Assembly: GCA_002779995.1 (NCBI GenBank) | Contig: PEWX01000030.1 | Location: forward strand, 21,249-85,248 | Direction: 5' to 3' | Length of the DNA: 64,000 nucleotides | Origin: Piscirickettsiaceae bacterium CG07_land_8_20_14_0_80_44_28 | GTDB taxonomy: Bacteria > Pseudomonadota > Gammaproteobacteria > Thiomicrospirales > Thiomicrospiraceae | Shown: positions 1-64,000 of the stretch, one piece after another | Layout: every line of letters starts with the position of its first letter | Position numbering within the stretch: the first letter of the stretch is position 1 | Translations under genes and position numbers: made by a program | The notes under the pieces: model-generated | Told to the model about the DNA's origin: nothing | What the model saw: only the letters and a program-made list of their open reading frames with translations | Database searches by the model: none

Positions 1-839
1 CCCGTTTCAACACCAATCTCACGTAACACAGCTAAAGAGGCATTACGCATGATTTGATATTCTTTATCCGTTAAAGTCTGTGCGGGCGCAACGGTAATGG
101 AATCCCCGGTGTGAACGCCCATCGGGTCAAGGTTTTCAATTGAACAAATAATAATGGCATTGTCGTTTTTATCTCGAACCACTTCCATTTCGTATTCTTT
201 CCAACCCAGAATCGACTCTTCTATCAACAATTCTTTAGTCGGTGACAAATCTAGTCCAAACTTACAAATTTGTTCAAATTCAGCTTTATTATAGGCAATC
301 CCGCCACCGGATCCTCCTAAGGTAAAAGATGGACGAATAATGGTTGGGAACCCCACTTTCTCTTGAATTTCCCAGGCTTCCTGCAAATTATGCGCCACAC
401 CCGATATCGGCATATCCAAGCCAATATTGGTCATAGCTTGACGAAAGCGCTCACGGTTTTCTGCTTTATCAATGGCATCGGCATTCGCGCCAATTAATTC
501 CACCCCAAACTCTTTGAGCACACCATGATTATCCAAGTCCAAAGCACAATTCAAAGCGGTTTGCCCACCCATTGTCGGCAAGATCGCATCCGGACGCTCC
601 TTAGCAATAATGTTTCGGACGGTTTTCCACTCGATGGGCTCAATGTAAGTTGCGTCTGCCATTTCGGGGTCGGTCATAATTGTCGCCGGGTTTGAGTTAA
701 CCAAAATCACTCGATACCCTTCTTCCCTCAGCGCTTTACAGGCTTGAACACCAGAATAATCAAACTCACAAGCTTGACCAATGATGATAGGACCCGCACC
801 AATAATTAGAATACTGTCTAAATCACTTCTTTTTGGCAT
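1..839 (-). CDS. carB: Carbamoyl-phosphate synthase large subunit (N-terminal part; runs off the window)
   Basis: Minus-strand translation from ATG at 839: [68 protein letters not shown]..., typical CarB N-terminus; no stop before the window edge. Confidence 0.96.
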
Positions 840-856
840 CTTTCGTTTCCTATTCC

Positions 857-1993
857 TTAAACGTGTTTTGACTTTTTAATATTGTCGATAAATTGATCAA
901 ATAACGGCGCAACGTCATGCGGCCCCGGGCTGGCTTCAGGATGCCCCTGAAAACTAAACGCCGATTTATCTGTGCGTTCTATCCCCTGCAAAGAGCCATC
1001 AAATAACGAATGATGCGTGGCTTTTAAACAACTTGGCAAAGAATCTGAATCCACCGCAAAACCATGATTTTGTGCGGTAATCATCACTTTTTGCGTTGCC
1101 ACATCCTTTACCGGATGATTAGCGCCATGGTGACCAAACTTCATCTTGACGGTTTTTGCCCCTGAAGCCAAGGCCAACAACTGATGACCTAGACAAATTC
1201 CAAAAACAGGAATATCAGTTTCAAGAATGGTTTGAATGGCTTGAATAGCATAGTCACAAGGCTCTGGATCCCCTGGGCCATTTGATAAGAAAATGCCGTC
1301 CGGTTTCATCGCTAATACGGTTTCGGCAGGCGTTTGCGCAGGCACAACAGTCAATTTACAGCCTCGGTCGGCTAACATACGCAAAATATTGCGTTTCACA
1401 CCAAAGTCATAGGCAACCACATGGTATTTTGCCAAATCGGCTTTATCCACATGACCATGCTCCAGTGACCAAGACCCTTCTGTCCAAATATAAGATTCTA
1501 CTGTGGTCACTTCTTTGGCCAAATCCATGCCCTTTAAACCGGCAAAGCCTCTGGCTTTTGCCACTGCAGCATCTGCATCAATATTATCTCCGGCGACAAT
1601 AACGCCCGCTTGTGCCCCTTTATCCCTTAATATTCGAGTTAATTTGCGGGTATCAATATCCGAAATCGCCACCAGATTTTGTTCTTGTAAATAGTCCGGC
1701 AAAGATTTTTGCGCACGGAAGTTACTCATCATAATTGGACAATCTTTTACAATCAGCCCTTGTGCCATAATACCGGATGATTCTGCATCTTCATCATTCA
1801 CCCCGACATTGCCAATATGAGGATATGTCAAGGTCACCAATTGTCGATAATAAGATGGATCCGTTAAAATCTCTTGATAACCGGTCATTGAAGTATTAAA
1901 AACCACTTCACCAACGGTTTCCCCTTCTACACCAAGCGAGATCCCCCAAAAAAGTGACCCGTCTTCTAAAGCCAATAACGCTGTTTGTGTCAT
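857..1993 (-). CDS. carA: Carbamoyl-phosphate synthase small subunit
   Basis: [48 protein letters not shown]..., GATase motif [12 protein letters not shown]; start chosen at MTQTALL instead of the longer ORF start at 2086. Confidence 0.96.
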
Positions 1994-2049
1994 GTAATCT
2001 ATCCGCCCACCAGATGTGCTAAAACTTTTGAAAATTTTGGATGCCATAT

Positions 2050-2092
2050 ATAAAAAAACGGAGCCAACTCCCCAATAGGAATTCACTCCGTT
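2050..2092 (-). terminator. Rho-independent terminator/attenuator in the carA 5' leader
   Basis: Minus strand: AAACGGAGTGAATTCCTATTGGGGAGTTGGCTCCGTTTTTTTATA; 8-bp outer stem plus T7 tract. Confidence 0.7.
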
Positions 2093-2312
2093 TAATAGAA
2101 ATTAGCGATTTATCACCGTCATTTCTGAACCCGACCCCAATAAGTAAAGTCATAAATTTAATATTACGCGGATTCTACTTGATAAGGCTCAATTTGTCCA
2201 GTTTTCTACAGCCACTAACCCGCGTAAAGTTTTCACTTTATTTACCCTTGTTTTTGACTACAATACCTCACACTATATCACCCTAATTTCAAATAATTAC
2301 AAAGGAGGTCAT

Positions 2313-2537
2313 ATGCTTCCACAACGATATTTAAGATTTGTCACTGCCTTGATTATGTCAATTGTCATGGTTTTTATTATGACAGGTGTCATCACCGCCG
2401 TGAACACCGGCATCGAGAAGGGTTTTATTGAACGCTGGTGGCATGCGATGATCGTTGCTTGGCCAATCGCTTTTTTGATTATTTTAATGATCAGTAAGCA
2501 AGTTCAACAAACGGCTCATAAAATCTGCTGTAAATAG
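2313..2537 (+). CDS. Small two-TM membrane protein, DUF2798-like
   Basis: 74 aa with two hydrophobic segments; RBS-like aaaggagg before the ATG; family recognised from memory. Confidence 0.7.
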   Translation: MLPQRYLRFVTALIMSIVMVFIMTGVITAVNTGIEKGFIERWWHAMIVAWPIAFLIILMISKQVQQTAHKICCK

Positions 2538-2547
2538 CTCAAAATGG

Positions 2548-2557
2548 CCAGGCCTGG
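2548..2557 (+). repeat. CCAGGCCTGG copy 1 (intergenic)
   Basis: aaaatggCCAGGCCTGGtgattttta. Confidence 0.97.
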
Positions 2558-2662
2558 TGATTTTTATCAGCACTATGAGCTCAGTTGACAAATCAATAAA
2601 TTTTGACTTTCAGCAAAAGAAATGTATTATCTGTGATACATGTATTACATAAAGGATACGCC

Positions 2663-2872
2663 ATGTTAACCGTGCGACTAGACCGTGAAATGGAAGATTT
2701 TTTAAAAGCCCTTTCGGAAGAAACCCATCGCCCTAAAAGTTTTTTTGTTAAACAAGCCTTAAAAAACTATCAAGAAGATATGCAAGACTGGCTTGAAGCA
2801 CAAAAACGTGCCAATGCGCCTGATCGCAATTTAATCAGTTTGCAAGAATTGGAAAATGCGCTTGGACACTAA
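2663..2872 (+). CDS. RelB/ribbon-helix-helix-type antitoxin
   Basis: MLTVRLDREMEDFLKALSEETHRPKSFFVKQALKNYQED..., RHH-like N-terminus; overlaps the downstream RelE-like ORF by 17 bp. Confidence 0.8.
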   Translation: MLTVRLDREMEDFLKALSEETHRPKSFFVKQALKNYQEDMQDWLEAQKRANAPDRNLISLQELENALGH

Positions 2873-3140
2873 TCCAGTTTATCAGTTGGTTTTTGATGAC
2901 AAGGTCATTAAAGACCTCAAAAAAATTGATAAGTCTTGGCAACGCAAAATTCTCAACGCCATTCAAACCAAACTAACAACCAACCCTTATGCTGGCAAAA
3001 AACTTGTCGGCGACCTATCCCCTTTCTACAGACTACGCGTTGGCGACTATCGGGTGATTTATGAAGTGGTCGAACAAACTATCGTCATCAATATCATACG
3101 GATGCGTCATCGTAAAGACGTCTATTTAAAAGAGTCATAG
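2856..3140 (+). CDS. RelE/ParE-family toxin
   Basis: YQLVFDDKVIKDLKKIDKSWQRKILNAIQTKL...LVGDLSPFYRLRVGDYRVIYEV...RHRKDVY, typical RelE fold signature. Confidence 0.88.
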   Translation: MRLDTNPVYQLVFDDKVIKDLKKIDKSWQRKILNAIQTKLTTNPYAGKKLVGDLSPFYRLRVGDYRVIYEVVEQTIVINIIRMRHRKDVYLKES

Positions 3141-3155
3141 CGGAAATTTAAGCGC

Positions 3156-3165
3156 CCAGGCCTGG
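3156..3165 (+). repeat. CCAGGCCTGG copy 2 (between convergent relE and arfB)
   Basis: agcgcCCAGGCCTGGtgattttaaa. Confidence 0.97.
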
Positions 3166-3180
3166 TGATTTTAAAGGGGT

Positions 3181-3600
3181 TCAATCGTCTCGAATCGCTT
3201 TTTGCCGCAAAGACTTTATTTTACCTCGTTGCTTCTTTTCAGCTAGGCGGCGACGTTTCGCCCCTTTTGTGGGTTGTGTGGCAATGCGTTTTTTTGGAAC
3301 TTTTGCCACCGATTGAATCAAATGTTGCAATCGCTTTAACGCATCCTCTCGATTCGCTTCTTGCGTCCGAAATCGTTGCGCTTTAATAACAATTTCGCCT
3401 TGTTTATTAATCCGTGCATCTTTCAATGCCAACAATCGTTGTTTATAAAAATCAGGTAAACTCGATGCCAAAACATCAAACCGTAAATGAATTGCCGTCG
3501 CCAGCTTATTCACATTTTGGCCGCCCGCACCCTGAGACCGAATGGCGGTCAATTCAATTTCGCTATCGGCTAATACAACCTGATTCGAGATTACCAACAT
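3181..3600 (-). CDS. arfB: Alternative ribosome-rescue factor / peptidyl-tRNA hydrolase (ArfB/YaeJ)
   Basis: Contains AIRSQGAGGQNVNK (GGQ motif) and a basic C-terminal tail. Confidence 0.92.
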   Translation of the reverse strand: MLVISNQVVLADSEIELTAIRSQGAGGQNVNKLATAIHLRFDVLASSLPDFYKQRLLALKDARINKQGEIVIKAQRFRTQEANREDALKRLQHLIQSVAKVPKKRIATQPTKGAKRRRLAEKKQRGKIKSLRQKAIRDD

Positions 3601-3609
3601 AATGATTGG

Positions 3610-3774
3610 CTAACCGACTGATTGATTTTCTAAAATCACAGCCACTGCTTCCCTATCCGCTTTAGCGATATAAGGCACTTTTTTCTTTGGGCTTTTTTTT
3701 GCCTTAGCATTTTTCAAACGCTTAGCGATTTTTAATGAAATTTTCTTTTTTCGGTTCAAAACAATCTGCTCCAT
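3610..3774 (-). CDS. Small basic protein, DUF2986-like (absent from the supplied ORF track)
   Basis: Hand translation: MEQIVLNRKKKISLKIAKRLKNAKAKKSPKKKVPYIAKADREAVAVILENQSVG*; the NRKKKI...KxxxKxSPKxKxxYIxKAxR pattern resembles DUF2986. Confidence 0.7.
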   Translation of the reverse strand: MEQIVLNRKKKISLKIAKRLKNAKAKKSPKKKVPYIAKADREAVAVILENQSVG

Positions 3775-3849
3775 TAAAACGGCAAAAACTTATAAAAAAA
3801 GCGACTCTAACTGGCCGCTTTTATCATTCAATTGAAATGAGCAGACAGC

Positions 3850-4665
<816 letters not shown>

Positions 4666-4681
4666 CTATCTTTTCAGAGGG

Positions 4682-5833
4682 TTAATTCCATGGTTCATCT
4701 TTTTTATCAGATTCTTCTCCGGTAAAGAACGCCTTCACTGAATCAAAAAAACTGTGCGTTTTGGGGCTATGTTGTTTATGGTGTTTGCCCTGCAAACTTT
4801 CATCAAACGCTTTGAGCAATTCTTTTTGCTCAGGGTTTAATTTAACAGGCGTCTCCAAATGTACTTGTACAATCATATCGCCCACTTGAGAAGATCGAAC
4901 CGACTTGACACCTTTGCCGGACAACTTAAATCTTTGACCCGATTGCGTTCCCGCCGGAATTTTTAAATTCGCACGTCCATTAAGGGTTGGCACATCAATT
5001 GTGCCACCAAGCGTTGCCGTGGCAAAAGACAATGGCATCTCACAAAAAAGAGTATTCCCATCGCGTTTAAAGATGGCGTGTTCCTTAACACGAATACGGA
5101 CATAAAGATCACCATGCGGCGCGCCGGGTTCGCCGGCTTCACCTTCTCCTTGTAAGCGGATTCGGTCGCCGGTATCGACTCCGGCCGGAATCTTCACTGT
5201 CAGTGTTTTATGGCTATGCTGGTAACCCTCACCACGACAAATTTTACAGGGGGTTTTAATCACCTTGCCGGTACCATGACAGTTTGGACAGGTGCGAGCC
5301 ACCGCAAAGAACCCTTGCTGAACCCTAACCTGACCCGACCCCTGACAGGTTGGGCAGGTATGTACATCTGTACCGGGTTCTGCACCATGACCATCACAAT
5401 GTTCACAGACTTCTTTGGTGGGAATACGAATATCAACACGGGTGCCGGCAACGGCATCTTCTAACGAAATATCCAGTTCATATTGCATGTCATTACCCGG
5501 TTGCGGGCCGCGTCGTCCACCGCCAAAACCGCCACCAAAGATGTCGCCAAAAATATCACTAAAGTCAGCAAATCCGCCGCCACCAAAGCCCCCGTGGCCA
5601 CCACTGCCATCAACGCCAGCATGACCAAATTGGTCATAAGCTTGTCGTTTTTGAGAATCCGACAAGATTTCATAAGCTTCAGAGGCTTCTTTAAACTTTT
5701 CTTCAGCCTCTTTATTATCAGGATTTCGATCCGGGTGATAGCGCATCGCCAGTTTACGATAGGCTTTCTTAATTTCACCCTCGGAAGCCGTTTTCGACAC
5801 TTCTAAAATTTCGTAATAATCTCTTTTAGTCAT
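4682..5833 (-). CDS. dnaJ: Chaperone DnaJ
   Basis: [40 protein letters not shown] region and four CxxCxGxG zinc motifs. Confidence 0.98.
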
Positions 5834-5857
5834 AGTCACTTAAGTCTTTTTTTAAAA

Positions 5858-5931
5858 TTAGTATTCAAAAAAGCGCCTTTTTTGCCAGGCCTGGTTGTTT
5901 TTGAACAAACAAAAGCCCTTTTGAATACTAA
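5858..5931. repeat. Imperfect long hairpin (13-bp perfect inverted arms) in the dnaK-dnaJ spacer enclosing a CCAGGCCTGG copy
   Basis: ttagtattcaaaa (5858-5870) and ttttgaatactaa (5919-5931) are perfect inverted repeats. Confidence 0.8.
5885..5894 (+). repeat. CCAGGCCTGG copy 3 (dnaK-dnaJ spacer)
   Basis: ttttttgCCAGGCCTGGttgtttttga. Confidence 0.97.
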
Positions 5932-6065
5932 CTGATGAATTTCCTATTTGATTGTATTTCGATTGAACCCATAAAAGAAACGGGCAACCCTAAGAATTGC
6001 CCGAATTATACCGATATTAACTGTCTATCTTCGCTTATTTCACAGCAAATGCTGCTCAATAAACG

Positions 6066-7991
6066 TTATTTTTTATCATCATCTTTGACTTCTTCAAACT
6101 CAGCATCAACGATATCATCGTCAGTTGCTTGGCTAGACCCTTGTTGCTCAGCTGCGCCTGCATCGGCACCGGGTTGTTGAGCATAGGCTTTCTCCGCCAA
6201 CTTCTGGCTAGCTGTTGCCAAAGCTTGTGATTTTTCATCAATCGCTTCTTTGCTGTCTCCTTTAATGGCTTCTTCTAAATCAGCAATTGCTTTTTCAATC
6301 GCTTCTTTTTCCGCAGCATCAACCCCATCGCCTTGCTCAGTCAGCATTTTTTGCGTTCCATGAATCATCGCATCTGCTTGGTTACGGGCTTCAACCAACT
6401 CTTTGAGTTTGGCATCTTCCGCAGCATGCGCTTCTGCATCCTTCACCATTGATTCAATTTCTTCTTCTGTCAAACCAGAAGAGGCTTTGATGGTAATGTG
6501 TTGCTCTTTATTAGTGGCTTTGTCTTTAGCTGAAACATTCAAAATACCATTGGCATCAATATCGAAGGTAACTTCAATCTGTGGTGTGCCTCTTGGTGCA
6601 GGTGGAATTTCGTCCAGATTGAACTGCCCCAGTGACTTGTTACCGGAAGAGATTTCACGCTCACCTTGTAACACATGGATGGTCACTGCCGACTGATTAT
6701 CTTCAGCGGTAGAGAATGTCTGAGATTTACGGGTTGGGATGGTGGTATTTTTTTCGATCAACTTCGTCATCACGCCGCCCATGGTTTCAATCCCAAGCGA
6801 TAAAGGCGTTACATCTAATAATAAGACATCGTTGACATCACCGGAAAGCACACCCCCTTGAATCGCTGCACCCATCGCAACGGCTTCGTCCGGGTTGACA
6901 TCTTTACGCGGTTCTTTACCAAAGAATGCCTTAACAGCTGCCTGCACCATGGGGACACGGGTTGACCCACCCACCAAAATAACATCGTCAATTTCAGCAG
7001 CGGAAAGCCCGGCATCTTTTAAAGCGGTTTTACAAGGTTCAATTGAACGCTGCACCAACCCTTCAATTAAAGATTCGAATTTTGCACGGGTGATTTTCAT
7101 ATTTAAATGTTTTGGTCCGGTGGCATCTGCTGTGACATAAGGCAAGTTAATATCCGTCTGCTCACGAGAAGACAACTCCACTTTGGCTTTTTCAGCCGCT
7201 TCACGAACCCGTTGTAACGCCAACTTATCCAGTTTTAGATCAACGTTTTGGTCTTTCTTAAATTCAGTTGCGATATAGTCAACAATCACATTATCAAAGT
7301 CTTCCCCACCCAGGAAAGTATCGCCGTTGGTAGATAACACTTCAACTTGCTTTTCGCCATCCATATCGGCCACTTCGATAATGGAAATATCAAAGGTTCC
7401 ACCCCCCAAGTCATAAACAGCAATTTTGCTATCAGCTTTAACCTTATCCATACCATAAGCTAAGGCTGCGGCAGTGGGTTCGTTGATAATCCGTTTAACC
7501 TCTAACCCGGCGATTTTACCGGCATCCTTGGTAGCTTGACGCTGAGAGTCATTGAAATAAGCCGGCACCGTAATCACCGCTTCAGTGACTTCATGACCTA
7601 AATAGTCTTCTGCGGTTTTCTTCATTTTCATGAGCGTGCGAGCGGACACTTCTTGAGGAGAGAGTTTTTTATCCCCTACCTGTACCCAAGCATCACCATT
7701 ATCCGCAGCGATAATTTTATAAGAAACCATATCTTTATCTTTGGCAACCACCGGATCATCCGCGCGACGGCCAATCAAACGTTTAATGGCAAACAAAGTA
7801 TTTTCCGGGTTTGTCACTGCTTGACGTTTAGCAGAGTCCCCAACCAACACTTCACCGCCATCCACATAAGCGACAATAGAAGGGGTTGTTCTAACCCCTT
7901 CAGCATTTGGAATTACTTTTGTTTCCTTGCCTTCCATTACCGCCACACAAGAGTTGGTGGTTCCTAAGTCAATCCCGATAATTTTTCCCAT
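6066..7991 (-). CDS. dnaK: Chaperone DnaK (Hsp70)
   Basis: [21 protein letters not shown]..., full-length 641 aa ending ...[13 protein letters not shown]. Confidence 0.99.
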
Positions 7992-8119
7992 TGTTACTCT
8001 CCAAATATCTGTGCCGATTACAAACTGTAACCCGCGATTTTTAAACTAAATTTTCTCGTTGCCTTTTATATAAGGCAGCCTTACTCAGATTCAAGCCCTA
8101 ACAGCCATTTTTTTGAAAA

Positions 8120-8701
8120 CTATTGCGCAACAATAACTCTTGCCGGACGAACCAAGCGCTCATTTAATAGATAGCCTTTTTGGAAAACCTCCATCACCAT
8201 TTGCGATTCATGGTCTGGCGACGGCACCATTGTCATGGCTTCATGCAATTGTGGATCAAATTTTTCACCTTCTGGATTGACTCTTTCCACATTAAATTTT
8301 TGCATCACATCCAAAAACAGCTTAAAGGTCATGTCAAGACCTTCTCGGATACTTTCGGCAGACGCATCTTCTTTTGCCGCAGCATCTAAGCCCATTTCCA
8401 TTGAATCTAAAACGGGCAACAACTCATTCACAAATTTTTCCAAAGCAAACTTATGAGCGTTCTCCACATCCATACGAGTCCGACGCTTTAGATTTTCCAT
8501 ATCGGCTAAGGTTCGCAATGCCAATTCTTTTTGCGACGCTGCTTCTTGTTCGGCTTCTGCCAACATCGCTTCTAAATCATGTTCAACCGTATCTTCTGCT
8601 TGTTGCGTTTCATCTGAAATACCGTCTTGATGGGCATCATCTTGCATATCTTTTGAATTTTTGGGGTTAGAATCTTGTTGTTCTGTCTTGCTTTTAGACA
8701 T
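8120..8701 (-). CDS. grpE: Nucleotide exchange factor GrpE
   Basis: ALRTLADMENLKRRTRMDVENAHKFALEKFVNELLPVLDSMEMGL...GYLLNERLVRPARVIVAQ. Confidence 0.97.
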   Translation of the reverse strand: MSKSKTEQQDSNPKNSKDMQDDAHQDGISDETQQAEDTVEHDLEAMLAEAEQEAASQKELALRTLADMENLKRRTRMDVENAHKFALEKFVNELLPVLDSMEMGLDAAAKEDASAESIREGLDMTFKLFLDVMQKFNVERVNPEGEKFDPQLHEAMTMVPSPDHESQMVMEVFQKGYLLNERLVRPARVIVAQ

Positions 8702-8795
8702 TTTGGGTTCTCCAGAATTGATAATTTGAAATCAGAGGATATATAAGGACACTTTTTTAGCTTTCAAGCAATCCGTCGTTTTTTTAAAAAAATGG

Positions 8796-8805
8796 CCAGG
8801 CCTGG
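8796..8805 (+). repeat. CCAGGCCTGG copy 4 (hrcA-grpE spacer)
   Basis: aaatggCCAGGCCTGGccgttttatg. Confidence 0.97.
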
Positions 8806-8817
8806 CCGTTTTATGGA

Positions 8818-9846
8818 CTATTTATTCAGCAAAGAACTGAGAATGCGAGCAGTCATATCCACTCTGGGGACAATTTTGTCGTAAGCCATTCGACTGGGTC
8901 CCACCACACCAAGCACACCAATGACTTGCCCTTCCCGCTCATAGGGCGAGGCGATGACACTGCAATTTTGATAACTTTCATGACCACATTCCTGTCCAAT
9001 AAAAATTTGAACCCCCTTGGCTTGCATACTTTTATTTAACAATGCCAGTAAATCCGAATGTTCTTCAAAGGAATGAAATAACGCTTTTAATTTTTGCGCA
9101 TCGGCCAATTCATCATAGTTAAGCAGATTGCTTTTTCCGGAAATAAAATAAGGCTTATCATTTTTTAAACTTTGATCAATGACTTCATCCGTTGCCGTGA
9201 CAACCGATAACATCAGCTGATCAACCGACTGCCGCAAACGATTTAAACGACTGACCAACATCTGCTTAACGTCAGACAAATGATGCCCTACAAAATGTTG
9301 GTTGAAATAATTGGCCGCCTGCAACAGATGTTGATCCGATACCGGTTCATCAAATTCAATCACGCGATTCTGCACATCCTTGTCATTTAAAACCAACACC
9401 ACCAAAGCGCGGCGCTCGCCCAGTTTTACAAAGTCAATATGGCGCAATACCTCTTGTTGCTGATTCGGCAACATCACCAAACTGGCCATGCCGGTTAAGC
9501 CCGACAAGATATGGGATGCAGACCCTAATAATTCTTGCTGTGAATGGGCTTGAATAAACCCCTGTTTAATTTGCCGGGTTAAGGATTGCTGCAAGGGTTG
9601 CACGGTTAAAATCGTATCGACAAAAAAACGAATCCCCGATTGGGTCGGGACTCGGCCTGCGGAAGTGTGCGGCGAGTGAATCAAGCCGAGTTTTTCTAAG
9701 TCCGCCATTACATTGCGTACGGTTGCCGAACTCACCCCCACATCGGGCAATTTAGCCAATGCGGATGAGCCGACAGGTTTCCCCTCATTTAGGTATAATG
9801 CCATCAAATGTTTAAACAATAATTGGGATCTTTCGTTTAGCGTCAT
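8818..9846 (-). CDS. hrcA: Heat-inducible transcription repressor HrcA
   Basis: MTLNERSQLLFKHLMALYLNEGKPVGSSALAKLPDVGVSSATVRNVMADLEKLGLIHSPHTSAGRVPTQSGIRFFVD. Confidence 0.97.
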   Translation of the reverse strand: MTLNERSQLLFKHLMALYLNEGKPVGSSALAKLPDVGVSSATVRNVMADLEKLGLIHSPHTSAGRVPTQSGIRFFVDTILTVQPLQQSLTRQIKQGFIQAHSQQELLGSASHILSGLTGMASLVMLPNQQQEVLRHIDFVKLGERRALVVLVLNDKDVQNRVIEFDEPVSDQHLLQAANYFNQHFVGHHLSDVKQMLVSRLNRLRQSVDQLMLSVVTATDEVIDQSLKNDKPYFISGKSNLLNYDELADAQKLKALFHSFEEHSDLLALLNKSMQAKGVQIFIGQECGHESYQNCSVIASPYEREGQVIGVLGVVGPSRMAYDKIVPRVDMTARILSSLLNK

Positions 9847-9920
9847 AAAATTGGTTTCAAGGGTTGCGTTAGATGTTCGCTGACATCATTTAGCTTAAAT
9901 GGCTCGAACGTTATGATGTT

Positions 9921-9946
9921 ATATAGTCGCAAAAGCTTTTTTCAAG
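9921..9946 (-). promoter_or_regulatory. Candidate sigma32-type promoter for hrcA-grpE-dnaK-dnaJ
   Basis: Minus strand: CTTGAAA - 13 nt - CTATAT upstream of hrcA; resembles the sigma32 -35 box, with only partial -10 similarity. Confidence 0.45.
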
Positions 9947-10007
9947 ACCTAAGTTAAAAATCGTTTGACCGCACGCCCTCCCTTTTTCAGCAGTAAGGAT
10001 AAAACGT

Positions 10008-10883
10008 ATGTTCGAGAAAATCGGCATTTTTGGAAAGTACAATGGCATCCAGTCTTGGGAATTGATTGATAAGTTAATTCTCTATTTTCAAAAGAAGCAC
10101 AAAACGGTGATTTTAGACCAACGTTCTTGTTGTGACTTTCCCATTGAACGCTATGGCATTGAGCGTTTAGAGCGCCAACTGCTATTACCTCAGATCGACC
10201 TTGCCATCGTGGTCGGCGGCGACGGCACTTTTTTAGATGTGGCCAGAACCGTTGTCGATTTCAAAATTCCGCTGCTGGGCATCAACCTGGGACGGCTTGG
10301 ATTTTTAACCGACGTTTCACCCGACACCATGGTCATCACCCTGGATGAAGTGTTGGATGGTGATTATCAATGTGAAGAAAGAATGCTGTTGAATGTAAAA
10401 GTTCAACTAGAAGGCAAAACCCTGTTTAATGAAGTCGCCTTTAATGATGTGGTGTTGCACAAAAACGATTCGCCGCGCATGATTGAATTTGAAACCTTTA
10501 TCGACAAACGGTTTTTAAACAGCCAACGCTCTGACGGGCTGATTATTGCCACCCCGACCGGCTCCACTGCCTATTCACTCTCTGCCGGCGGCCCCATCGT
10601 TGATCCGGAGCTGAATGCCATGACCTTAGTTTCCATTAACCCCCATACCATGAGCACGCGTCCGGTGGTGGTCTCAGGCGATAGTGAAATTTTGATTCGC
10701 CCCCACGACAATTGTAGTGGCACCGCTTCCATTATTTGTGATGGTCAACTGTCCTTCCAAATTGAAGCCAATCATGAAACCACCATTACCCGTCATGCCA
10801 ATTTTATTAAAATGATTCACCCCAAAAATCATGACCACTTCAAACTGTTGCGTGCCAAATTAAAATGGGGTAAAAAGCTTTAA
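10008..10883 (+). CDS. nadK: NAD kinase
   Basis: DLAIVVGGDGTFLDVARTV... GLIIATPTGSTAYSLSAGGPIV. Confidence 0.97.
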   Translation: MFEKIGIFGKYNGIQSWELIDKLILYFQKKHKTVILDQRSCCDFPIERYGIERLERQLLLPQIDLAIVVGGDGTFLDVARTVVDFKIPLLGINLGRLGFLTDVSPDTMVITLDEVLDGDYQCEERMLLNVKVQLEGKTLFNEVAFNDVVLHKNDSPRMIEFETFIDKRFLNSQRSDGLIIATPTGSTAYSLSAGGPIVDPELNAMTLVSINPHTMSTRPVVVSGDSEILIRPHDNCSGTASIICDGQLSFQIEANHETTITRHANFIKMIHPKNHDHFKLLRAKLKWGKKL

Positions 10884-10922
10884 ACCAAGACAGATTTACA
10901 TACAATAAGACTCTAAAAATCA

Positions 10923-10932
10923 CCAGGCCTGG
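10923..10932 (-). repeat. CCAGGCCTGG copy 5 (nadK-recN spacer)
   Basis: minus: ttttggCCAGGCCTGGtgatttttag. Confidence 0.97.
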
Positions 10933-10963
10933 CCAAAATTCATTGAGATTAATTGAGAAAACC

Positions 10964-12628
10964 ATGTTACAAGAACTCTCTATTCAAAACCTCGCACTGA
11001 TTCAATCGTTACAACTCCCCTTTAATAAAGGCTTTACCACCTTAACGGGTGAAACGGGTGCGGGTAAATCCATTTTATTGGACGCGCTGGGTTTAGCACT
11101 GGGCGAGAGAGCGGATAGCAGTTTGGTGCGCCATGGAACCGATAAAGCCGATGTGACTGCCGATTTTGACATTACCAAATTGCCGACAGTACAAGCCTGG
11201 TTAATCGACAATGAATTAGAAGATGCAGACAGTTGTTTACTAAGGCGAACGCTGACTGCCGAAGGGCGTTCCAAAGCGTATATTAATGGTCGCCCTGCGT
11301 CTGTTAGCCAACTCAAACAACTCAGCAGCTTGCTGATTGATATTCATGGTCAACATGAACACCAATCACTCATGCACCCACCCAAACAACTGGAACTGTT
11401 GGATGCCTATGCGCAACACCCAACCTTATTAGAAACCACCGCCCAAAACTACCAGGCCTGGCAAAAACTGAACCACACCTTGCAAAGCCGACTGGCAGAT
11501 CAATCGGATCGTCAAAGCCGTATTGAACTGTTAGCCTTTCAACAACAGGAATTTGATCGCATTCAGCCGCAAGCCGGTGAATTTGAAATGCTCGCCGAAG
11601 AGCAAAACACCCTGTCTCATGCCAGTGAAATCAAACAGGCGGTTTACAACGCTTATGAACAGCTTGAAGGCGATAAGGGCATTGTTGAACAGCTCAACCA
11701 AACCCTATCTGAATTGAGCAAAGCCAGTGAATACAGCCCGCAACTGGCAGAAGCGCTACAACAACTCGAATCGATTCAAATCGATGTTCAAGCGGTGGCT
11801 GACGACATACAACACCAAAATAACCAAGTCAGCTTAGACCCGGATCGATTACAACAGGTGGATGAACGACTGACTGAACTGTTTGGTCTGGCCAAAAAAC
11901 ACCTATTAGACCCGAATGCCTTAACCCAAAAACATCAAGAAATTAATGCCGAATTAGCCTCCCTAAATAATGAGGATGCCTCGCTGGAACACCTTCAACT
12001 CAAGATTGACCAGGCCTGGCAAGTCTTTATGAACAGTGCACAAGCCCTAACAAAATCTCGCCAAACCGCAGCGCAACACCTCAGTAAAACTGTCACCCAA
12101 GCCATGCAAACGCTGGGGATGCCACATGGACAATTTGACATTAGCCTGAATGAAGCAACCAAACCATCACGTTTGGGACAAGACCAAGTGCAATTTAACG
12201 TCACCGCCAATAAAGGCCAACCCTTGCAACCCTTGTCCAAAGTGGCATCGGGGGGTGAACTGTCTCGCATTAGCCTGGCCATTCAAGTGGCGAGTGCCGA
12301 AGTGGCCAGTTTACCGTCAATGATATTTGATGAGGTTGATGTCGGCATCGGCGGCGGCATTGCCGAAGTAGTGGGGCAAAAAATGCAACAACTCGGCCAG
12401 CATCGCCAAATCTTTTCGATTACCCATCTTGCACAAGTGGCGGCTTATGGTGACCAGCAGTTAAGCATCCAAAAACAAACTCAAAAAGACCAAACGCTCA
12501 CCCAAGTCACCGAACTGAGCCCCAAAGAAAGGGTCGAAGAACTCGCCCGCATGCTCGGCGGAGTCACCATTACCGACTCAACCCTGCAACACGCCCAAGA
12601 AATGCTCGATACCGCACAACATAAATAG
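10964..12628 (+). CDS. recN: DNA repair protein RecN
   Basis: MLQELSIQNLALIQSLQLPFNKGFTTLTGETGAGKSILLDALGLALGERAD...; contains two CCAGGCCTGG copies encoding QAW. Confidence 0.97.
   Translation: MLQELSIQNLALIQSLQLPFNKGFTTLTGETGAGKSILLDALGLALGERADSSLVRHGTDKADVTADFDITKLPTVQAWLIDNELEDADSCLLRRTLTAEGRSKAYINGRPASVSQLKQLSSLLIDIHGQHEHQSLMHPPKQLELLDAYAQHPTLLETTAQNYQAWQKLNHTLQSRLADQSDRQSRIELLAFQQQEFDRIQPQAGEFEMLAEEQNTLSHASEIKQAVYNAYEQLEGDKGIVEQLNQTLSELSKASEYSPQLAEALQQLESIQIDVQAVADDIQHQNNQVSLDPDRLQQVDERLTELFGLAKKHLLDPNALTQKHQEINAELASLNNEDASLEHLQLKIDQAWQVFMNSAQALTKSRQTAAQHLSKTVTQAMQTLGMPHGQFDISLNEATKPSRLGQDQVQFNVTANKGQPLQPLSKVASGGELSRISLAIQVASAEVASLPSMIFDEVDVGIGGGIAEVVGQKMQQLGQHRQIFSITHLAQVAAYGDQQLSIQKQTQKDQTLTQVTELSPKERVEELARMLGGVTITDSTLQHAQEMLDTAQHK
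11452..11461 (-). repeat. CCAGGCCTGG copy 6 (in recN)
   Basis: minus: agtttttgCCAGGCCTGGtagttttgg. Confidence 0.97.
12010..12019 (-). repeat. CCAGGCCTGG copy 7 (in recN)
   Basis: minus: gacttgCCAGGCCTGGtcaatcttg. Confidence 0.97.
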
Positions 12629-12676
12629 ATTTTCCGAACACGAAACCATAGAAACCATAATCACTAAGCCGGATAT

Positions 12677-13678
12677 TTAAAGCATATTGCCTAATTGAAC
12701 ACCGATGCTCAAGGTATTGTTTAGATAGTTATAGTCAATCAGGCTTTCACCATAGCCATAAAACCATTGTGCATAAAAGTTAAGATTACGGTGAATCGGA
12801 TAGTTATAACCCAGCTCTAAAGCCCCTTTATTGCGTTTTTCATTAAAATTATTGCGCACCATAACGCTGAGATGGTGATCTGAAGATTTCGTCGCGTACA
12901 ACAACTCTGAGTGCCCAAGATAGTGGCTGATGTCAGCATTATCATCACTTGAAGCCGATTCGGGGAATCTTATCCAAGGCTTAACAATAAATGCCGAGTT
13001 ATCTTGCTCAAAAACAAGTCGTAAAAAACCACGATTCCAAGAGCGCGATAAACTGCCCGGTTTGCCATTCGATTGATGAATCAACCCTACTTCAATCAAA
13101 CGATTTTTCCAGCCCAAAATATCCCATTGATTATCAAAACGGATCCAAGCCTCAGGTTGATGGTTGGTTTCTCGAAAAGGTGAGGAAATAGTATGATTAT
13201 AGGCTTGCCAAAATGATCGATTGGTATACCCCACAAACCAGTGATCTCCCACGCCAATAAAGTTATCTGAAATGGGGACTTTGACACTGAATTGAAACTT
13301 GATTTCCAGCGCATCAAAACGATCATTTTTTAAAAACTGTTCAACAAAGGGTTGCTCGTTAACGCCTGAAAAGTGATAAGCCCCAAATAACACATAGTTT
13401 GGTAAATAGCTTTGTAAGGAAAATTGGGTGTTTTTATTCGATCGTTCAGATTGTAACCGTTGCTCAACAGCCGAAGGATTAGAGATTGAGCCGTCTTTAA
13501 CCAAACATTGCTGGCGAATGTCGTTTAAATGGGTCTCTGCCGGGTAGGTTAACACCAATTCTTGTAAACAATTTGAATCATAGACTGGCGTGAATACTTC
13601 GACTTCGGTTTCTGCCAAGACCAAAGGCATGACCAAAAGTAATCCCATTAAATAACAGATTTTCAGTCGGTTGTTCAT
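12677..13678 (-). CDS. pldA: Outer-membrane phospholipase A (PldA)
   Basis: Signal peptide; GLIHQSNGKPGSLSRSWNRGFLRLVFE matches the PldA active-site region. Confidence 0.9.
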   Translation of the reverse strand: MNNRLKICYLMGLLLVMPLVLAETEVEVFTPVYDSNCLQELVLTYPAETHLNDIRQQCLVKDGSISNPSAVEQRLQSERSNKNTQFSLQSYLPNYVLFGAYHFSGVNEQPFVEQFLKNDRFDALEIKFQFSVKVPISDNFIGVGDHWFVGYTNRSFWQAYNHTISSPFRETNHQPEAWIRFDNQWDILGWKNRLIEVGLIHQSNGKPGSLSRSWNRGFLRLVFEQDNSAFIVKPWIRFPESASSDDNADISHYLGHSELLYATKSSDHHLSVMVRNNFNEKRNKGALELGYNYPIHRNLNFYAQWFYGYGESLIDYNYLNNTLSIGVQLGNML

Positions 13679-13876
13679 CTATTCAACACTCATCAGAAAG
13701 CGTGTGCAAGATTGAAACCGGGTATTTGCCTTTGCCTGACCGATTAACTTTTTCATGATTTTTTTCGTCCATTTTGATCTCGTTTTAGCATCTTGATTCG
13801 ATGAAATTTTGATTCAAAATGCATCATACCACGCGCCAAACGAACTGCCTTTAAAAGCTTTGTGGATGACCCATTA

Positions 13877-15685
13877 TTAACGATAAAGCCGTTGGTAGGT
13901 TCCGCCGGAGGTGACGAGGTCTTCGTGGCTACCGGATTCAATAATATGGCCGTCTTCAAACACCAAAATACGATCAGCTTGCTTAATGGAGCTTAGACGA
14001 TGAGCAACAATCAGCGTTGTTCTCCCTTTTAAAAATGGGGCGAGATCAAGATAGAGTTTGCGTTCAGTTTCCATATCTAACGCCGAAGTGGCTTCATCCA
14101 TAATCACCACTTTGGGGTCTTGTAATATCATCCGTGCAATTGCCAATCGTTGACGCTGCCCGCCGGATAGTTTGACACCATTACGCCCAACCATAGTGTC
14201 TAGTTGATGTTCCATATCTGCCACCACATCGTCCAATTGCGCCATTTTTAAGGCTTCCCACAGGGATTGCTCCGGTAAATCTTGGCCTAGGGTTAAATTG
14301 AATCGCACGGTTTGTTGAAACAGCATCGGTTGCTGTAAAACGGTTGCCACATTTTGCCGAACCTGTTGTTGACCAATCTCTTCAATCGGCACACCGTTAT
14401 AACAAACCTGCCCCGCATCCGCTTCATAAAAGCCTAATAATATTTGCACCAGCGTGGTTTTTCCACCGCCACTGGCACCCACAAAGGCCAGCTTTTCGCC
14501 CGGCTGAATTTCAAAATTGAGGTTGTGTAATACCGGCTTATCATCACTGGGATAATGAAAGTAGACATCTTTAACTGAAACCGATATGGGGGCATTTTTA
14601 AACGGGTCTTTTAGCGCAGGATAACGGGGTTCTTGGTGTAAGTCTAATACTTGATTTATACGCTGTAACGCACCGGAACCGGCACTATAGGCATATTGAA
14701 TGGCTAAGATTTCTTGAACCGGCCCCATCATAAACCAAAGGTAACCGAACACCGCCATCATTTCCCCAATTGATAAATTGGAAAAGACCACCATAAAAAA
14801 ACTAACGCCCCGAAATAAATCAAACCCAATTAGAAAAATCAAAAAAGACAGTCGGCTGGCGGCTTCAGACTTCCAGGTAAAGGCTTCTGAACGTAATTTT
14901 ATTTGCTCAGCACTTTCCCGAATCCGCCCAAAAAACGCTGTATCCTGATTGGCAGCTCGCACTTGTTGTAGCGCATCCAAGGTTTCAGCTAGCGCCTGCT
15001 GAAAAGCGGCAACAGCAGTGTTTTCATCTTTTTTTAGAGTTTTAACTTTGCGCCCCATACGCATGGTGAAATAGACAACTAAGGGGTTAAGCAGCAAAAT
15101 AAACAACGCCAATTGCCAATGCAACCAAAGTAATACGACGGTAATGCCCATTAAAGAAAATACCGCTAAAATGACTTTACCAACTGTGGTGCCTAAGAAG
15201 GTATCTAGGGTATTGACATCACTGACCATCGTTGACGTCACGTTACCACTGCCTAAGGTTTCATATTGACTCATTGAAACCCCTTGGATTCTGGCCAATA
15301 GATCGGTACGAATACCATAGGTAACCGCTTTAGAAATCAGGGTGAATTGCTGAACTTGCCAGACCCCCAGTACAACGCCAATCACTCTTAACAGAATGGT
15401 AATCAGCGTGACCAACGCGATATAACCTAATGCCGTTTGCCAACTGTCAGGAATCCATTGATTGAGCGTACCAACAATCCAGGCCGGTTGATTAAGTAGC
15501 ACTTCATCGACCAATAATGGCAATAATAATGGCAGTGGAACGGTGGCAAGCATGGCAAACAAAGCAATAATATGCGCTTTAATGAGTTTCGATTTGTGAC
15601 GGATGACCAGATCAAAGATACGTTGCCAACTATAAGGCGTTTGTGCAGGTTGTTTAGCCAAGTCTTTTGAATTGAAATCACTCAT
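13877..15685 (-). CDS. ABC transporter, fused permease/ATPase (MsbA/multidrug type)
   Basis: Six-TM N-terminal domain; GASGGGKTTL Walker A, LSGGQRQRLAIAR signature, VVIMDEATSALD. Confidence 0.93.
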   Translation of the reverse strand: MSDFNSKDLAKQPAQTPYSWQRIFDLVIRHKSKLIKAHIIALFAMLATVPLPLLLPLLVDEVLLNQPAWIVGTLNQWIPDSWQTALGYIALVTLITILLRVIGVVLGVWQVQQFTLISKAVTYGIRTDLLARIQGVSMSQYETLGSGNVTSTMVSDVNTLDTFLGTTVGKVILAVFSLMGITVVLLWLHWQLALFILLLNPLVVYFTMRMGRKVKTLKKDENTAVAAFQQALAETLDALQQVRAANQDTAFFGRIRESAEQIKLRSEAFTWKSEAASRLSFLIFLIGFDLFRGVSFFMVVFSNLSIGEMMAVFGYLWFMMGPVQEILAIQYAYSAGSGALQRINQVLDLHQEPRYPALKDPFKNAPISVSVKDVYFHYPSDDKPVLHNLNFEIQPGEKLAFVGASGGGKTTLVQILLGFYEADAGQVCYNGVPIEEIGQQQVRQNVATVLQQPMLFQQTVRFNLTLGQDLPEQSLWEALKMAQLDDVVADMEHQLDTMVGRNGVKLSGGQRQRLAIARMILQDPKVVIMDEATSALDMETERKLYLDLAPFLKGRTTLIVAHRLSSIKQADRILVFEDGHIIESGSHEDLVTSGGTYQRLYR

Positions 15686-16455
15686 AATTTAAATAGTCTT
15701 TGAAAATTTTCCGTGGTGGCTTGGGCAACCGCTTCGACACTTAAGCCTCGTAATCGTGCAATTTCTTCTACCACATAGCGTGTATAGGCCGGTTGATTGG
15801 GTTTGCCGCGATAAGGAACCGGGGCCAGATAGGGCGAATCGGTTTCGACTAAGATTCGATCCAGTGGCACTGCGGCTGCCACTGTTTTGATCTCTTTGGC
15901 ATTTTTAAAGGTCACAATGCCGGAAAAGGAAATATAGAACCCCAATGCCATAGCCGCTTCTGCGGTGGCTAAATCTTCCACAAAACAGTGCATAATGCCG
16001 CCAACTTGCTGCGCTCCTTCTTCGCGTAAAATCCGCAAACAGTCTTCTGTGCTGTTGCGCGTATGAATAATAATGGGTTTATTCAGTTGAATGGCCAACC
16101 GAATCATTTGACGAAAACGGTTTTGTTGCCAAGCCATATCTTCCGTTTCAATGTCAAAATGATAATAATCCAAACCAATTTCGCCAATAGCCAACACTTT
16201 GGGATGACTGGCAGTGGCCATTAATTCTGCATCGGTGACGGTTACATCAGCCGGTTCACAAGGATGCACCCCGATTGCAGCATAAACACCTTGATACCGG
16301 GTGGCCAAATCAAGCACTTCTTGCCATTGCTTTGGGGCAATCGCAATACACATCATTTGACGCACGTCATTTTCCAAAGCTGTCTGAATCACTTGCTCCG
16401 TGCTGCCGAGCGGCTCTGGCAAAATATTTAGGTGACAGTGGGAATCAATTATCAT
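15682..16455 (-). CDS. tatD: TatD-family metal-dependent hydrolase
   Basis: MIIDSHCHLNILPE...AIGEIGLDYYHFD...IIHTRNS...ILVETDSPYLAPVPYRGKPNQP. Confidence 0.94.
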   Translation of the reverse strand: MIIDSHCHLNILPEPLGSTEQVIQTALENDVRQMMCIAIAPKQWQEVLDLATRYQGVYAAIGVHPCEPADVTVTDAELMATASHPKVLAIGEIGLDYYHFDIETEDMAWQQNRFRQMIRLAIQLNKPIIIHTRNSTEDCLRILREEGAQQVGGIMHCFVEDLATAEAAMALGFYISFSGIVTFKNAKEIKTVAAAVPLDRILVETDSPYLAPVPYRGKPNQPAYTRYVVEEIARLRGLSVEAVAQATTENFQRLFKL

Positions 16456-16465
16456 GCGCTCTCCT

Positions 16466-17455
16466 TTAAATTTGATCGCCTCTAATCGTGCTTGGCTGTA
16501 ATGCGCGATTGGGTTGATAGTCAGTCTGCTGACACTGCAACCATTCCAAACAAACACTCTCTAACAACAAATCTTTATTAACATTTTGTTGCCATAATTG
16601 ACGTGCTTGTAGCACCGACTTCTGAAAAATAAGCCAGTTTCGATCATAGGGTAATTTTTTGCCATAAATAGCGGCGCGAATGTAATTCACCGTCCAAAGA
16701 TAAAAATAATCAAACACCACTTCCGGTTTTGACCATTTTTTCCATTTCTCTACTTGTTGGGAAACTGAAATTCGCTGTTGTTGTAAATTTTTTATATCCG
16801 TTTGCCAAGCCGACTCCCATTCAAAATCCTTCGACTCTACCCAAGTTTTGGCAGATAACGGAAGCCCCCAGTTGAGTTTCAAGGCTTTTTTGAGCAACAA
16901 AGTATCTGCTTGAGGCAGCTGCTGTTGTAACCATGCCATCACCTCATTGGCGGGCGGAATAGAAAATCGTATCTGTCGACACCGACTGATGAGTGTTGCC
17001 GGTAATTGTTGAGATTGGTGGCTGGTCAAAATCATCACTGTGTTCGCAGGCGGTTCTTCCAATGTTTTCAAAAGCGCATTAAAGGCTGAACGATTTAAGT
17101 GCTCAACCCGCTCAATCAAAACCACCTTATACCCCCCTTGGTGAGTCGTTCGATACACTTGATCATTTAAGGCACGAACCTGGTCAACACTGATTTCTTT
17201 TTTATCTCCCAGAAGTGCCAATGACAAAAAATCGGGATGCGTTTGATGGCTAAATTGATGACATTGCACACAGGTTTGACAGGCATCCAACCCCTCGGAC
17301 TGGCATAAAATCCCTTGTGCCATTGCCATCGCAAATTCTGAAATACCAATCCCATCCGCACCAGACAATAAATAGGCTTGACCTAAATAACAACCTTGGT
17401 CGAGCCAGTCCTGCCACATTGGCGTTTGCCATGGATAAAGCATCGCCTGAGCCAT
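16466..17455 (-). CDS. holB: DNA polymerase III subunit delta'
   Basis: GADGIGISEFAMAMAQ...CGTCxxC-like CQTCVQCHQF, KTLEEPPANTVMILTSHQSQQLPATLISRCRQI; located between tmk and tatD. Confidence 0.92.
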   Translation of the reverse strand: MAQAMLYPWQTPMWQDWLDQGCYLGQAYLLSGADGIGISEFAMAMAQGILCQSEGLDACQTCVQCHQFSHQTHPDFLSLALLGDKKEISVDQVRALNDQVYRTTHQGGYKVVLIERVEHLNRSAFNALLKTLEEPPANTVMILTSHQSQQLPATLISRCRQIRFSIPPANEVMAWLQQQLPQADTLLLKKALKLNWGLPLSAKTWVESKDFEWESAWQTDIKNLQQQRISVSQQVEKWKKWSKPEVVFDYFYLWTVNYIRAAIYGKKLPYDRNWLIFQKSVLQARQLWQQNVNKDLLLESVCLEWLQCQQTDYQPNRALQPSTIRGDQI

Positions 17456-18126
17456 TAATCCACGACCTCTGCAAGCAACTGCGTCAATCGAGTGTGGATT
17501 TGCGCTTGGACGTTGCTGAGTGGTTGCGACGCATCTAAAACTTGATAACGCGCCGGAGCCTGATGCGCACGATACAAATAGGCACTGCGTACTTTTTCAA
17601 AAAATGCGGCTTGTTCTTGTTCAAACCGGTCAATGGCTTGTCCCGTCAGATTTGAGCGTGCAGCCACTCGACGCAATCCCTCTTCAATCGGCAAATCAAA
17701 TACAAAGGTCATTTCCGGAACAAACCCTTGTTGCACCCAATCTTCCAGTTGTGCAATACGCTGATAATCCATGCCTCTTGCCCCCCCCTGATAAGCATAA
17801 GACGCATCGGTAAAACGATCTGAAACCACCCACTTTCCGTCGGCAAGCGCCGGTAAAATAATTTGTTGTATATGTTGATTGCGTGCGGCGAACATCAACA
17901 GTAATTCGGTTTCTACCGTCATTTCATTATAGTTTGGATCCAATAAGATCTGCCTAACCGCTTCACTGATCGGCGTTCCGCCCGGTTCTCGAGTCACAAC
18001 CACCTCTAAGCCTTTGTCCTGCAACCACTGCTGAATAAAAACCAAATTCGTGGATTTCCCACCGCCTTCTGTTCCCTCAAGGGTAATGAATTGACCAGGC
18101 CTGGATTGATGTGTGTGTGTTGTCAT
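17455..18126 (-). CDS. tmk: Thymidylate kinase
   Basis: GQFITLEGTEGGGKSTNLVFIQQWL...VVTREPGGTPISEAVRQILLD...DRFTDASYAYQGGARG. Confidence 0.97.
   Translation of the reverse strand: MTTHTHQSRPGQFITLEGTEGGGKSTNLVFIQQWLQDKGLEVVVTREPGGTPISEAVRQILLDPNYNEMTVETELLLMFAARNQHIQQIILPALADGKWVVSDRFTDASYAYQGGARGMDYQRIAQLEDWVQQGFVPEMTFVFDLPIEEGLRRVAARSNLTGQAIDRFEQEQAAFFEKVRSAYLYRAHQAPARYQVLDASQPLSNVQAQIHTRLTQLLAEVVD
18095..18104 (-). repeat. CCAGGCCTGG copy 8 (in tmk)
   Basis: minus: catcaatCCAGGCCTGGtcaattcatt. Confidence 0.97.
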
Positions 18127-18156
18127 AACCTTCCGTTTTGAATGCTAACGCCCAAA

Positions 18157-19164
18157 TTAATGGCGCTTTAAAAGATACTTTTGCACTGCTTTATTATGTT
18201 CTTCCAAGGTTTTGGAAAAAACATGCTGACCTTGACCCGATGCGACAAAATAGAGTGCCTCGGTGGTTGCAGGATTCATAACCGCCCTGATGGCATCTTC
18301 ACTGGCCAATGCAATGGGCGTCGGAGGCAACCCATTAATACGATAGGTATTGTAAACGGTTTTGGTCAGCAAATCCTTTTTGCGAATATTGCCATCATAC
18401 GCCTCTCCCATGCCATAAATCGTGGTTGGGTCAGACTGCAATCGCATGCCTTTACGAAGCCGATTGATAAACACCCCTGCAATCATCGGTCTCTCTGGCG
18501 CATAACCAGTTTCTTTTTCAACAATGGATGCCAAAATTAACGCTTCATAAGGATTTTTTAAGGGTAAATTCGACGCGCGATTTTCCCAGGCCTGCTTCAA
18601 CAGCTGATTTAACGATTGATGGGAACGGCGGATAATCGACATCGCCGTTTCATTTGCTGAATAAAAATAGGTTTCCGGTAATAACTGACCTTCCAAAGGC
18701 ACGGACAGCCCTAGCGCTTTCTCAATGGCCTCCGGCGACATTAAATCGACCTCAAATCGCATTTTGGTGGACCCCGCCAAACGAGCCAATGCCTGTTGAA
18801 CCGTTTCACCTGCAATAAAAGTAACCGGATAGGTAACCGTTTTACCCTGAACCAAAGCGTCAATCAATTCCGGCAAAGTCCACTGTGGTTGTATTTCGAT
18901 TTCGCCGGCCTTAATCGATTCCGCTTGTCCTTGCCATTTTAATACCCAAACTAACCAATCGGGATGACGAATTAACCTCGCCTCATACAGTAAGTTAGCA
19001 ACTTTTTTAGCGGAGCTGCCGGATGCAATAGACACCACCTTAGGCGACTGCAAGGCTGAAATCGGTTGTGTGATAAACTGTTTAAAACTCCAGCCTTCCA
19101 CGCTCAACCAAATCACAAACACACTGGCGGCAATCGTTAATATAAACGTTTTGGTTTTTTGCAT
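18157..19164 (-). CDS. mltG: Endolytic transglycosylase MltG
   Basis: ALILASIVEKETGYAPERPMIAGVFINRLRKGMRLQSDPTTIYGMG...YNTYRINGLPPTPIA. Confidence 0.96.
   Translation of the reverse strand: MQKTKTFILTIAASVFVIWLSVEGWSFKQFITQPISALQSPKVVSIASGSSAKKVANLLYEARLIRHPDWLVWVLKWQGQAESIKAGEIEIQPQWTLPELIDALVQGKTVTYPVTFIAGETVQQALARLAGSTKMRFEVDLMSPEAIEKALGLSVPLEGQLLPETYFYSANETAMSIIRRSHQSLNQLLKQAWENRASNLPLKNPYEALILASIVEKETGYAPERPMIAGVFINRLRKGMRLQSDPTTIYGMGEAYDGNIRKKDLLTKTVYNTYRINGLPPTPIALASEDAIRAVMNPATTEALYFVASGQGQHVFSKTLEEHNKAVQKYLLKRH
18586..18595 (-). repeat. One-mismatch copy (in mltG)
   Basis: CCAGGCCTGc on plus; minus gCAGGCCTGGgaaaatcg. Confidence 0.7.
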
Positions 19165-19172
19165 TCTATTTC

Positions 19173-19988
19173 CTAAGGTTGGGTCAAGTTTTGAGCCTGC
19201 CATTTTTGCCAGGCCTGGGCAATTTGGCGAGTTTTTTCGGAGTCATACCCCTGTTGTTGAAATTGCATAACCGGCATGACCCCCCTCACCGCATTACAGC
19301 AGAAGATTGCTTCTGCCTGATAGACCTCGTCCAAACTCACAGGGCGAATCTGCCATTGCCACTGAGTGTTTTTCAACGCCCTTGGCAAGCTTGACAAACA
19401 GGTTCCCATAACACCACTCCTGCTCAGTTCAGGGGTAATTAATTGATTGTCTTTAATCAAAACAAGATTGGCTTGAGTGGCCGAAATCACCTCACCTTGC
19501 GGGTTCAACATTACAGCTTCATCAAAGCTCGACCCGATTAATGCCTCTCTGGCCATCACATTCTCTAAACGATTACAATGTTTCAATCCGGCCAATAAAG
19601 GCTGATCGGCACACCTAATGGCTGAAAGGGTCATTTTAACGCTAAAAAATGGCCAGGCCTGGTCATTTTTTAGCCCATTTGGAAAAGCTAGCTTCTGAAC
19701 ATAAATAATGGGGTGAGGCTTGGGTAATGGCTGATAACCCAGACCCCCCAACCCACGACTCACCAATATTTTGATCACCGCATAGTCTTCATCTGTGTCA
19801 ACCAACTCTGCTGCGATTTGACACAATAGTTTTGGCTCTGATAACGGCGGAAACTTTAACCTTTGCGCACTCAATTGCAAACGTTGCCAATGAGCCGACC
19901 AATTAACCAATTGCCCCGATTGCACCAACACAGTGGTAAAAAACCCATCACCATATAACAAACCTCTATCGAGCTGCTGACTCATCAA
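19173..19988 (-). CDS. pabC: Aminodeoxychorismate lyase
   Basis: RGLLYGDGFFTTVLVQ...; PLP fold-type IV, adjacent to pabB and mltG; contains two CCAGGCCTGG copies. Confidence 0.92.
   Translation of the reverse strand: MMSQQLDRGLLYGDGFFTTVLVQSGQLVNWSAHWQRLQLSAQRLKFPPLSEPKLLCQIAAELVDTDEDYAVIKILVSRGLGGLGYQPLPKPHPIIYVQKLAFPNGLKNDQAWPFFSVKMTLSAIRCADQPLLAGLKHCNRLENVMAREALIGSSFDEAVMLNPQGEVISATQANLVLIKDNQLITPELSRSGVMGTCLSSLPRALKNTQWQWQIRPVSLDEVYQAEAIFCCNAVRGVMPVMQFQQQGYDSEKTRQIAQAWQKWQAQNLTQP
19209..19218 (+). repeat. CCAGGCCTGG copy 9 (in pabC)
   Basis: atttttgCCAGGCCTGGgcaatttgg. Confidence 0.97.
19653..19662 (+). repeat. CCAGGCCTGG copy 10 (in pabC)
   Basis: aaaaaatggCCAGGCCTGGtcattttttag. Confidence 0.97.
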
Positions 19989-21331
19989 TCAGCTAACCCT
20001 GGCGACAGCGCATTTAACAATCCCTTGGCTTTATAAGCGGATTCTTGAAGTTCCCTCTGCGGCTCTGAATCCGCCACAATCCCTGCGCCTGCTCGAAAAG
20101 AAACGGTTTGGCCCTGCTGAAGCAGGGTGCGAATCAGAATATTAAAATCCATCGACCCATCACGATTGATATAGCCCAACGACCCAGTGTAAGCTCGGCG
20201 TGGCATCTGCTCTAGTTCGGCGATAATTTCCATACAGCGGACTTTTGGGCAACCGGTAATGGTGCCACCGGGAAAGGTTGCGTGTATTACCTCTAAGGGC
20301 GTCAGTTGCGATTTAAGGCGCCCACGAACATTGGAGACAATATGATGCACATGTTGATAGCTTTCTACCACCATCAGTTCATTGACGGTAACACTACCCG
20401 GCTGGCAAATGCGCCCTAGGTCATTGCGTTCCAAATCAATTAACATAATATGTTCGGCAATTTCCTTGGGATGGGAAATCAACTCGTCAATTAATGCTTG
20501 GTCTTGTGCCAGTTGGGCGCTACGTTTTCGCGTGCCGGCAATGGGGCGCGTCTCTACCCAGCCATGCTGGGTTTTCACCAAACGTTCAGGCGAAGAGCTT
20601 AATATTTGCCAGTCCCCCCAATTGACACAAGCAGCAAAAGGAGCTGGATTATGCAGTCTTAAGGAGCGATAGAGGGATTGATAATCGCCCGCTTGTAATT
20701 GCACTTGCCATTCTCGAGACAAATTGACTTGGAAAACATCCCCGGCCAAAATATAGTCCTTAATCGCCTCAACACCTTGTAAATATTTTTGCGGGGATTC
20801 CTCGCTCCTGGATGCAATTTGGAGGGTGTTATTCGGCCACTCTAAATCTTTGGTTTGATGATAATCTGCCTGTAAATCGATTAGCAAATCTTCAAACGCG
20901 ATTTCAGTCACAAAGTGAATCTGCTGAGTTTGATGATCTTGGATAATGGCTGCAGGCACTCTCACTAAGGTTGCCAGCGGCAGGTCTGAATCCGGAAGAT
21001 GCAATCTCTGCTCAATCACTTGGGCATATTCATAACTGAAATACCCAAACCACCCGCCATGAAAAGGCAGTTCTGTCTCTATATTATCCAGTTGTGATCG
21101 ATGAAACGCTTGATTGAATTCAGCTAAAAACTGTTTCGCCTCATCGACATGCTGACAACTGAGTGTTTCTTGAGGGAATGCAAATAAAATATCATAGTGA
21201 CCTAAGTGACCGTGAGCGACACTTTCCAATAAAAACGGATATCTTTGCGGATAGGCATGATGCATTTTGAAGAGATCCATTCCGGCACTGGCAATGGAAA
21301 TCATTTTCATCGAAGCTGAAACTGCTGTCAT
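19985..21331 (-). CDS. pabB: Aminodeoxychorismate synthase component I
   Basis: GDVFQVNLSREW...SSSPERLV...RPIAGTRKR...TFPGGTITGCPKVRCMEIIAELE; chorismate-binding family. Confidence 0.93.
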   Translation of the reverse strand: MTAVSASMKMISIASAGMDLFKMHHAYPQRYPFLLESVAHGHLGHYDILFAFPQETLSCQHVDEAKQFLAEFNQAFHRSQLDNIETELPFHGGWFGYFSYEYAQVIEQRLHLPDSDLPLATLVRVPAAIIQDHQTQQIHFVTEIAFEDLLIDLQADYHQTKDLEWPNNTLQIASRSEESPQKYLQGVEAIKDYILAGDVFQVNLSREWQVQLQAGDYQSLYRSLRLHNPAPFAACVNWGDWQILSSSPERLVKTQHGWVETRPIAGTRKRSAQLAQDQALIDELISHPKEIAEHIMLIDLERNDLGRICQPGSVTVNELMVVESYQHVHHIVSNVRGRLKSQLTPLEVIHATFPGGTITGCPKVRCMEIIAELEQMPRRAYTGSLGYINRDGSMDFNILIRTLLQQGQTVSFRAGAGIVADSEPQRELQESAYKAKGLLNALSPGLAD

Positions 21332-21359
21332 ACAATCACAACCACCCGTTCAATGCCAC

Positions 21360-22598
21360 TTAAACTTTTCCAAAAACCAGGGTGGCGTTGGTGCCGCCAA
21401 ATCCAAGAGAGTTTGAAAGGGCATAATCAATTTTTGCTTGACGGGCTTCACCTGGCACAAAGTCTAAATCGCAACCTTCAGCAGGCGTTTGCAGATTCAT
21501 CGTAGGCGGCATCACTTGATCCTGTATGGCCAATGCCGTAAACACCGCTTCCATTGCCCCGGCAGCGCCCAGCGCATGCCCTGTCATTGATTTGGTTGAA
21601 CTCATTGCCAATTGATAAGCATGATCTCCAAAAACACTTTTAATGGCACTGGCTTCACAAACATCGCCCGCCGGCGTCGAAGTCCCGTGCGCATTGATAT
21701 AATCAATTTGATCAGGATTCAGCCCTGCGTTACGCAAGGCATTTTTAACGCATCTTGCTCCGCCTTCTCCTCCGTCTGCCGGTTTAGTCATGTGAAAAGC
21801 ATCGCCACTCATACCAAACCCAACAATCTCACAATAGATTTTCGCGCCACGCGCTTTGGCATGTTCATATTCTTCCAACATCACGGCCCCGGCGCCATCG
21901 CTTAAAACAAACCCATCTCGATCTTTATCCCAAGGACGACTGGCCGTTTGTGGATCATCATTGCGGGTTGACAAGGCTTTCGCCGCTGCAAACCCGGCAA
22001 CCCCCAACGGGGTAGTTGCATATTCGGCTCCACCGGCAACCATCGCCTCAGCGTCGCCAAATTGGATCATTCGATAGGCATCACCAATACTGTGAGTTCC
22101 GGTTGCACAAGCCGTTCCAATCGCTATATTCGGGCCTTTCAAGCCATAAAGAATCGATAAATTTCCTGAAATCATATTAATAATCGAGCTGGGCACAAAA
22201 AAAGGTGAGACGCGACGTGGGCCTGATTTTGCTAAGATCGCGTGTTGCTTCTCAATTGATCCAATCCCGCCAATGCCGGAACCGATAGAGACACCAATCT
22301 GAGTCGCGTTCTGTTCGGTAATGTCCAAGCCGGAATCTTCAATTGCCTGAATCCCGGCTGCCATACCATAATGAATGAACGGATCCATTTTTCTCGCTTC
22401 TTTTGCGCTAAGGTAATCAGTGACGTCAAACCCTTTAATTTCTCCACCAAACTTAACGGCAAAAGCCGTGGTGTCAAAGCGGCTTAAAAAATCAATGCCA
22501 CTGACGCCTGCTAATAGCTTTGACCAAGTCTGATCAACGGTATTTCCTAAAGGGGTAACACAACCGACCCCCGTAACAACAACACGACGCAAATCCAT
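21360..22598 (-). CDS. fabF: Beta-ketoacyl-ACP synthase II
   Basis: [35 protein letters not shown]... [17 protein letters not shown]. Confidence 0.98.
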
Positions 22599-22700
22599 AT
22601 GCAATCCTTATCAAATGGTAAACTCACTTTGGCTACTATCATTAAATCACTTAACGGTTTAAATCACTTAATCATCGGTAACCTTTTAAAAAAGGTTTTA

Positions 22701-22791
22701 AAGAGACCTTTGCACGAAGTGGATCCACGAATAAAAAGGGTTAAAATTTCCCACATTTTTGTTTTGCGCCCCACTTATGCAAAGATCTCTT
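22701..22791. repeat. MITE-like inverted-repeat element, copy A
   Basis: Ends aagagacctttgcac / tatgcaaagatctctt; its reverse complement aligns along most of its length with copy B (38008-38097), sharing gcgcAaaacaaaaat...ttttaacc.tttttattcg. Confidence 0.8.
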
Positions 22792-22799
22792 AAAAACAA

Positions 22800-22826
22800 A
22801 AAAAGCCGTCAAGACGGCTTTTTTGA
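22800..22826. terminator. Rho-independent terminator between acpP and fabF
   Basis: aaaaaaagccgtcaagacggcttttttg: GC stem with flanking A/T tracts. Confidence 0.85.
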
Positions 22827-22846
22827 ATAGGCTTTCAATCTGGTTA

Positions 22847-23080
22847 TTACAAGTTAGCTTCTACATAAGCGGTTGCTTGTGCCAAAGTTGAGATTTTTTC
22901 AGCTTCTTCATCTGGAATTTCGCAATCAAATTCTTCTTCTAAAGCCATTACCAACTCAACGGTGTCTAGTGAGTCTGCCCCTAGATCATCAATAAATGAC
23001 GCATCAGCGGTCACTTGATCTTCTTCAACACCCAACTGCTCAACAACAATCTTTTTGACGCGATCTTCAATACTGCTCAT
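22847..23080 (-). CDS. acpP: Acyl carrier protein
   Basis: [51 protein letters not shown]. Confidence 0.99.
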
Positions 23081-23236
23081 GAAACCTTCTCCAGTTTTCT
23101 ATTAATTAAAATAATTTCGTTAAAAAATTTTGCTCATTTTCGCCTTAGTTGGCTTTTTTTTCAAGCTATTTTATTCACTAATTCACACTTCGTTTCCAAA
23201 TCGACTGAAAACCGGTTGGTGAAAAAAATTAAAACC

Positions 23237-23983
23237 CTAAACCATCACCATGCCACCATTGACATTCAAGGTTTGACCCGTGATATAAGAACCACCGGGT
23301 GAGGCTAAAAAAGTCACCATTTTAGCGATGTCTTCGGGAGCGCCTAAACGCTTTAACGGAATTTGCTGAATTAAGGCTTCTCGTTGCGCTTCCGGCAGAG
23401 ATTTGGTCATATCCGTATCAATAAAACCGGGCGCAACGGTATTGACTGTTACATTCTTGGAACCAATTTCTCTCGCCAAAGATTTGGTAAAGCCCATAAT
23501 GCCCGCCTTGGCTGCGGCATAATTAGTTTGACCCGCATTTCCCATCACGCCGACAACCGAGGCAATATTAATAATCGCCCCTTCTTTCGCTTTCATCATG
23601 CCGCGAAGGCAGGCTTTTGAAACACGATAGACCGAACTTAAATTGGTATCAATAATAGCATCCCATTCATCGTCTTTCATTCGCATCAATAAATTATCGC
23701 GGGTAATTCCAGCATTATTCACCAAAATGGTAGGGGTTCCAAACGCTTCTACCACTTCCGCCAGTACGCTGACAACCTGTTCTGCATTCGTTACGTCCAA
23801 ACATTTACCACCGCCATTAAACCCGGATGACTGTATATAGTCTGTAATGGCTTGCGCGCCTTTCTCTGAAGTTGCTGTGCCAATAACAATCGCACCACTT
23901 TCAGCCAAATCTAATGCAATCGCTTTTCCAATCCCACGACTGGCACCGGTCACAAATGCAATTTTTCCAGAAATCATATCCAT
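23237..23983 (-). CDS. fabG: 3-oxoacyl-ACP reductase
   Basis: GKIAFVTGASRGIGKAIALDLAESGA...NYAAAKAGIMGFTKSLAREIGSKNVTVNTVAPGFIDTDM. Confidence 0.97.
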   Translation of the reverse strand: MDMISGKIAFVTGASRGIGKAIALDLAESGAIVIGTATSEKGAQAITDYIQSSGFNGGGKCLDVTNAEQVVSVLAEVVEAFGTPTILVNNAGITRDNLLMRMKDDEWDAIIDTNLSSVYRVSKACLRGMMKAKEGAIINIASVVGVMGNAGQTNYAAAKAGIMGFTKSLAREIGSKNVTVNTVAPGFIDTDMTKSLPEAQREALIQQIPLKRLGAPEDIAKMVTFLASPGGSYITGQTLNVNGGMVMV

Positions 23984-23986
23984 TCC

Positions 23987-24919
23987 TTACAATGTTTCAA
24001 GAGATGCGTTAAGTGTAGCGGAATCATAAACCGCTTGCATCCCCATTTTTCGATCAATACGACGATTCAATCCCATCAAAACCTTTCCAGGCCCCAACTC
24101 ATACAAACGATCAACCCCATTTTGGCGCATTTTTTCAATGGTCTTAACCCATTGTACGGGGCGGTATAACTGTTCCACCAAAGCTTGCTTAATCTGTTGA
24201 ACATCTTCAAAGGACGCCACACTGGCATTATGAATCACAGGAATGGTTGGCACTTCAAACGACATATCGGCTAAAGATTGCGCGAGACTTTCTGCGGCGG
24301 GCTTCATTAAAGAACAATGCGATGGCACACTAACAGCCAGAGGAACCACACGCTTTGCCCCTGCATCCGTGAACAATGACAAGGCAGCATCAACAGCGGC
24401 TTTATCTCCCGCGATCACAACCTGCCCGGGAGAATTAAAGTTGACAGCCTCTAAAACACCCTTTGTCTTTGAGACTTCTGCACAAATTTCAATAATCTGA
24501 TCATCTTCCAACCCTAAAACAGCTGCCATCCCTCCTTGCCCGGCAGGAACCGCCGATTGCATCAACCGTCCCCGCTCTGCAACCAATTGTGCACCTTGAG
24601 ATAAAGTCATAACACCCGCAGCAACCAAAGCAGAATATTCACCTAAAGAATGACCTGCTAAATAGGTGGGCGATAAGGTTTTAATGGCCGCCAGAGCACG
24701 CCAAGTCGCAATACCGGCTGTCAGCATAGCCGGCTGAGTTATATCTGTCCGGTTCAATTGATCTTCAGGCCCATGTTGAACCAATTGCCATAAATCATAC
24801 CCTAAAGCATCAGACGCTTCTTGAAAGGTTTCTAATACCACAGGATGGTGTTGGGCTAAATCGGCCAACATGCCTACTGACTGTGACCCTTGACCCGGAA
24901 AGACGAATGCATAAGACAT
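23987..24919 (-). CDS. fabD: Malonyl-CoA:ACP transacylase
   Basis: MSYAFVFPGQGSQSVGMLADL...LAGHSLGEYSALVAAGVM. Confidence 0.97.
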   Translation of the reverse strand: MSYAFVFPGQGSQSVGMLADLAQHHPVVLETFQEASDALGYDLWQLVQHGPEDQLNRTDITQPAMLTAGIATWRALAAIKTLSPTYLAGHSLGEYSALVAAGVMTLSQGAQLVAERGRLMQSAVPAGQGGMAAVLGLEDDQIIEICAEVSKTKGVLEAVNFNSPGQVVIAGDKAAVDAALSLFTDAGAKRVVPLAVSVPSHCSLMKPAAESLAQSLADMSFEVPTIPVIHNASVASFEDVQQIKQALVEQLYRPVQWVKTIEKMRQNGVDRLYELGPGKVLMGLNRRIDRKMGMQAVYDSATLNASLETL

Positions 24920-24931
24920 AAAAATTCCTTT

Positions 24932-25909
24932 TTAAAACTGAATCAGCGCTGATCCCCAAGTAAATCCACCCCCAAAAGCTTCCAGCAATAAGGTCTGTCC
25001 TTTTAGAATTCTGCCATCTCTAACCGCCTCATTCAAAGCTAATGGAATGGAAGCACTGGAGGTATTGGCGTGCTTATTAACCGTAATGACCGTTTGCTGG
25101 TCTGTTAATTTCAACTTGCGTGCTGTCGCTTTAATAATGCGTAAATTGGCTTGGTGTGGAATCAACCAATCGATTTGCTCTTTTTGCATCTGATTGGCTT
25201 CTAAGGTTTCCAGAGCGATTTGACTGAGGGTATTCACGGCGATCTTAAATACCTCATTCCCCTTCATCGACATGGTTCTTTCTGCAATGTCATCGGTTTG
25301 AGGACGCTTTGAAGGCCCGGAAGGCACATGCAACAAGGTTTCATATTGGCCATCTGCGTGTAGGTGTGTCGATAAAATCCCCGTTTCACCTGACGCTTCT
25401 AGCACCACTGCCCCGGCACCATCACCAAATAAAACACAGGTATTGCGATCTTGCCAATTGGTAATTCGAGATAAGGTTTCTGACCCAACCACCAAAACAC
25501 GTTTTGCCATACCCGTTTTGATATACTGATCCGCAACACTCAAAGCATAAATGAATCCGGTACACACGGCCTGTATATCAAATGCAGGCGCGCCATGATT
25601 ACCTAAACGAGCCTGTAAAAGTGTCGCCGTACCGGGAAAAACCTTATCGGGGGTTGTCGTTGCAACCAAGATCATATCTAATTGATCTGCCGAAATTTTG
25701 GCCATTTCCATGGCCTGTAAAGCTGCTTTTTCTGCTAAATCACAGGTTGTCTCATCAGGCGCAGCAATACGCCTTTCTTCTATGCCGGTTCTTTCTCGAA
25801 TCCAGGCATCACTGGTTTCAACCATTGATTCTAAATCCAGGTTGGTCATCACTCTTTCTGGGAGGTAGCCACCGGTACCGATTATTCGACTATATATTTT
25901 TTGACTCAT
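24932..25909 (-). CDS. fabH: Beta-ketoacyl-ACP synthase III
   Basis: MSQKIYSRIIGTGGYLPERVMTNLDLE...IQAVCTGFIYALSVAD...IPHQANLRI. Confidence 0.97.
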   Translation of the reverse strand: MSQKIYSRIIGTGGYLPERVMTNLDLESMVETSDAWIRERTGIEERRIAAPDETTCDLAEKAALQAMEMAKISADQLDMILVATTTPDKVFPGTATLLQARLGNHGAPAFDIQAVCTGFIYALSVADQYIKTGMAKRVLVVGSETLSRITNWQDRNTCVLFGDGAGAVVLEASGETGILSTHLHADGQYETLLHVPSGPSKRPQTDDIAERTMSMKGNEVFKIAVNTLSQIALETLEANQMQKEQIDWLIPHQANLRIIKATARKLKLTDQQTVITVNKHANTSSASIPLALNEAVRDGRILKGQTLLLEAFGGGFTWGSALIQF

Positions 25910-25971
25910 AATTTCCGCTTTAAAAAGAATAGATACACTATTGGGCACCTCGATAAACCCGGATAATTCAT

Positions 25972-26048
25972 ACAGTTGCACCGGGCTAGCGCAACCCCAT
26001 AACCCACTTCACCATTTTTATTCGTGTAGCCATCTCGTGCAAAGGTTT
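25972..26048. repeat. Degenerate MITE-like element, copy D
   Basis: Right half accatttttattcgtgtagccatctcgtgcaaaggt matches copy B accatttttattcgggacgccatcttgcacaaagg; left end is degraded. Confidence 0.55.
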
Positions 26049-27091
26049 CACTTTATTTTTGCCGCTTCATCAGAAGCTTTTTGCTGGTCATCTAAAATGG
26101 TTTTCACCTTAACGGCAATCAGATCCGGAACATTTTTCAGCGTTTCCAATCTTGCCTCAGCAATGGCATAAAAAAATGAAAACTTATCTGCACCGCCGTG
26201 ACTTTTAATCACAATCTTTCGCAAGCCGAGGAAGGATGCGCCATTATAGCGTCTTGGATCAACTTTTTCTTTAAAAGCTTTTAATACAGGCATGACCAAA
26301 AGCCCGGCTAACCGAGTCAGGACATTTCGATTAAAGGCTTCTCGTAAATAAAAAGAGATCATTTTTGCGACACCTTCACTGGCTTTTAGCGCAATATTGC
26401 CATCAAAACCGTCACAAGAAACCACATCAACATTACCTTGGTAAATTTCATCCCCTTCGACATAACCCACGTAATTAATCGAGCTGGATTTCAACAACGT
26501 ATTGGCATCTTTAATACGCTGATGGCCTTTGATTTCTTCTTCACCAATATTTAACAAGCCAACGCGGGGTAATGGATTATTATCAACGGCCTCTGCCAGA
26601 GCGGATCCCATCACCGCAAATTGTGCGAGATTTTGTCCTACCGCCCCCACATTCGCACCCAGATCCAATAGATGCACATGACCTTTCATGGTCGGCATCT
26701 GGGTACAGATCGCGGGACGATCAATCCCCGGCAACGTTTTTAAGACGAATTTAGATATTGCCATTAATGCCCCGGTGTTCCCTGCACTGACACATGCTTG
26801 GGCTTGATCTTCTTTGACAAGATTCAGTGCAACGCGCATGGAGGATTGGCGCTTGTTACGCAGCGCCTTGGAAGGCAAGTCATCCATCTCGACAACCTGT
26901 TCGGCATGAACCACGTCAATCCGAGAAGTATCATAAGAATGCTTTGCTAACTCTGATTCAATCAAAGCCTGGTTGCCAACCAGAATTAGCGTGATATCAG
27001 AAAACTTAGTTAAAGCTTCAAGAGATGCGGGAATCGTCACTTGAACGCCGTGATCGCCCCCCATCGCATCTACAGCAATTTTGATACTCAA
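26048..27091 (-). CDS. plsX: Phosphate acyltransferase PlsX
   Basis: MSIKIAVDAMGGDHGVQVTIPASLEAL...; position in the fab cluster. Confidence 0.97.
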   Translation of the reverse strand: MSIKIAVDAMGGDHGVQVTIPASLEALTKFSDITLILVGNQALIESELAKHSYDTSRIDVVHAEQVVEMDDLPSKALRNKRQSSMRVALNLVKEDQAQACVSAGNTGALMAISKFVLKTLPGIDRPAICTQMPTMKGHVHLLDLGANVGAVGQNLAQFAVMGSALAEAVDNNPLPRVGLLNIGEEEIKGHQRIKDANTLLKSSSINYVGYVEGDEIYQGNVDVVSCDGFDGNIALKASEGVAKMISFYLREAFNRNVLTRLAGLLVMPVLKAFKEKVDPRRYNGASFLGLRKIVIKSHGGADKFSFFYAIAEARLETLKNVPDLIAVKVKTILDDQQKASDEAAKIK

Positions 27092-27251
27092 TTGATTATC
27101 CTAAACATTAACAACGAAATGAATTCATTCAAGAAAGGGAAAAACCGCAACAATGACGGTTTCTTACAGAAGGTGTACATCGATAAACAAAATGGGTGAC
27201 GCTTTCATGCGGCCATGAAATGACACCACCCAAAAGCTTCATCGAAAGGCA

Positions 27252-27425
27252 TTAACCTTTTTGAATCACTTTTTTACCTTTATAGAAACCATCTGCAGTG
27301 ACATGGTGACGGCGATGTAACTCACCCGTTGTTTCATCAACCGTAATAGCAGTTGTGGTTAGCGCATCGTGTGAACGACGCATACCACGTCTTGAAGGGG
27401 TTTTGCGACTTTTTTGAACAGCCAT
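27252..27425 (-). CDS. rpmF: 50S ribosomal protein L32 (not in the supplied ORF track)
   Basis: Hand translation [57 protein letters not shown]. Confidence 0.97.
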
Positions 27426-27452
27426 GTTAGTGTCTCCTGACGTTAATTTGGG

Positions 27453-28010
27453 TTATTTCTTTAATCCTTGCAATACTGCAAACGGATTTGGATTTTGGGT
27501 TAATTCGGCTTCCTGCTCAGACAAATTGCCTTCAACAAGATTCTCATAATCCATCGTGCTATTTTCATCAATCGGTGCCAAAGGAAGCTGAAGCAATAGT
27601 TCATCTTCGATCAACGAAATCAACGATACTTTTTCTGTTTCAAGCTCATAAACTTCCACTTCAGATGGCAAGTCTTTGGCCAAGGTCATTGATTCAACAA
27701 ACACGCCTGTTACAGCAGATTCAACGTCCAACTTAAAGGGCTTAAGCGATCTCTGGCACTCTAACTGAAATTGAGTCTTAACCTGCAAATCAAAAGCGTG
27801 CAGTTTAAATGCACGATGATAGTAAAAACGCACTGAGACTTCCACCGCTAAATCATCTGCAAACAGCAGTTTCTTCAAGCGTGAAAAATCTGCCTGATTG
27901 ACTCTTGCCGTATAATGTTTATTATGTTGAGCACAATAAACAGGATCAATTAAATCTGGAAGGTTATCAAACATGGCGCGCATAATACCCGCATTCTCTC
28001 TCAAAGTCAA
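27453..28010 (-). CDS. yceD: YceD/DUF177-family protein
   Basis: Acidic protein with ...FQLECQRSLKPFKLDVES..., directly upstream of rpmF, ending ...NPFAVLQGLKK. Confidence 0.88.
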   Translation of the reverse strand: MTLRENAGIMRAMFDNLPDLIDPVYCAQHNKHYTARVNQADFSRLKKLLFADDLAVEVSVRFYYHRAFKLHAFDLQVKTQFQLECQRSLKPFKLDVESAVTGVFVESMTLAKDLPSEVEVYELETEKVSLISLIEDELLLQLPLAPIDENSTMDYENLVEGNLSEQEAELTQNPNPFAVLQGLKK

Positions 28011-28075
28011 AATTTAAATAGCAATTACCTTCAACCCTAGACCAATTCAAACCTTAAAAAAAACAAAGGCCTAGC

Positions 28076-28672
28076 ATGACTCAACCAAACGCTTTTCCAC
28101 AAATCATTCTTGCTTCCACTTCCCCTTTTCGCAAGCAGCTTCTACAAAAACTTCAGATACCATTTGAAACTGCAAACCCGAAAGTGGACGAAACGCCTTT
28201 GGCAAATGAAACTGTTGGCGAAATGGTTAAGCGCCTTTCCGTAAAGAAAGCGCAAGCCATTGCCGCTCAACACCCGAATGCGATCATTATCGGCTCTGAT
28301 CAAAGTGCCGCTTTTCAAGGAAATCCCATTGGCAAACCCCTGACTCATTGCAAGGCTGTCGAACAACTACACCAATTTAATGGGCAGACCATTGAGTTTT
28401 TTACCGGACTCGCGGTTATAAATGGCTCCGACGCGACAACCTACCAAGCACTGGACGTGACTCAAGTTAAGTTTCGCCAACTCACGGAAACTGAAATCGA
28501 AAACTACCTCAGACTTGAAACCCCCTACCAATGCGCAGGCAGTTTTAAATCAGAAGGGTTGGGAATCACTTTATTTGAAAAAATTACCAACACAGACCCC
28601 AATGCATTAATTGGACTCCCTCTAATAGAGCTCACTTCATTATTAAAGCGTTGCGGAATTTCACTGCCTTAA
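28076..28672 (+). CDS. maf: Maf-family nucleotide pyrophosphatase
   Basis: QIILASTSPFRKQLLQKLQIPFETANPKVDE...IIGSDQSA...CAGSFKSEGLGI. Confidence 0.94.
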   Translation: MTQPNAFPQIILASTSPFRKQLLQKLQIPFETANPKVDETPLANETVGEMVKRLSVKKAQAIAAQHPNAIIIGSDQSAAFQGNPIGKPLTHCKAVEQLHQFNGQTIEFFTGLAVINGSDATTYQALDVTQVKFRQLTETEIENYLRLETPYQCAGSFKSEGLGITLFEKITNTDPNALIGLPLIELTSLLKRCGISLP

Positions 28673-28700
28673 GCTATCAGCATTGCTGATACATTAATTT

Positions 28701-29378
28701 CTATCTCACCAGATAAGGAGAAACCCGTTTTTTTAACCAGGCCTGCATGCTTATCAAGTCATCAAAAGTCGCGACGGGCTGATAAGACTGCAAAACTTCC
28801 AAATCATGCACACCATGACTTAAAGCAACACGATCCATCCCAATAACTTGAGCCATTTTCATATCATACTTGGTATCCCCCACCATCACCGCTTGCTCAA
28901 CACTCAAACCCAACGCCTCTAAAATTTGCTGCAACATTAATGGACTAGGCTTGGACTCAGCCTCCACCGGCGTGCGTGTAATATCAAAATAATCGGTATA
29001 GGCCAATTCAGTCAAAACATGATCCAAGCCCCGCCGACTCTTTCCCGTTGCAATGGCTAACTTAACGCCTGAGGATTTAAGACCCTGCAATAATACTTCA
29101 GCCCCCTCAAAAGGCATCATTGGTACCGACGATTGATTTAAAAAACACGCTGTATAGCTTTTTGCCATTAATGCAATGGCTTCATCTGACGCCTCTGGAT
29201 AAAGGGATAAAATGGCTTTATCCAAACTCAAGCCAATAATTTGCTTAGATTCATCGTAAGATAAAATAGGTAACTGTGCTTGCTGCGCTGCCACCTGAAT
29301 CGAGGCCACAATCCGTGCCTCAGAATTCATTAAAGTACCATCCCAATCAAAAATCACACATTGATATTGAGGTCTCAT
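28701..29378 (-). CDS. HAD-family hydrolase (phosphoglycolate phosphatase-like)
   Basis: CVIFDWDGTLMNSEARIVASIQ...AIATGKSRRGLD...MVGDTKYDMKMAQ; overlaps rluC by 4 bp. Confidence 0.9.
   Translation of the reverse strand: MRPQYQCVIFDWDGTLMNSEARIVASIQVAAQQAQLPILSYDESKQIIGLSLDKAILSLYPEASDEAIALMAKSYTACFLNQSSVPMMPFEGAEVLLQGLKSSGVKLAIATGKSRRGLDHVLTELAYTDYFDITRTPVEAESKPSPLMLQQILEALGLSVEQAVMVGDTKYDMKMAQVIGMDRVALSHGVHDLEVLQSYQPVATFDDLISMQAWLKKRVSPYLVR
28737..28746 (-). repeat. One-mismatch copy (end of HAD hydrolase gene)
   Basis: CCAGGCCTGc on plus; minus gCAGGCCTGGttaaaaaaac. Confidence 0.7.
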
Positions 29379-30310
29379 CCACCTTCACCCAATCGTTCCA
29401 AAACCGTTTTAAAATCTGAATGTAAAGGGGCTTCAATCTCCATCCATTGCTGACTGACCGGGTGTAAAAACCCTAATAACCGGGCATGTAAAGCTAGGCG
29501 CTTCATTCCGAGTCCACGCGCCACCTTATTGGCATCTCGATCACCATACTTATCATCCCCGACAACGGGACATCCTTGTGACAGAGCATGCACTCTTATT
29601 TGATGGGTTCGTCCCGTTTTTAGGCGTACCGAAACCAAATCATAATGATTAAACTGCTGCTGAACCTTAAAATAACTCACTGAAGGCTTGCCTTGTGAAT
29701 CCACCTTTACCATCCGCTCTCCCGATTGCAGGGTATTTTTTAACAAAGGTAAATCCACTTTTTCAACGCCTTTAGGCCAATGCCCCTCTAGCAAAGCGAA
29801 ATAGATTTTAGTCATTTTATTTTCACGAATGTCGGCATGCAATGCTTTTAAAACCGATGCTTTTTTGGCCAGCAAAATACACCCTGAGGTATCCCGGTCT
29901 AAGCGATGCACCAACTCTAAACGCTTTGCTAAAGGGCGCAATGCCCTAACCACTTCGATTAATCCCCATTGAATACCACTACCGCCATGCACCGCAACAC
30001 CAGAGGGCTTATTAAGCACCATTAAATCGGCATCCTCATACAATATGGCTGCCTCAATGCGCTTCAACTGAGAAACGGGCACGTCTGACACCCTCTTTTC
30101 AGCAACCCGTATCGGCGGAACCCGAACGAGGTCCCCTTCACATAAACGGCTGTTCTGCTTAACCCGTCCCTTATTCACCCGTACTTCACCTTTGCGAATC
30201 ACGCGATAAATTAACGTTTTCGGGACTGAGCGATAATGGCGCATCAAAAAATTATCTATCCTTTGGCCAACATCCTCGGAGGTTACTTCGATAAAACGCA
30301 CACCTGACAT
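29375..30310 (-). CDS. rluC: 23S rRNA pseudouridine synthase RluC
   Basis: S4-like N-terminus; LELVHRLDRDTSGCILLAKK; divergent from rne as in many gammaproteobacteria. Confidence 0.94.
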   Translation of the reverse strand: MSGVRFIEVTSEDVGQRIDNFLMRHYRSVPKTLIYRVIRKGEVRVNKGRVKQNSRLCEGDLVRVPPIRVAEKRVSDVPVSQLKRIEAAILYEDADLMVLNKPSGVAVHGGSGIQWGLIEVVRALRPLAKRLELVHRLDRDTSGCILLAKKASVLKALHADIRENKMTKIYFALLEGHWPKGVEKVDLPLLKNTLQSGERMVKVDSQGKPSVSYFKVQQQFNHYDLVSVRLKTGRTHQIRVHALSQGCPVVGDDKYGDRDANKVARGLGMKRLALHARLLGFLHPVSQQWMEIEAPLHSDFKTVLERLGEGG

Positions 30311-30450
30311 ACAACCACCTACATTCCGTTTTTTGGTTCCGAGTATAACGAAACCGATTTTGATCATTTCAATTGTGCGATATTGTAGCTTAGTTTTGCT
30401 AAAGCCGAATACCGATAAACCGCTTACCAGATTCGGACTAAATATAAAAA

Positions 30451-30479
30451 TTGCATGGTGTGATTAGGAGTGGTATATT
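30451..30479 (+). promoter_or_regulatory. Candidate sigma70 promoter for rne
   Basis: TTGCAT - 17 bp - TATATT, about 475 nt upstream of the rne ATG. Confidence 0.6.
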
Positions 30480-30954
30480 ACCTGCGCATTAATTTAAATT
30501 TTAGATTTCTAAAACGCCTGTTTCAAAAGTGAAACACGCGTTAAAAATATTGTTAATCCTATAAACCAACAATATTTAAAAATTTTAACTTGAAGCACTA
30601 CAAGTAACTATTTTAAGTAGATTAAACACTAAGGGTCGCAGCCGCCAAACAGCGACGTTCATAAGACGACTTCTTAGTCATACGAGAACCCAATTTAGCT
30701 TAAAACAAGAGTCACCTTAGAAATTAATTAGAAGCGCAATACCGCAACGCTAATTGGCTAAGAGCTTTCAAATACACCGCTTTGCAAGCTCGATAAAAAA
30801 TACAGTCTCATATACTCGCAGCATTGACGCTTTCAAACCATAAAGCACTGACTCAATGCCTGACTGCAAAAGAAGCCGGAATACTCTTGTCTCGTCTTAA
30901 CTCTCCGCAAAATCAGTTCTGGTAGGCTTCCTTATACTACATAACGAGAACTGC

Positions 30955-33375
30955 ATGAAAAGAATGCTTATAAACGCCACCCAATCTGAAGAGGTGCGCA
31001 TTGCCCTGGTTGACGGTCAAAAACTTTATGACCTTGATGTTGAAACCCCCGGCCACCAAAAGAAAAAAGCCAATATTTACAAAGGGACAGTCACTCGCAT
31101 TGAGCCGAGCTTAGAAGCAGCATTTATTGATTATGGTGCTGAACGCCATGGTTTTTTACCTTTCAAAGAAGTCGCTGAAGAATATTACCCGGATGGCAAA
31201 TCCGGCAGTCGATTGTCTATCAAAGACATCCTGACTGAAGGCCAAGAATTAATTATTCAAGTTCAAAAAGAAGAACGTGGCAACAAAGGCGCCGCGCTAA
31301 CCACTCAAATCACCTTAGCCGGCCCTTATGTGGTGATGATGCCAAACAATCCTAAAGCAGGCGGCATTTCACGTCGCATTGAAGGGGATGAACGTTCAGA
31401 AACACGTGATGCCTTAAAGGATTTGGATATGCCTGAAGGCATGGGTCTGATTATCCGTACCGCCGGCGTTGGCAAATCCACTGAAGAACTGCAATGGGGC
31501 GTTAACTACTTAGTACAACTTTGGGAAGCCATCCAAAAAGCCTCCCAGGAAAATACCGCGCCCTTCTTAATTCATCAAGAATCAGACATCGTCATTCTCG
31601 CCATTCGTGACTATTTACGACAAGATATTAGTGAAATCATTATTGATGACATGCCGACCTATCAAAAAGCGCGCGAATTTGTTCAGCATGTTATGCCTCA
31701 CCAAGTCTATAAGGTCAAACCTTATCAGGACACGATTCCGTTATTCACTCGCTTTCAAGTAGAGTCTCAAATAGAGACAGCCTATACCCGTGAAGTCATT
31801 CTGCCTTCAGGGGGGGCCATTGTGATTGATATCACAGAAGCGCTCACGTCTATTGATATCAACTCCAGTCGCTCAACCAAGGGTGGCGATATTGAAGAAA
31901 CTGCTTATCACACCAATCTGGAAGCGGCGAGTGAAATCGCGCGTCAACTGAGACTCAGAGATATTGGTGGCTTGGTGGTCATCGACTTTATTGATATGCA
32001 ATCCAATCGTCATCAGCGCGATGTTGAAAACCAAATGCGTGAAGCCGTCAAAACCGACCGTGCCCGTGTACAAATTGGCAAAATTTCTCGTTTCGGCTTG
32101 TTAGAAATGTCTCGCCAAAGATTACGTCCCTCTATCGAAGAATCCACCCAAATGGTCTGCCCAAGATGTAAAGGAACAGGCGTGATTCGAGGCGTACAAT
32201 CTTTAGCCTTATCTATCTTGAGGCTACTCGAAGAAGAAGCGATGAAAGAGAACACCCGTCGCGTCATGGTACAACTACCCGTTGATGTTGCCACCTTCCT
32301 TCTCAATGAAAAACGTCATCAAATCATCAATATAGAAGATCGCCACCAGTTGCATATTTTGATCGTTCCAAACGAACACCTAGATACCCCTGATTATTTA
32401 ATGGAAAGAACGCGCCATGGCGAGGAACTCTCACAAGAGTCCAGTTATAAATTAAAAGAATTTATCCATCCTGATTCAGACCAAATGAAAGAGCCGGCGC
32501 CTATTATCAAAGAAGAGCCTGCTATTAAAAATATGCAACCCGGTACACCGCCACCGGCGCCGGTAGCGATGACAAAACAACCAACTGAGGATAAACCTGG
32601 ATTGCTGACCCGCTTATGGAAAACGCTGTTCGCCAGTGAATCAGAAGCATCCGGCAGAACAACGGAAGCAGAAGAACAGCAAAAGAAAGAGGCTCGCACA
32701 ACCAGCAATAATCGAAATCGCAATCGTAATACCAACCGCAACCGCAATAATCGTCGTCGCAACTCAACGGACAGTGACGCTAATACTGACAAGCCGGATC
32801 AACAGCGTCGCGGCAAAACAAATGCTGATACCCCTGCGGAAGCGGCCGCATCACAAACGGATAGCTCAAACAGCGCCTCAACCAATGGTCGTCGTCGCCG
32901 TAATAATCGCAATAACCGCGATAATAATACAACCGCATCTAAGCAAAACGCCGCTAATAGACCAGCCAACACCGTTGAGAAAACCGTTGAAACTGTCACG
33001 GAAAAACCCGATACAAAAGAAGACCTCCCGGCAGAAGAAGGACAACACAAACCGCTTGAGTCGACGCAAACGCCTGAAAATCCGAATCAAAACAAAACAC
33101 AAAGTTCAGAACGACCAAGACGTCGTAGCCGTTACAACACGCGTAGCTATAACAGCCGTCGTCGTAAACCCGAAGGCGCTGAAACCATGTCTATTCATTC
33201 ATTAGAAACACCGCAAACGGTTAATTCGATCCCGAAAACAACCAGCAACGAAGCGTCTTCGCCTGACAAGCAACCAGAGATAAAACCAGCGAAGGCAAAG
33301 ACATCCAAACCTGAAACGGCTGATGACACCCAAGAAGCAAAAGCGGTTGCTAAAGAAGAAACCGTCGAATCATAA
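30955..33375 (+). CDS. rne: Ribonuclease E
   Basis: [33 protein letters not shown]...[34 protein letters not shown]; Zn-link CPRCKGTG; low-complexity Arg/Asn-rich C-terminus. Confidence 0.98.
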
Positions 33376-33392
33376 TGCTCGATTTATGAATC

Positions 33393-33421
33393 AAAAACGG
33401 CCAGGCCTGGCCGTTTTTCTC
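33393..33421. terminator. Bidirectional terminator-like hairpin built on CCAGGCCTGG between convergent rne and the PTP gene
   Basis: AAAAACGGCCAGGCCTGGCCGTTTTT perfect 26-bp palindrome. Confidence 0.75.
33401..33410 (+). repeat. CCAGGCCTGG copy 11 (terminator between rne and PTP gene)
   Basis: aaaaacggCCAGGCCTGGccgttttt. Confidence 0.97.
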
Positions 33422-33426
33422 TCTTT

Positions 33427-33912
33427 TTATGTCCCCAAGCGAGCCTTTATCTCCAGCAATAACCCATGTGATGCTGCGGTTACCAAATCAAATACATGAT
33501 CAAAGCCTTGAGGCCCACCATAATACGGATCCGGCACCTCATCTTCGGGCACCTCATCTGCAAAATCTAAAAATAATTTTATTTTAGAATAGTGTTCAGG
33601 CAACGCCATCTGTTTTAAATCATCATAATTTGCATAATCCATTGCCAAAACATAATCAAAGGTCATTAAATCTCCCATATCTACCGGTCGAGAACGCAAA
33701 TCCATCATATCAATTCCGCGATTTTGCGCAGTCTGAATAGCGCGCCGATCTGCCGTTTTTCCTTTATGCCAACTGGCGGTTCCAGCAGAGTCAATTAAAA
33801 TATCCGCGACCAACCCCTCTTTTTCGACCAAATCTCTGAAAACGGCATGCGCCGTAGGAGAACGGCAAATATTGCCCAAACAGACAAAAATAACAGAAAC
33901 TTTATGACTCAT
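33427..33912 (-). CDS. Low-molecular-weight protein-tyrosine phosphatase
   Basis: VIFVCLGNICRSPTAHAVF (CxxxxCR[S]) ... VPDPYYGG. Confidence 0.96.
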   Translation of the reverse strand: MSHKVSVIFVCLGNICRSPTAHAVFRDLVEKEGLVADILIDSAGTASWHKGKTADRRAIQTAQNRGIDMMDLRSRPVDMGDLMTFDYVLAMDYANYDDLKQMALPEHYSKIKLFLDFADEVPEDEVPDPYYGGPQGFDHVFDLVTAASHGLLLEIKARLGT

Positions 33913-33983
33913 GTTCTTTTCTCTTTTACAATAGCAAGCTTCGATAAACCTTTATTCTAACCCACGGCCAAGCCAAATCTCAA

Positions 33984-34667
33984 ATGTTAAACAACACTCC
34001 CCCCAAGCTTTCGTCTATTCCTTTTAACGCTGATTGGATACGCTATGAAGACGATGACCTACTGATTGTTAATAAACCCTCAGGGCTATTATCGGTTCCC
34101 GGGCGAACCTCCCCGCCTGAATGGAACCTACTGACACAGGTTCAAACCTATGCACCCGATGCAAGAATCGTCCATCGGCTTGATATGGACACCTCCGGCT
34201 TAATGGTGCTGGCTCGCAATCCACAAAGCCACAGAACGATCAGTCGTCAGTTTCACGATCGCCTGACTTATAAGCAATACCAGGCGATTTGCTTTGGCAC
34301 CCCCTCACAATTACAAGGCGAGATCAAACTCCCTATGCGCTGCGACTGGCCGAACAGACCCCGGCAAATCATTGACTGTCGACAAGGCAAAGCCGCAACG
34401 ACATTTTGGCAGGTTATTAACGTATATCATCAGGCTTTTGAAGTTGCCTTAACCCCTATCACAGGGCGTTCTCATCAACTCAGACTCCACATGAAAATGC
34501 TCGGGCACCCTATTTTGGGGGACAATTTATATGCTGCACACCAAGCTCTGAATGCATCCAGTAGGCTGTTATTGCATGCAAGTAAATTACATTTTATCCA
34601 CCCAACCGCCCAGAAAGCCTTACAATTTGATTGCCCCTTGGATTTAAGTCAATTTTTAATGGCATGA
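33984..34667 (+). CDS. RluA-family pseudouridine synthase
   Basis: DLLIVNKPSGLLSVPGR...ARIVHRLDMDTSGLMVLARN...PITGRSHQLRLHMKMLGHPILGDNLY. Confidence 0.93.
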   Translation: MLNNTPPKLSSIPFNADWIRYEDDDLLIVNKPSGLLSVPGRTSPPEWNLLTQVQTYAPDARIVHRLDMDTSGLMVLARNPQSHRTISRQFHDRLTYKQYQAICFGTPSQLQGEIKLPMRCDWPNRPRQIIDCRQGKAATTFWQVINVYHQAFEVALTPITGRSHQLRLHMKMLGHPILGDNLYAAHQALNASSRLLLHASKLHFIHPTAQKALQFDCPLDLSQFLMA

Positions 34668-34736
34668 ATTCTGCTTGCTTATACTGCATAACTAAATGTA
34701 ACCTTGTTGATAATTGACAGTGAAAGGATCTTAATC

Positions 34737-35867
34737 ATGAGCGCAGATATGGAAAAAGACGATTTAGCAACCCAAGAAATGTTAAAGATGATGAGCGAAG
34801 ATGGCGCTGCGACTGAAACCGATGAGACGGATGACCTACTCAATGCCTTAGATGAAGTCGAAATGGAATCGAATGAAAACGATTACGAGGATGAAGTCGA
34901 TGATACTGAAAATGATCAAACCATTGAAATAGAAGATGACTTTGATGAAACCCTTACAGATCAACCAGGCGATGACCCAGCCGCTGAGGAACCCATTCAA
35001 GAACCAGAAATGGCGTCACAGAATGATCAACTTGAAGATATTTTGGCAGAAACCGATTCACAACTCAAAGCGGATAACGACGAGATAGACAAAGATGAGG
35101 ACACAACGGCTAACGATATTGAAGCCGCAACCGCTGAAGCTCAAACAGATGTTATTGACGATGAAGATTCGAATATGGAAATCGAAAGCACCTTAGCTGA
35201 CAACCTTGAATCAGATGACCCGTCTGACTTAGAAGCCCTCTCGGCCTTAGAGCCTGAAGAAGATGATAGCCTTGACGACGATGTTGAAGCGGTCGATGCG
35301 AATCAGGCCACTGATAAAGTAGAGTCGTCAACAGCGTTAGAAATAGAAGATCAACCTGCAACCGAACAGGCATCTGCAAACAATACTGAAACAGATCTCG
35401 ATCCCCGCATCACTGAAGGCGAAGAGGCAATTGAAGTCGATTTACCCAATGAAACGGCTCCAAACGAAGACGATCAACCCGTGCAAAATCCGATGATTGA
35501 TCAAGCAACCAGCTCAATTGACACCATGGAAGAAGCCATTTCAATTGATTCTGAAATACAATCCATCAGCCAGGAAGTTTCAAAAACGGCTCAAGAAGCA
35601 ACTCGGCTGGCAATTTCGGTCGCAAAACAAGCACAAGTGTCTGCGGAAAAAACCCAACAAGCGATTGAGGAAACTTTCCGTGCTACAGAAAAAGCATTTG
35701 AAGCGGCCAAAAGTGCAGGATACAGCATTGACTATCCAACCGATGAAATCAACGATTCATCAGAATCTTTACAAGCCAAAATTGAAGAAATTAGAAACCG
35801 TAACCAAACATTAAAAAATCAAAATCAACGACTTAAAAACCGCATTGAATCGATGAAGCAACAATAA
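34737..35867 (+). CDS. Highly acidic (Asp/Glu-rich) hypothetical protein with Ala-rich C-terminal coiled coil
   Basis: MSADMEKDDLATQEMLKMM...; long acidic low-complexity region, then SQEVSKTAQEATRLAISVAKQAQVSAEKTQQAIEETFRATEKAFEAAKSAG; RBS aaagga before ATG 34737. Confidence 0.8.
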   Translation: MSADMEKDDLATQEMLKMMSEDGAATETDETDDLLNALDEVEMESNENDYEDEVDDTENDQTIEIEDDFDETLTDQPGDDPAAEEPIQEPEMASQNDQLEDILAETDSQLKADNDEIDKDEDTTANDIEAATAEAQTDVIDDEDSNMEIESTLADNLESDDPSDLEALSALEPEEDDSLDDDVEAVDANQATDKVESSTALEIEDQPATEQASANNTETDLDPRITEGEEAIEVDLPNETAPNEDDQPVQNPMIDQATSSIDTMEEAISIDSEIQSISQEVSKTAQEATRLAISVAKQAQVSAEKTQQAIEETFRATEKAFEAAKSAGYSIDYPTDEINDSSESLQAKIEEIRNRNQTLKNQNQRLKNRIESMKQQ

Positions 35868-35877
35868 AGGCAAGACT

Positions 35878-37122
35878 ATGAGTGATACGGCTGACGATTT
35901 ATTAAATGAATTATCACATCTAAACGAGGCGACAGATGAAATGGAGCGACAAGTGGCTTCAGCTTCCTCTAAAAAAGCGGATCTGAAAAAAAATAGTCAA
36001 AAAGCTGCCTCTATCGATGCCGTCACGGTTGCATTGGAGGCGGCTAAAACTGCACATATGGCTGCGGAGCAAAGTCAACATGCAGCAGAAAAAGCCATCA
36101 ATCTTGCACATGAACAAAAAAATCAAATTGTTGAGTTATCTGATGCCAATATTGCTTGGCGACAATCTTTGAGGAGTGCCAGCAAAGATATAAAATCCGC
36201 TCGCAATGCCGTTTCGGTGATGATGAGTGTCACGATCACTGCCAGTTTGGCAACCATCGGCGGATTAGGCTGGATGCTGTACAGCCTTAATACACAATAC
36301 GATCAATTAAAAGGCGATGTTTTAGATATTATTACCACCGAAAATACTCTATTCAATAAAAATCTGACACTCAAAGTAGACCAACTCTCTTCCCTTATTG
36401 AAGCCTTAGCCAGTGATATTCAACGGGTAGCACAACAACCTTCCCCCCTTGCATCGAAAACAAATACACTGACAGACAGCTCCCCAAAAGGGGATGCTGA
36501 ATCATTCCCCAACCTTATTGAAGAAATCCAAGCTGAACCCAAAGCCGTGACAGCAGAAGCCCAGAGCACTCTTGAAACTGCCGCATTAGTCGCGGAAAAA
36601 TCAGCTCCGTTACCGGTAGAGGAACGGGTAGACCATAGCGAACAATTAGCAAAAATAGAAGCCCTTATCCAAAAGGTTATCTCGGAACAACAAAAACTTC
36701 ACGCCAGCGCCTTATCGAAAATCGCTCAACTTGAAACCTTAGCTAATCGCGTCGAACCAACGACAAATATGACCCAGAATCAACAGCCAAGCTTCAATCA
36801 AAAACAAATAGCGCAACTTAACGCTATTGCCACTGATGCCAATAATCAACAACAACTCCTAAAAGAGATTCTTAACACACTTAAGTCACAACCCAAACCA
36901 AGCAAGCCAGCCAAAATTGAAATTAAAGATCGGTGGCCAGAACAACAAAGTGCGTTCAAAAAGTTAACTGAGCAAATTTATGCCATACAGCAAAAACAGG
37001 ATCTGCTCGTCAGCAAAGTAGAAACCTTGGAAGCATTAAATAATGAAGTGCTGTCACAACCTAGACCTTACAGCTACCGATCACCAGATCTTCCGATTAA
37101 AACCCTTGAAGATAAACCCTAA
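35878..37122 (+). CDS. Single-TM coiled-coil hypothetical membrane protein
   Basis: N-terminal Ala-rich coiled coil (VALEAAKTAHMAAEQSQHAAEKAINLAHEQ), TM segment VSVMMSVTITASLATIGGLGWMLYSL, long C-terminal coiled coil; starts 10 bp after the preceding ORF. Confidence 0.8.
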   Translation: MSDTADDLLNELSHLNEATDEMERQVASASSKKADLKKNSQKAASIDAVTVALEAAKTAHMAAEQSQHAAEKAINLAHEQKNQIVELSDANIAWRQSLRSASKDIKSARNAVSVMMSVTITASLATIGGLGWMLYSLNTQYDQLKGDVLDIITTENTLFNKNLTLKVDQLSSLIEALASDIQRVAQQPSPLASKTNTLTDSSPKGDAESFPNLIEEIQAEPKAVTAEAQSTLETAALVAEKSAPLPVEERVDHSEQLAKIEALIQKVISEQQKLHASALSKIAQLETLANRVEPTTNMTQNQQPSFNQKQIAQLNAIATDANNQQQLLKEILNTLKSQPKPSKPAKIEIKDRWPEQQSAFKKLTEQIYAIQQKQDLLVSKVETLEALNNEVLSQPRPYSYRSPDLPIKTLEDKP

Positions 37123-37162
37123 GCGCATATTGAGAACGCTGAAGGTTCAATAATTTATTTAC

Positions 37163-37238
37163 AACCTTTGCAGGAGAGGGATGCGATCGAAAAATTTTCT
37201 CGCATTTTAATTCGGGCATCCATCTCACGCAAAGATCT
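37163..37238. repeat. MITE-like element, copy C
   Basis: aacctttgcaggagagggatgcga...attttaattcgggcatccatctcacgcaaagatct: same end structure as copies A and B. Confidence 0.7.
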
Positions 37239-37981
37239 CATTTGGTTGACTGCTGCTGTTGAGGGGCGAGAATTTGAATCAGTTCTTTGGCAGGCGCATA
37301 ACCCGGAATACGCTCACCCGTATCGAGTATTATATTTGGCGTCCCATTGACTTCAAAACGTTGCCCTAACTCTAAATGTGACCCTACCGGGTGATTACAT
37401 TTTTTCGCCACAACCGCTTCCCCTGTCATCGCTTTATCCATCGCCTGACGGGCATTGTCTGCACACCAGACTGCAGCGGCCTTACGAAATGCTTCCGAAC
37501 CGACCCCTGCCCGCGGATAAGCCAAATAGCGCACTTCAATACCGGCTGCATTCAATGCTGGAATTTCTCGGTGTAATTTTTGACAATAGGGACATTCTAT
37601 ATCGGTAAATACGGTGATATTTCGCAAAGTTTTGCCCTTGGCGGGATAAATTAACATCGTCGTTTTATCCAAATGCGACAAGGCATTTTTACGCACCTCA
37701 TTACTGGCCGCTTCTGTTAAATTTTGTCGTGTTTCCAAATCAATGAGACTGCCATTTAATAAATACTGACCATCTTCAGACATATAAAGTACCTTGGTAT
37801 CAATCGTAACCTGATATAGCCCCACTATCGGGCTGGGTTTTATACTCGCAGCGGGTGCACCCGGAACCAACTGGTTCAAACGCTCTTGAATAGCTGACTT
37901 TTCATTTGCCATTGCTGAGTTCACCCCACCCATGAACAATACCACGCCAAACGCTAATAAAATCTGTCGAAACAAGGTCAT
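37238..37981 (-). CDS. dsbC: Thiol:disulfide interchange protein DsbC
   Basis: Signal peptide; VFTDIECPYCQKLHREIPALNAAGIEVRYLAYPRAG; C-terminal NGTPNIILDTGERIPGYAPAKEL. Confidence 0.93.
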   Translation of the reverse strand: MTLFRQILLAFGVVLFMGGVNSAMANEKSAIQERLNQLVPGAPAASIKPSPIVGLYQVTIDTKVLYMSEDGQYLLNGSLIDLETRQNLTEAASNEVRKNALSHLDKTTMLIYPAKGKTLRNITVFTDIECPYCQKLHREIPALNAAGIEVRYLAYPRAGVGSEAFRKAAAVWCADNARQAMDKAMTGEAVVAKKCNHPVGSHLELGQRFEVNGTPNIILDTGERIPGYAPAKELIQILAPQQQQSTK

Positions 37982-38007
37982 AAAAATTCCTTTAAAAATC
38001 GGTTAAT

Positions 38008-38097
38008 AGAGACCTTTGTCAGAGAGGGACGCGAAACAAAAATATAGCGGAATTATAACCATTTTTATTCGGGACGCCATCTTGCACAAAGGACTCT
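38008..38097. repeat. MITE-like inverted-repeat element, copy B
   Basis: agagacctttgtcagagagggacgcgaa ... ttcgggacgccatcttgcacaaaggactct: long imperfect inverted repeat. Confidence 0.78.
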
Positions 38098-38194
38098 AAT
38101 CAGCTAAAACGGATATTTTAGCCGGGTTTGATGGTCACACACAGTAATTTAAGCTTTTAAGAACAAAATTCACAAACGTTGCACTTTAGCAGGA

Positions 38195-39085
38195 TTAACC
38201 GCGGGGATGATGTTGTTGATGAATTTTTTGCATTCGAGCCTGAGCAACGTGAGTATAGATTTGTGTTGTCGACAGGTCGGCATGACCCAACAATAATTGC
38301 ACTGTTCGTAAGTCCGCACCATGATTAATCAAGTGGGTTGCAAAGGCATGGCGCAAACTGTGAGGCGATAAATTAACATCAATGCCGGCAATCATTGCTA
38401 ATTTTTTAATTCGATGCCAAAGCGTCTGACGCGTCATCGTTCGTCCAATCCGAGAAACAAATAAGCTATCGATCCATTTACCAACGGGAACAAGGGCAGG
38501 CCTGGCGGTTTTTAGATAGTTTTCTAAGGCCTCAATCGCCATTTCTCCCAAAGGGACAATACGCTCTTTATTCCCTTTTCCGGTCACCTGCACCAAACCG
38601 GCAGAGAGATTTAACTGTTCAAATGGCAAACTCACAACTTCTGAAACTCTTAAACCGGAAGCATACATTAGCTCCAAAATTGCCTTATCTCGACATCCTA
38701 AAGGGGTTTGTAAATCAGGCGCTCGCAATAAAGCGTCAACTTGCGCTTCCGAAATCACTGTAGGAATCGATTGAATTAAAGCCGGTGCCTTTAATAGCGC
38801 CACAGGGTCTTCTGCTGAGGGATTTTGCAGGCACCAATATCGGTAAAAGCGTTTTAACGAAGATAAACTACGCGCAATGGAACGGGCGTTGGTTTGTCCT
38901 AAGTGTTTTTCTAACAAAAAAGATTCTATTTGCTCGGTGCTCGCCTGACTTAAATCAACGGGCAATACTTTCTGAACCGCCTTTAAATCGCGTTCATAAG
39001 CCGCTAAGGTATTGTCACTTAGGCCTTCGTTAAAACGACAGTAGTCAATAAAGGCACGGATTTCCGGCGTGTTTTTTAAGGTCAT
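38195..39085 (-). CDS. xerD: Site-specific tyrosine recombinase XerD
   Basis: IRAFIDYCRFNEGLSDNTLAAYERDLKAV...ELMYASGLRVSEVV...HSLRHAFATHLINHGADLRTVQLLLGHADLSTTQIYTHVA. Confidence 0.95.
   Translation of the reverse strand: MTLKNTPEIRAFIDYCRFNEGLSDNTLAAYERDLKAVQKVLPVDLSQASTEQIESFLLEKHLGQTNARSIARSLSSLKRFYRYWCLQNPSAEDPVALLKAPALIQSIPTVISEAQVDALLRAPDLQTPLGCRDKAILELMYASGLRVSEVVSLPFEQLNLSAGLVQVTGKGNKERIVPLGEMAIEALENYLKTARPALVPVGKWIDSLFVSRIGRTMTRQTLWHRIKKLAMIAGIDVNLSPHSLRHAFATHLINHGADLRTVQLLLGHADLSTTQIYTHVAQARMQKIHQQHHPRG
38496..38505 (+). repeat. One-mismatch copy (in xerD)
   Basis: gCAGGCCTGGcggtttttag. Confidence 0.7.
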
Positions 39086-39157
39086 AGGCAAAGTATAGCG
39101 GATTCCGCGGGAAAATATCCAGCCGCATATCAATGCATAAAATTGGCGTGGTAAAAA

Positions 39158-39183
39158 CAAAAAAGCACCCACTTGGGGTGCTT
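39158..39183. terminator. Terminator-like hairpin downstream of rplS
   Basis: aaaaaagcacccacttggggtgctt: GCACCC/GGGTGC stem, reading leftward after rplS. Confidence 0.6.
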
Positions 39184-39207
39184 GATAACGGTAAAGCCTT
39201 TAAAGAC

Positions 39208-39555
39208 TTATTTTACTTTTTCTTTAATACGCGCCGCCTTACCAGACAAGTCACGTAGATAGTAAAGTTTCGCGCGACGAACATCACCACGACGTTTCAC
39301 CTCAACTGAGTCGACTAAAGGACTATAGGTTTGAAACGTACGCTCAACCCCGACACCGTGTGAAATCTTACGAACAATAAAAGAAGAGTTTAAACCCCGA
39401 TTTTTCTTAGCAATTACAACCCCTTCATAGGCCTGTAAACGCTCATTGGTACCTTCTTTTACTTTTACTTGAACAATGATGGTATCTCCTGCATTAAAAT
39501 CAGGCAGGGTTTTAGTCATTTGTTCAGCTTCAATACGTTTAATAATATTGCTCAT
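39208..39555 (-). CDS. rplS: 50S ribosomal protein L19
   Basis: [65 protein letters not shown]. Confidence 0.98.
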
Positions 39556-39679
39556 TGCTAAGCACTCCAAAATAAATCAGCCCATTTGGCTGAAGTGAAT
39601 ATTATCCAACAAGTAACAGACACACTGCCAGAGGTTGAATCCAAATTGTTATTGAGTCCTCAAGAAAACTCGATTGCAG

Positions 39680-40387
39680 CTAATCTGCATCTACTGATGC
39701 TTGATAAACTGCAAAAAGATCAGGCCGCTTTTGCTGCGTCCTGAGCAATTTTTGCTGGTGTCGCCAGGCGGCTATTTTAGCGTGATTACCCTGCTGTAAA
39801 ACATCAGGAACGCTCAGACCATCCACTTCTACCGGTCTCGTGTAGTGTGGACAATCTAACAAGCCATCCGCAAACGAATCCTGCTCGGCTGACTGGTCAT
39901 GCCCTAATGCACCCGGAATTAACCGAATCAACGCATCCATCAACATCATCGCAGGCAACTCTCCGCCACTCACGACAAAATCCCCGACACAAACTTCCTC
40001 ATCCACATAATGCGTAATAAAGCGTTCATCAATGCCTTCATAGCGGCCACACACCAACGTTAAATGGTCATAAGCTTGCAACTCGATCAACTTCTGCTGT
40101 GTTAAGGGCGCACCCTGAGGAGACAAATACACGACGCGACCGGGTTGCGACACTGCTTGGTTAATGGCATCCACCGTTTTTTTCAACGGGGGATACATCA
40201 TCACCATACCCGGACCTCCGCCATAGGGCCGATCATCCACTGTTTTGTGGCGATCTTCTGTAAAAACGCGAGGATTCCAAGTATTCAGCTCAAATAATTG
40301 TTGTTGGTAAGCCCTGCGAGAAACACCGGAAGCCGTTAAGGCTTCAAACATTTCAGGAAACAGGGTGACCACATCAAAGCGAGTCAT
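39680..40387 (-). CDS. trmD: tRNA (guanine-N1)-methyltransferase
   Basis: [26 protein letters not shown]...[15 protein letters not shown]. Confidence 0.98.
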
Positions 40388-40925
40388 TGTCTTCTTCTAA
40401 CGTCCAATCTACTTGGATGGTCTTCGCTTTGACATCCACATCCAAAATAAATTTATCCATTACAAATGGAATTAAAACTGATCCAATACCGGTTTCATCG
40501 GTTTTCAAGACTCTGAGTACATCATGCGCACCCGTCTCCACCAACTCCGTTACTTTGCCAATTAAAGTGCCATCCGGCAATAGGACTTGGCAACCGATTA
40601 ACTGCATCCAGTAATAGCCTGAATCACTTTCCGGTAACTGCTCAGGCAGTATCGCGATTTCACAGCCCATAAAGGTTCTTGCGATTTCTCGATCGGTAAT
40701 GCCGTCCAATTGCGCAACGACCAATTTACCACCCTGCTGGGTGCGTCCCTCTATTACTTCAAAAGATTGCCAAGTTTGATTAACCTTAACCAACCAAGGT
40801 GAATACTTCAAAATATTTTGACGTGGATCCGTATGTGAAAAAACCTTGACCCAGCCTTGAACACCATAAATACCGTTAATTTGTCCCAGTATTATTTTGT
40901 CATCATTAACTGAAGACATCAGCAT
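40374..40925 (-). CDS. rimM: Ribosome maturation factor RimM
   Basis: [27 protein letters not shown]; between rpsP and trmD. Confidence 0.96.
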
Positions 40926-40950
40926 GCTCGGTTAGGGAAGTTAAAGTCAA

Positions 40951-41193
40951 TTACTTGCTTAAATCTTTTATCAACTTGCGGACACGCGGGCTTAGTTGCG
41001 CACCTTGTGCAACCCAGTGTTCCACTCTCGCCGTATCTAAACGAAGAGGCTCTTCCTGACCACGGGCAGTGGGGTTATAAAAGCCCAACTGTTCAATAAA
41101 ACGACCATTGGTACTGTTGCGTTGATCTGCAACCATGACACGATAGTAAGGGTTCTTTTTGGCGCCACCACGGGCTAAACGAATTACAACCAT
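40951..41193 (-). CDS. rpsP: 30S ribosomal protein S16
   Basis: [41 protein letters not shown]. Confidence 0.98.
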
Positions 41194-41362
41194 TTTGCTC
41201 TCCAATCTAAATAAGGCGATAACAGGAAATCCTGCTAACAAATTCTTCTACTAAGGGACAAACACCCCTTGATTTTGACCCTAAATGCTTAACGGAATTT
41301 AGGAAAGGCGGGATTATACTAAAATAATTCGATGTTTTCAATTTTTTCAGCGCATTAGCGCA

Positions 41363-42829
41363 CTATTCAGTGCTTTCGGAATGATCGACTTCAGAAGGGG
41401 TCTTTGTGACAGGTTTTAATAAAGCGCTGCCTTCAGTGACCGCTAATAAATGCTCGGGGAGTTCTTTTTTGGTTTTGCCCGCCAAATCCTTCAGCATTTC
41501 AGCTTGCCTGACCAAATTACCATTCCCGCTGGACATTTGCTTAAACGCCTGTTGATAGCTGTTTTGAGCTGAATTCAGCTGTTTGCCAACCCTTTCGAAG
41601 GTCTCAACAAACCCAACAAACTTATCATGAACCTCTGCGGCTCGCTTAATTAATTTAACAGTGTGTTCCGATTGCCGCTCATAACGCCATAATTGTTCGA
41701 TGGTTTTTAGCGTGGTAAACAAAGTGGTGGGGGTTACCACGGCCACCCTTTTGTCAAATGCCTGCTCAAAAATGGCTGATTGATCTTCAATCGCCATCAT
41801 ATAGGCGCCTTCTATCGGAATAAACATCAACACAAAATCAGGGGCATTCAACCCCTCAATATGATCATAGCGCTTATTTGATAACGCCTGTATGTGTTTA
41901 CTTAAACTCTGTATATGCGCTTTAACTTGCCGATTTTTTTCAACCTCATTTTCCGCATTTAATGCCGCTTCATAATTTAATAACGACACTTTTGAATCAA
42001 TGATCACCTGCTTATTATCCGGCAAGTTTATAATGACATCGGGGCGTAATCGCTTACCATCGGCTTGGGTAAAGCTTTTTTCTGATTCAAACTCAATGCC
42101 CTCTCGTAATCCTGAAGACTCAAGCAGCTTATGTAAAATTAACTCTCCCCAATTGCCCTGTAACTTTTGATCGCCTTTCAATGCTTTGGTTAAATTTTTC
42201 GCCTCCACACTCATGGTCTGATTCAATTCACGTAGCGCTTTCAATTGTTCCGTCAAAGAGGCTCGCCCTTCCAAATCCTCTTTATGAACATGTTCTATAC
42301 GCGCCTTAAACTGTTCTAAAGTCGCTTGCATAGGCTGCACCAATCCATTAATGGCTTCTTTGCTTTGCAACCCCATTTGTTGCTGCTTCTGTTCTAAAAT
42401 TTCGTTTGAAAGTACCTTAAACTCTTGCGTCAGCGTTTCCTTAGCCGACTGAAGCAAAGCCATTTTTTCATCGGCACTTTTTCGCTCTGCATCTAAACGA
42501 CTGTTCACGCTTGCTAATTCAGACTGCGCTTGGTTCAGCTGATCATTTAATGCACGATAATCTTGTTTCGCCTCATCTAATTGTTGATGAAGTTTTTCCA
42601 GTTGTTGAGATTGTTGTTTAAATTCACCTTGCAGCGGATATAAAGTAGCAAGTTGCTCCGTTAAGCGCACATTTTCCTGCTGCAATTGTTGGTTTTGCGC
42701 GTCCAAAACGGCCAGGCCTGGTTGTTTTTGGCGCCATTGTCGATTTTCTCGATACTGAATCGCCCCCCAAATAAGCGCGAATCCCAAAGCCAGAGGCCAC
42801 AGCCAGTCCATTATCATCATGACCGACAT
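41363..42829 (-). CDS. rmuC: DNA recombination protein RmuC
   Basis: Coiled-coil N-terminus; GNWGELILHKLLESSGLREGIEFE...LRPDVIINLPDNKQVIIDSKVSL. Confidence 0.94.
   Translation of the reverse strand: MSVMMIMDWLWPLALGFALIWGAIQYRENRQWRQKQPGLAVLDAQNQQLQQENVRLTEQLATLYPLQGEFKQQSQQLEKLHQQLDEAKQDYRALNDQLNQAQSELASVNSRLDAERKSADEKMALLQSAKETLTQEFKVLSNEILEQKQQQMGLQSKEAINGLVQPMQATLEQFKARIEHVHKEDLEGRASLTEQLKALRELNQTMSVEAKNLTKALKGDQKLQGNWGELILHKLLESSGLREGIEFESEKSFTQADGKRLRPDVIINLPDNKQVIIDSKVSLLNYEAALNAENEVEKNRQVKAHIQSLSKHIQALSNKRYDHIEGLNAPDFVLMFIPIEGAYMMAIEDQSAIFEQAFDKRVAVVTPTTLFTTLKTIEQLWRYERQSEHTVKLIKRAAEVHDKFVGFVETFERVGKQLNSAQNSYQQAFKQMSSGNGNLVRQAEMLKDLAGKTKKELPEHLLAVTEGSALLKPVTKTPSEVDHSESTE
42712..42721 (+). 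repeat. CCAGGCCTGG copy 12 (in rmuC)
   Basis: caaaacggCCAGGCCTGGttgtttttgg. Confidence 0.97.
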
Positions 42830-43365
42830 TATGGATTCTCCTTATCCAAAGTTTGCAGGGTCGCAATGGGCTTTTTTGCGGGCAGTTCTTTTGTCAATTG
42901 ATAATTTTTAATCCATTGCTTTTTATCAGGCAAATAGGTTTCACCAACAGGAATCAAAATTGATTGCCCCGCCACGGATAATTGTGCTTGTATCGACAAA
43001 TTCGATTGGCTGTCGACTTTATAGAAACGTTGATTAATTCGCACTAATTGATCGCCATTAGGCAATAACACCACTGCCGAGACACTAACCGGTTTCGGTT
43101 TTATCTTTGGTTTTTTGGCCGCATTTGACGGAGGGTGCTGAACCTGAGCAGTCTCCATCAATTTTTTTTGGATTGTCGGATCCTGCTTTGCCGTTTGTTT
43201 ATTTAAATACGCATTCCTGGCTGTTTCCACCGCTTCTCTTTGCATTGGCGTGAAAAATAACCGCTGTAAGTCCTCCGGCGCTGCCCATACCGGTTGCCAA
43301 CTCGCCAATACACCAATCATCAACAGTCCTATTAAAATCGTTCCCTTAGTGTTCTGCATTTGCAT
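42829..43365 (-). CDS. MshK-like pilus assembly protein
   Basis: Signal anchor; ...VSAVVLLPNGDQLVRINQRFYKVDSQ...; position after PilO-like ORF in the MSHA-type cluster. Confidence 0.6.
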   Translation of the reverse strand: MQMQNTKGTILIGLLMIGVLASWQPVWAAPEDLQRLFFTPMQREAVETARNAYLNKQTAKQDPTIQKKLMETAQVQHPPSNAAKKPKIKPKPVSVSAVVLLPNGDQLVRINQRFYKVDSQSNLSIQAQLSVAGQSILIPVGETYLPDKKQWIKNYQLTKELPAKKPIATLQTLDKENP

Positions 43366-44002
43366 CTATCACACCTTTAAATGGATTGGGTTTGGCTTCA
43401 AATAGTAAAATGGCACATTCTAAAAACAGTTGCGGCTTTTCCGCAACAAAAAGAGAAGCCCCACGCTCGGTTGGTAACTTTGACAATTGGCAAGACTCAA
43501 CCAGGAATAGTGGTGTAATCTGTTCAGACAAATACTCAACCAGTTTCAATAAGTCGCTGTCTAAGTGCAATCCCGCACGAATATTGAGTCGAGTGTAATA
43601 AAATATCTCTTTTTTAATCTTCATGCCCTCGAGACGATCTGCTGTTAACAGTTGCTCTGGTTCAAACTGAATGGTAAAAGGCTGCATCACCAAGCGTTGT
43701 TGAATATCGAGCAAACCATCGACCCATTGCACACGATTTTGTTGGTGTACCAGCCCAAACTGCATCAATTGTTGATACTTTTGACCATATTTCAAGAATA
43801 ACTGCTCTTGCTCTCTTAAAAATTCAACCTGTCGAACCAAATTATTCAGTTCAGCTTGCTGCTGTTGCACCGCGAGCAACAATTGTGTTTTTTGATGTTG
43901 CAACAGCCAATTTGTCAACCCGAGCACCGTTATCGCCATCAACAATAAAATCAAAGGCCACTTACCATAACGCGCCAATAAAGATTGATCTAACCCAAAC
44001 AC
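43346..44002 (-). CDS. MshJ/PilO-like pilus assembly protein
   Basis: Single TM near the N-terminus followed by a coiled coil; position between MshI-like and MshK-like ORFs. Confidence 0.65.
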   Translation of the reverse strand: MFGLDQSLLARYGKWPLILLLMAITVLGLTNWLLQHQKTQLLLAVQQQQAELNNLVRQVEFLREQEQLFLKYGQKYQQLMQFGLVHQQNRVQWVDGLLDIQQRLVMQPFTIQFEPEQLLTADRLEGMKIKKEIFYYTRLNIRAGLHLDSDLLKLVEYLSEQITPLFLVESCQLSKLPTERGASLFVAEKPQLFLECAILLFEAKPNPFKGVIDANAEH

Positions 44003-45571
44003 CTATTGACCATCCTGTTGTGATTGAGATTGCCCATGCCATTGCAAAGTAATCATAAACGGCAATGCCTTAACCAGTTGAACACTCTCGCCTTCAACTT
44101 GCAGTGACTTTTGTAAATTTCGATCTAGCGGTTCTTGTGTTAGCGTCACCTCTACATTGCCAAGCCGATGTAAAGCGGCAACAAAATGATCGACCCATTC
44201 AACGGGCTGCTGATAACTCTGATCAAATGGAAAAACCCACCCCTTCAATTCTGCCATGACGGCTGGCGAGTCCAATTTATTGACTTTTTGCCAGTGTAAA
44301 CTGTCTACTAAAATATGCGGGTGTAGTGCCACAATTTCACTCAACCTAACCATGTCTAAACCAGCCAATTTGCGGGTCTGGCTAGCGATAATCAATTCAG
44401 AAAACTCAACGGTTGCCTTAACATCCTCCGCATCATAGGGCAATTTTATGTCACTTTGTAAGCGTTGTTTCTCGGAAATAAGGTGTATTTTTTGTTCATC
44501 AAACAATGACTGTTTCTCACTGAGCCAATAAAACTGAACGGCTTGCGCGATCAACAAAGCCAAGCCGAAAATAACAACACCAACCCAAGATACCGTTAAA
44601 ATAGCTCGGCTTAGCGCCAATAACCGATGTTTTCTAACATAATCCCAATGATAAAAAGAAGCCGGGTGATGCTTAAGCGCCAACTCAGATAATGCATGAA
44701 TCTCCACCCCATCATCGCTGCTAGCAGATAGTTTTAACAACTCAGCGAAACAGCCTTGTTTCGCAAACCAGGTTCCCGCCTGCCAACTTGAATCAGCAAT
44801 CGTCTGTTGATAATAAGACACCAGGTCAGCTTCTGCTTCAGATAAGAGACTTAAATAAACAAAGCTCAATGGCAAACGATAGGCTAATAGCTTTTGGTTA
44901 TATAAATACTTAATGGCAACTTGTATTTCACGTTTTAATTGCTGATAAATTAAAGGTTCTGATTCCAGCTCATCATCGAGTGTCACCGAACGGCTAATGC
45001 GTAACTCACCTGCCAAAAAAAACAACTGGCGAAACCGAAAAGTATCTTCTCTCACAACCAGCATCAATGGCATTTTTAACTGTTTATTGGCAATTTTTAA
45101 TCTGGGCGCTAACTGTTTAAAAAATAAGGTTTGCAATAAAAATGCATGAGAATAGAGATGGGTGACAGATAATTGATGCGCTTCCAATAATTCTAAAAAT
45201 TGAACCAAAGCCGGTGATTTTAAAATACTGGCCACCAGTACAAGTTGCTCATTTCGACTACCGGATTTTTGGAAAATCGGTAACCATTGACAATGCACAA
45301 ACAAACCACCATTGGTTTTTGCTTTTGAAATTAAGCGCTTTTCATAAGCGCCCTTTTCCCAAGGCAGTAATTTTGGCACCCACTCATATTGCAGATTTTC
45401 GTCAATAAAATCGAATATAATTTGAAGGCTGACAGACTTTGATAAACCGCTGACAAACTTCTCAAGTTCGTCTTCATTTTTCCAGTCAACCCTTTCAGGC
45501 AAATGCACGCTTCCTTTGGAAGGTTGCACAACCAGCAACACGTCATCTTTTACATAAAGGATCAATTTCAT
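44003..45571 (-). CDS. MshI/PilM-PilN-like pilus assembly protein
   Basis: 522 aa with a TM (AILTVSWVGVVIFGLALLIAQAVQFYWL) and PilN-like C-terminal part; genomic context. Confidence 0.6.
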   Translation of the reverse strand: MKLILYVKDDVLLVVQPSKGSVHLPERVDWKNEDELEKFVSGLSKSVSLQIIFDFIDENLQYEWVPKLLPWEKGAYEKRLISKAKTNGGLFVHCQWLPIFQKSGSRNEQLVLVASILKSPALVQFLELLEAHQLSVTHLYSHAFLLQTLFFKQLAPRLKIANKQLKMPLMLVVREDTFRFRQLFFLAGELRISRSVTLDDELESEPLIYQQLKREIQVAIKYLYNQKLLAYRLPLSFVYLSLLSEAEADLVSYYQQTIADSSWQAGTWFAKQGCFAELLKLSASSDDGVEIHALSELALKHHPASFYHWDYVRKHRLLALSRAILTVSWVGVVIFGLALLIAQAVQFYWLSEKQSLFDEQKIHLISEKQRLQSDIKLPYDAEDVKATVEFSELIIASQTRKLAGLDMVRLSEIVALHPHILVDSLHWQKVNKLDSPAVMAELKGWVFPFDQSYQQPVEWVDHFVAALHRLGNVEVTLTQEPLDRNLQKSLQVEGESVQLVKALPFMITLQWHGQSQSQQDGQ

Positions 45572-46776
45572 TAGGTTACCTGAGAAATGGTGTCATATAC
45601 CGGGCCCAGAACAGCCATCATCACCCAACCGACCACAATCGCCATAATGACCGTTAACAACGGTTCGATAGCCGGCTCAATTTTATCAATCATATCTTTG
45701 GCTTCTTGCTCATAATATTCGCTCACATTATGCAACGCATCGTCCATATTACCACTTTGCTCACCCACCTTAACCATACGGATTGCCATAGAGGGAAAAA
45801 ACTCGGTTTGCGTATAGGCTTTGTAAATCATTTCCCCTTCTTCAATTAAGCGAATGGATTCATTAATACGCTGTTCTAAATCAGCATTTTCAGTCACCAC
45901 CGATGCTAACCGCATACTGGCGTTGAAATTCATCCCTGCTCGATACATCACAGCGAGTGCGCTGGCAAATCGGGCGATTTTCAAGTTATATAAAACCTTA
46001 CCAATCACCGGTAATTTAAAAATAAAGCCATCAAACTGGACTCGGAATTGCGTTGATTTCTTGAGCCACCATTTCAAAATAAACACCACAATAAAAGGAA
46101 ATAAAAGCATTTCTAAAATATGATGCTGCACAAAATTGGACGTCGCAATTAATGAGGTGGTGGCAAAACTCAGTTCGCCGCCCATTTCTTTAATAAACCC
46201 CAATAATTCCGGCACCACAAACAACATTAACAACATCACGACGCTCAATACGACAGTACCGACAATCGCGGGATAGATCATCACTTTTTTTGCCTTGGAC
46301 ACCAAGCTTTCTTCCCACTTTAACATCGATTCCAAATTTGACAATACCTGGTCTAATTGCCCGGTTTTCTCGCCTACAGCGACCAATGAGATATAGACTT
46401 TTCCAAATATTTTTTCATGCTCTCGCAACGCCTCGGCAAATTCAGCCCCGCCTTCCATTGACTCATAAATGGAGGCAACAATCTCTCGAACAGCAACATT
46501 TTCATAGGTTCGTTTTAAATCGTCTAATATATCCATTAATGGCACACCCGCCTTCAGCAATTGCCGAAACTGTGACGTTAAGATAATTAAATCGCGGCGT
46601 TTGACCACTTTTCTTTTGAACGAAAAATGAAATAATGTCGATTTTTCTTTTAGCGCAATGATCTCAATATGGGCTTCACGAAGGCGCTGCTCTAAATCCA
46701 GTTCATTGGCAGCTTGCATCTCCCCTCGAACCCGTTTGCCTTGCTGATTAATGCCTTGATATTGATAGTTTGGCAA
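45571..46776 (-). CDS. mshG: Type II secretion/type IV pilus inner-membrane platform protein (MshG/PilC/GspF family)
   Basis: MPNYQYQGINQQGKRVRGEMQAANELDLEQRLREAHIEI...; GspF-type TM segments and VKVGEQSGNMDDAL. Confidence 0.93.
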   Translation of the reverse strand: MPNYQYQGINQQGKRVRGEMQAANELDLEQRLREAHIEIIALKEKSTLFHFSFKRKVVKRRDLIILTSQFRQLLKAGVPLMDILDDLKRTYENVAVREIVASIYESMEGGAEFAEALREHEKIFGKVYISLVAVGEKTGQLDQVLSNLESMLKWEESLVSKAKKVMIYPAIVGTVVLSVVMLLMLFVVPELLGFIKEMGGELSFATTSLIATSNFVQHHILEMLLFPFIVVFILKWWLKKSTQFRVQFDGFIFKLPVIGKVLYNLKIARFASALAVMYRAGMNFNASMRLASVVTENADLEQRINESIRLIEEGEMIYKAYTQTEFFPSMAIRMVKVGEQSGNMDDALHNVSEYYEQEAKDMIDKIEPAIEPLLTVIMAIVVGWVMMAVLGPVYDTISQVT

Positions 46777-46785
46777 ACAACACTC

Positions 46786-48468
46786 CTAAACCAATTCGGT
46801 TAAATCGACAATACGACTAATTTCTTCCAGAGTGGTTTCTCCGGCGCGAACCCGTCGTAAAGCATTATGTAACATAGACGTATAGCCCTGTTCAAGGGCT
46901 TTCTCTAACATAGCATGCTGTGATGCTTGGCCTAACAACATATCATCCAATTCCTCATTAAACCTCAGCGTCTCCAGAACCGCTAAACGTCCTTTAAAAC
47001 CGACGCCACCACACAAATCACACCCTTTTGCTTTATACAAAACCACTTGCTCATTATCATTAAAGCCGACCAATTTTTTTTCAAAGGCATCGGGTTCATA
47101 AGGCTCTCGACAGTGCGGACACAAGCGTCGCGTTAGACGCTGCGCCATGATACCGATAATATTACCTGACAAAATAGAAGGTGAAATACCAATATCTAAC
47201 AGTCTCGGAATGGCTCCAATGGCGGAATTGGTGTGCAACGTTGCAAACACCTGATGCCCGGTCATCGCCGCTCGTAAAGCCATTTCTGCCGTTTCACCAT
47301 CGCGAATTTCCCCAATCAAAATAATATCAGGGTCTTGTCGCATCAACGAACGTATGCCTGCTGCAAAGGTCATGCCGATTTCTTCATTAATAGCCGTTTG
47401 GCGAATTCGGTTCATTGGATATTCAACCGGATCTTCCAGAGTCATAATATTCACCCCCTCGTCATTCACTTCATTTAACATTGAATACAAGGTGGTGGTT
47501 TTACCAGAGCCGGTTGGCCCGGTCACCAATAAAATACCGGTTGGCCTAGACATCATCAACCGCAATTCACGAAGACTGTGAGGATCCAACCCTAAGTCAT
47601 CTAAAGGGATAATCCCTTTATCTCTATCTAAAATACGTAATACAAAATTTTCGCCATGCGACCCGGGTAAGGATGAGACCCGAAAATCAATTTCTCGGCC
47701 ATGCACTAACAAATCCATGCGCCCGTCTTGTGGCATTCTTTGGTCGGTTAAATCGAGATTGGACATCACTTTCAATCGAACCACCAATGCCGACCAAAAC
47801 GACTTATGCAACAAACGGATTTGCTGCAAAACGCCGTCGATACGATAGCGAATTCGAATGTAGTATTCCTCGGGTTCAAAGTGAATATCAGAGGCTCCTT
47901 TTTTGACCGCATCGGTCAAAATATTATCCACCAATCGCACCATCGGTTGAGAATATTCAGTCTGTTCTCCCGACAAAAAAACTTCAGCTTGACCCGTTTC
48001 TAATTCACGAATAATGCCATCAATCGATAATTCATAACCATAAAAATGGTCAATCGCATATTGAATTTCATTCTCGACCACCAACACAGGTTCAAGATAA
48101 AGTGAACGCTTTATATGTCGTTTAATTTTATCCAAAAGTAAAATATCATCCGGACTGGACATGGCAATTTTTAAATGATCGTCAGTCAAGCTAATCGGCA
48201 TCACCAGATGCGTGCGGGCAAAGGACTCGGAGATTAACGCTAAAGCAGCCCCATCTGGTAGTACGCCTTTAAGCGACATAGATGAAAACCCAACCACATC
48301 GCCAATAATTTCACGCGAAACTTCCGCTGACAAAAACCCTAAGGTAATTAAAACCTCGCCCAGTTTTTTGCCGGATATTTTTTGTTCTTTTAATGCGACT
48401 CTCAGTTCATCTTGAGTAATATAACCTTCATCAACCAATTTATCGCCAAATAGCTGATGTTGACTCAC
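46786..48468 (-). CDS. mshE: Type IV pilus/T2SS assembly ATPase (MshE/PilB/GspE family)
   Basis: LLVTGPTGSGKTTTLYSMLNEVN...MRQDPDIILIGEIRDGETAEMALRAAMTGHQVFATLHTN; CPHC...CDLCGG zinc motif. Confidence 0.95.
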   Translation of the reverse strand: MSQHQLFGDKLVDEGYITQDELRVALKEQKISGKKLGEVLITLGFLSAEVSREIIGDVVGFSSMSLKGVLPDGAALALISESFARTHLVMPISLTDDHLKIAMSSPDDILLLDKIKRHIKRSLYLEPVLVVENEIQYAIDHFYGYELSIDGIIRELETGQAEVFLSGEQTEYSQPMVRLVDNILTDAVKKGASDIHFEPEEYYIRIRYRIDGVLQQIRLLHKSFWSALVVRLKVMSNLDLTDQRMPQDGRMDLLVHGREIDFRVSSLPGSHGENFVLRILDRDKGIIPLDDLGLDPHSLRELRLMMSRPTGILLVTGPTGSGKTTTLYSMLNEVNDEGVNIMTLEDPVEYPMNRIRQTAINEEIGMTFAAGIRSLMRQDPDIILIGEIRDGETAEMALRAAMTGHQVFATLHTNSAIGAIPRLLDIGISPSILSGNIIGIMAQRLTRRLCPHCREPYEPDAFEKKLVGFNDNEQVVLYKAKGCDLCGGVGFKGRLAVLETLRFNEELDDMLLGQASQHAMLEKALEQGYTSMLHNALRRVRAGETTLEEISRIVDLTELV

Positions 48469-50480
48469 CGAACTGTCTCCACCAGATATTGGTTAATGGC
48501 TAATAGCCTCGACTTAATTTGCTGTTGAAGCCGAGGATTGTCATCACGCGTTTTAGCCAGTGCCTGCTCATAGTAAGTCTTCGCCAAATCATACTGCCCC
48601 AATCGATCGAGCGATACCGCTAAATTATGCGCATAATGGCCATTTTCAGGGGCTAATTGGTAGGCTTTAAAATAATATTTTTGAGCATCGACCCAATTTT
48701 GATTACGTGCGAACTGATGACCCAACGCCGAGGATAAGGGGGCTGCTTTCGGGAAACGCTGCATTAAATCTTGTAACTTTCTAACAATACCCACCTCATT
48801 ATTCATTGAAGCTTGCAAGCTCGCTTCCGCAATTAACGCATCTGCATTATTCGGGCTTGCTTTCAAAATCTTTTGATACAGTCTTAACGCTTTTTGCGAC
48901 TCCCCTTTTTTGGCAGCCGTTGCCGCCAAACCAAACAAAACCGGTAAACTTTCCGGATCGGCCTGATAGGCTTGTTGATAATAAGACTCAGCCGCTGCGA
49001 AGTCTCCCTTGCGATAGGCTTGATAGCCATCATAAACTTCGGTATTTGGCTTCAAAGCTTCAATATGCAATTTAGGGTTGCTCGCAGCGGTTTTTTGTAA
49101 CGTCTTGCCGGCGGCAAGGTGATTGTTTCGATCCGCATTGGCATCAGGCGTTTTTTTATCTGGTTTTGCTATTTTTTTGACAGGCACTTTTGTTGAATTT
49201 TTTACGGTCTCTTCCGCTAACTCTTTTGCCATTTTTTGACCCGCCGTCAGCTTTTCGGAATTCGCTTGTTGATGATTTGCTGAATCAGCGTCCAGCACAC
49301 TATTAGTCATGGGGGACGTATCGCCAGATTGCTGAACAGATTGATCTTGCTGCTGTAAGGATTGCGAAGCCTTAAGGACGGTATTATCCTCACCGGAAGA
49401 AGGTTTGTTAACGGGCAAGGTCTTTTGGGTGAGGGACTGATAAGGTCGTAAGGCTTGATCCACTAATAAGGCTTCACGCTCATAAACGGTTAACCCATAA
49501 TATCCCAACCCCACCACCACAAGCACAGCGAGCAACCCCCACCAATGTTTGATTGAAAAAACAGCATTATTTGTTTTTGGGGATAACGTCGTTTGCAACA
49601 CATTTTGCATCCGCGCTTGATCTTCTTTAACAGAAGAATCGGATTGTTGATACCCGGGGATTTGATCCAAACTCCATTGTTCTGACTGCGTTGAGTCCGT
49701 TGGCGCATGACCAGAACCCCCAGATTCAGCACGCCCCGGAGAGGCTGTGGCATCAGGCTCGGCTTGCTGATCAGTAACCTTTAGAGACAAATCGGCTGAT
49801 GGCGAATCCCCCTCATTTAATGCTAAGCTGGTTTCTAAATCCAAACGCGGTTGCGATTGCGACTCAACGTTATCTCCGGCCATTTTCAAGACATTGAATT
49901 CAGTGTTCTCCACACTCGTTGACAAGTCGTCTTGCTCAATGGCTTCGGTCTTGTTCTGAAGGTTCAAAACTGCGTTAGGGGTTTCTTTGACAGGGGTATT
50001 ATCACTTTGATTTAAGGCGCCATGAGGTTTTTCACCCGCCATTGACCCTTTCGGCTGAAGTTCAGGTGAATTCGGGGCTTCATCTGTTGCTGCTGACAAA
50101 TCGCTCATCGATGAGTCTGCTGCTTCAGAGGGCTCACTTTCATCGGTTAAAGGCGCTATATGTGCTTCGTTAAGTGGGTCTTCTATTGTGATGTCGTCGA
50201 CAAAATTCAAATCGACCCCCTCATTCAAATGCGCTGATTCTTCTTTTTCATCTGCTAAAGGAGACACCGCCATTTCTGGCGAAGCATCCATTCCTTCAGC
50301 AAAATTAAGTTGAAAAGGGGATTGTTTCGGCTCGGTATCGGATGATAAGGACGGACTCAGGTCACGACCGGCAGTGCGTTCATCTTGATCAACTTTTACA
50401 GGAGAACCTTTTAATGACGCGCCACCTTTTTTTTGTTTTTCTTCTGCAGCTTTTTTTAGGGCAGCTAATAATGCACTCAT
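48465..50480 (-). CDS. TPR-repeat pilus biogenesis protein, MshN-like
   Basis: N-terminal acidic region, one TM (HWWGLLAVLVVVGLGYYGLTVY), C-terminal TPRs; overlaps mshE by 4 bp. Confidence 0.75.
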   Translation of the reverse strand: MSALLAALKKAAEEKQKKGGASLKGSPVKVDQDERTAGRDLSPSLSSDTEPKQSPFQLNFAEGMDASPEMAVSPLADEKEESAHLNEGVDLNFVDDITIEDPLNEAHIAPLTDESEPSEAADSSMSDLSAATDEAPNSPELQPKGSMAGEKPHGALNQSDNTPVKETPNAVLNLQNKTEAIEQDDLSTSVENTEFNVLKMAGDNVESQSQPRLDLETSLALNEGDSPSADLSLKVTDQQAEPDATASPGRAESGGSGHAPTDSTQSEQWSLDQIPGYQQSDSSVKEDQARMQNVLQTTLSPKTNNAVFSIKHWWGLLAVLVVVGLGYYGLTVYEREALLVDQALRPYQSLTQKTLPVNKPSSGEDNTVLKASQSLQQQDQSVQQSGDTSPMTNSVLDADSANHQQANSEKLTAGQKMAKELAEETVKNSTKVPVKKIAKPDKKTPDANADRNNHLAAGKTLQKTAASNPKLHIEALKPNTEVYDGYQAYRKGDFAAAESYYQQAYQADPESLPVLFGLAATAAKKGESQKALRLYQKILKASPNNADALIAEASLQASMNNEVGIVRKLQDLMQRFPKAAPLSSALGHQFARNQNWVDAQKYYFKAYQLAPENGHYAHNLAVSLDRLGQYDLAKTYYEQALAKTRDDNPRLQQQIKSRLLAINQYLVETVR

Positions 50481-50485
50481 ATCAA

Positions 50486-52204
50486 TTAATTGCTTTGGGT
50501 TTGCATAAAGGGTTTGAGCCCTTGTAAATCGCCATGATTCACATCCGGGTTATAAACGATAATAGGACGAATGAAAATAATCAGCTCTGATTTCGTCACC
50601 CGATCATCACGATACGAAAAAAGGTCTCCTAACCAAGGAATTTGACTTAACCCGGGTATACCCGTCCGACTCTTATCGTTGGTATCTTGAATTAACCCGC
50701 CAATAATGGCCGTTTGGCGATTTCGCAACCTCAGCACGGAATCCATCTCCCTTTCCTGAATAATCGGTACTTGACTGACCACATTCTCACGGGCGAGATC
50801 TGGGTTAGGATCATTCACATACCCGACAATTCGGGACAAGGTTGGCCGAATATTTAAAGAAATTTCATCTTCACTGATAAAAGGAGTGACGTGCATCATA
50901 AAACCAACCGGAACCGTATGGACAGTGGTTTCAAAAGTAGTGATACCGGCACTCGTTGCGGTTGCGGTTTCGCGATTGACATCAACCGTAAAATAGACTT
51001 CATTATTGACGACCTTTAATAAAGCCGCTTGATTATTCATGGCCATAATTTTAGGACTGGATAGCACCTTGGCATCGCCAAATTGCTGTAACATTTTAAT
51101 GCCTAAGTTAAAGTTCCAATCCCCTAAACTCGACACATTGACTGAAAAGTTTGGATTGGTTGATAAATTGGTTCCCAATAAATTTTGGCCAATATCTGAC
51201 GTTCCCTGCGCCGTGGATTTGAGAGCGCTCCAATCCACACCCGCTTGATACTGGTCGCTCAACTCCACCTCTATGACCGTCGCCTCAATTAAAACCTGCT
51301 TATTGGTTCGGTGTAAAATGGTTTGCAAATAACGTTGAATTTGTTGATGTTGGTTGTCCGTGGTATAAACGGTCAACATTCCCGCTTCTTTATTGGTCAT
51401 CACATTGGTAAGCACCGAGGATTGCTCACCCTCAGTCGATGTCGCCTCTTCAGCGACATCTGTATTGGCGGTATCAGTTGTTTGTGTTGAAGCCGATTGG
51501 TTTTCGAGCCGAGCCATCGCAGAAATATTGGTTTTTAAGGTTTGCCAAAAATCATGGGTTGCCGAAGACTCCAATGTAAATTTGCTGGCATCCTCACCCG
51601 AACTGCTCGCTGTTCCGGCGACATTGCCAACAGACATTTTCATCACCGTTAAATCATTTATGTGTTTAACGACATTAACATAATCAATTTCATAACTTTT
51701 CCAAAAGGGTTGATCTAAGCGAACCTTTATCGTATTGCCGACCACTTCATAAATAGCCCCCACTTGTTGAACAACGCGTTGCATAATAGGCTCTAAAGGT
51801 TGGTCAATGGCATTAATGGATATATTGCCTTGCACATTAGCGGCCAAGTCGAGTTGCATACCGGCATCCTTGGCTAAATTAAATAATAAATCACCCACCG
51901 GCACATCAATCGCCGAAACGCTATAGCGTTTGGGAGGGGTGAATTGACTCGGGTCAATATTAATCGCTTCCATGGTCACTAAATCAGGAATGGACGCTAT
52001 ACTCTCCCCGGAATCTGCTAGCGATTGCTCAGGCGACAAATGTCCCTTCACCTCAAATTGCTTGGCGACTTTGGGAGCCAAAGGCTCTCTTTTAACCGAT
52101 TCCGCGCCACTACAACCAATCAAAAGCGTCACGATTAAAAAAACACCAAAGCCCATGCTGACTTTAAAAAATGGGAATATTTTATTCATAGATACTGTTT
52201 TCAA
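50486..52204 (-). CDS. mshL: Secretin, MshL/PilQ family
   Basis: Lipoprotein-like signal (LLIGCSG); VLIEATVIEVELSDQYQAGVDW; VPIIQEREMDSVLRLRNRQTAIIGGLIQD...GIPGLSQIPWLGDLF. Confidence 0.93.
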   Translation of the reverse strand: MKTVSMNKIFPFFKVSMGFGVFLIVTLLIGCSGAESVKREPLAPKVAKQFEVKGHLSPEQSLADSGESIASIPDLVTMEAINIDPSQFTPPKRYSVSAIDVPVGDLLFNLAKDAGMQLDLAANVQGNISINAIDQPLEPIMQRVVQQVGAIYEVVGNTIKVRLDQPFWKSYEIDYVNVVKHINDLTVMKMSVGNVAGTASSSGEDASKFTLESSATHDFWQTLKTNISAMARLENQSASTQTTDTANTDVAEEATSTEGEQSSVLTNVMTNKEAGMLTVYTTDNQHQQIQRYLQTILHRTNKQVLIEATVIEVELSDQYQAGVDWSALKSTAQGTSDIGQNLLGTNLSTNPNFSVNVSSLGDWNFNLGIKMLQQFGDAKVLSSPKIMAMNNQAALLKVVNNEVYFTVDVNRETATATSAGITTFETTVHTVPVGFMMHVTPFISEDEISLNIRPTLSRIVGYVNDPNPDLARENVVSQVPIIQEREMDSVLRLRNRQTAIIGGLIQDTNDKSRTGIPGLSQIPWLGDLFSYRDDRVTKSELIIFIRPIIVYNPDVNHGDLQGLKPFMQTQSN

Positions 52205-53689
52205 TTAAAGGTTATTTCCTGATTGTTTTAACTGCTGTATTTTGAGTTGCAAATTGGCAAGGGGGTTAATTTGCCAGGCTTTAATTTGAGAAACTGAGAT
52301 TAAATCCTGCTGCTTTTGTTGTAACCCTTTTAAATCGGTAATACGCGGATCATATATCAATTGATATTGATACACTTTATTCGTCAAGTCCACTTCAAAC
52401 AAAGCGAAAAGATAGCGTCGATTGGTTAAATAGAGCCGACTTTTGATTTGATGATAAATTTTATCAAAGGTCGCAATGGGCATCGGTGCCATGACAATAA
52501 AAAGCGCCTGTGGGGATTTCGCTTGCAGATGCGCTTGGGTTTTTTGTTGTAAATCAGCCATTTCAACCAATTGAGACAAGGGAATATTTAAGGTGCTTGC
52601 CAAATCACTGGGGCGATAAAGTCCGACATCGGCGCTTTTATCAAATTTGTCGGCAACACCATCGGTTGCAACCGATGGCTTAGACGGCTCAAAATCGGCC
52701 AGGCCTGGCGGTTTTTCAGGCGCTGAAAACTCCTCAGACGCGATTAAATCCGGCTGTGCCAATAAATTGAACCAGGTGACTTTTATCGGTAACAATACAA
52801 CCGTTATAATGGCTACCAGTGCCACTATCGCAACCATCATCCAGCCGCCTTTTCGCTTAAATGGTTTACCCGTAGCCATTGACGGTAGGTCATATTCCGA
52901 CAATAAGTTTTTAAAGTGCTGTGGCTTGAGTTTATTGTCGCCCTTTGAAAAAGCCACCATTAGCAACTTATCGGCCAACAAATTTATCGATCTCGGTAGT
53001 CCTTGCGTTAACTGTTGAATACGACGCGCCAGTTTTAACGTAAATAAATCCTGCCCCATATAACCCGCCACTCGCATTCGATAATTCAAGTACTGCATCA
53101 CCTCTTCTGCCTTGAGGGCGGGGATGGCGACACTGCAAGCAATCCGATCTTTAAGCGGCTTAACACGTGGGTCGTTTAACGTTAGATCCAATTCCGGTTG
53201 ACCAAACAACACAATTTGCAGCAACTTATCCTCACCCGTTTCTAAATTACCCAATAGACGAATTTCTTCTAAGGTATCCAGCGTCATCGCTTGAGCTTCA
53301 TCCACCAACATGACCACCCGTCGATTTTGTGCATATTCCGACAACAGAAACTGATTAAGTCGATTCATCAGATCCAATTTGGTATCGCTGGCTAAGGTTT
53401 CAATGCGCAACTCTGAGCAAATAAATTTCAGAAAATCTATTGAAGAAAGGTTTGGTGACGAAATATAAATTTTTTGATAGGAATCAGCGAGTTTTTCAGC
53501 CAGCAATCTCAATAAGGTGGTCTTGCCCACACCCACTTCACCCACGACTTTAATAATGCCATCCCCGCGCTCTATCGAATACAAAAGTGCGTGCGCAATA
53601 TCATCACGAGCTGCATGGGTATAAAAAAAACTTAAATCAGGAGATATTTTAAAGGGAAGTTTCTTTAAGCCGAAAAACGAGCAATACAT
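52205..53689 (-). CDS. mshM: AAA ATPase of the MshM/ExeA type
   Basis: MYCSFFGLKKLPFKISPDLSFFYTHAARDDIAHALLYSIERGDGIIKVVGEVGVGKTTLLRLLAE; one TM and a periplasmic C-terminal part. Confidence 0.88.
   Translation of the reverse strand: MYCSFFGLKKLPFKISPDLSFFYTHAARDDIAHALLYSIERGDGIIKVVGEVGVGKTTLLRLLAEKLADSYQKIYISSPNLSSIDFLKFICSELRIETLASDTKLDLMNRLNQFLLSEYAQNRRVVMLVDEAQAMTLDTLEEIRLLGNLETGEDKLLQIVLFGQPELDLTLNDPRVKPLKDRIACSVAIPALKAEEVMQYLNYRMRVAGYMGQDLFTLKLARRIQQLTQGLPRSINLLADKLLMVAFSKGDNKLKPQHFKNLLSEYDLPSMATGKPFKRKGGWMMVAIVALVAIITVVLLPIKVTWFNLLAQPDLIASEEFSAPEKPPGLADFEPSKPSVATDGVADKFDKSADVGLYRPSDLASTLNIPLSQLVEMADLQQKTQAHLQAKSPQALFIVMAPMPIATFDKIYHQIKSRLYLTNRRYLFALFEVDLTNKVYQYQLIYDPRITDLKGLQQKQQDLISVSQIKAWQINPLANLQLKIQQLKQSGNNL
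52699..52708 (+). repeat. CCAGGCCTGG copy 13 (in mshM)
   Basis: aaaatcggCCAGGCCTGGcggtttttca. Confidence 0.97.
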
Positions 53690-53872
53690 AAAATATCAGT
53701 TCCACACTTTTGAACGCCTATACAATTAATTAAGGCTGGATATAAAAAAACACCCTGTAAAAATCACTTTATTAGCATATATACTTTTTATCATCATATC
53801 TTACCAACTTTCCCATTTGAGAACCAAAAAAATACAGTTATCCAACACAATAGCGAATCTATAGCCGTTACA

Positions 53873-53901
53873 AAAAAACCCGCAAAAGCGGGTTTTTTTC
53901 A
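53873..53901. terminator. Bidirectional terminator between ilvC and mshM
   Basis: aaaaaaacccgcaaaagcgggtttttttc. Confidence 0.85.
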
Positions 53902-54000
53902 TAACGATCTTTTAAGCAGTCCATTCATTGAACTTAAGGCACTTAATTAATAGCCATAATAGTCATCAAATAAGCGTATCACCCTCAAAAAAGATAAAAA

Positions 54001-55026
<1,026 letters not shown>

Positions 55027-55060
55027 TTAAATTAAGTTAAAAATAGAGTTTGGGGGGAAT

Positions 55061-55552
55061 TTATAAATGTAACGACTTTTCCCCGCGCATCAATCCAACT
55101 GCACCGGAGCGCACAATTTCAACAATCAGTGCATCATCAATCGCATCAACAAACGCATCCAACTTCTGCGCTTCCCCCACCAATTGAACGGTATAAATAT
55201 TCGTGGTGACATCCACAATGGTGCCGCGAAAAATATCGGCTAAACGTTTAATTTCTTCACGCATCGCCCCGGTGGCTTTTAATTTAATTAACATCAGTTC
55301 GCGCTCAATGTGCTCACCCTCGGTAATATCCACCACTTTCACCACATCAATCAAACGGTTTAAGTGCTTAACGATCTGCTCAACTTGTTGATTGGTGCCA
55401 CTGGTCACCAACGTTAACCGTGAAAGGGTTTCATCGTTGGTCGGTGCAACCGTCAAGGCATGGATATTATATCCGCGCGCAGAAAAGAGCCCTGCAACCC
55501 GAGATAAGGCGCCTGATTCATTCTCGATTAACATCGAAATAATATGTTTCAT
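55061..55552 (-). CDS. ilvH: Acetolactate synthase small subunit
   Basis: MKHIISMLIENESGALSRVAGLFSARGYNIHALTVAPTND. Confidence 0.98.
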   Translation of the reverse strand: MKHIISMLIENESGALSRVAGLFSARGYNIHALTVAPTNDETLSRLTLVTSGTNQQVEQIVKHLNRLIDVVKVVDITEGEHIERELMLIKLKATGAMREEIKRLADIFRGTIVDVTTNIYTVQLVGEAQKLDAFVDAIDDALIVEIVRSGAVGLMRGEKSLHL

Positions 55553-55561
55553 CGTCGCCCC

Positions 55562-57265
55562 CTAAACCAAAATCATTTCGTCTAACCCTGCACCCGCAGG
55601 AATCATTGGATAAACATTTTCTTGTTGATCGGTAATAACATCAATAAACACAAAACGATCTTTATACTGGTCCGAAAAGGCTTCTGCCAATTGTTGTTCC
55701 ATGGTTTCCGGGTTATCAATACGAATACCGACATGCCCATACGCCTCGACCAGCTTGACAAAATCCGGTAATGAATCCATATAGGACATAGAATATCGAC
55801 GATCATAGAAAAACTCTTGCCACTGGCGAACCATGCCCAAAAAGCCATTATTCAAACACAACACCTTAATGGGCAATCCGTACTGCAAACAGGTCGATAA
55901 CTCTTGAATATTCATTTGAATTGAGCCTTCACCTGTCACACACACCACCGTTTCCTTCGGAAAGGCAGCTTGAACCCCCATCGCGGCAGGCAGTCCGAAG
56001 CCCATGGTGCCTAAGCCGCCGGAGTTAATCCAACGACGTGGCTTATCGAAGGGATAATATTGTGCAGCAAACATTTGGTGTTGCCCTACATCAGAGGTCA
56101 CATACGCATCCCCTTTAGTGATACGCCAAACGGCTTCCATCGCCGCCTGAGGCTTAATTTTATGACCCAATTGATCATAACGCAGGCATTTGGTCGCGCG
56201 CCAAGCTTCAATTTGCGTCCACCAAGCTTGCAATACCTCCGCATCCACTTTCTTGCCCGACTTTTTCAGCAACTGATTCATTTCCGTCAACACCTGTTGC
56301 ACAGGCCCGACAATCGGAATATCCACCGCGACATTTTTAGAAATCGACGCTGGATCAATATCAATATGAATCACCTTCGCATCTGGGCAGAACTTTTCTA
56401 AATTCCCCGTCACGCGATCATCAAAGCGCGCACCAATCGCAATAATTAAATCCGAATTGTGCATCGACAAATTGGCTTCGTAAGTACCATGCATTCCGAG
56501 CATGCCCACAAACTGCTTATCACTTGCCGGGAAGCCGCCAAGCCCCATCAACGTATTGGTGACCGGAAAGCCGAGTTGATGTGCTAATTCCGTCAACGCA
56601 GCTGAAGCATTGCCCAGCACCACACCACCACCGGTATACAAAATCGGTTGCTTGGCCGCCAGCATCATATCCAATGCTTTTTTAATTTGTCCGCTGTGAC
56701 CTTTTACAATCGGTTGATAGGAACGTAAACTAACTTCTTGTGGATATTGATAGTCACATAAGGCATTCTGCACATCTTTCGGAAAATCAATAACCACAGG
56801 GCCGGGTCTTCCCGTCGTGGCAATATAAAACGCTTTTTTGAGCGTCATTGCTAAATCCTTGACATCCTTGACCAAGAAGTTGTGTTTAACGATCGGCCTG
56901 GTAATCCCCACCGTGTCGATCTCTTGAAAGGCATCTAAACCGATCATCGGCGTCGCCACTTGGCCGGTAATAACCACCAATGGAATTGAATCCATATAAG
57001 CCGTTGCAATCCCGGTAACCGTATTGGTTGCACCGGGTCCGGATGTTACCAACGCAACCCCCGGTAAACCTGTAGAGCGCGCGAACCCATCAGCCGCATG
57101 CACAGCAGCTTGTTCATGACGAACCAAAACATGTTTCAGTTTTTTAGCGTCCGTATCCAAGGCATCATAGATGGGCAAGGCTGCGCCACCGGGATAGCCC
57201 CATATAAGCTCTACGCCCTCATCCTCCAAATAATGGATAAGAATTTGGGCACCAGTTAATTCCAC
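55562..57265 (-). CDS. ilvB: Acetolactate synthase large subunit
   Basis: [35 protein letters not shown]...; GTG start at 57265 with upstream GGAGG preferred over the 57358 ATG of the ORF track. Confidence 0.95.
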
Positions 57266-57296
57266 AACTAAGATCCTCCGTTTGTTCCAAAAATGG

Positions 57297-57306
57297 CCAG
57301 GCCTGG
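57297..57306 (+). repeat. CCAGGCCTGG copy 14 (upstream of ilvB)
   Basis: caaaaatggCCAGGCCTGGttatttttac. Confidence 0.97.
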
Positions 57307-57357
57307 TTATTTTTACCGGCATAACTCCAGATTGGAATAAAAATTGAGTCAAAAACA

Positions 57358-57382
57358 AAGCCCTGTTAAAACAGGGCCATGC
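57358..57382 (-). terminator. Rho-independent terminator or attenuator between orn and ilvB
   Basis: Minus strand: GGCCCTGTTTTAACAGGGCTTTGTTTTT. Confidence 0.7.
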
Positions 57383-57489
57383 ACCCCCTATATTTTGGGG
57401 CTAATTGGTAATTATAACCAAATCAAATGGTTTTATAAAGCATCAACCCCGAATTAATCGCAGTCGCCCTTTGCTTAAAATCGGTCTCT

Positions 57490-58044
57490 TTATGCTTGAA
57501 AATCAGACAGGAATAAATGGCGGCGATAATGTTTCAATTCATCAATGGATTCATAAATATCATCCAACGCCAAATGGGCACCTTTTTTCTGGTGACTAGA
57601 ATAAACTGTTGGTGCCCAGCGTTTGGCCAACTCTTTCAACGTAGACACATCGAGGTTACGATAATGGAAAAAAGCCTCTAACGTCGGCATCTGTTCAATC
57701 AAAAACCGCCTATCCTGACAAATGCTGTTGCCACACATGGGCGATTTCCCTTTCGGCACCCAAGGCTTCAAAAATTCGAGGGTTTGCAATTCTGCATCCT
57801 TCATTGACACTTGGCTGGCTTGTACCCGAGCCGTCAACCCTGAATTGCCATGATGCGTCCTACACCACTCGTCCATACCCTCCAAATAATGCTGCTCGGT
57901 TTGGATCGCGATCACCGGCCCTTCAGCCAATGTATTCAATTCTAAATCGGTCACCACGGTTGCAATTTCGATAATCTGATCGGTCTTGTGATCCAACCCC
58001 GTCATTTCCAAATCAATCCAAATAAGGTTATTGTCTGATTTCAT
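57490..58044 (-). CDS. orn: Oligoribonuclease
   Basis: [47 protein letters not shown]. Confidence 0.97.
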
Positions 58045-58177
58045 TCTGCTGCCTACTGCCATCGTTGATATTATGCGCTATCTTAAACCTTATTGCCACG
58101 CGCCACAATCCAAGCATAGCCATTGAATTTTTTTTCATAACATGGGATAGTAGCCTTTTTTAAAATGAAACGCTTAT

Positions 58178-59443
58178 ATGAATCTCATTACCCCTCTTTT
58201 TATGCTTGCTTTATTACTCAATCTGGTGATTGAAGTTTGGTTAAATATTAAAAACCAGTTCCACATCAGCAAACACCAACACCAAGTGCCCGAAGACTTC
58301 AGCGATGTGGTCAGTTTAGACGCCCACCAAAAAGCAGCAGCCTACAGTCGCGCCAAACTCCAACTCGGGCGTTTTGTGTTATTTTTTGATGCGGCTGTGC
58401 TCGGTTTTATGACGCTCGGCGGGGGGTTTCAGGATATTTACCAACTGTGGCTCAATAGCGATTTTTCTCCGATCTGGCGTGACGTCGGCTTTTTATTATC
58501 AACCTTCTGGTTTTTATCACTGCTTCACTTACCTTTTAGCCTGATCAGCACCTTTAAAATTGAAGAAGCCTTTGGGTTTAATAAAATGACACCACTGAAA
58601 TTTATCTCTGATTTACTCAAACAGTGGGCGCTTATGCTGGCAATCGGTCTGCCTTTAATTTGGGTGATTTTAACCATTATGGATGGCTATTTTGACCAGG
58701 CCTGGTGGTTTTACACCTGGTGTATTTGGTTGGCCTTCAATTTAATTTTGCTGTGGGCTTATCCCAAATGGATTGCCCCCATTTTTAACAAATTCACCCC
58801 ATTAGAAGAGGGTGAGATGAAACAACGTATTGAAGCGCTACTGGCGAAAACCGGTTTTCAATCCAATGGCATTTTCGTCATGGATGGTTCCTCGCGTTCA
58901 GGGCACGGCAATGCCTACTTCACCGGATTTGGCAAAAACAAGCGGATTGTGTTTTTTGATACGCTATTGGAGACGCTGACCCCCGAAGAAGTCGAAGCCG
59001 TGCTGGCGCATGAACTGGGGCATTTTAAACACGGTCATATTCGCAAACGCCTATTAAAATCCTTCGCCCTCAGCTTTATCGGTTTAGCTTTTCTAGGCTG
59101 GCTTGCACAGCAATCTTTGTTTTACACAGGTCTTGGCATCACCACCGAAACCCCTGCTGCCGCCCTGCTATTATTTTTAACGGCGGTTCCCGTCATGTTC
59201 TTTTTTCTAGGCCCCATCAGCGCCTTTCAAAGTCGTAAACACGAATTTGAAGCCGATGCCTTTGCGGTCAAAACCACCGGCGCTGCGCCCTTAATCTCTG
59301 CATTATTAAAGATGTATCGAGACAATGCCAGTAGTTTAACCCCCGACCCGCTTTATTCAAGCTACCATGACAGCCACCCGCCGGCTAAAATTCGAATTGA
59401 CCACTTAAAACGATTACAGGAAAGCGAAGATGACGCAGCTTAG
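58178..59443 (+). CDS. M48-family (Ste24/CAAX protease-like) membrane metallopeptidase
   Basis: VEAVLAHELGHFKHGHIRKR (HExxH), FEADAFAV; multiple TM segments. Confidence 0.94.
   Translation: MNLITPLFMLALLLNLVIEVWLNIKNQFHISKHQHQVPEDFSDVVSLDAHQKAAAYSRAKLQLGRFVLFFDAAVLGFMTLGGGFQDIYQLWLNSDFSPIWRDVGFLLSTFWFLSLLHLPFSLISTFKIEEAFGFNKMTPLKFISDLLKQWALMLAIGLPLIWVILTIMDGYFDQAWWFYTWCIWLAFNLILLWAYPKWIAPIFNKFTPLEEGEMKQRIEALLAKTGFQSNGIFVMDGSSRSGHGNAYFTGFGKNKRIVFFDTLLETLTPEEVEAVLAHELGHFKHGHIRKRLLKSFALSFIGLAFLGWLAQQSLFYTGLGITTETPAAALLLFLTAVPVMFFFLGPISAFQSRKHEFEADAFAVKTTGAAPLISALLKMYRDNASSLTPDPLYSSYHDSHPPAKIRIDHLKRLQESEDDAA
58696..58705 (+). repeat. CCAGGCCTGG copy 15 (in M48 peptidase gene)
   Basis: ttttgaCCAGGCCTGGtggttttaca. 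Confidence 0.97.
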
Positions 59444-59780
59444 TACAAACATTCCCTTAAAAGACCAACGTTGCCAGACCCTTATCAAAGGCAACAAACC
59501 GATGATTATCCCGCGCATTGAAACCCTGCTAACGGAACTGGATGATTGGGAAATTCCACTGGACTACAAAACCCTCGTGAAAACCTTTCCGTTTAAAAAC
59601 TATCACCAAACCGTTGCCTTTGTAAACGCCGTGACTTGGGTGGCGCACAAAGAAGACCATCACCCGGAAATCTGCTTCGGGTATAATCAATGCCAAATCA
59701 CCCTCACCACTGCTTCCGTGAAAGGACTCAGTGAAAACGACTTCATTTTGGCGGCCAAAATAGATGCATTACTTGATTAA
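59430..59780 (+). CDS. phhB: Pterin-4a-carbinolamine dehydratase
   Basis: FPFKNYHQTVAFVNAVTWVAHKEDHHPEICFGYNQCQITLTTASVKGLSENDFILAAKID. Confidence 0.92.
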   Translation: MTQLSTNIPLKDQRCQTLIKGNKPMIIPRIETLLTELDDWEIPLDYKTLVKTFPFKNYHQTVAFVNAVTWVAHKEDHHPEICFGYNQCQITLTTASVKGLSENDFILAAKIDALLD

Positions 59781-59794
59781 ACAGTCTTTCTAAA

Positions 59795-60841
59795 ATGGCA
59801 AAACGCAAACTGAGCCATCAGCAACACCGCAGGGTGAAGCAAAAACAACAAACCGAACGGGATCAATCCGCACCTTCTACCCCGTCACTCACGCCCAATC
59901 CGAATGAAGCACTTGGCGAAAAACAACCAGGCCTGGTCATTACCAACTTTGGCAAACGTCTACTGATTGAAGATGACAATGGCCAACTCCACCGCTGTGC
60001 CGTTCGCCAACATCTTAATAAACTGGTTGCAGGCGACCGCGTCACCTGGCAAACCGATCGAGAAGCCAATACCGGCGTGGTGATTGCCGCCGAACCGCGC
60101 AGCCATGAACTGAGTCGCCCCGGCTTCCGAGGACAAAAACGCATGGTCGCCGCCAATATTGACTGGCTCGGCATTGTCAGCGCGATTGAGCCGGGTGTAC
60201 ATCCCGATATGATTGATCGCTATTTGGTGGCGGCACAACAACTGGATTTACCGGTACTGATCCTCATTAATAAAATTGATTTAATCCAATCCGATGAACA
60301 ATGGGAACTGCTAGCAGAACAACTATTGCCTTATGAAGAAATGGGACTGGAAATCCTGCCGATTTCGGCAACTTACGGCGAAGGCATGGACACGCTTCGT
60401 GAACATCTTCGACAGAAGAACAGCGTTTTTGTCGGTCCTTCGGGCGCAGGTAAATCGTCGCTGATCCAAACCCTGATTCCCGACCTTGAAATCAAAACCA
60501 ACCAATTATCCGAATCCTCGGGGCTTGGCAAGCACACCACCACCAACAGTATTTTGTACCATCTTCCCAGTGAAAACGGTGAAGCGGCCGGCAATATTAT
60601 TGACTCCCCCGGTGTCCGCCAATTCAGCCCAACCCCCTGTGAACGCCACGAACTGGAACAATACTATCCAGATTTTGAACCCTTCTTAGGCCAATGCAAA
60701 TACCATAACTGCACCCACACCATCGAACCCAAATGTGCGATCAAAGACGCCGTTGAATCGGGAGAACTGCATTATTCCCGCTACCAAAGCTTCCAGAGAT
60801 TGCGTGAAGAATTTGAACAAGCCCTGCATCCAACGCATTAA
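59795..60841 (+). CDS. rsgA: Ribosome small-subunit-dependent GTPase A
   Basis: AKRKLSHQQHRRVKQKQQ...FVGPSGAGKSSLIQTLIPD...GKHTTTNSILYHL...IDSPGVRQF (circularly permuted GTPase). Confidence 0.97.
   Translation: MAKRKLSHQQHRRVKQKQQTERDQSAPSTPSLTPNPNEALGEKQPGLVITNFGKRLLIEDDNGQLHRCAVRQHLNKLVAGDRVTWQTDREANTGVVIAAEPRSHELSRPGFRGQKRMVAANIDWLGIVSAIEPGVHPDMIDRYLVAAQQLDLPVLILINKIDLIQSDEQWELLAEQLLPYEEMGLEILPISATYGEGMDTLREHLRQKNSVFVGPSGAGKSSLIQTLIPDLEIKTNQLSESSGLGKHTTTNSILYHLPSENGEAAGNIIDSPGVRQFSPTPCERHELEQYYPDFEPFLGQCKYHNCTHTIEPKCAIKDAVESGELHYSRYQSFQRLREEFEQALHPTH
59927..59936 (+). repeat. CCAGGCCTGG copy 16 (in rsgA)
   Basis: aaacaaCCAGGCCTGGtcattacca. Confidence 0.97.
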
Positions 60842-62019
60842 CTAAAATCGTGCAATATTGCCCATTTTATTGACTGAACAACGTCATCATCTACCTGGTT
60901 TTCTTTAAATACATTTTGCCAGTTGTTATGTATCGACAACGCCATCTCATCAATAATATCTTTCGCTTCTGACATGGATAACGAAAATTTATTAGCCTCA
61001 GACAACAGGTTATCCCGGCATGGGGAGGTTCCTTTTAAGCCAGCATTAATCGCTAAGGTTCGACGAAATCCCTCACCCGCAACAACATCATACGCAGGAC
61101 TTAAACGCCACTCGCCTTCTTTCCAAATCAGTCCATGATTTAAGTAATGATCATCATGATTAGACACCATTGCATTAAAAACCATTCTTCTATAGATTTC
61201 TACTGAATCCTTACCGCCATTCAGTCGTTTTATTTCTAACGCAAAATTCCCATAAGAAGCATCGTTATTGTGATCAACGGCAAGAATCGATTTCATACTT
61301 AAAAAAGGTAGCTTGCCTATTCCAGAGTAATCAAACCGTTTTGTTAGAAAAATATCTTGGTTTATGCCGACAGGCATGATAAGTGATTCGGCAACATGAA
61401 TCCCTATCGATTTAGCTAATGCCAAAGTTCCATGCTCAATTTGAGCTTTATTCTCGTAATCTTGAATAGATGGCAACTTAGCTAGATATAGCTGATCATC
61501 TTTTACGACTGACAATTTTGGTCTAGCGCCACCTTGGCTCGCGCCTTGTTTAAAGAGTTCACTAAACAATGGATTCATTTGATTGTTACGCTCAAACTGT
61601 TCCTTTGCCATTAAAATTTCTTCCCATTGAAAAGGCTCTCTTATTTTAGAATGCTCAATATTAGGAAATTTCATGAACTGACTAAAGACTAAATAGCCGA
61701 CTCGATCTTGCTGATTTTCTAAAAGAAACTCTAAAGTCGTGAGTTTTCGGCGGGCCTGAGCATTCAGAACCGCTTTTCCCCACCCGCCAGGTAACGCATC
61801 TCCAAAGACACTTAGAATGCCTGAAAAGTTTTCATCTCGATCTAAAAATTTTGAGAAAAAAACCTTATCTATCAATGGCAAGTGAATCGGATTAAGTGAC
61901 AATGCATCAGATCTATCAAGGTAACTTTTAGCATACCTGAACGCATATCCATCTGGCTTTCGTTCAACTTTACCGATCAGAATTTTTTGGGCGTTATAGA
62001 CATATAACTTTGCCAGCAT
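60838..62019 (-). CDS. hipA: HipA-family serine/threonine kinase toxin
   Basis: FGDALPGGWGKAVLNAQ...GGARPKLSVV...KRFDYSG...NHDDHYLNHGLIWKEGEWRLSPAYDVVAGEG. Confidence 0.92.
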   Translation of the reverse strand: MLAKLYVYNAQKILIGKVERKPDGYAFRYAKSYLDRSDALSLNPIHLPLIDKVFFSKFLDRDENFSGILSVFGDALPGGWGKAVLNAQARRKLTTLEFLLENQQDRVGYLVFSQFMKFPNIEHSKIREPFQWEEILMAKEQFERNNQMNPLFSELFKQGASQGGARPKLSVVKDDQLYLAKLPSIQDYENKAQIEHGTLALAKSIGIHVAESLIMPVGINQDIFLTKRFDYSGIGKLPFLSMKSILAVDHNNDASYGNFALEIKRLNGGKDSVEIYRRMVFNAMVSNHDDHYLNHGLIWKEGEWRLSPAYDVVAGEGFRRTLAINAGLKGTSPCRDNLLSEANKFSLSMSEAKDIIDEMALSIHNNWQNVFKENQVDDDVVQSIKWAILHDFS

Positions 62020-62022
62020 GAT

Positions 62023-62334
62023 TTAAAACTCTCCCTGTTCATCATTGCTAGAAATGTTTTTTATACGCTTTGGAAGAGAGCCAAATGCCAAACTTGTTGA
62101 CAACTGATCATTTTCTGGCGCAAGCGCCCGACACAAAACGTCATCTAAGCCAAGCGCCCACAATACCTTAATGAAATTTTTGTTTTGTACCGACTGTCCA
62201 GACTCAATCTTTCCGATGGTCTGTCGAGTGACGCCAGCCCGGTCTGCAAGCTCTGATTGTTTTAACCGACGAGCCAAACGCGCTATCTCAAGCTGTTTCC
62301 CAATCGTCAGCAAAACATTGTCTTCTGGCAACAT
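62023..62334 (-). CDS. hipB: HipB-like HTH antitoxin/repressor
   Basis: IGKQLEIARLARRLKQSELADRAGVTRQTIGKIESGQSVQNKNFIKVLWALGLDDVL (XRE-type HTH). Confidence 0.9.
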   Translation of the reverse strand: MLPEDNVLLTIGKQLEIARLARRLKQSELADRAGVTRQTIGKIESGQSVQNKNFIKVLWALGLDDVLCRALAPENDQLSTSLAFGSLPKRIKNISSNDEQGEF

Positions 62335-62361
62335 AAGCCCTCACACCCCTATAATGTAATC

Positions 62362-62406
62362 TAACATTAACTCAATCAATAATTTAGTTAACATTCATTA
62401 ACATTA
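62362..62406. promoter_or_regulatory. Candidate HipB operator: repeated TAACATT[A/C] words
   Basis: TAACATTA at 62362, TAACATTC at 62389, TAACATTA at 62399; the last two are 10 bp apart. Confidence 0.5.
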
Positions 62407-62475
62407 AAAAGAACTTTATAGTATCACAATAACGATGTTATCCAATATTAAAAAGTTCATTGCTAATAATAAAGG

Positions 62476-63102
62476 TTATCGCAAATGATAGCGTTGTTCG
62501 ATAAAGATAGGCGTGAATTGACGGATTTGCGGGTGTCGATGTAAAACCGCAACCGCTTCATCATAGCTGGCGGTCGGCGCATGTAATGCATTGAATTGAA
62601 ATGTATAACGGTGTGAATCAAGCGAATCACTGCTAACTGACGGTCGTAATTCCCAACCCTGGTCAGAAAAGTCCTCTAACGCTGTCGAAGCAATCACTAC
62701 AAATTGCCCCGTAAAGATTGCCCAGCGGTTCTGACGTTGATTTTTTAAAACCGGGTAAAACAGTACCGATTGCGCCTCAGCTGTCTCGGTTTGAATGGTA
62801 TGGTATTGTGGCTTGCAATCGTTTCTATCCAAAGCAAATTGTTGGGTTTGATACAGCGTCCAGCTGCCAATTGTACCAATCGCCTCACCATCCCAACTGG
62901 GTGTCGATTGATTCAGTGACTGTTTGCTGGCCAACACATCACTTAGTGGCAAATACCCGCCCGCTTGATTGGCGACGGCTTCACACGCAACCAGTGCAGC
63001 CTGGGTGGGTGAAATCAATAACCACAAGCACCCACCTAAGAACAGATTAATCACTCGCTGCTTGCTCACAAGACCCCTTGCATGATTCACACTATCGACC
63101 AT
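62476..63102 (-). CDS. Secreted hypothetical protein translationally overlapped with the upstream protease
   Basis: N-terminal hydrophobic signal NLFLGGCLWLLISPTQAALVAC; start overlaps the protease stop by about 11 bp. Confidence 0.7.
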   Translation of the reverse strand: MVDSVNHARGLVSKQRVINLFLGGCLWLLISPTQAALVACEAVANQAGGYLPLSDVLASKQSLNQSTPSWDGEAIGTIGSWTLYQTQQFALDRNDCKPQYHTIQTETAEAQSVLFYPVLKNQRQNRWAIFTGQFVVIASTALEDFSDQGWELRPSVSSDSLDSHRYTFQFNALHAPTASYDEAVAVLHRHPQIRQFTPIFIEQRYHLR

Positions 63103-64000
63103 AAAGCTTCAATGACCATTCGGTTAGTTTGCCTTCGCCCACATGCCCAATCCGATTTTGCGTATTTTGATCAATATCGGTCACTTTTAACGTCCAGGTT
63201 CCCGCTGAGGGTTCGCCATAAAACGCATGAGTCGCTAATGACAATTCAATCATATCGTAGCTTGAGCGATAGGCATTCAATGGCGTCAGCACAATGCTTT
63301 TAGTGCCCGCTGGCGAAATCAGTTCAATTAAATAATCGCTGGCATCAATTTTATGACTCAGCTCACCAGATAACGTTTGCGCGTTCAGCCCTTTAATCGA
63401 GACCGTCACCACAGCCGTTTCTGTGATCAAGTTATCCGCAATCGCCACTGTTTTTTGCAAACCAGCCGCATCGAAATTGGCAATTTGATTATTCTGGGTT
63501 AACGGCTGTTTCAATGTTTGCACAGTTTTTAAGGGCGGAAGACTTTGATTGGAGGCTTGCCACTGTTGCGCCAGTTTCACCGCATTCGCCACCGAAACCC
63601 CGCCAAACCCAAATGCATTACTAAAGGCAATGCCTGCCGCATTAGTGACCCAACCCTGCTCAATCGTGACGGTCTGACCATTGATTATGCGTGTAATCGG
63701 CTTCAAATCGGGTTGCAATTTGCGCGCCGTCATCGCTAGGAAGTGTTTAATATCACGCCAAGAGGCTTCCGGGTAAGCTTCTAATAACAGTGCAGCCGCT
63801 CCTGACACGAGCGGTGCAGCGGCTGAAGAACCATTAAATGCCGAATAATAATCACAATTTTCATTGCCAGTGTTGGCTTCACCAAGGTTAAATGGAATAT
63901 TAGGTTCCACCAAACCACTACTGCGACTCAAGCCTAAGCCACAACCTGTTTGATCGGTGGTCACTAAAGCAGGTTGCTGTTCGCCCAATTCGCCCCCCGG
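63092..64000 (-). CDS. Subtilisin-like (S8) serine protease with C-terminal P/Homo B domain (partial; N-terminus off window)
   Basis: FNGSSAAAPLVSGAAALLLEAYPEASWRDIKHFLAMTARK (Ser active site) and C-terminal ...LISPAGTKSIVLTPLNAYRSS...FYGEPSAGTWTLKVTDIDQNTQNRIGHVGEGKLTEWSLKLYG. Confidence 0.9.
   Translation of the reverse strand, partial: PGGELGEQQPALVTTDQTGCGLGLSRSSGLVEPNIPFNLGEANTGNENCDYYSAFNGSSAAAPLVSGAAALLLEAYPEASWRDIKHFLAMTARKLQPDLKPITRIINGQTVTIEQGWVTNAAGIAFSNAFGFGGVSVANAVKLAQQWQASNQSLPPLKTVQTLKQPLTQNNQIANFDAAGLQKTVAIADNLITETAVVTVSIKGLNAQTLSGELSHKIDASDYLIELISPAGTKSIVLTPLNAYRSSYDMIELSLATHAFYGEPSAGTWTLKVTDIDQNTQNRIGHVGEGKLTEWSLKLYGR

Follow-up and report, generated by a model that had tools for sequence, protein, structure and literature searches.

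Sites in the window

The window analysed here is a stretch of 64,000 nt from a genome of the genus Hydrogenovibrio. Dispersed through its genes and spacers are 16 exact copies of the palindrome CCAGGCCTGG, against 0.04 expected from dinucleotide shuffles (Table 1). The earlier note had listed 16 exact copies and at least three one-mismatch copies (18586, 28737 and 38496); every one of them is present at its position, and the window holds no further one-mismatch copies beyond those three.

Table 1. Exact and one-mismatch copies of the palindrome in the 64,000-nt window
Feature	Positions	Core	Strand	Folding energy (kcal/mol)
26-bp site, intergenic	2540..2565	2548-2557	.	
Site between convergent predicted genes	3148..3173	3156-3165	.	
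Site in spacer, 3' of HSP70 gene and 5' of 4682-5839 gene	5877..5902	5885-5894	.	
Terminator-like hairpin site 3' of hrcA	8788..8813	8796-8805	.	-13.0
Site between NAD kinase gene and SMC/RecN-type gene	10915..10940	10923-10932	.	
Coding copy, SMC/RecN-type gene	11444..11469	11452-11461	.	
Second coding copy, SMC/RecN-type gene	12002..12027	12010-12019	.	
Coding copy, thymidylate kinase gene	18087..18112	18095-18104	.	
Coding copy, ORF 19173-19988	19201..19226	19209-19218	.	
Coding copy, ORF 19173-19988, near-perfect 26-bp palindrome	19645..19670	19653-19662	.	
Hairpin between convergent genes, 3' of RNase E/G gene	33393..33418	33401-33410	.	-15.4
Coding copy in rmuC, read as QPGL	42704..42729	42712-42721	.	
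Coding copy, AAA ATPase gene of MSHA-like pilus locus	52691..52716	52699-52708	.	
Hairpin site directly upstream of TPP-enzyme (IlvB-type) gene, between tandem genes	57289..57314	57297-57306	.	
Coding copy, M48 peptidase gene, read as DQAW	58688..58713	58696-58705	.	
Coding copy in rsgA, read as QPGL	59919..59944	59927-59936	.	
One-mismatch copy CCAGGCCTGC	18586..18595		+	
One-mismatch copy CCAGGCCTGC	28737..28746		+	
One-mismatch copy GCAGGCCTGG, within xerD-type gene	38496..38505		+	

The signal is genome-wide, as had been proposed: 404 copies occur in 2,279,771 bases (2.28 Mb), so that the enrichment extends beyond the window, and the reversed-pattern control yielded none. A 279-kb sample of the source genome holds 54 sites where about 0.25 are expected under an order-2 Markov model, and among 30 palindromes of equal half-site composition none besides CCAGGCCTGG exceeds one copy. 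Exact copies outnumber one-mismatch copies, at ratios of 54:11, 40:19 and 48:21.

Site anatomy and genomic placement

The earlier description of the motif as a 10-bp unit holds for its core, but the full unit is about 26 bp long, AAAAAYRR-CCAGGCCTGG-YYRTTTTT, owing to A/T tracts at fixed positions that are centred about 10.5 bp to each side of the dyad, that is, one helical turn away. Coding copies retain these tracts (4.29 of 5 A/T vs 2.81 expected), and beyond the unit of about 26 bp the copies have no longer flanks in common. The core consists of CCAGG+CCTGG, two abutting CCWGG (Dcm) sites, and single palindromic copies fold as hairpins of the AAAAAYGGCCA-GGCC-TGGCCRTTTTT type.

In the G000 sample, 34 of 54 copies (63%) lie inside genes, where they are more than 100-fold above expectation. 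Copies are about 34-fold denser between convergent genes than within genes, and sparse in divergent spacers; in six of seven genomes the convergent-gene density reaches 1.4-4.5 per kb, or 5 to 60 times the in-gene density. The non-palindromic dialect described below forms hairpins from inverted pairs. The high convergent-gene density and the folding of single copies would suit an element that serves the lineage as its favoured intrinsic terminator of transcription and nothing more. However, the copies within genes keep their tracts, which rejects termination as the whole explanation and leaves it extremely improbable as such, while a terminator role stands as a secondary use.

Copies are distributed across every sampled part of the chromosome with no ori/ter or strand pattern seen, and on the plasmid-like contig of G056 the motif is depleted about 8-fold. 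The orientations of the non-palindromic dialects are balanced (94/121, 101/124 and 123/130), the copies are unpolarised along G011, whose first half holds 54 of 101, and G003 exhibits a weak bias only (58 of 94, p=0.03). Spacing is clearly more regular than random in G004 (CV 0.68, P=0.0005); in G009 (CV 0.88, P=0.18) and in the window (CV 1.08) regularity is not clear.

Chi sequences are short, abundant, lineage-variable, mainly chromosomal, non-palindromic and strand-polarised. The first four of these properties are shared by the present motif and would be expected if an enzyme of the RecBCD/AddAB type recognised it as a Chi-like signal for recombination. The main form is palindromic, however, its non-palindromic dialects show the balanced orientations and the unpolarised G011 distribution given above, and neither the fixed-offset A/T tracts nor the gene-end enrichment is a feature of Chi. 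A polarised signal of the Chi or KOPS kind is rejected because the orientation bias is not consistent, and a Chi-like signal in general is very unlikely.

Dialects and homologous sites

The comparison with related genomes that the earlier note had called for recovered the signal, but in patchy form: CCAGGCCTGG exceeds 100 copies in 27 of 63 genomes of the family, and sister species without it can hold dialects instead. These include ACCGGCCGGT, with 1025 copies in G032, the non-palindromic AAAATCTGCCAGGTTGGGG in G001 and G011, CTGCCAGGCTGGG in G003 and CAGGCCTG in G026. Dialects differ within single genera, one of which holds three, two of them non-palindromic, alongside other members without the motif. 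In one case the dialects are swapped at the same place, the G011 spacer homologous to that at 5877..5902 holding the other dialect, CTGCCAGGTTGGGG. No replacement motif was found in 60-100 kb samples of the motif-free genomes G058 and G063.

Of 12 homologous sites in relatives with the same core, 9 are exact, compared with a baseline of 4.1%; of 7 such sites in genomes with another dialect, none is. Copies are kept in place across genera; in Hydrogenovibrio sp. SC-1 the 33401-33410 core is exact at the homologous place and the rmuC copy (core 42712-42721) is conserved. As to gain by point mutation rather than by insertion, the window copies at 11452 and 12010 and the coding copy L016:8360 align ungapped to motif-free homologues, and 3 of 7 other-dialect sites are gapped. 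Numerous dispersed identical copies might also derive from a repeat family or a small mobile element, but the unit is short, longer common flanks are lacking and in some coding copies the motif takes the place of residues with no gap in the alignment (L016:8360 compared with G001). A mobile repeat is rejected on the short unit, some ungapped coding sites and the in-place conservation, and its probability is negligible.

The two abutting CCWGG sites might suggest a methylation or restriction-modification mark, as has been proposed for HIP1, which is tied to orphan methyltransferases (PMC4390886). However, dialect ACCGGCCGGT lacks CCWGG, and such a mark would leave the flanking tracts without account. 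A C5 methyltransferase (PF00145) was not found in the motif-rich genomes G004, G005, G006, G010, G032, G026 and G014 or in any g6 genome; on this distribution Dcm-type methylation is rejected for the C5 family only, and a methylation mark appears highly improbable overall.

Alternatively, the motif could be bound by a chromosomal protein that is abundant and acts in nucleoid organisation, segregation or repair, and could be under selection throughout the genome; it would then be an architectural motif like HIP1, with a specificity that co-evolves. A dyad with A/T tracts one turn off would suit a dimeric DNA-bending protein. The occurrence over all sampled chromosome parts, the depletion on the plasmid-like contig and the existence of motif-rich genomes without PilT also speak for a chromosomal role. 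An essential architectural protein is nonetheless hard to reconcile with a genus that has three dialects, of which two are non-palindromic, and with the absence of the motif from other members, and a consensus this sharp is not what regulator binding sites show (PMC1626085). Together with the lack of an ori/ter or strand pattern, and with inverted terminator pairs that would be left without account, this makes such a protein an unlikely explanation.

Relation to known signals

The likeness to the DUS of Neisseriaceae (PMC3630211) extends to hundreds to thousands of short repeats, many of them within genes, to sister-species dialects with a common inner core, to family members without the repeat and to inverted pairs that are tied to terminators and form hairpins. 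The sequence is unrelated, however, the main Hydrogenovibrio form is palindromic and bears A/T tracts, and at about 250-1000 per genome its copies are fewer than PMC3630211 gives for DUS. No match to the ComP_DUS model over the cut-off was found in any of the 63 genomes.

The USS of Pasteurellaceae (PMC1626085, PMC12616744), for which PpdA/ComN is the proposed receptor, likewise combines a short core with AT-rich flanks at helical-turn spacing. Its perfect copies exceed one-mismatch ones, 65% lie in genes compared with 63% for the Hydrogenovibrio motif, and both exhibit closely spaced opposite pairs and subclade-specific types; the cores are unrelated, and the palindromic Hydrogenovibrio dialect is flanked on both sides. 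An over-sharp consensus, unlike that of regulator sites, is an oddity that USS and DUS share (PMC1626085). HIP1 of cyanobacteria (GCGATCGC, PMC4390886) is also an abundant short palindrome whose function is not established, but its sequence is constant in all described cases and methyltransferase-linked, whereas the core here is CCAGGCCTGG with its dialects rather than GCGATCGC; it is flanked by A/T tracts, enriched at terminators and not linked to C5 methyltransferases, PF00145 being absent from many motif-rich genomes.

The earlier note had left the class undecided between an uptake sequence, a HIP1-like motif and an architectural or segregation motif. The dialects, the inverted terminator pairs, the AT-rich flanks and the over-sharp consensus, along with the lack of clear strand polarity and of a C5 methyltransferase link, narrow it towards an uptake-like sequence. 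The note also knew of no description in this lineage, and none was found in the open-access literature, nor did that literature yield any report of uptake sequences in Thiomicrospira; the motif goes unmentioned in the genome paper on H. crunogenus SP-41/XCL-2, and papers containing the 10-mer CCAGGCCTGG had unrelated titles among the matches listed.

A candidate DNA-uptake signal

According to a 2025 paper (PMC12616744), discrimination of kin from foreign DNA through such motifs is known in no families other than Neisseriaceae and Pasteurellaceae. The present motif looks like a previously unreported third family of 'self' tags for DNA uptake, and is probably a DNA-uptake signal in a third bacterial family. 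Its anatomy matches the published hallmarks of uptake sequences, namely the excess of perfect over one-mismatch copies, a majority of copies within genes together with gene-end enrichment, terminator hairpins, AT-rich flanks, dialects and depletion on a plasmid-like contig.

Under this uptake reading, CCAGGCCTGG would be the core of a species-specific signal by which Hydrogenovibrio and allied genera in its family, as naturally transformable organisms, recognise DNA for uptake. A surface protein of the type IV pilus/competence machinery may bind a half-site (the A-tract and approximately CCAGG) on outside DNA, and the tagged, mostly kin DNA would enter via ComEA and ComEC and then recombine. 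Such biased uptake would multiply perfect copies throughout the genome via point-mutation gain and gene conversion, and changes in the receptor would yield dialects. In the palindromic dialect two half-sites would stand face to face, making a single copy orientation-independent and also a complete bidirectional terminator hairpin, for which a non-palindromic dialect would need an inverted pair. What the genomes show directly is the excess, the 26-bp anatomy, the dialects, the placement at gene ends and in hairpins, the conservation at homologous sites and the presence of ComEC, ComEA and pilins; receptor binding, biased uptake and competence are inferred.

A more detailed proposal, which has about an even chance of being correct, is that this third family evolved sequence-coded self-recognition independently. 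In this proposal a palindromic signal would also serve, as a single copy, to terminate transcription in both directions; there would be five or more dialects and changes between the palindromic and the half-site form; and the receptor, possibly independent of PilT, would be a protein other than ComP or FimT. A third case of uptake signals, found in sulfur oxidisers that live free of a host and changing dialect within single genera, would provide an independent replicate of the origin, switching and loss of such signals outside animal hosts; receptor-dialect co-evolution would become directly testable in harmless strains. Hundreds of copies of a single short signal, which varies between species, occur in a vent-type sulfur bacterium and in many relatives. 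If uptake were disproved, this dialect-forming 26-bp genome-wide palindrome would be a still odder signal lacking explanation.

Competence machinery

PilT/PilU were not found in the motif-rich genomes G002, G010, G016, G023, G082 and G083, and PilT fails as a marker of motif presence. Some Pasteurellaceae retain USS after recent inactivation of competence genes (PMC1626085); despite this precedent, motif-rich genomes without PilT remain a difficulty for the uptake reading. The GspH/FimT model matches only the motif-poor genomes G013, G019 and G072 and none that is motif-rich.

All 28 near-complete genomes rich in the motif possess both ComEC and ComEA, whereas 6 of 20 motif-poor genomes lack one or both (p=0.003, phylogeny ignored). 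Because many motif-free genomes also possess ComEC and ComEA, their presence is permissive only. Pilins were found in 16 of 16 genomes tested. By eye, over the first 45 residues, the pilin common to these 16 is much alike in G032, G026 and G056 despite their three dialects, making it an unlikely specificity factor, and it is also alike in G034 and in the motif-free G019.

Abundance and anatomy of the palindrome

The sixteen exact copies that the earlier note had reported in the window are present at the positions claimed, where 0.04 would be expected by chance, as are its three one-mismatch copies. The proposal of a genome-wide signal likewise held, with 404 copies in the 2.28-Mb genome (122 contigs) and enrichment beyond the window, versus 0 copies of the pattern read backwards. 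A 279-kb sample of this genome contains 54 sites against about 0.25 expected, and each of the other 29 palindromes with the same half-site composition occurs there at most once. The nearest named locus to the window is from Hydrogenovibrio sp. SC-1, and the genus is Hydrogenovibrio.

Alignment of all sampled copies reveals a full unit of about 26 bp, AAAAAYRR-CCAGGCCTGG-YYRTTTTT, with A at -8 to -5 in 69-82% of copies and a T tract mirroring the A tract. The centre of each tract is separated from the dyad by about 10.5 bp, a single turn of the helix. Many intergenic copies can fold into a hairpin with a GGCC loop and flanking A's and T's, which could serve on either strand.

Placement relative to genes

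In the sample from the window's genome, copies per kb number 4.47 in convergent spacers, 0.75 in tandem spacers, 0.19 in divergent spacers and 0.13 in genes, ratios that are approximate because genes were called with a simple hexamer-based caller. A copy is found in 7 of 22 convergent gene pairs, roughly a third. Nevertheless, 34 of the 54 copies lie within genes, chiefly read as DQAW or QPGL, and these coding copies rule out terminators alone as the explanation. The in-gene copies retain their tracts (4.29 of 5 positions A/T versus 2.81 expected); thus, the tracts are part of a signal at the DNA level and do more than supply terminator U-tracts. C5 methylation fails as an explanation because many motif-rich genomes lack a C5 methyltransferase; in the window's own genome the only matches are two fragments, both at contig starts.

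Dialects and evolutionary behaviour

More than 100 copies are found in 27 of the 63 family genomes (maximum 856), most of the remainder being near zero, and this split falls within genera. Seven genomes of the window's genus carry 367-677 copies, and G001, G003, G007, G008 and G011 carry 0 or 1. In the samples, G001 and G011 instead use AAAATCTGCCAGGTTGGGG, which is non-palindromic and retains the A-tract and the CCAGG half, and G003 uses CTGCCAGGCTGGG; one homologous position reads CTGATTTAATTCAGCCAGGCCTGGCCGTTTTT in the window's genome versus CTGCTTTAAATCTGCCAGGCTGGGTCTTTTTT in G003. Within genus g3 the dialects are TACCAGGCCTGGTA (G034), CAGGCCTG (G026) and TACCGGCCGGTA (G032), where ACCGGCCGGT has 1025 copies and at most 15 in every other genome. 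No comparable over-represented motif was found in 60-100 kb samples of G058 and G063.

Among relatives sharing the core (58-72% DNA identity), 9 of 12 homologous cores are perfect, against a baseline of 4.1% for other 10-mers; among relatives with another dialect, 0 of 7 are. A mobile element is an unlikely source of the copies. Exact copies outnumber one-mismatch copies (54:11, 40:19 and 48:21), an oddity that Redfield and colleagues found common to the uptake sequences of Pasteurellaceae (USS) and Neisseriaceae (DUS), unlike regulator sites (PMC1626085). The main rival to an uptake signal, a site for a chromosomal DNA-binding protein, is given a minor share of probability.

In G056, a 97-kb contig shows an 8-fold depletion of the motif relative to the chromosome (4 per 80 kb versus 48 per 118 kb). 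This contig, which carries primase-helicase and pilus/secretion genes, appears plasmid-like. Its sampled stretch L152 also has two DUF285 repeat proteins amid T2SSF, secretin and T2SSE pilus/secretion genes.

Copies of the non-palindromic dialects are split roughly evenly between the two orientations; they are unpolarised along the sequence in G011 and weakly biased in G003. A Chi-like signal is unlikely. In G001 and G011, dialect copies often form close inverted pairs giving strong hairpins (e.g., L044:9904/9925, -25 to -26 kcal/mol), the arrangement reported for DUS (PMC3630211). A single palindromic copy gives the hairpin structure that the non-palindromic dialect builds from such a pair.

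Possible relation to DNA uptake

Taken jointly, the features described above are those published as sequence hallmarks of DNA uptake signals. The uptake machinery would then bind the motif, and DNA carrying it would be taken up. Each of the 28 near-complete genomes rich in the motif has both ComEC and ComEA, and at least one of the two is missing in 6 of 20 motif-poor ones (p=0.003, uncorrected for shared ancestry; near-complete genomes with 24-44 copies, G026 excepted, were excluded as unclear). Pilins were found in 16 of 16 genomes tested, and the core machinery is therefore available.

Other observations fit DNA uptake poorly. PilT was not found in motif-rich G002, G010, G016, G023 and G083, nor in G082 (only 83% complete); the first five are near-complete and lack PilT/PilU, yet have ComEA and ComEC. 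The ComP_DUS and GspH/FimT models had no matches in motif-rich genomes. Spacing is clearly over-regular only in genome G004. Near-complete g6 genomes hold 263-316 copies without PilT versus 524-747 with it, which would suit decay following loss; contrary to this trend, the PilT-less pair in g1 has the highest copy numbers.

According to PMC12616744, the known users of such motifs are limited to Neisseriaceae and Pasteurellaceae. In the open-access literature covered, no paper was found that describes the motif, or any uptake sequence from these bacteria, and the motif's novelty is therefore provisional.

Other features

Additional loci in the window
Position	Strand	Feature
42829-53689	minus	MSHA-like type IV pilus or secretion assembly locus (AAA ATPase, secretin, TPR protein, GspE/PilB-type ATPase, T2SSF protein, three genes without assignment; no pilin genes seen within it), then rmuC
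60838-62019		HipA_C-domain protein adjoining rsgA, convergent orientation
62476-63988		Subtilase C-terminal part with P-domain; small secreted-looking protein

In G003 (sampled stretches L019 and L033-L039), roughly 28 identical repeat units, among them TCCGCGGCTAGGTC and CGGATGCCGA, make up a block that was masked during the motif search and is probably a large tandem-repeat gene or array. In stretch L021 (G005), a sequence resembling CTGGTTCTGGTT recurs about 15 times and probably represents a repetitive gene.
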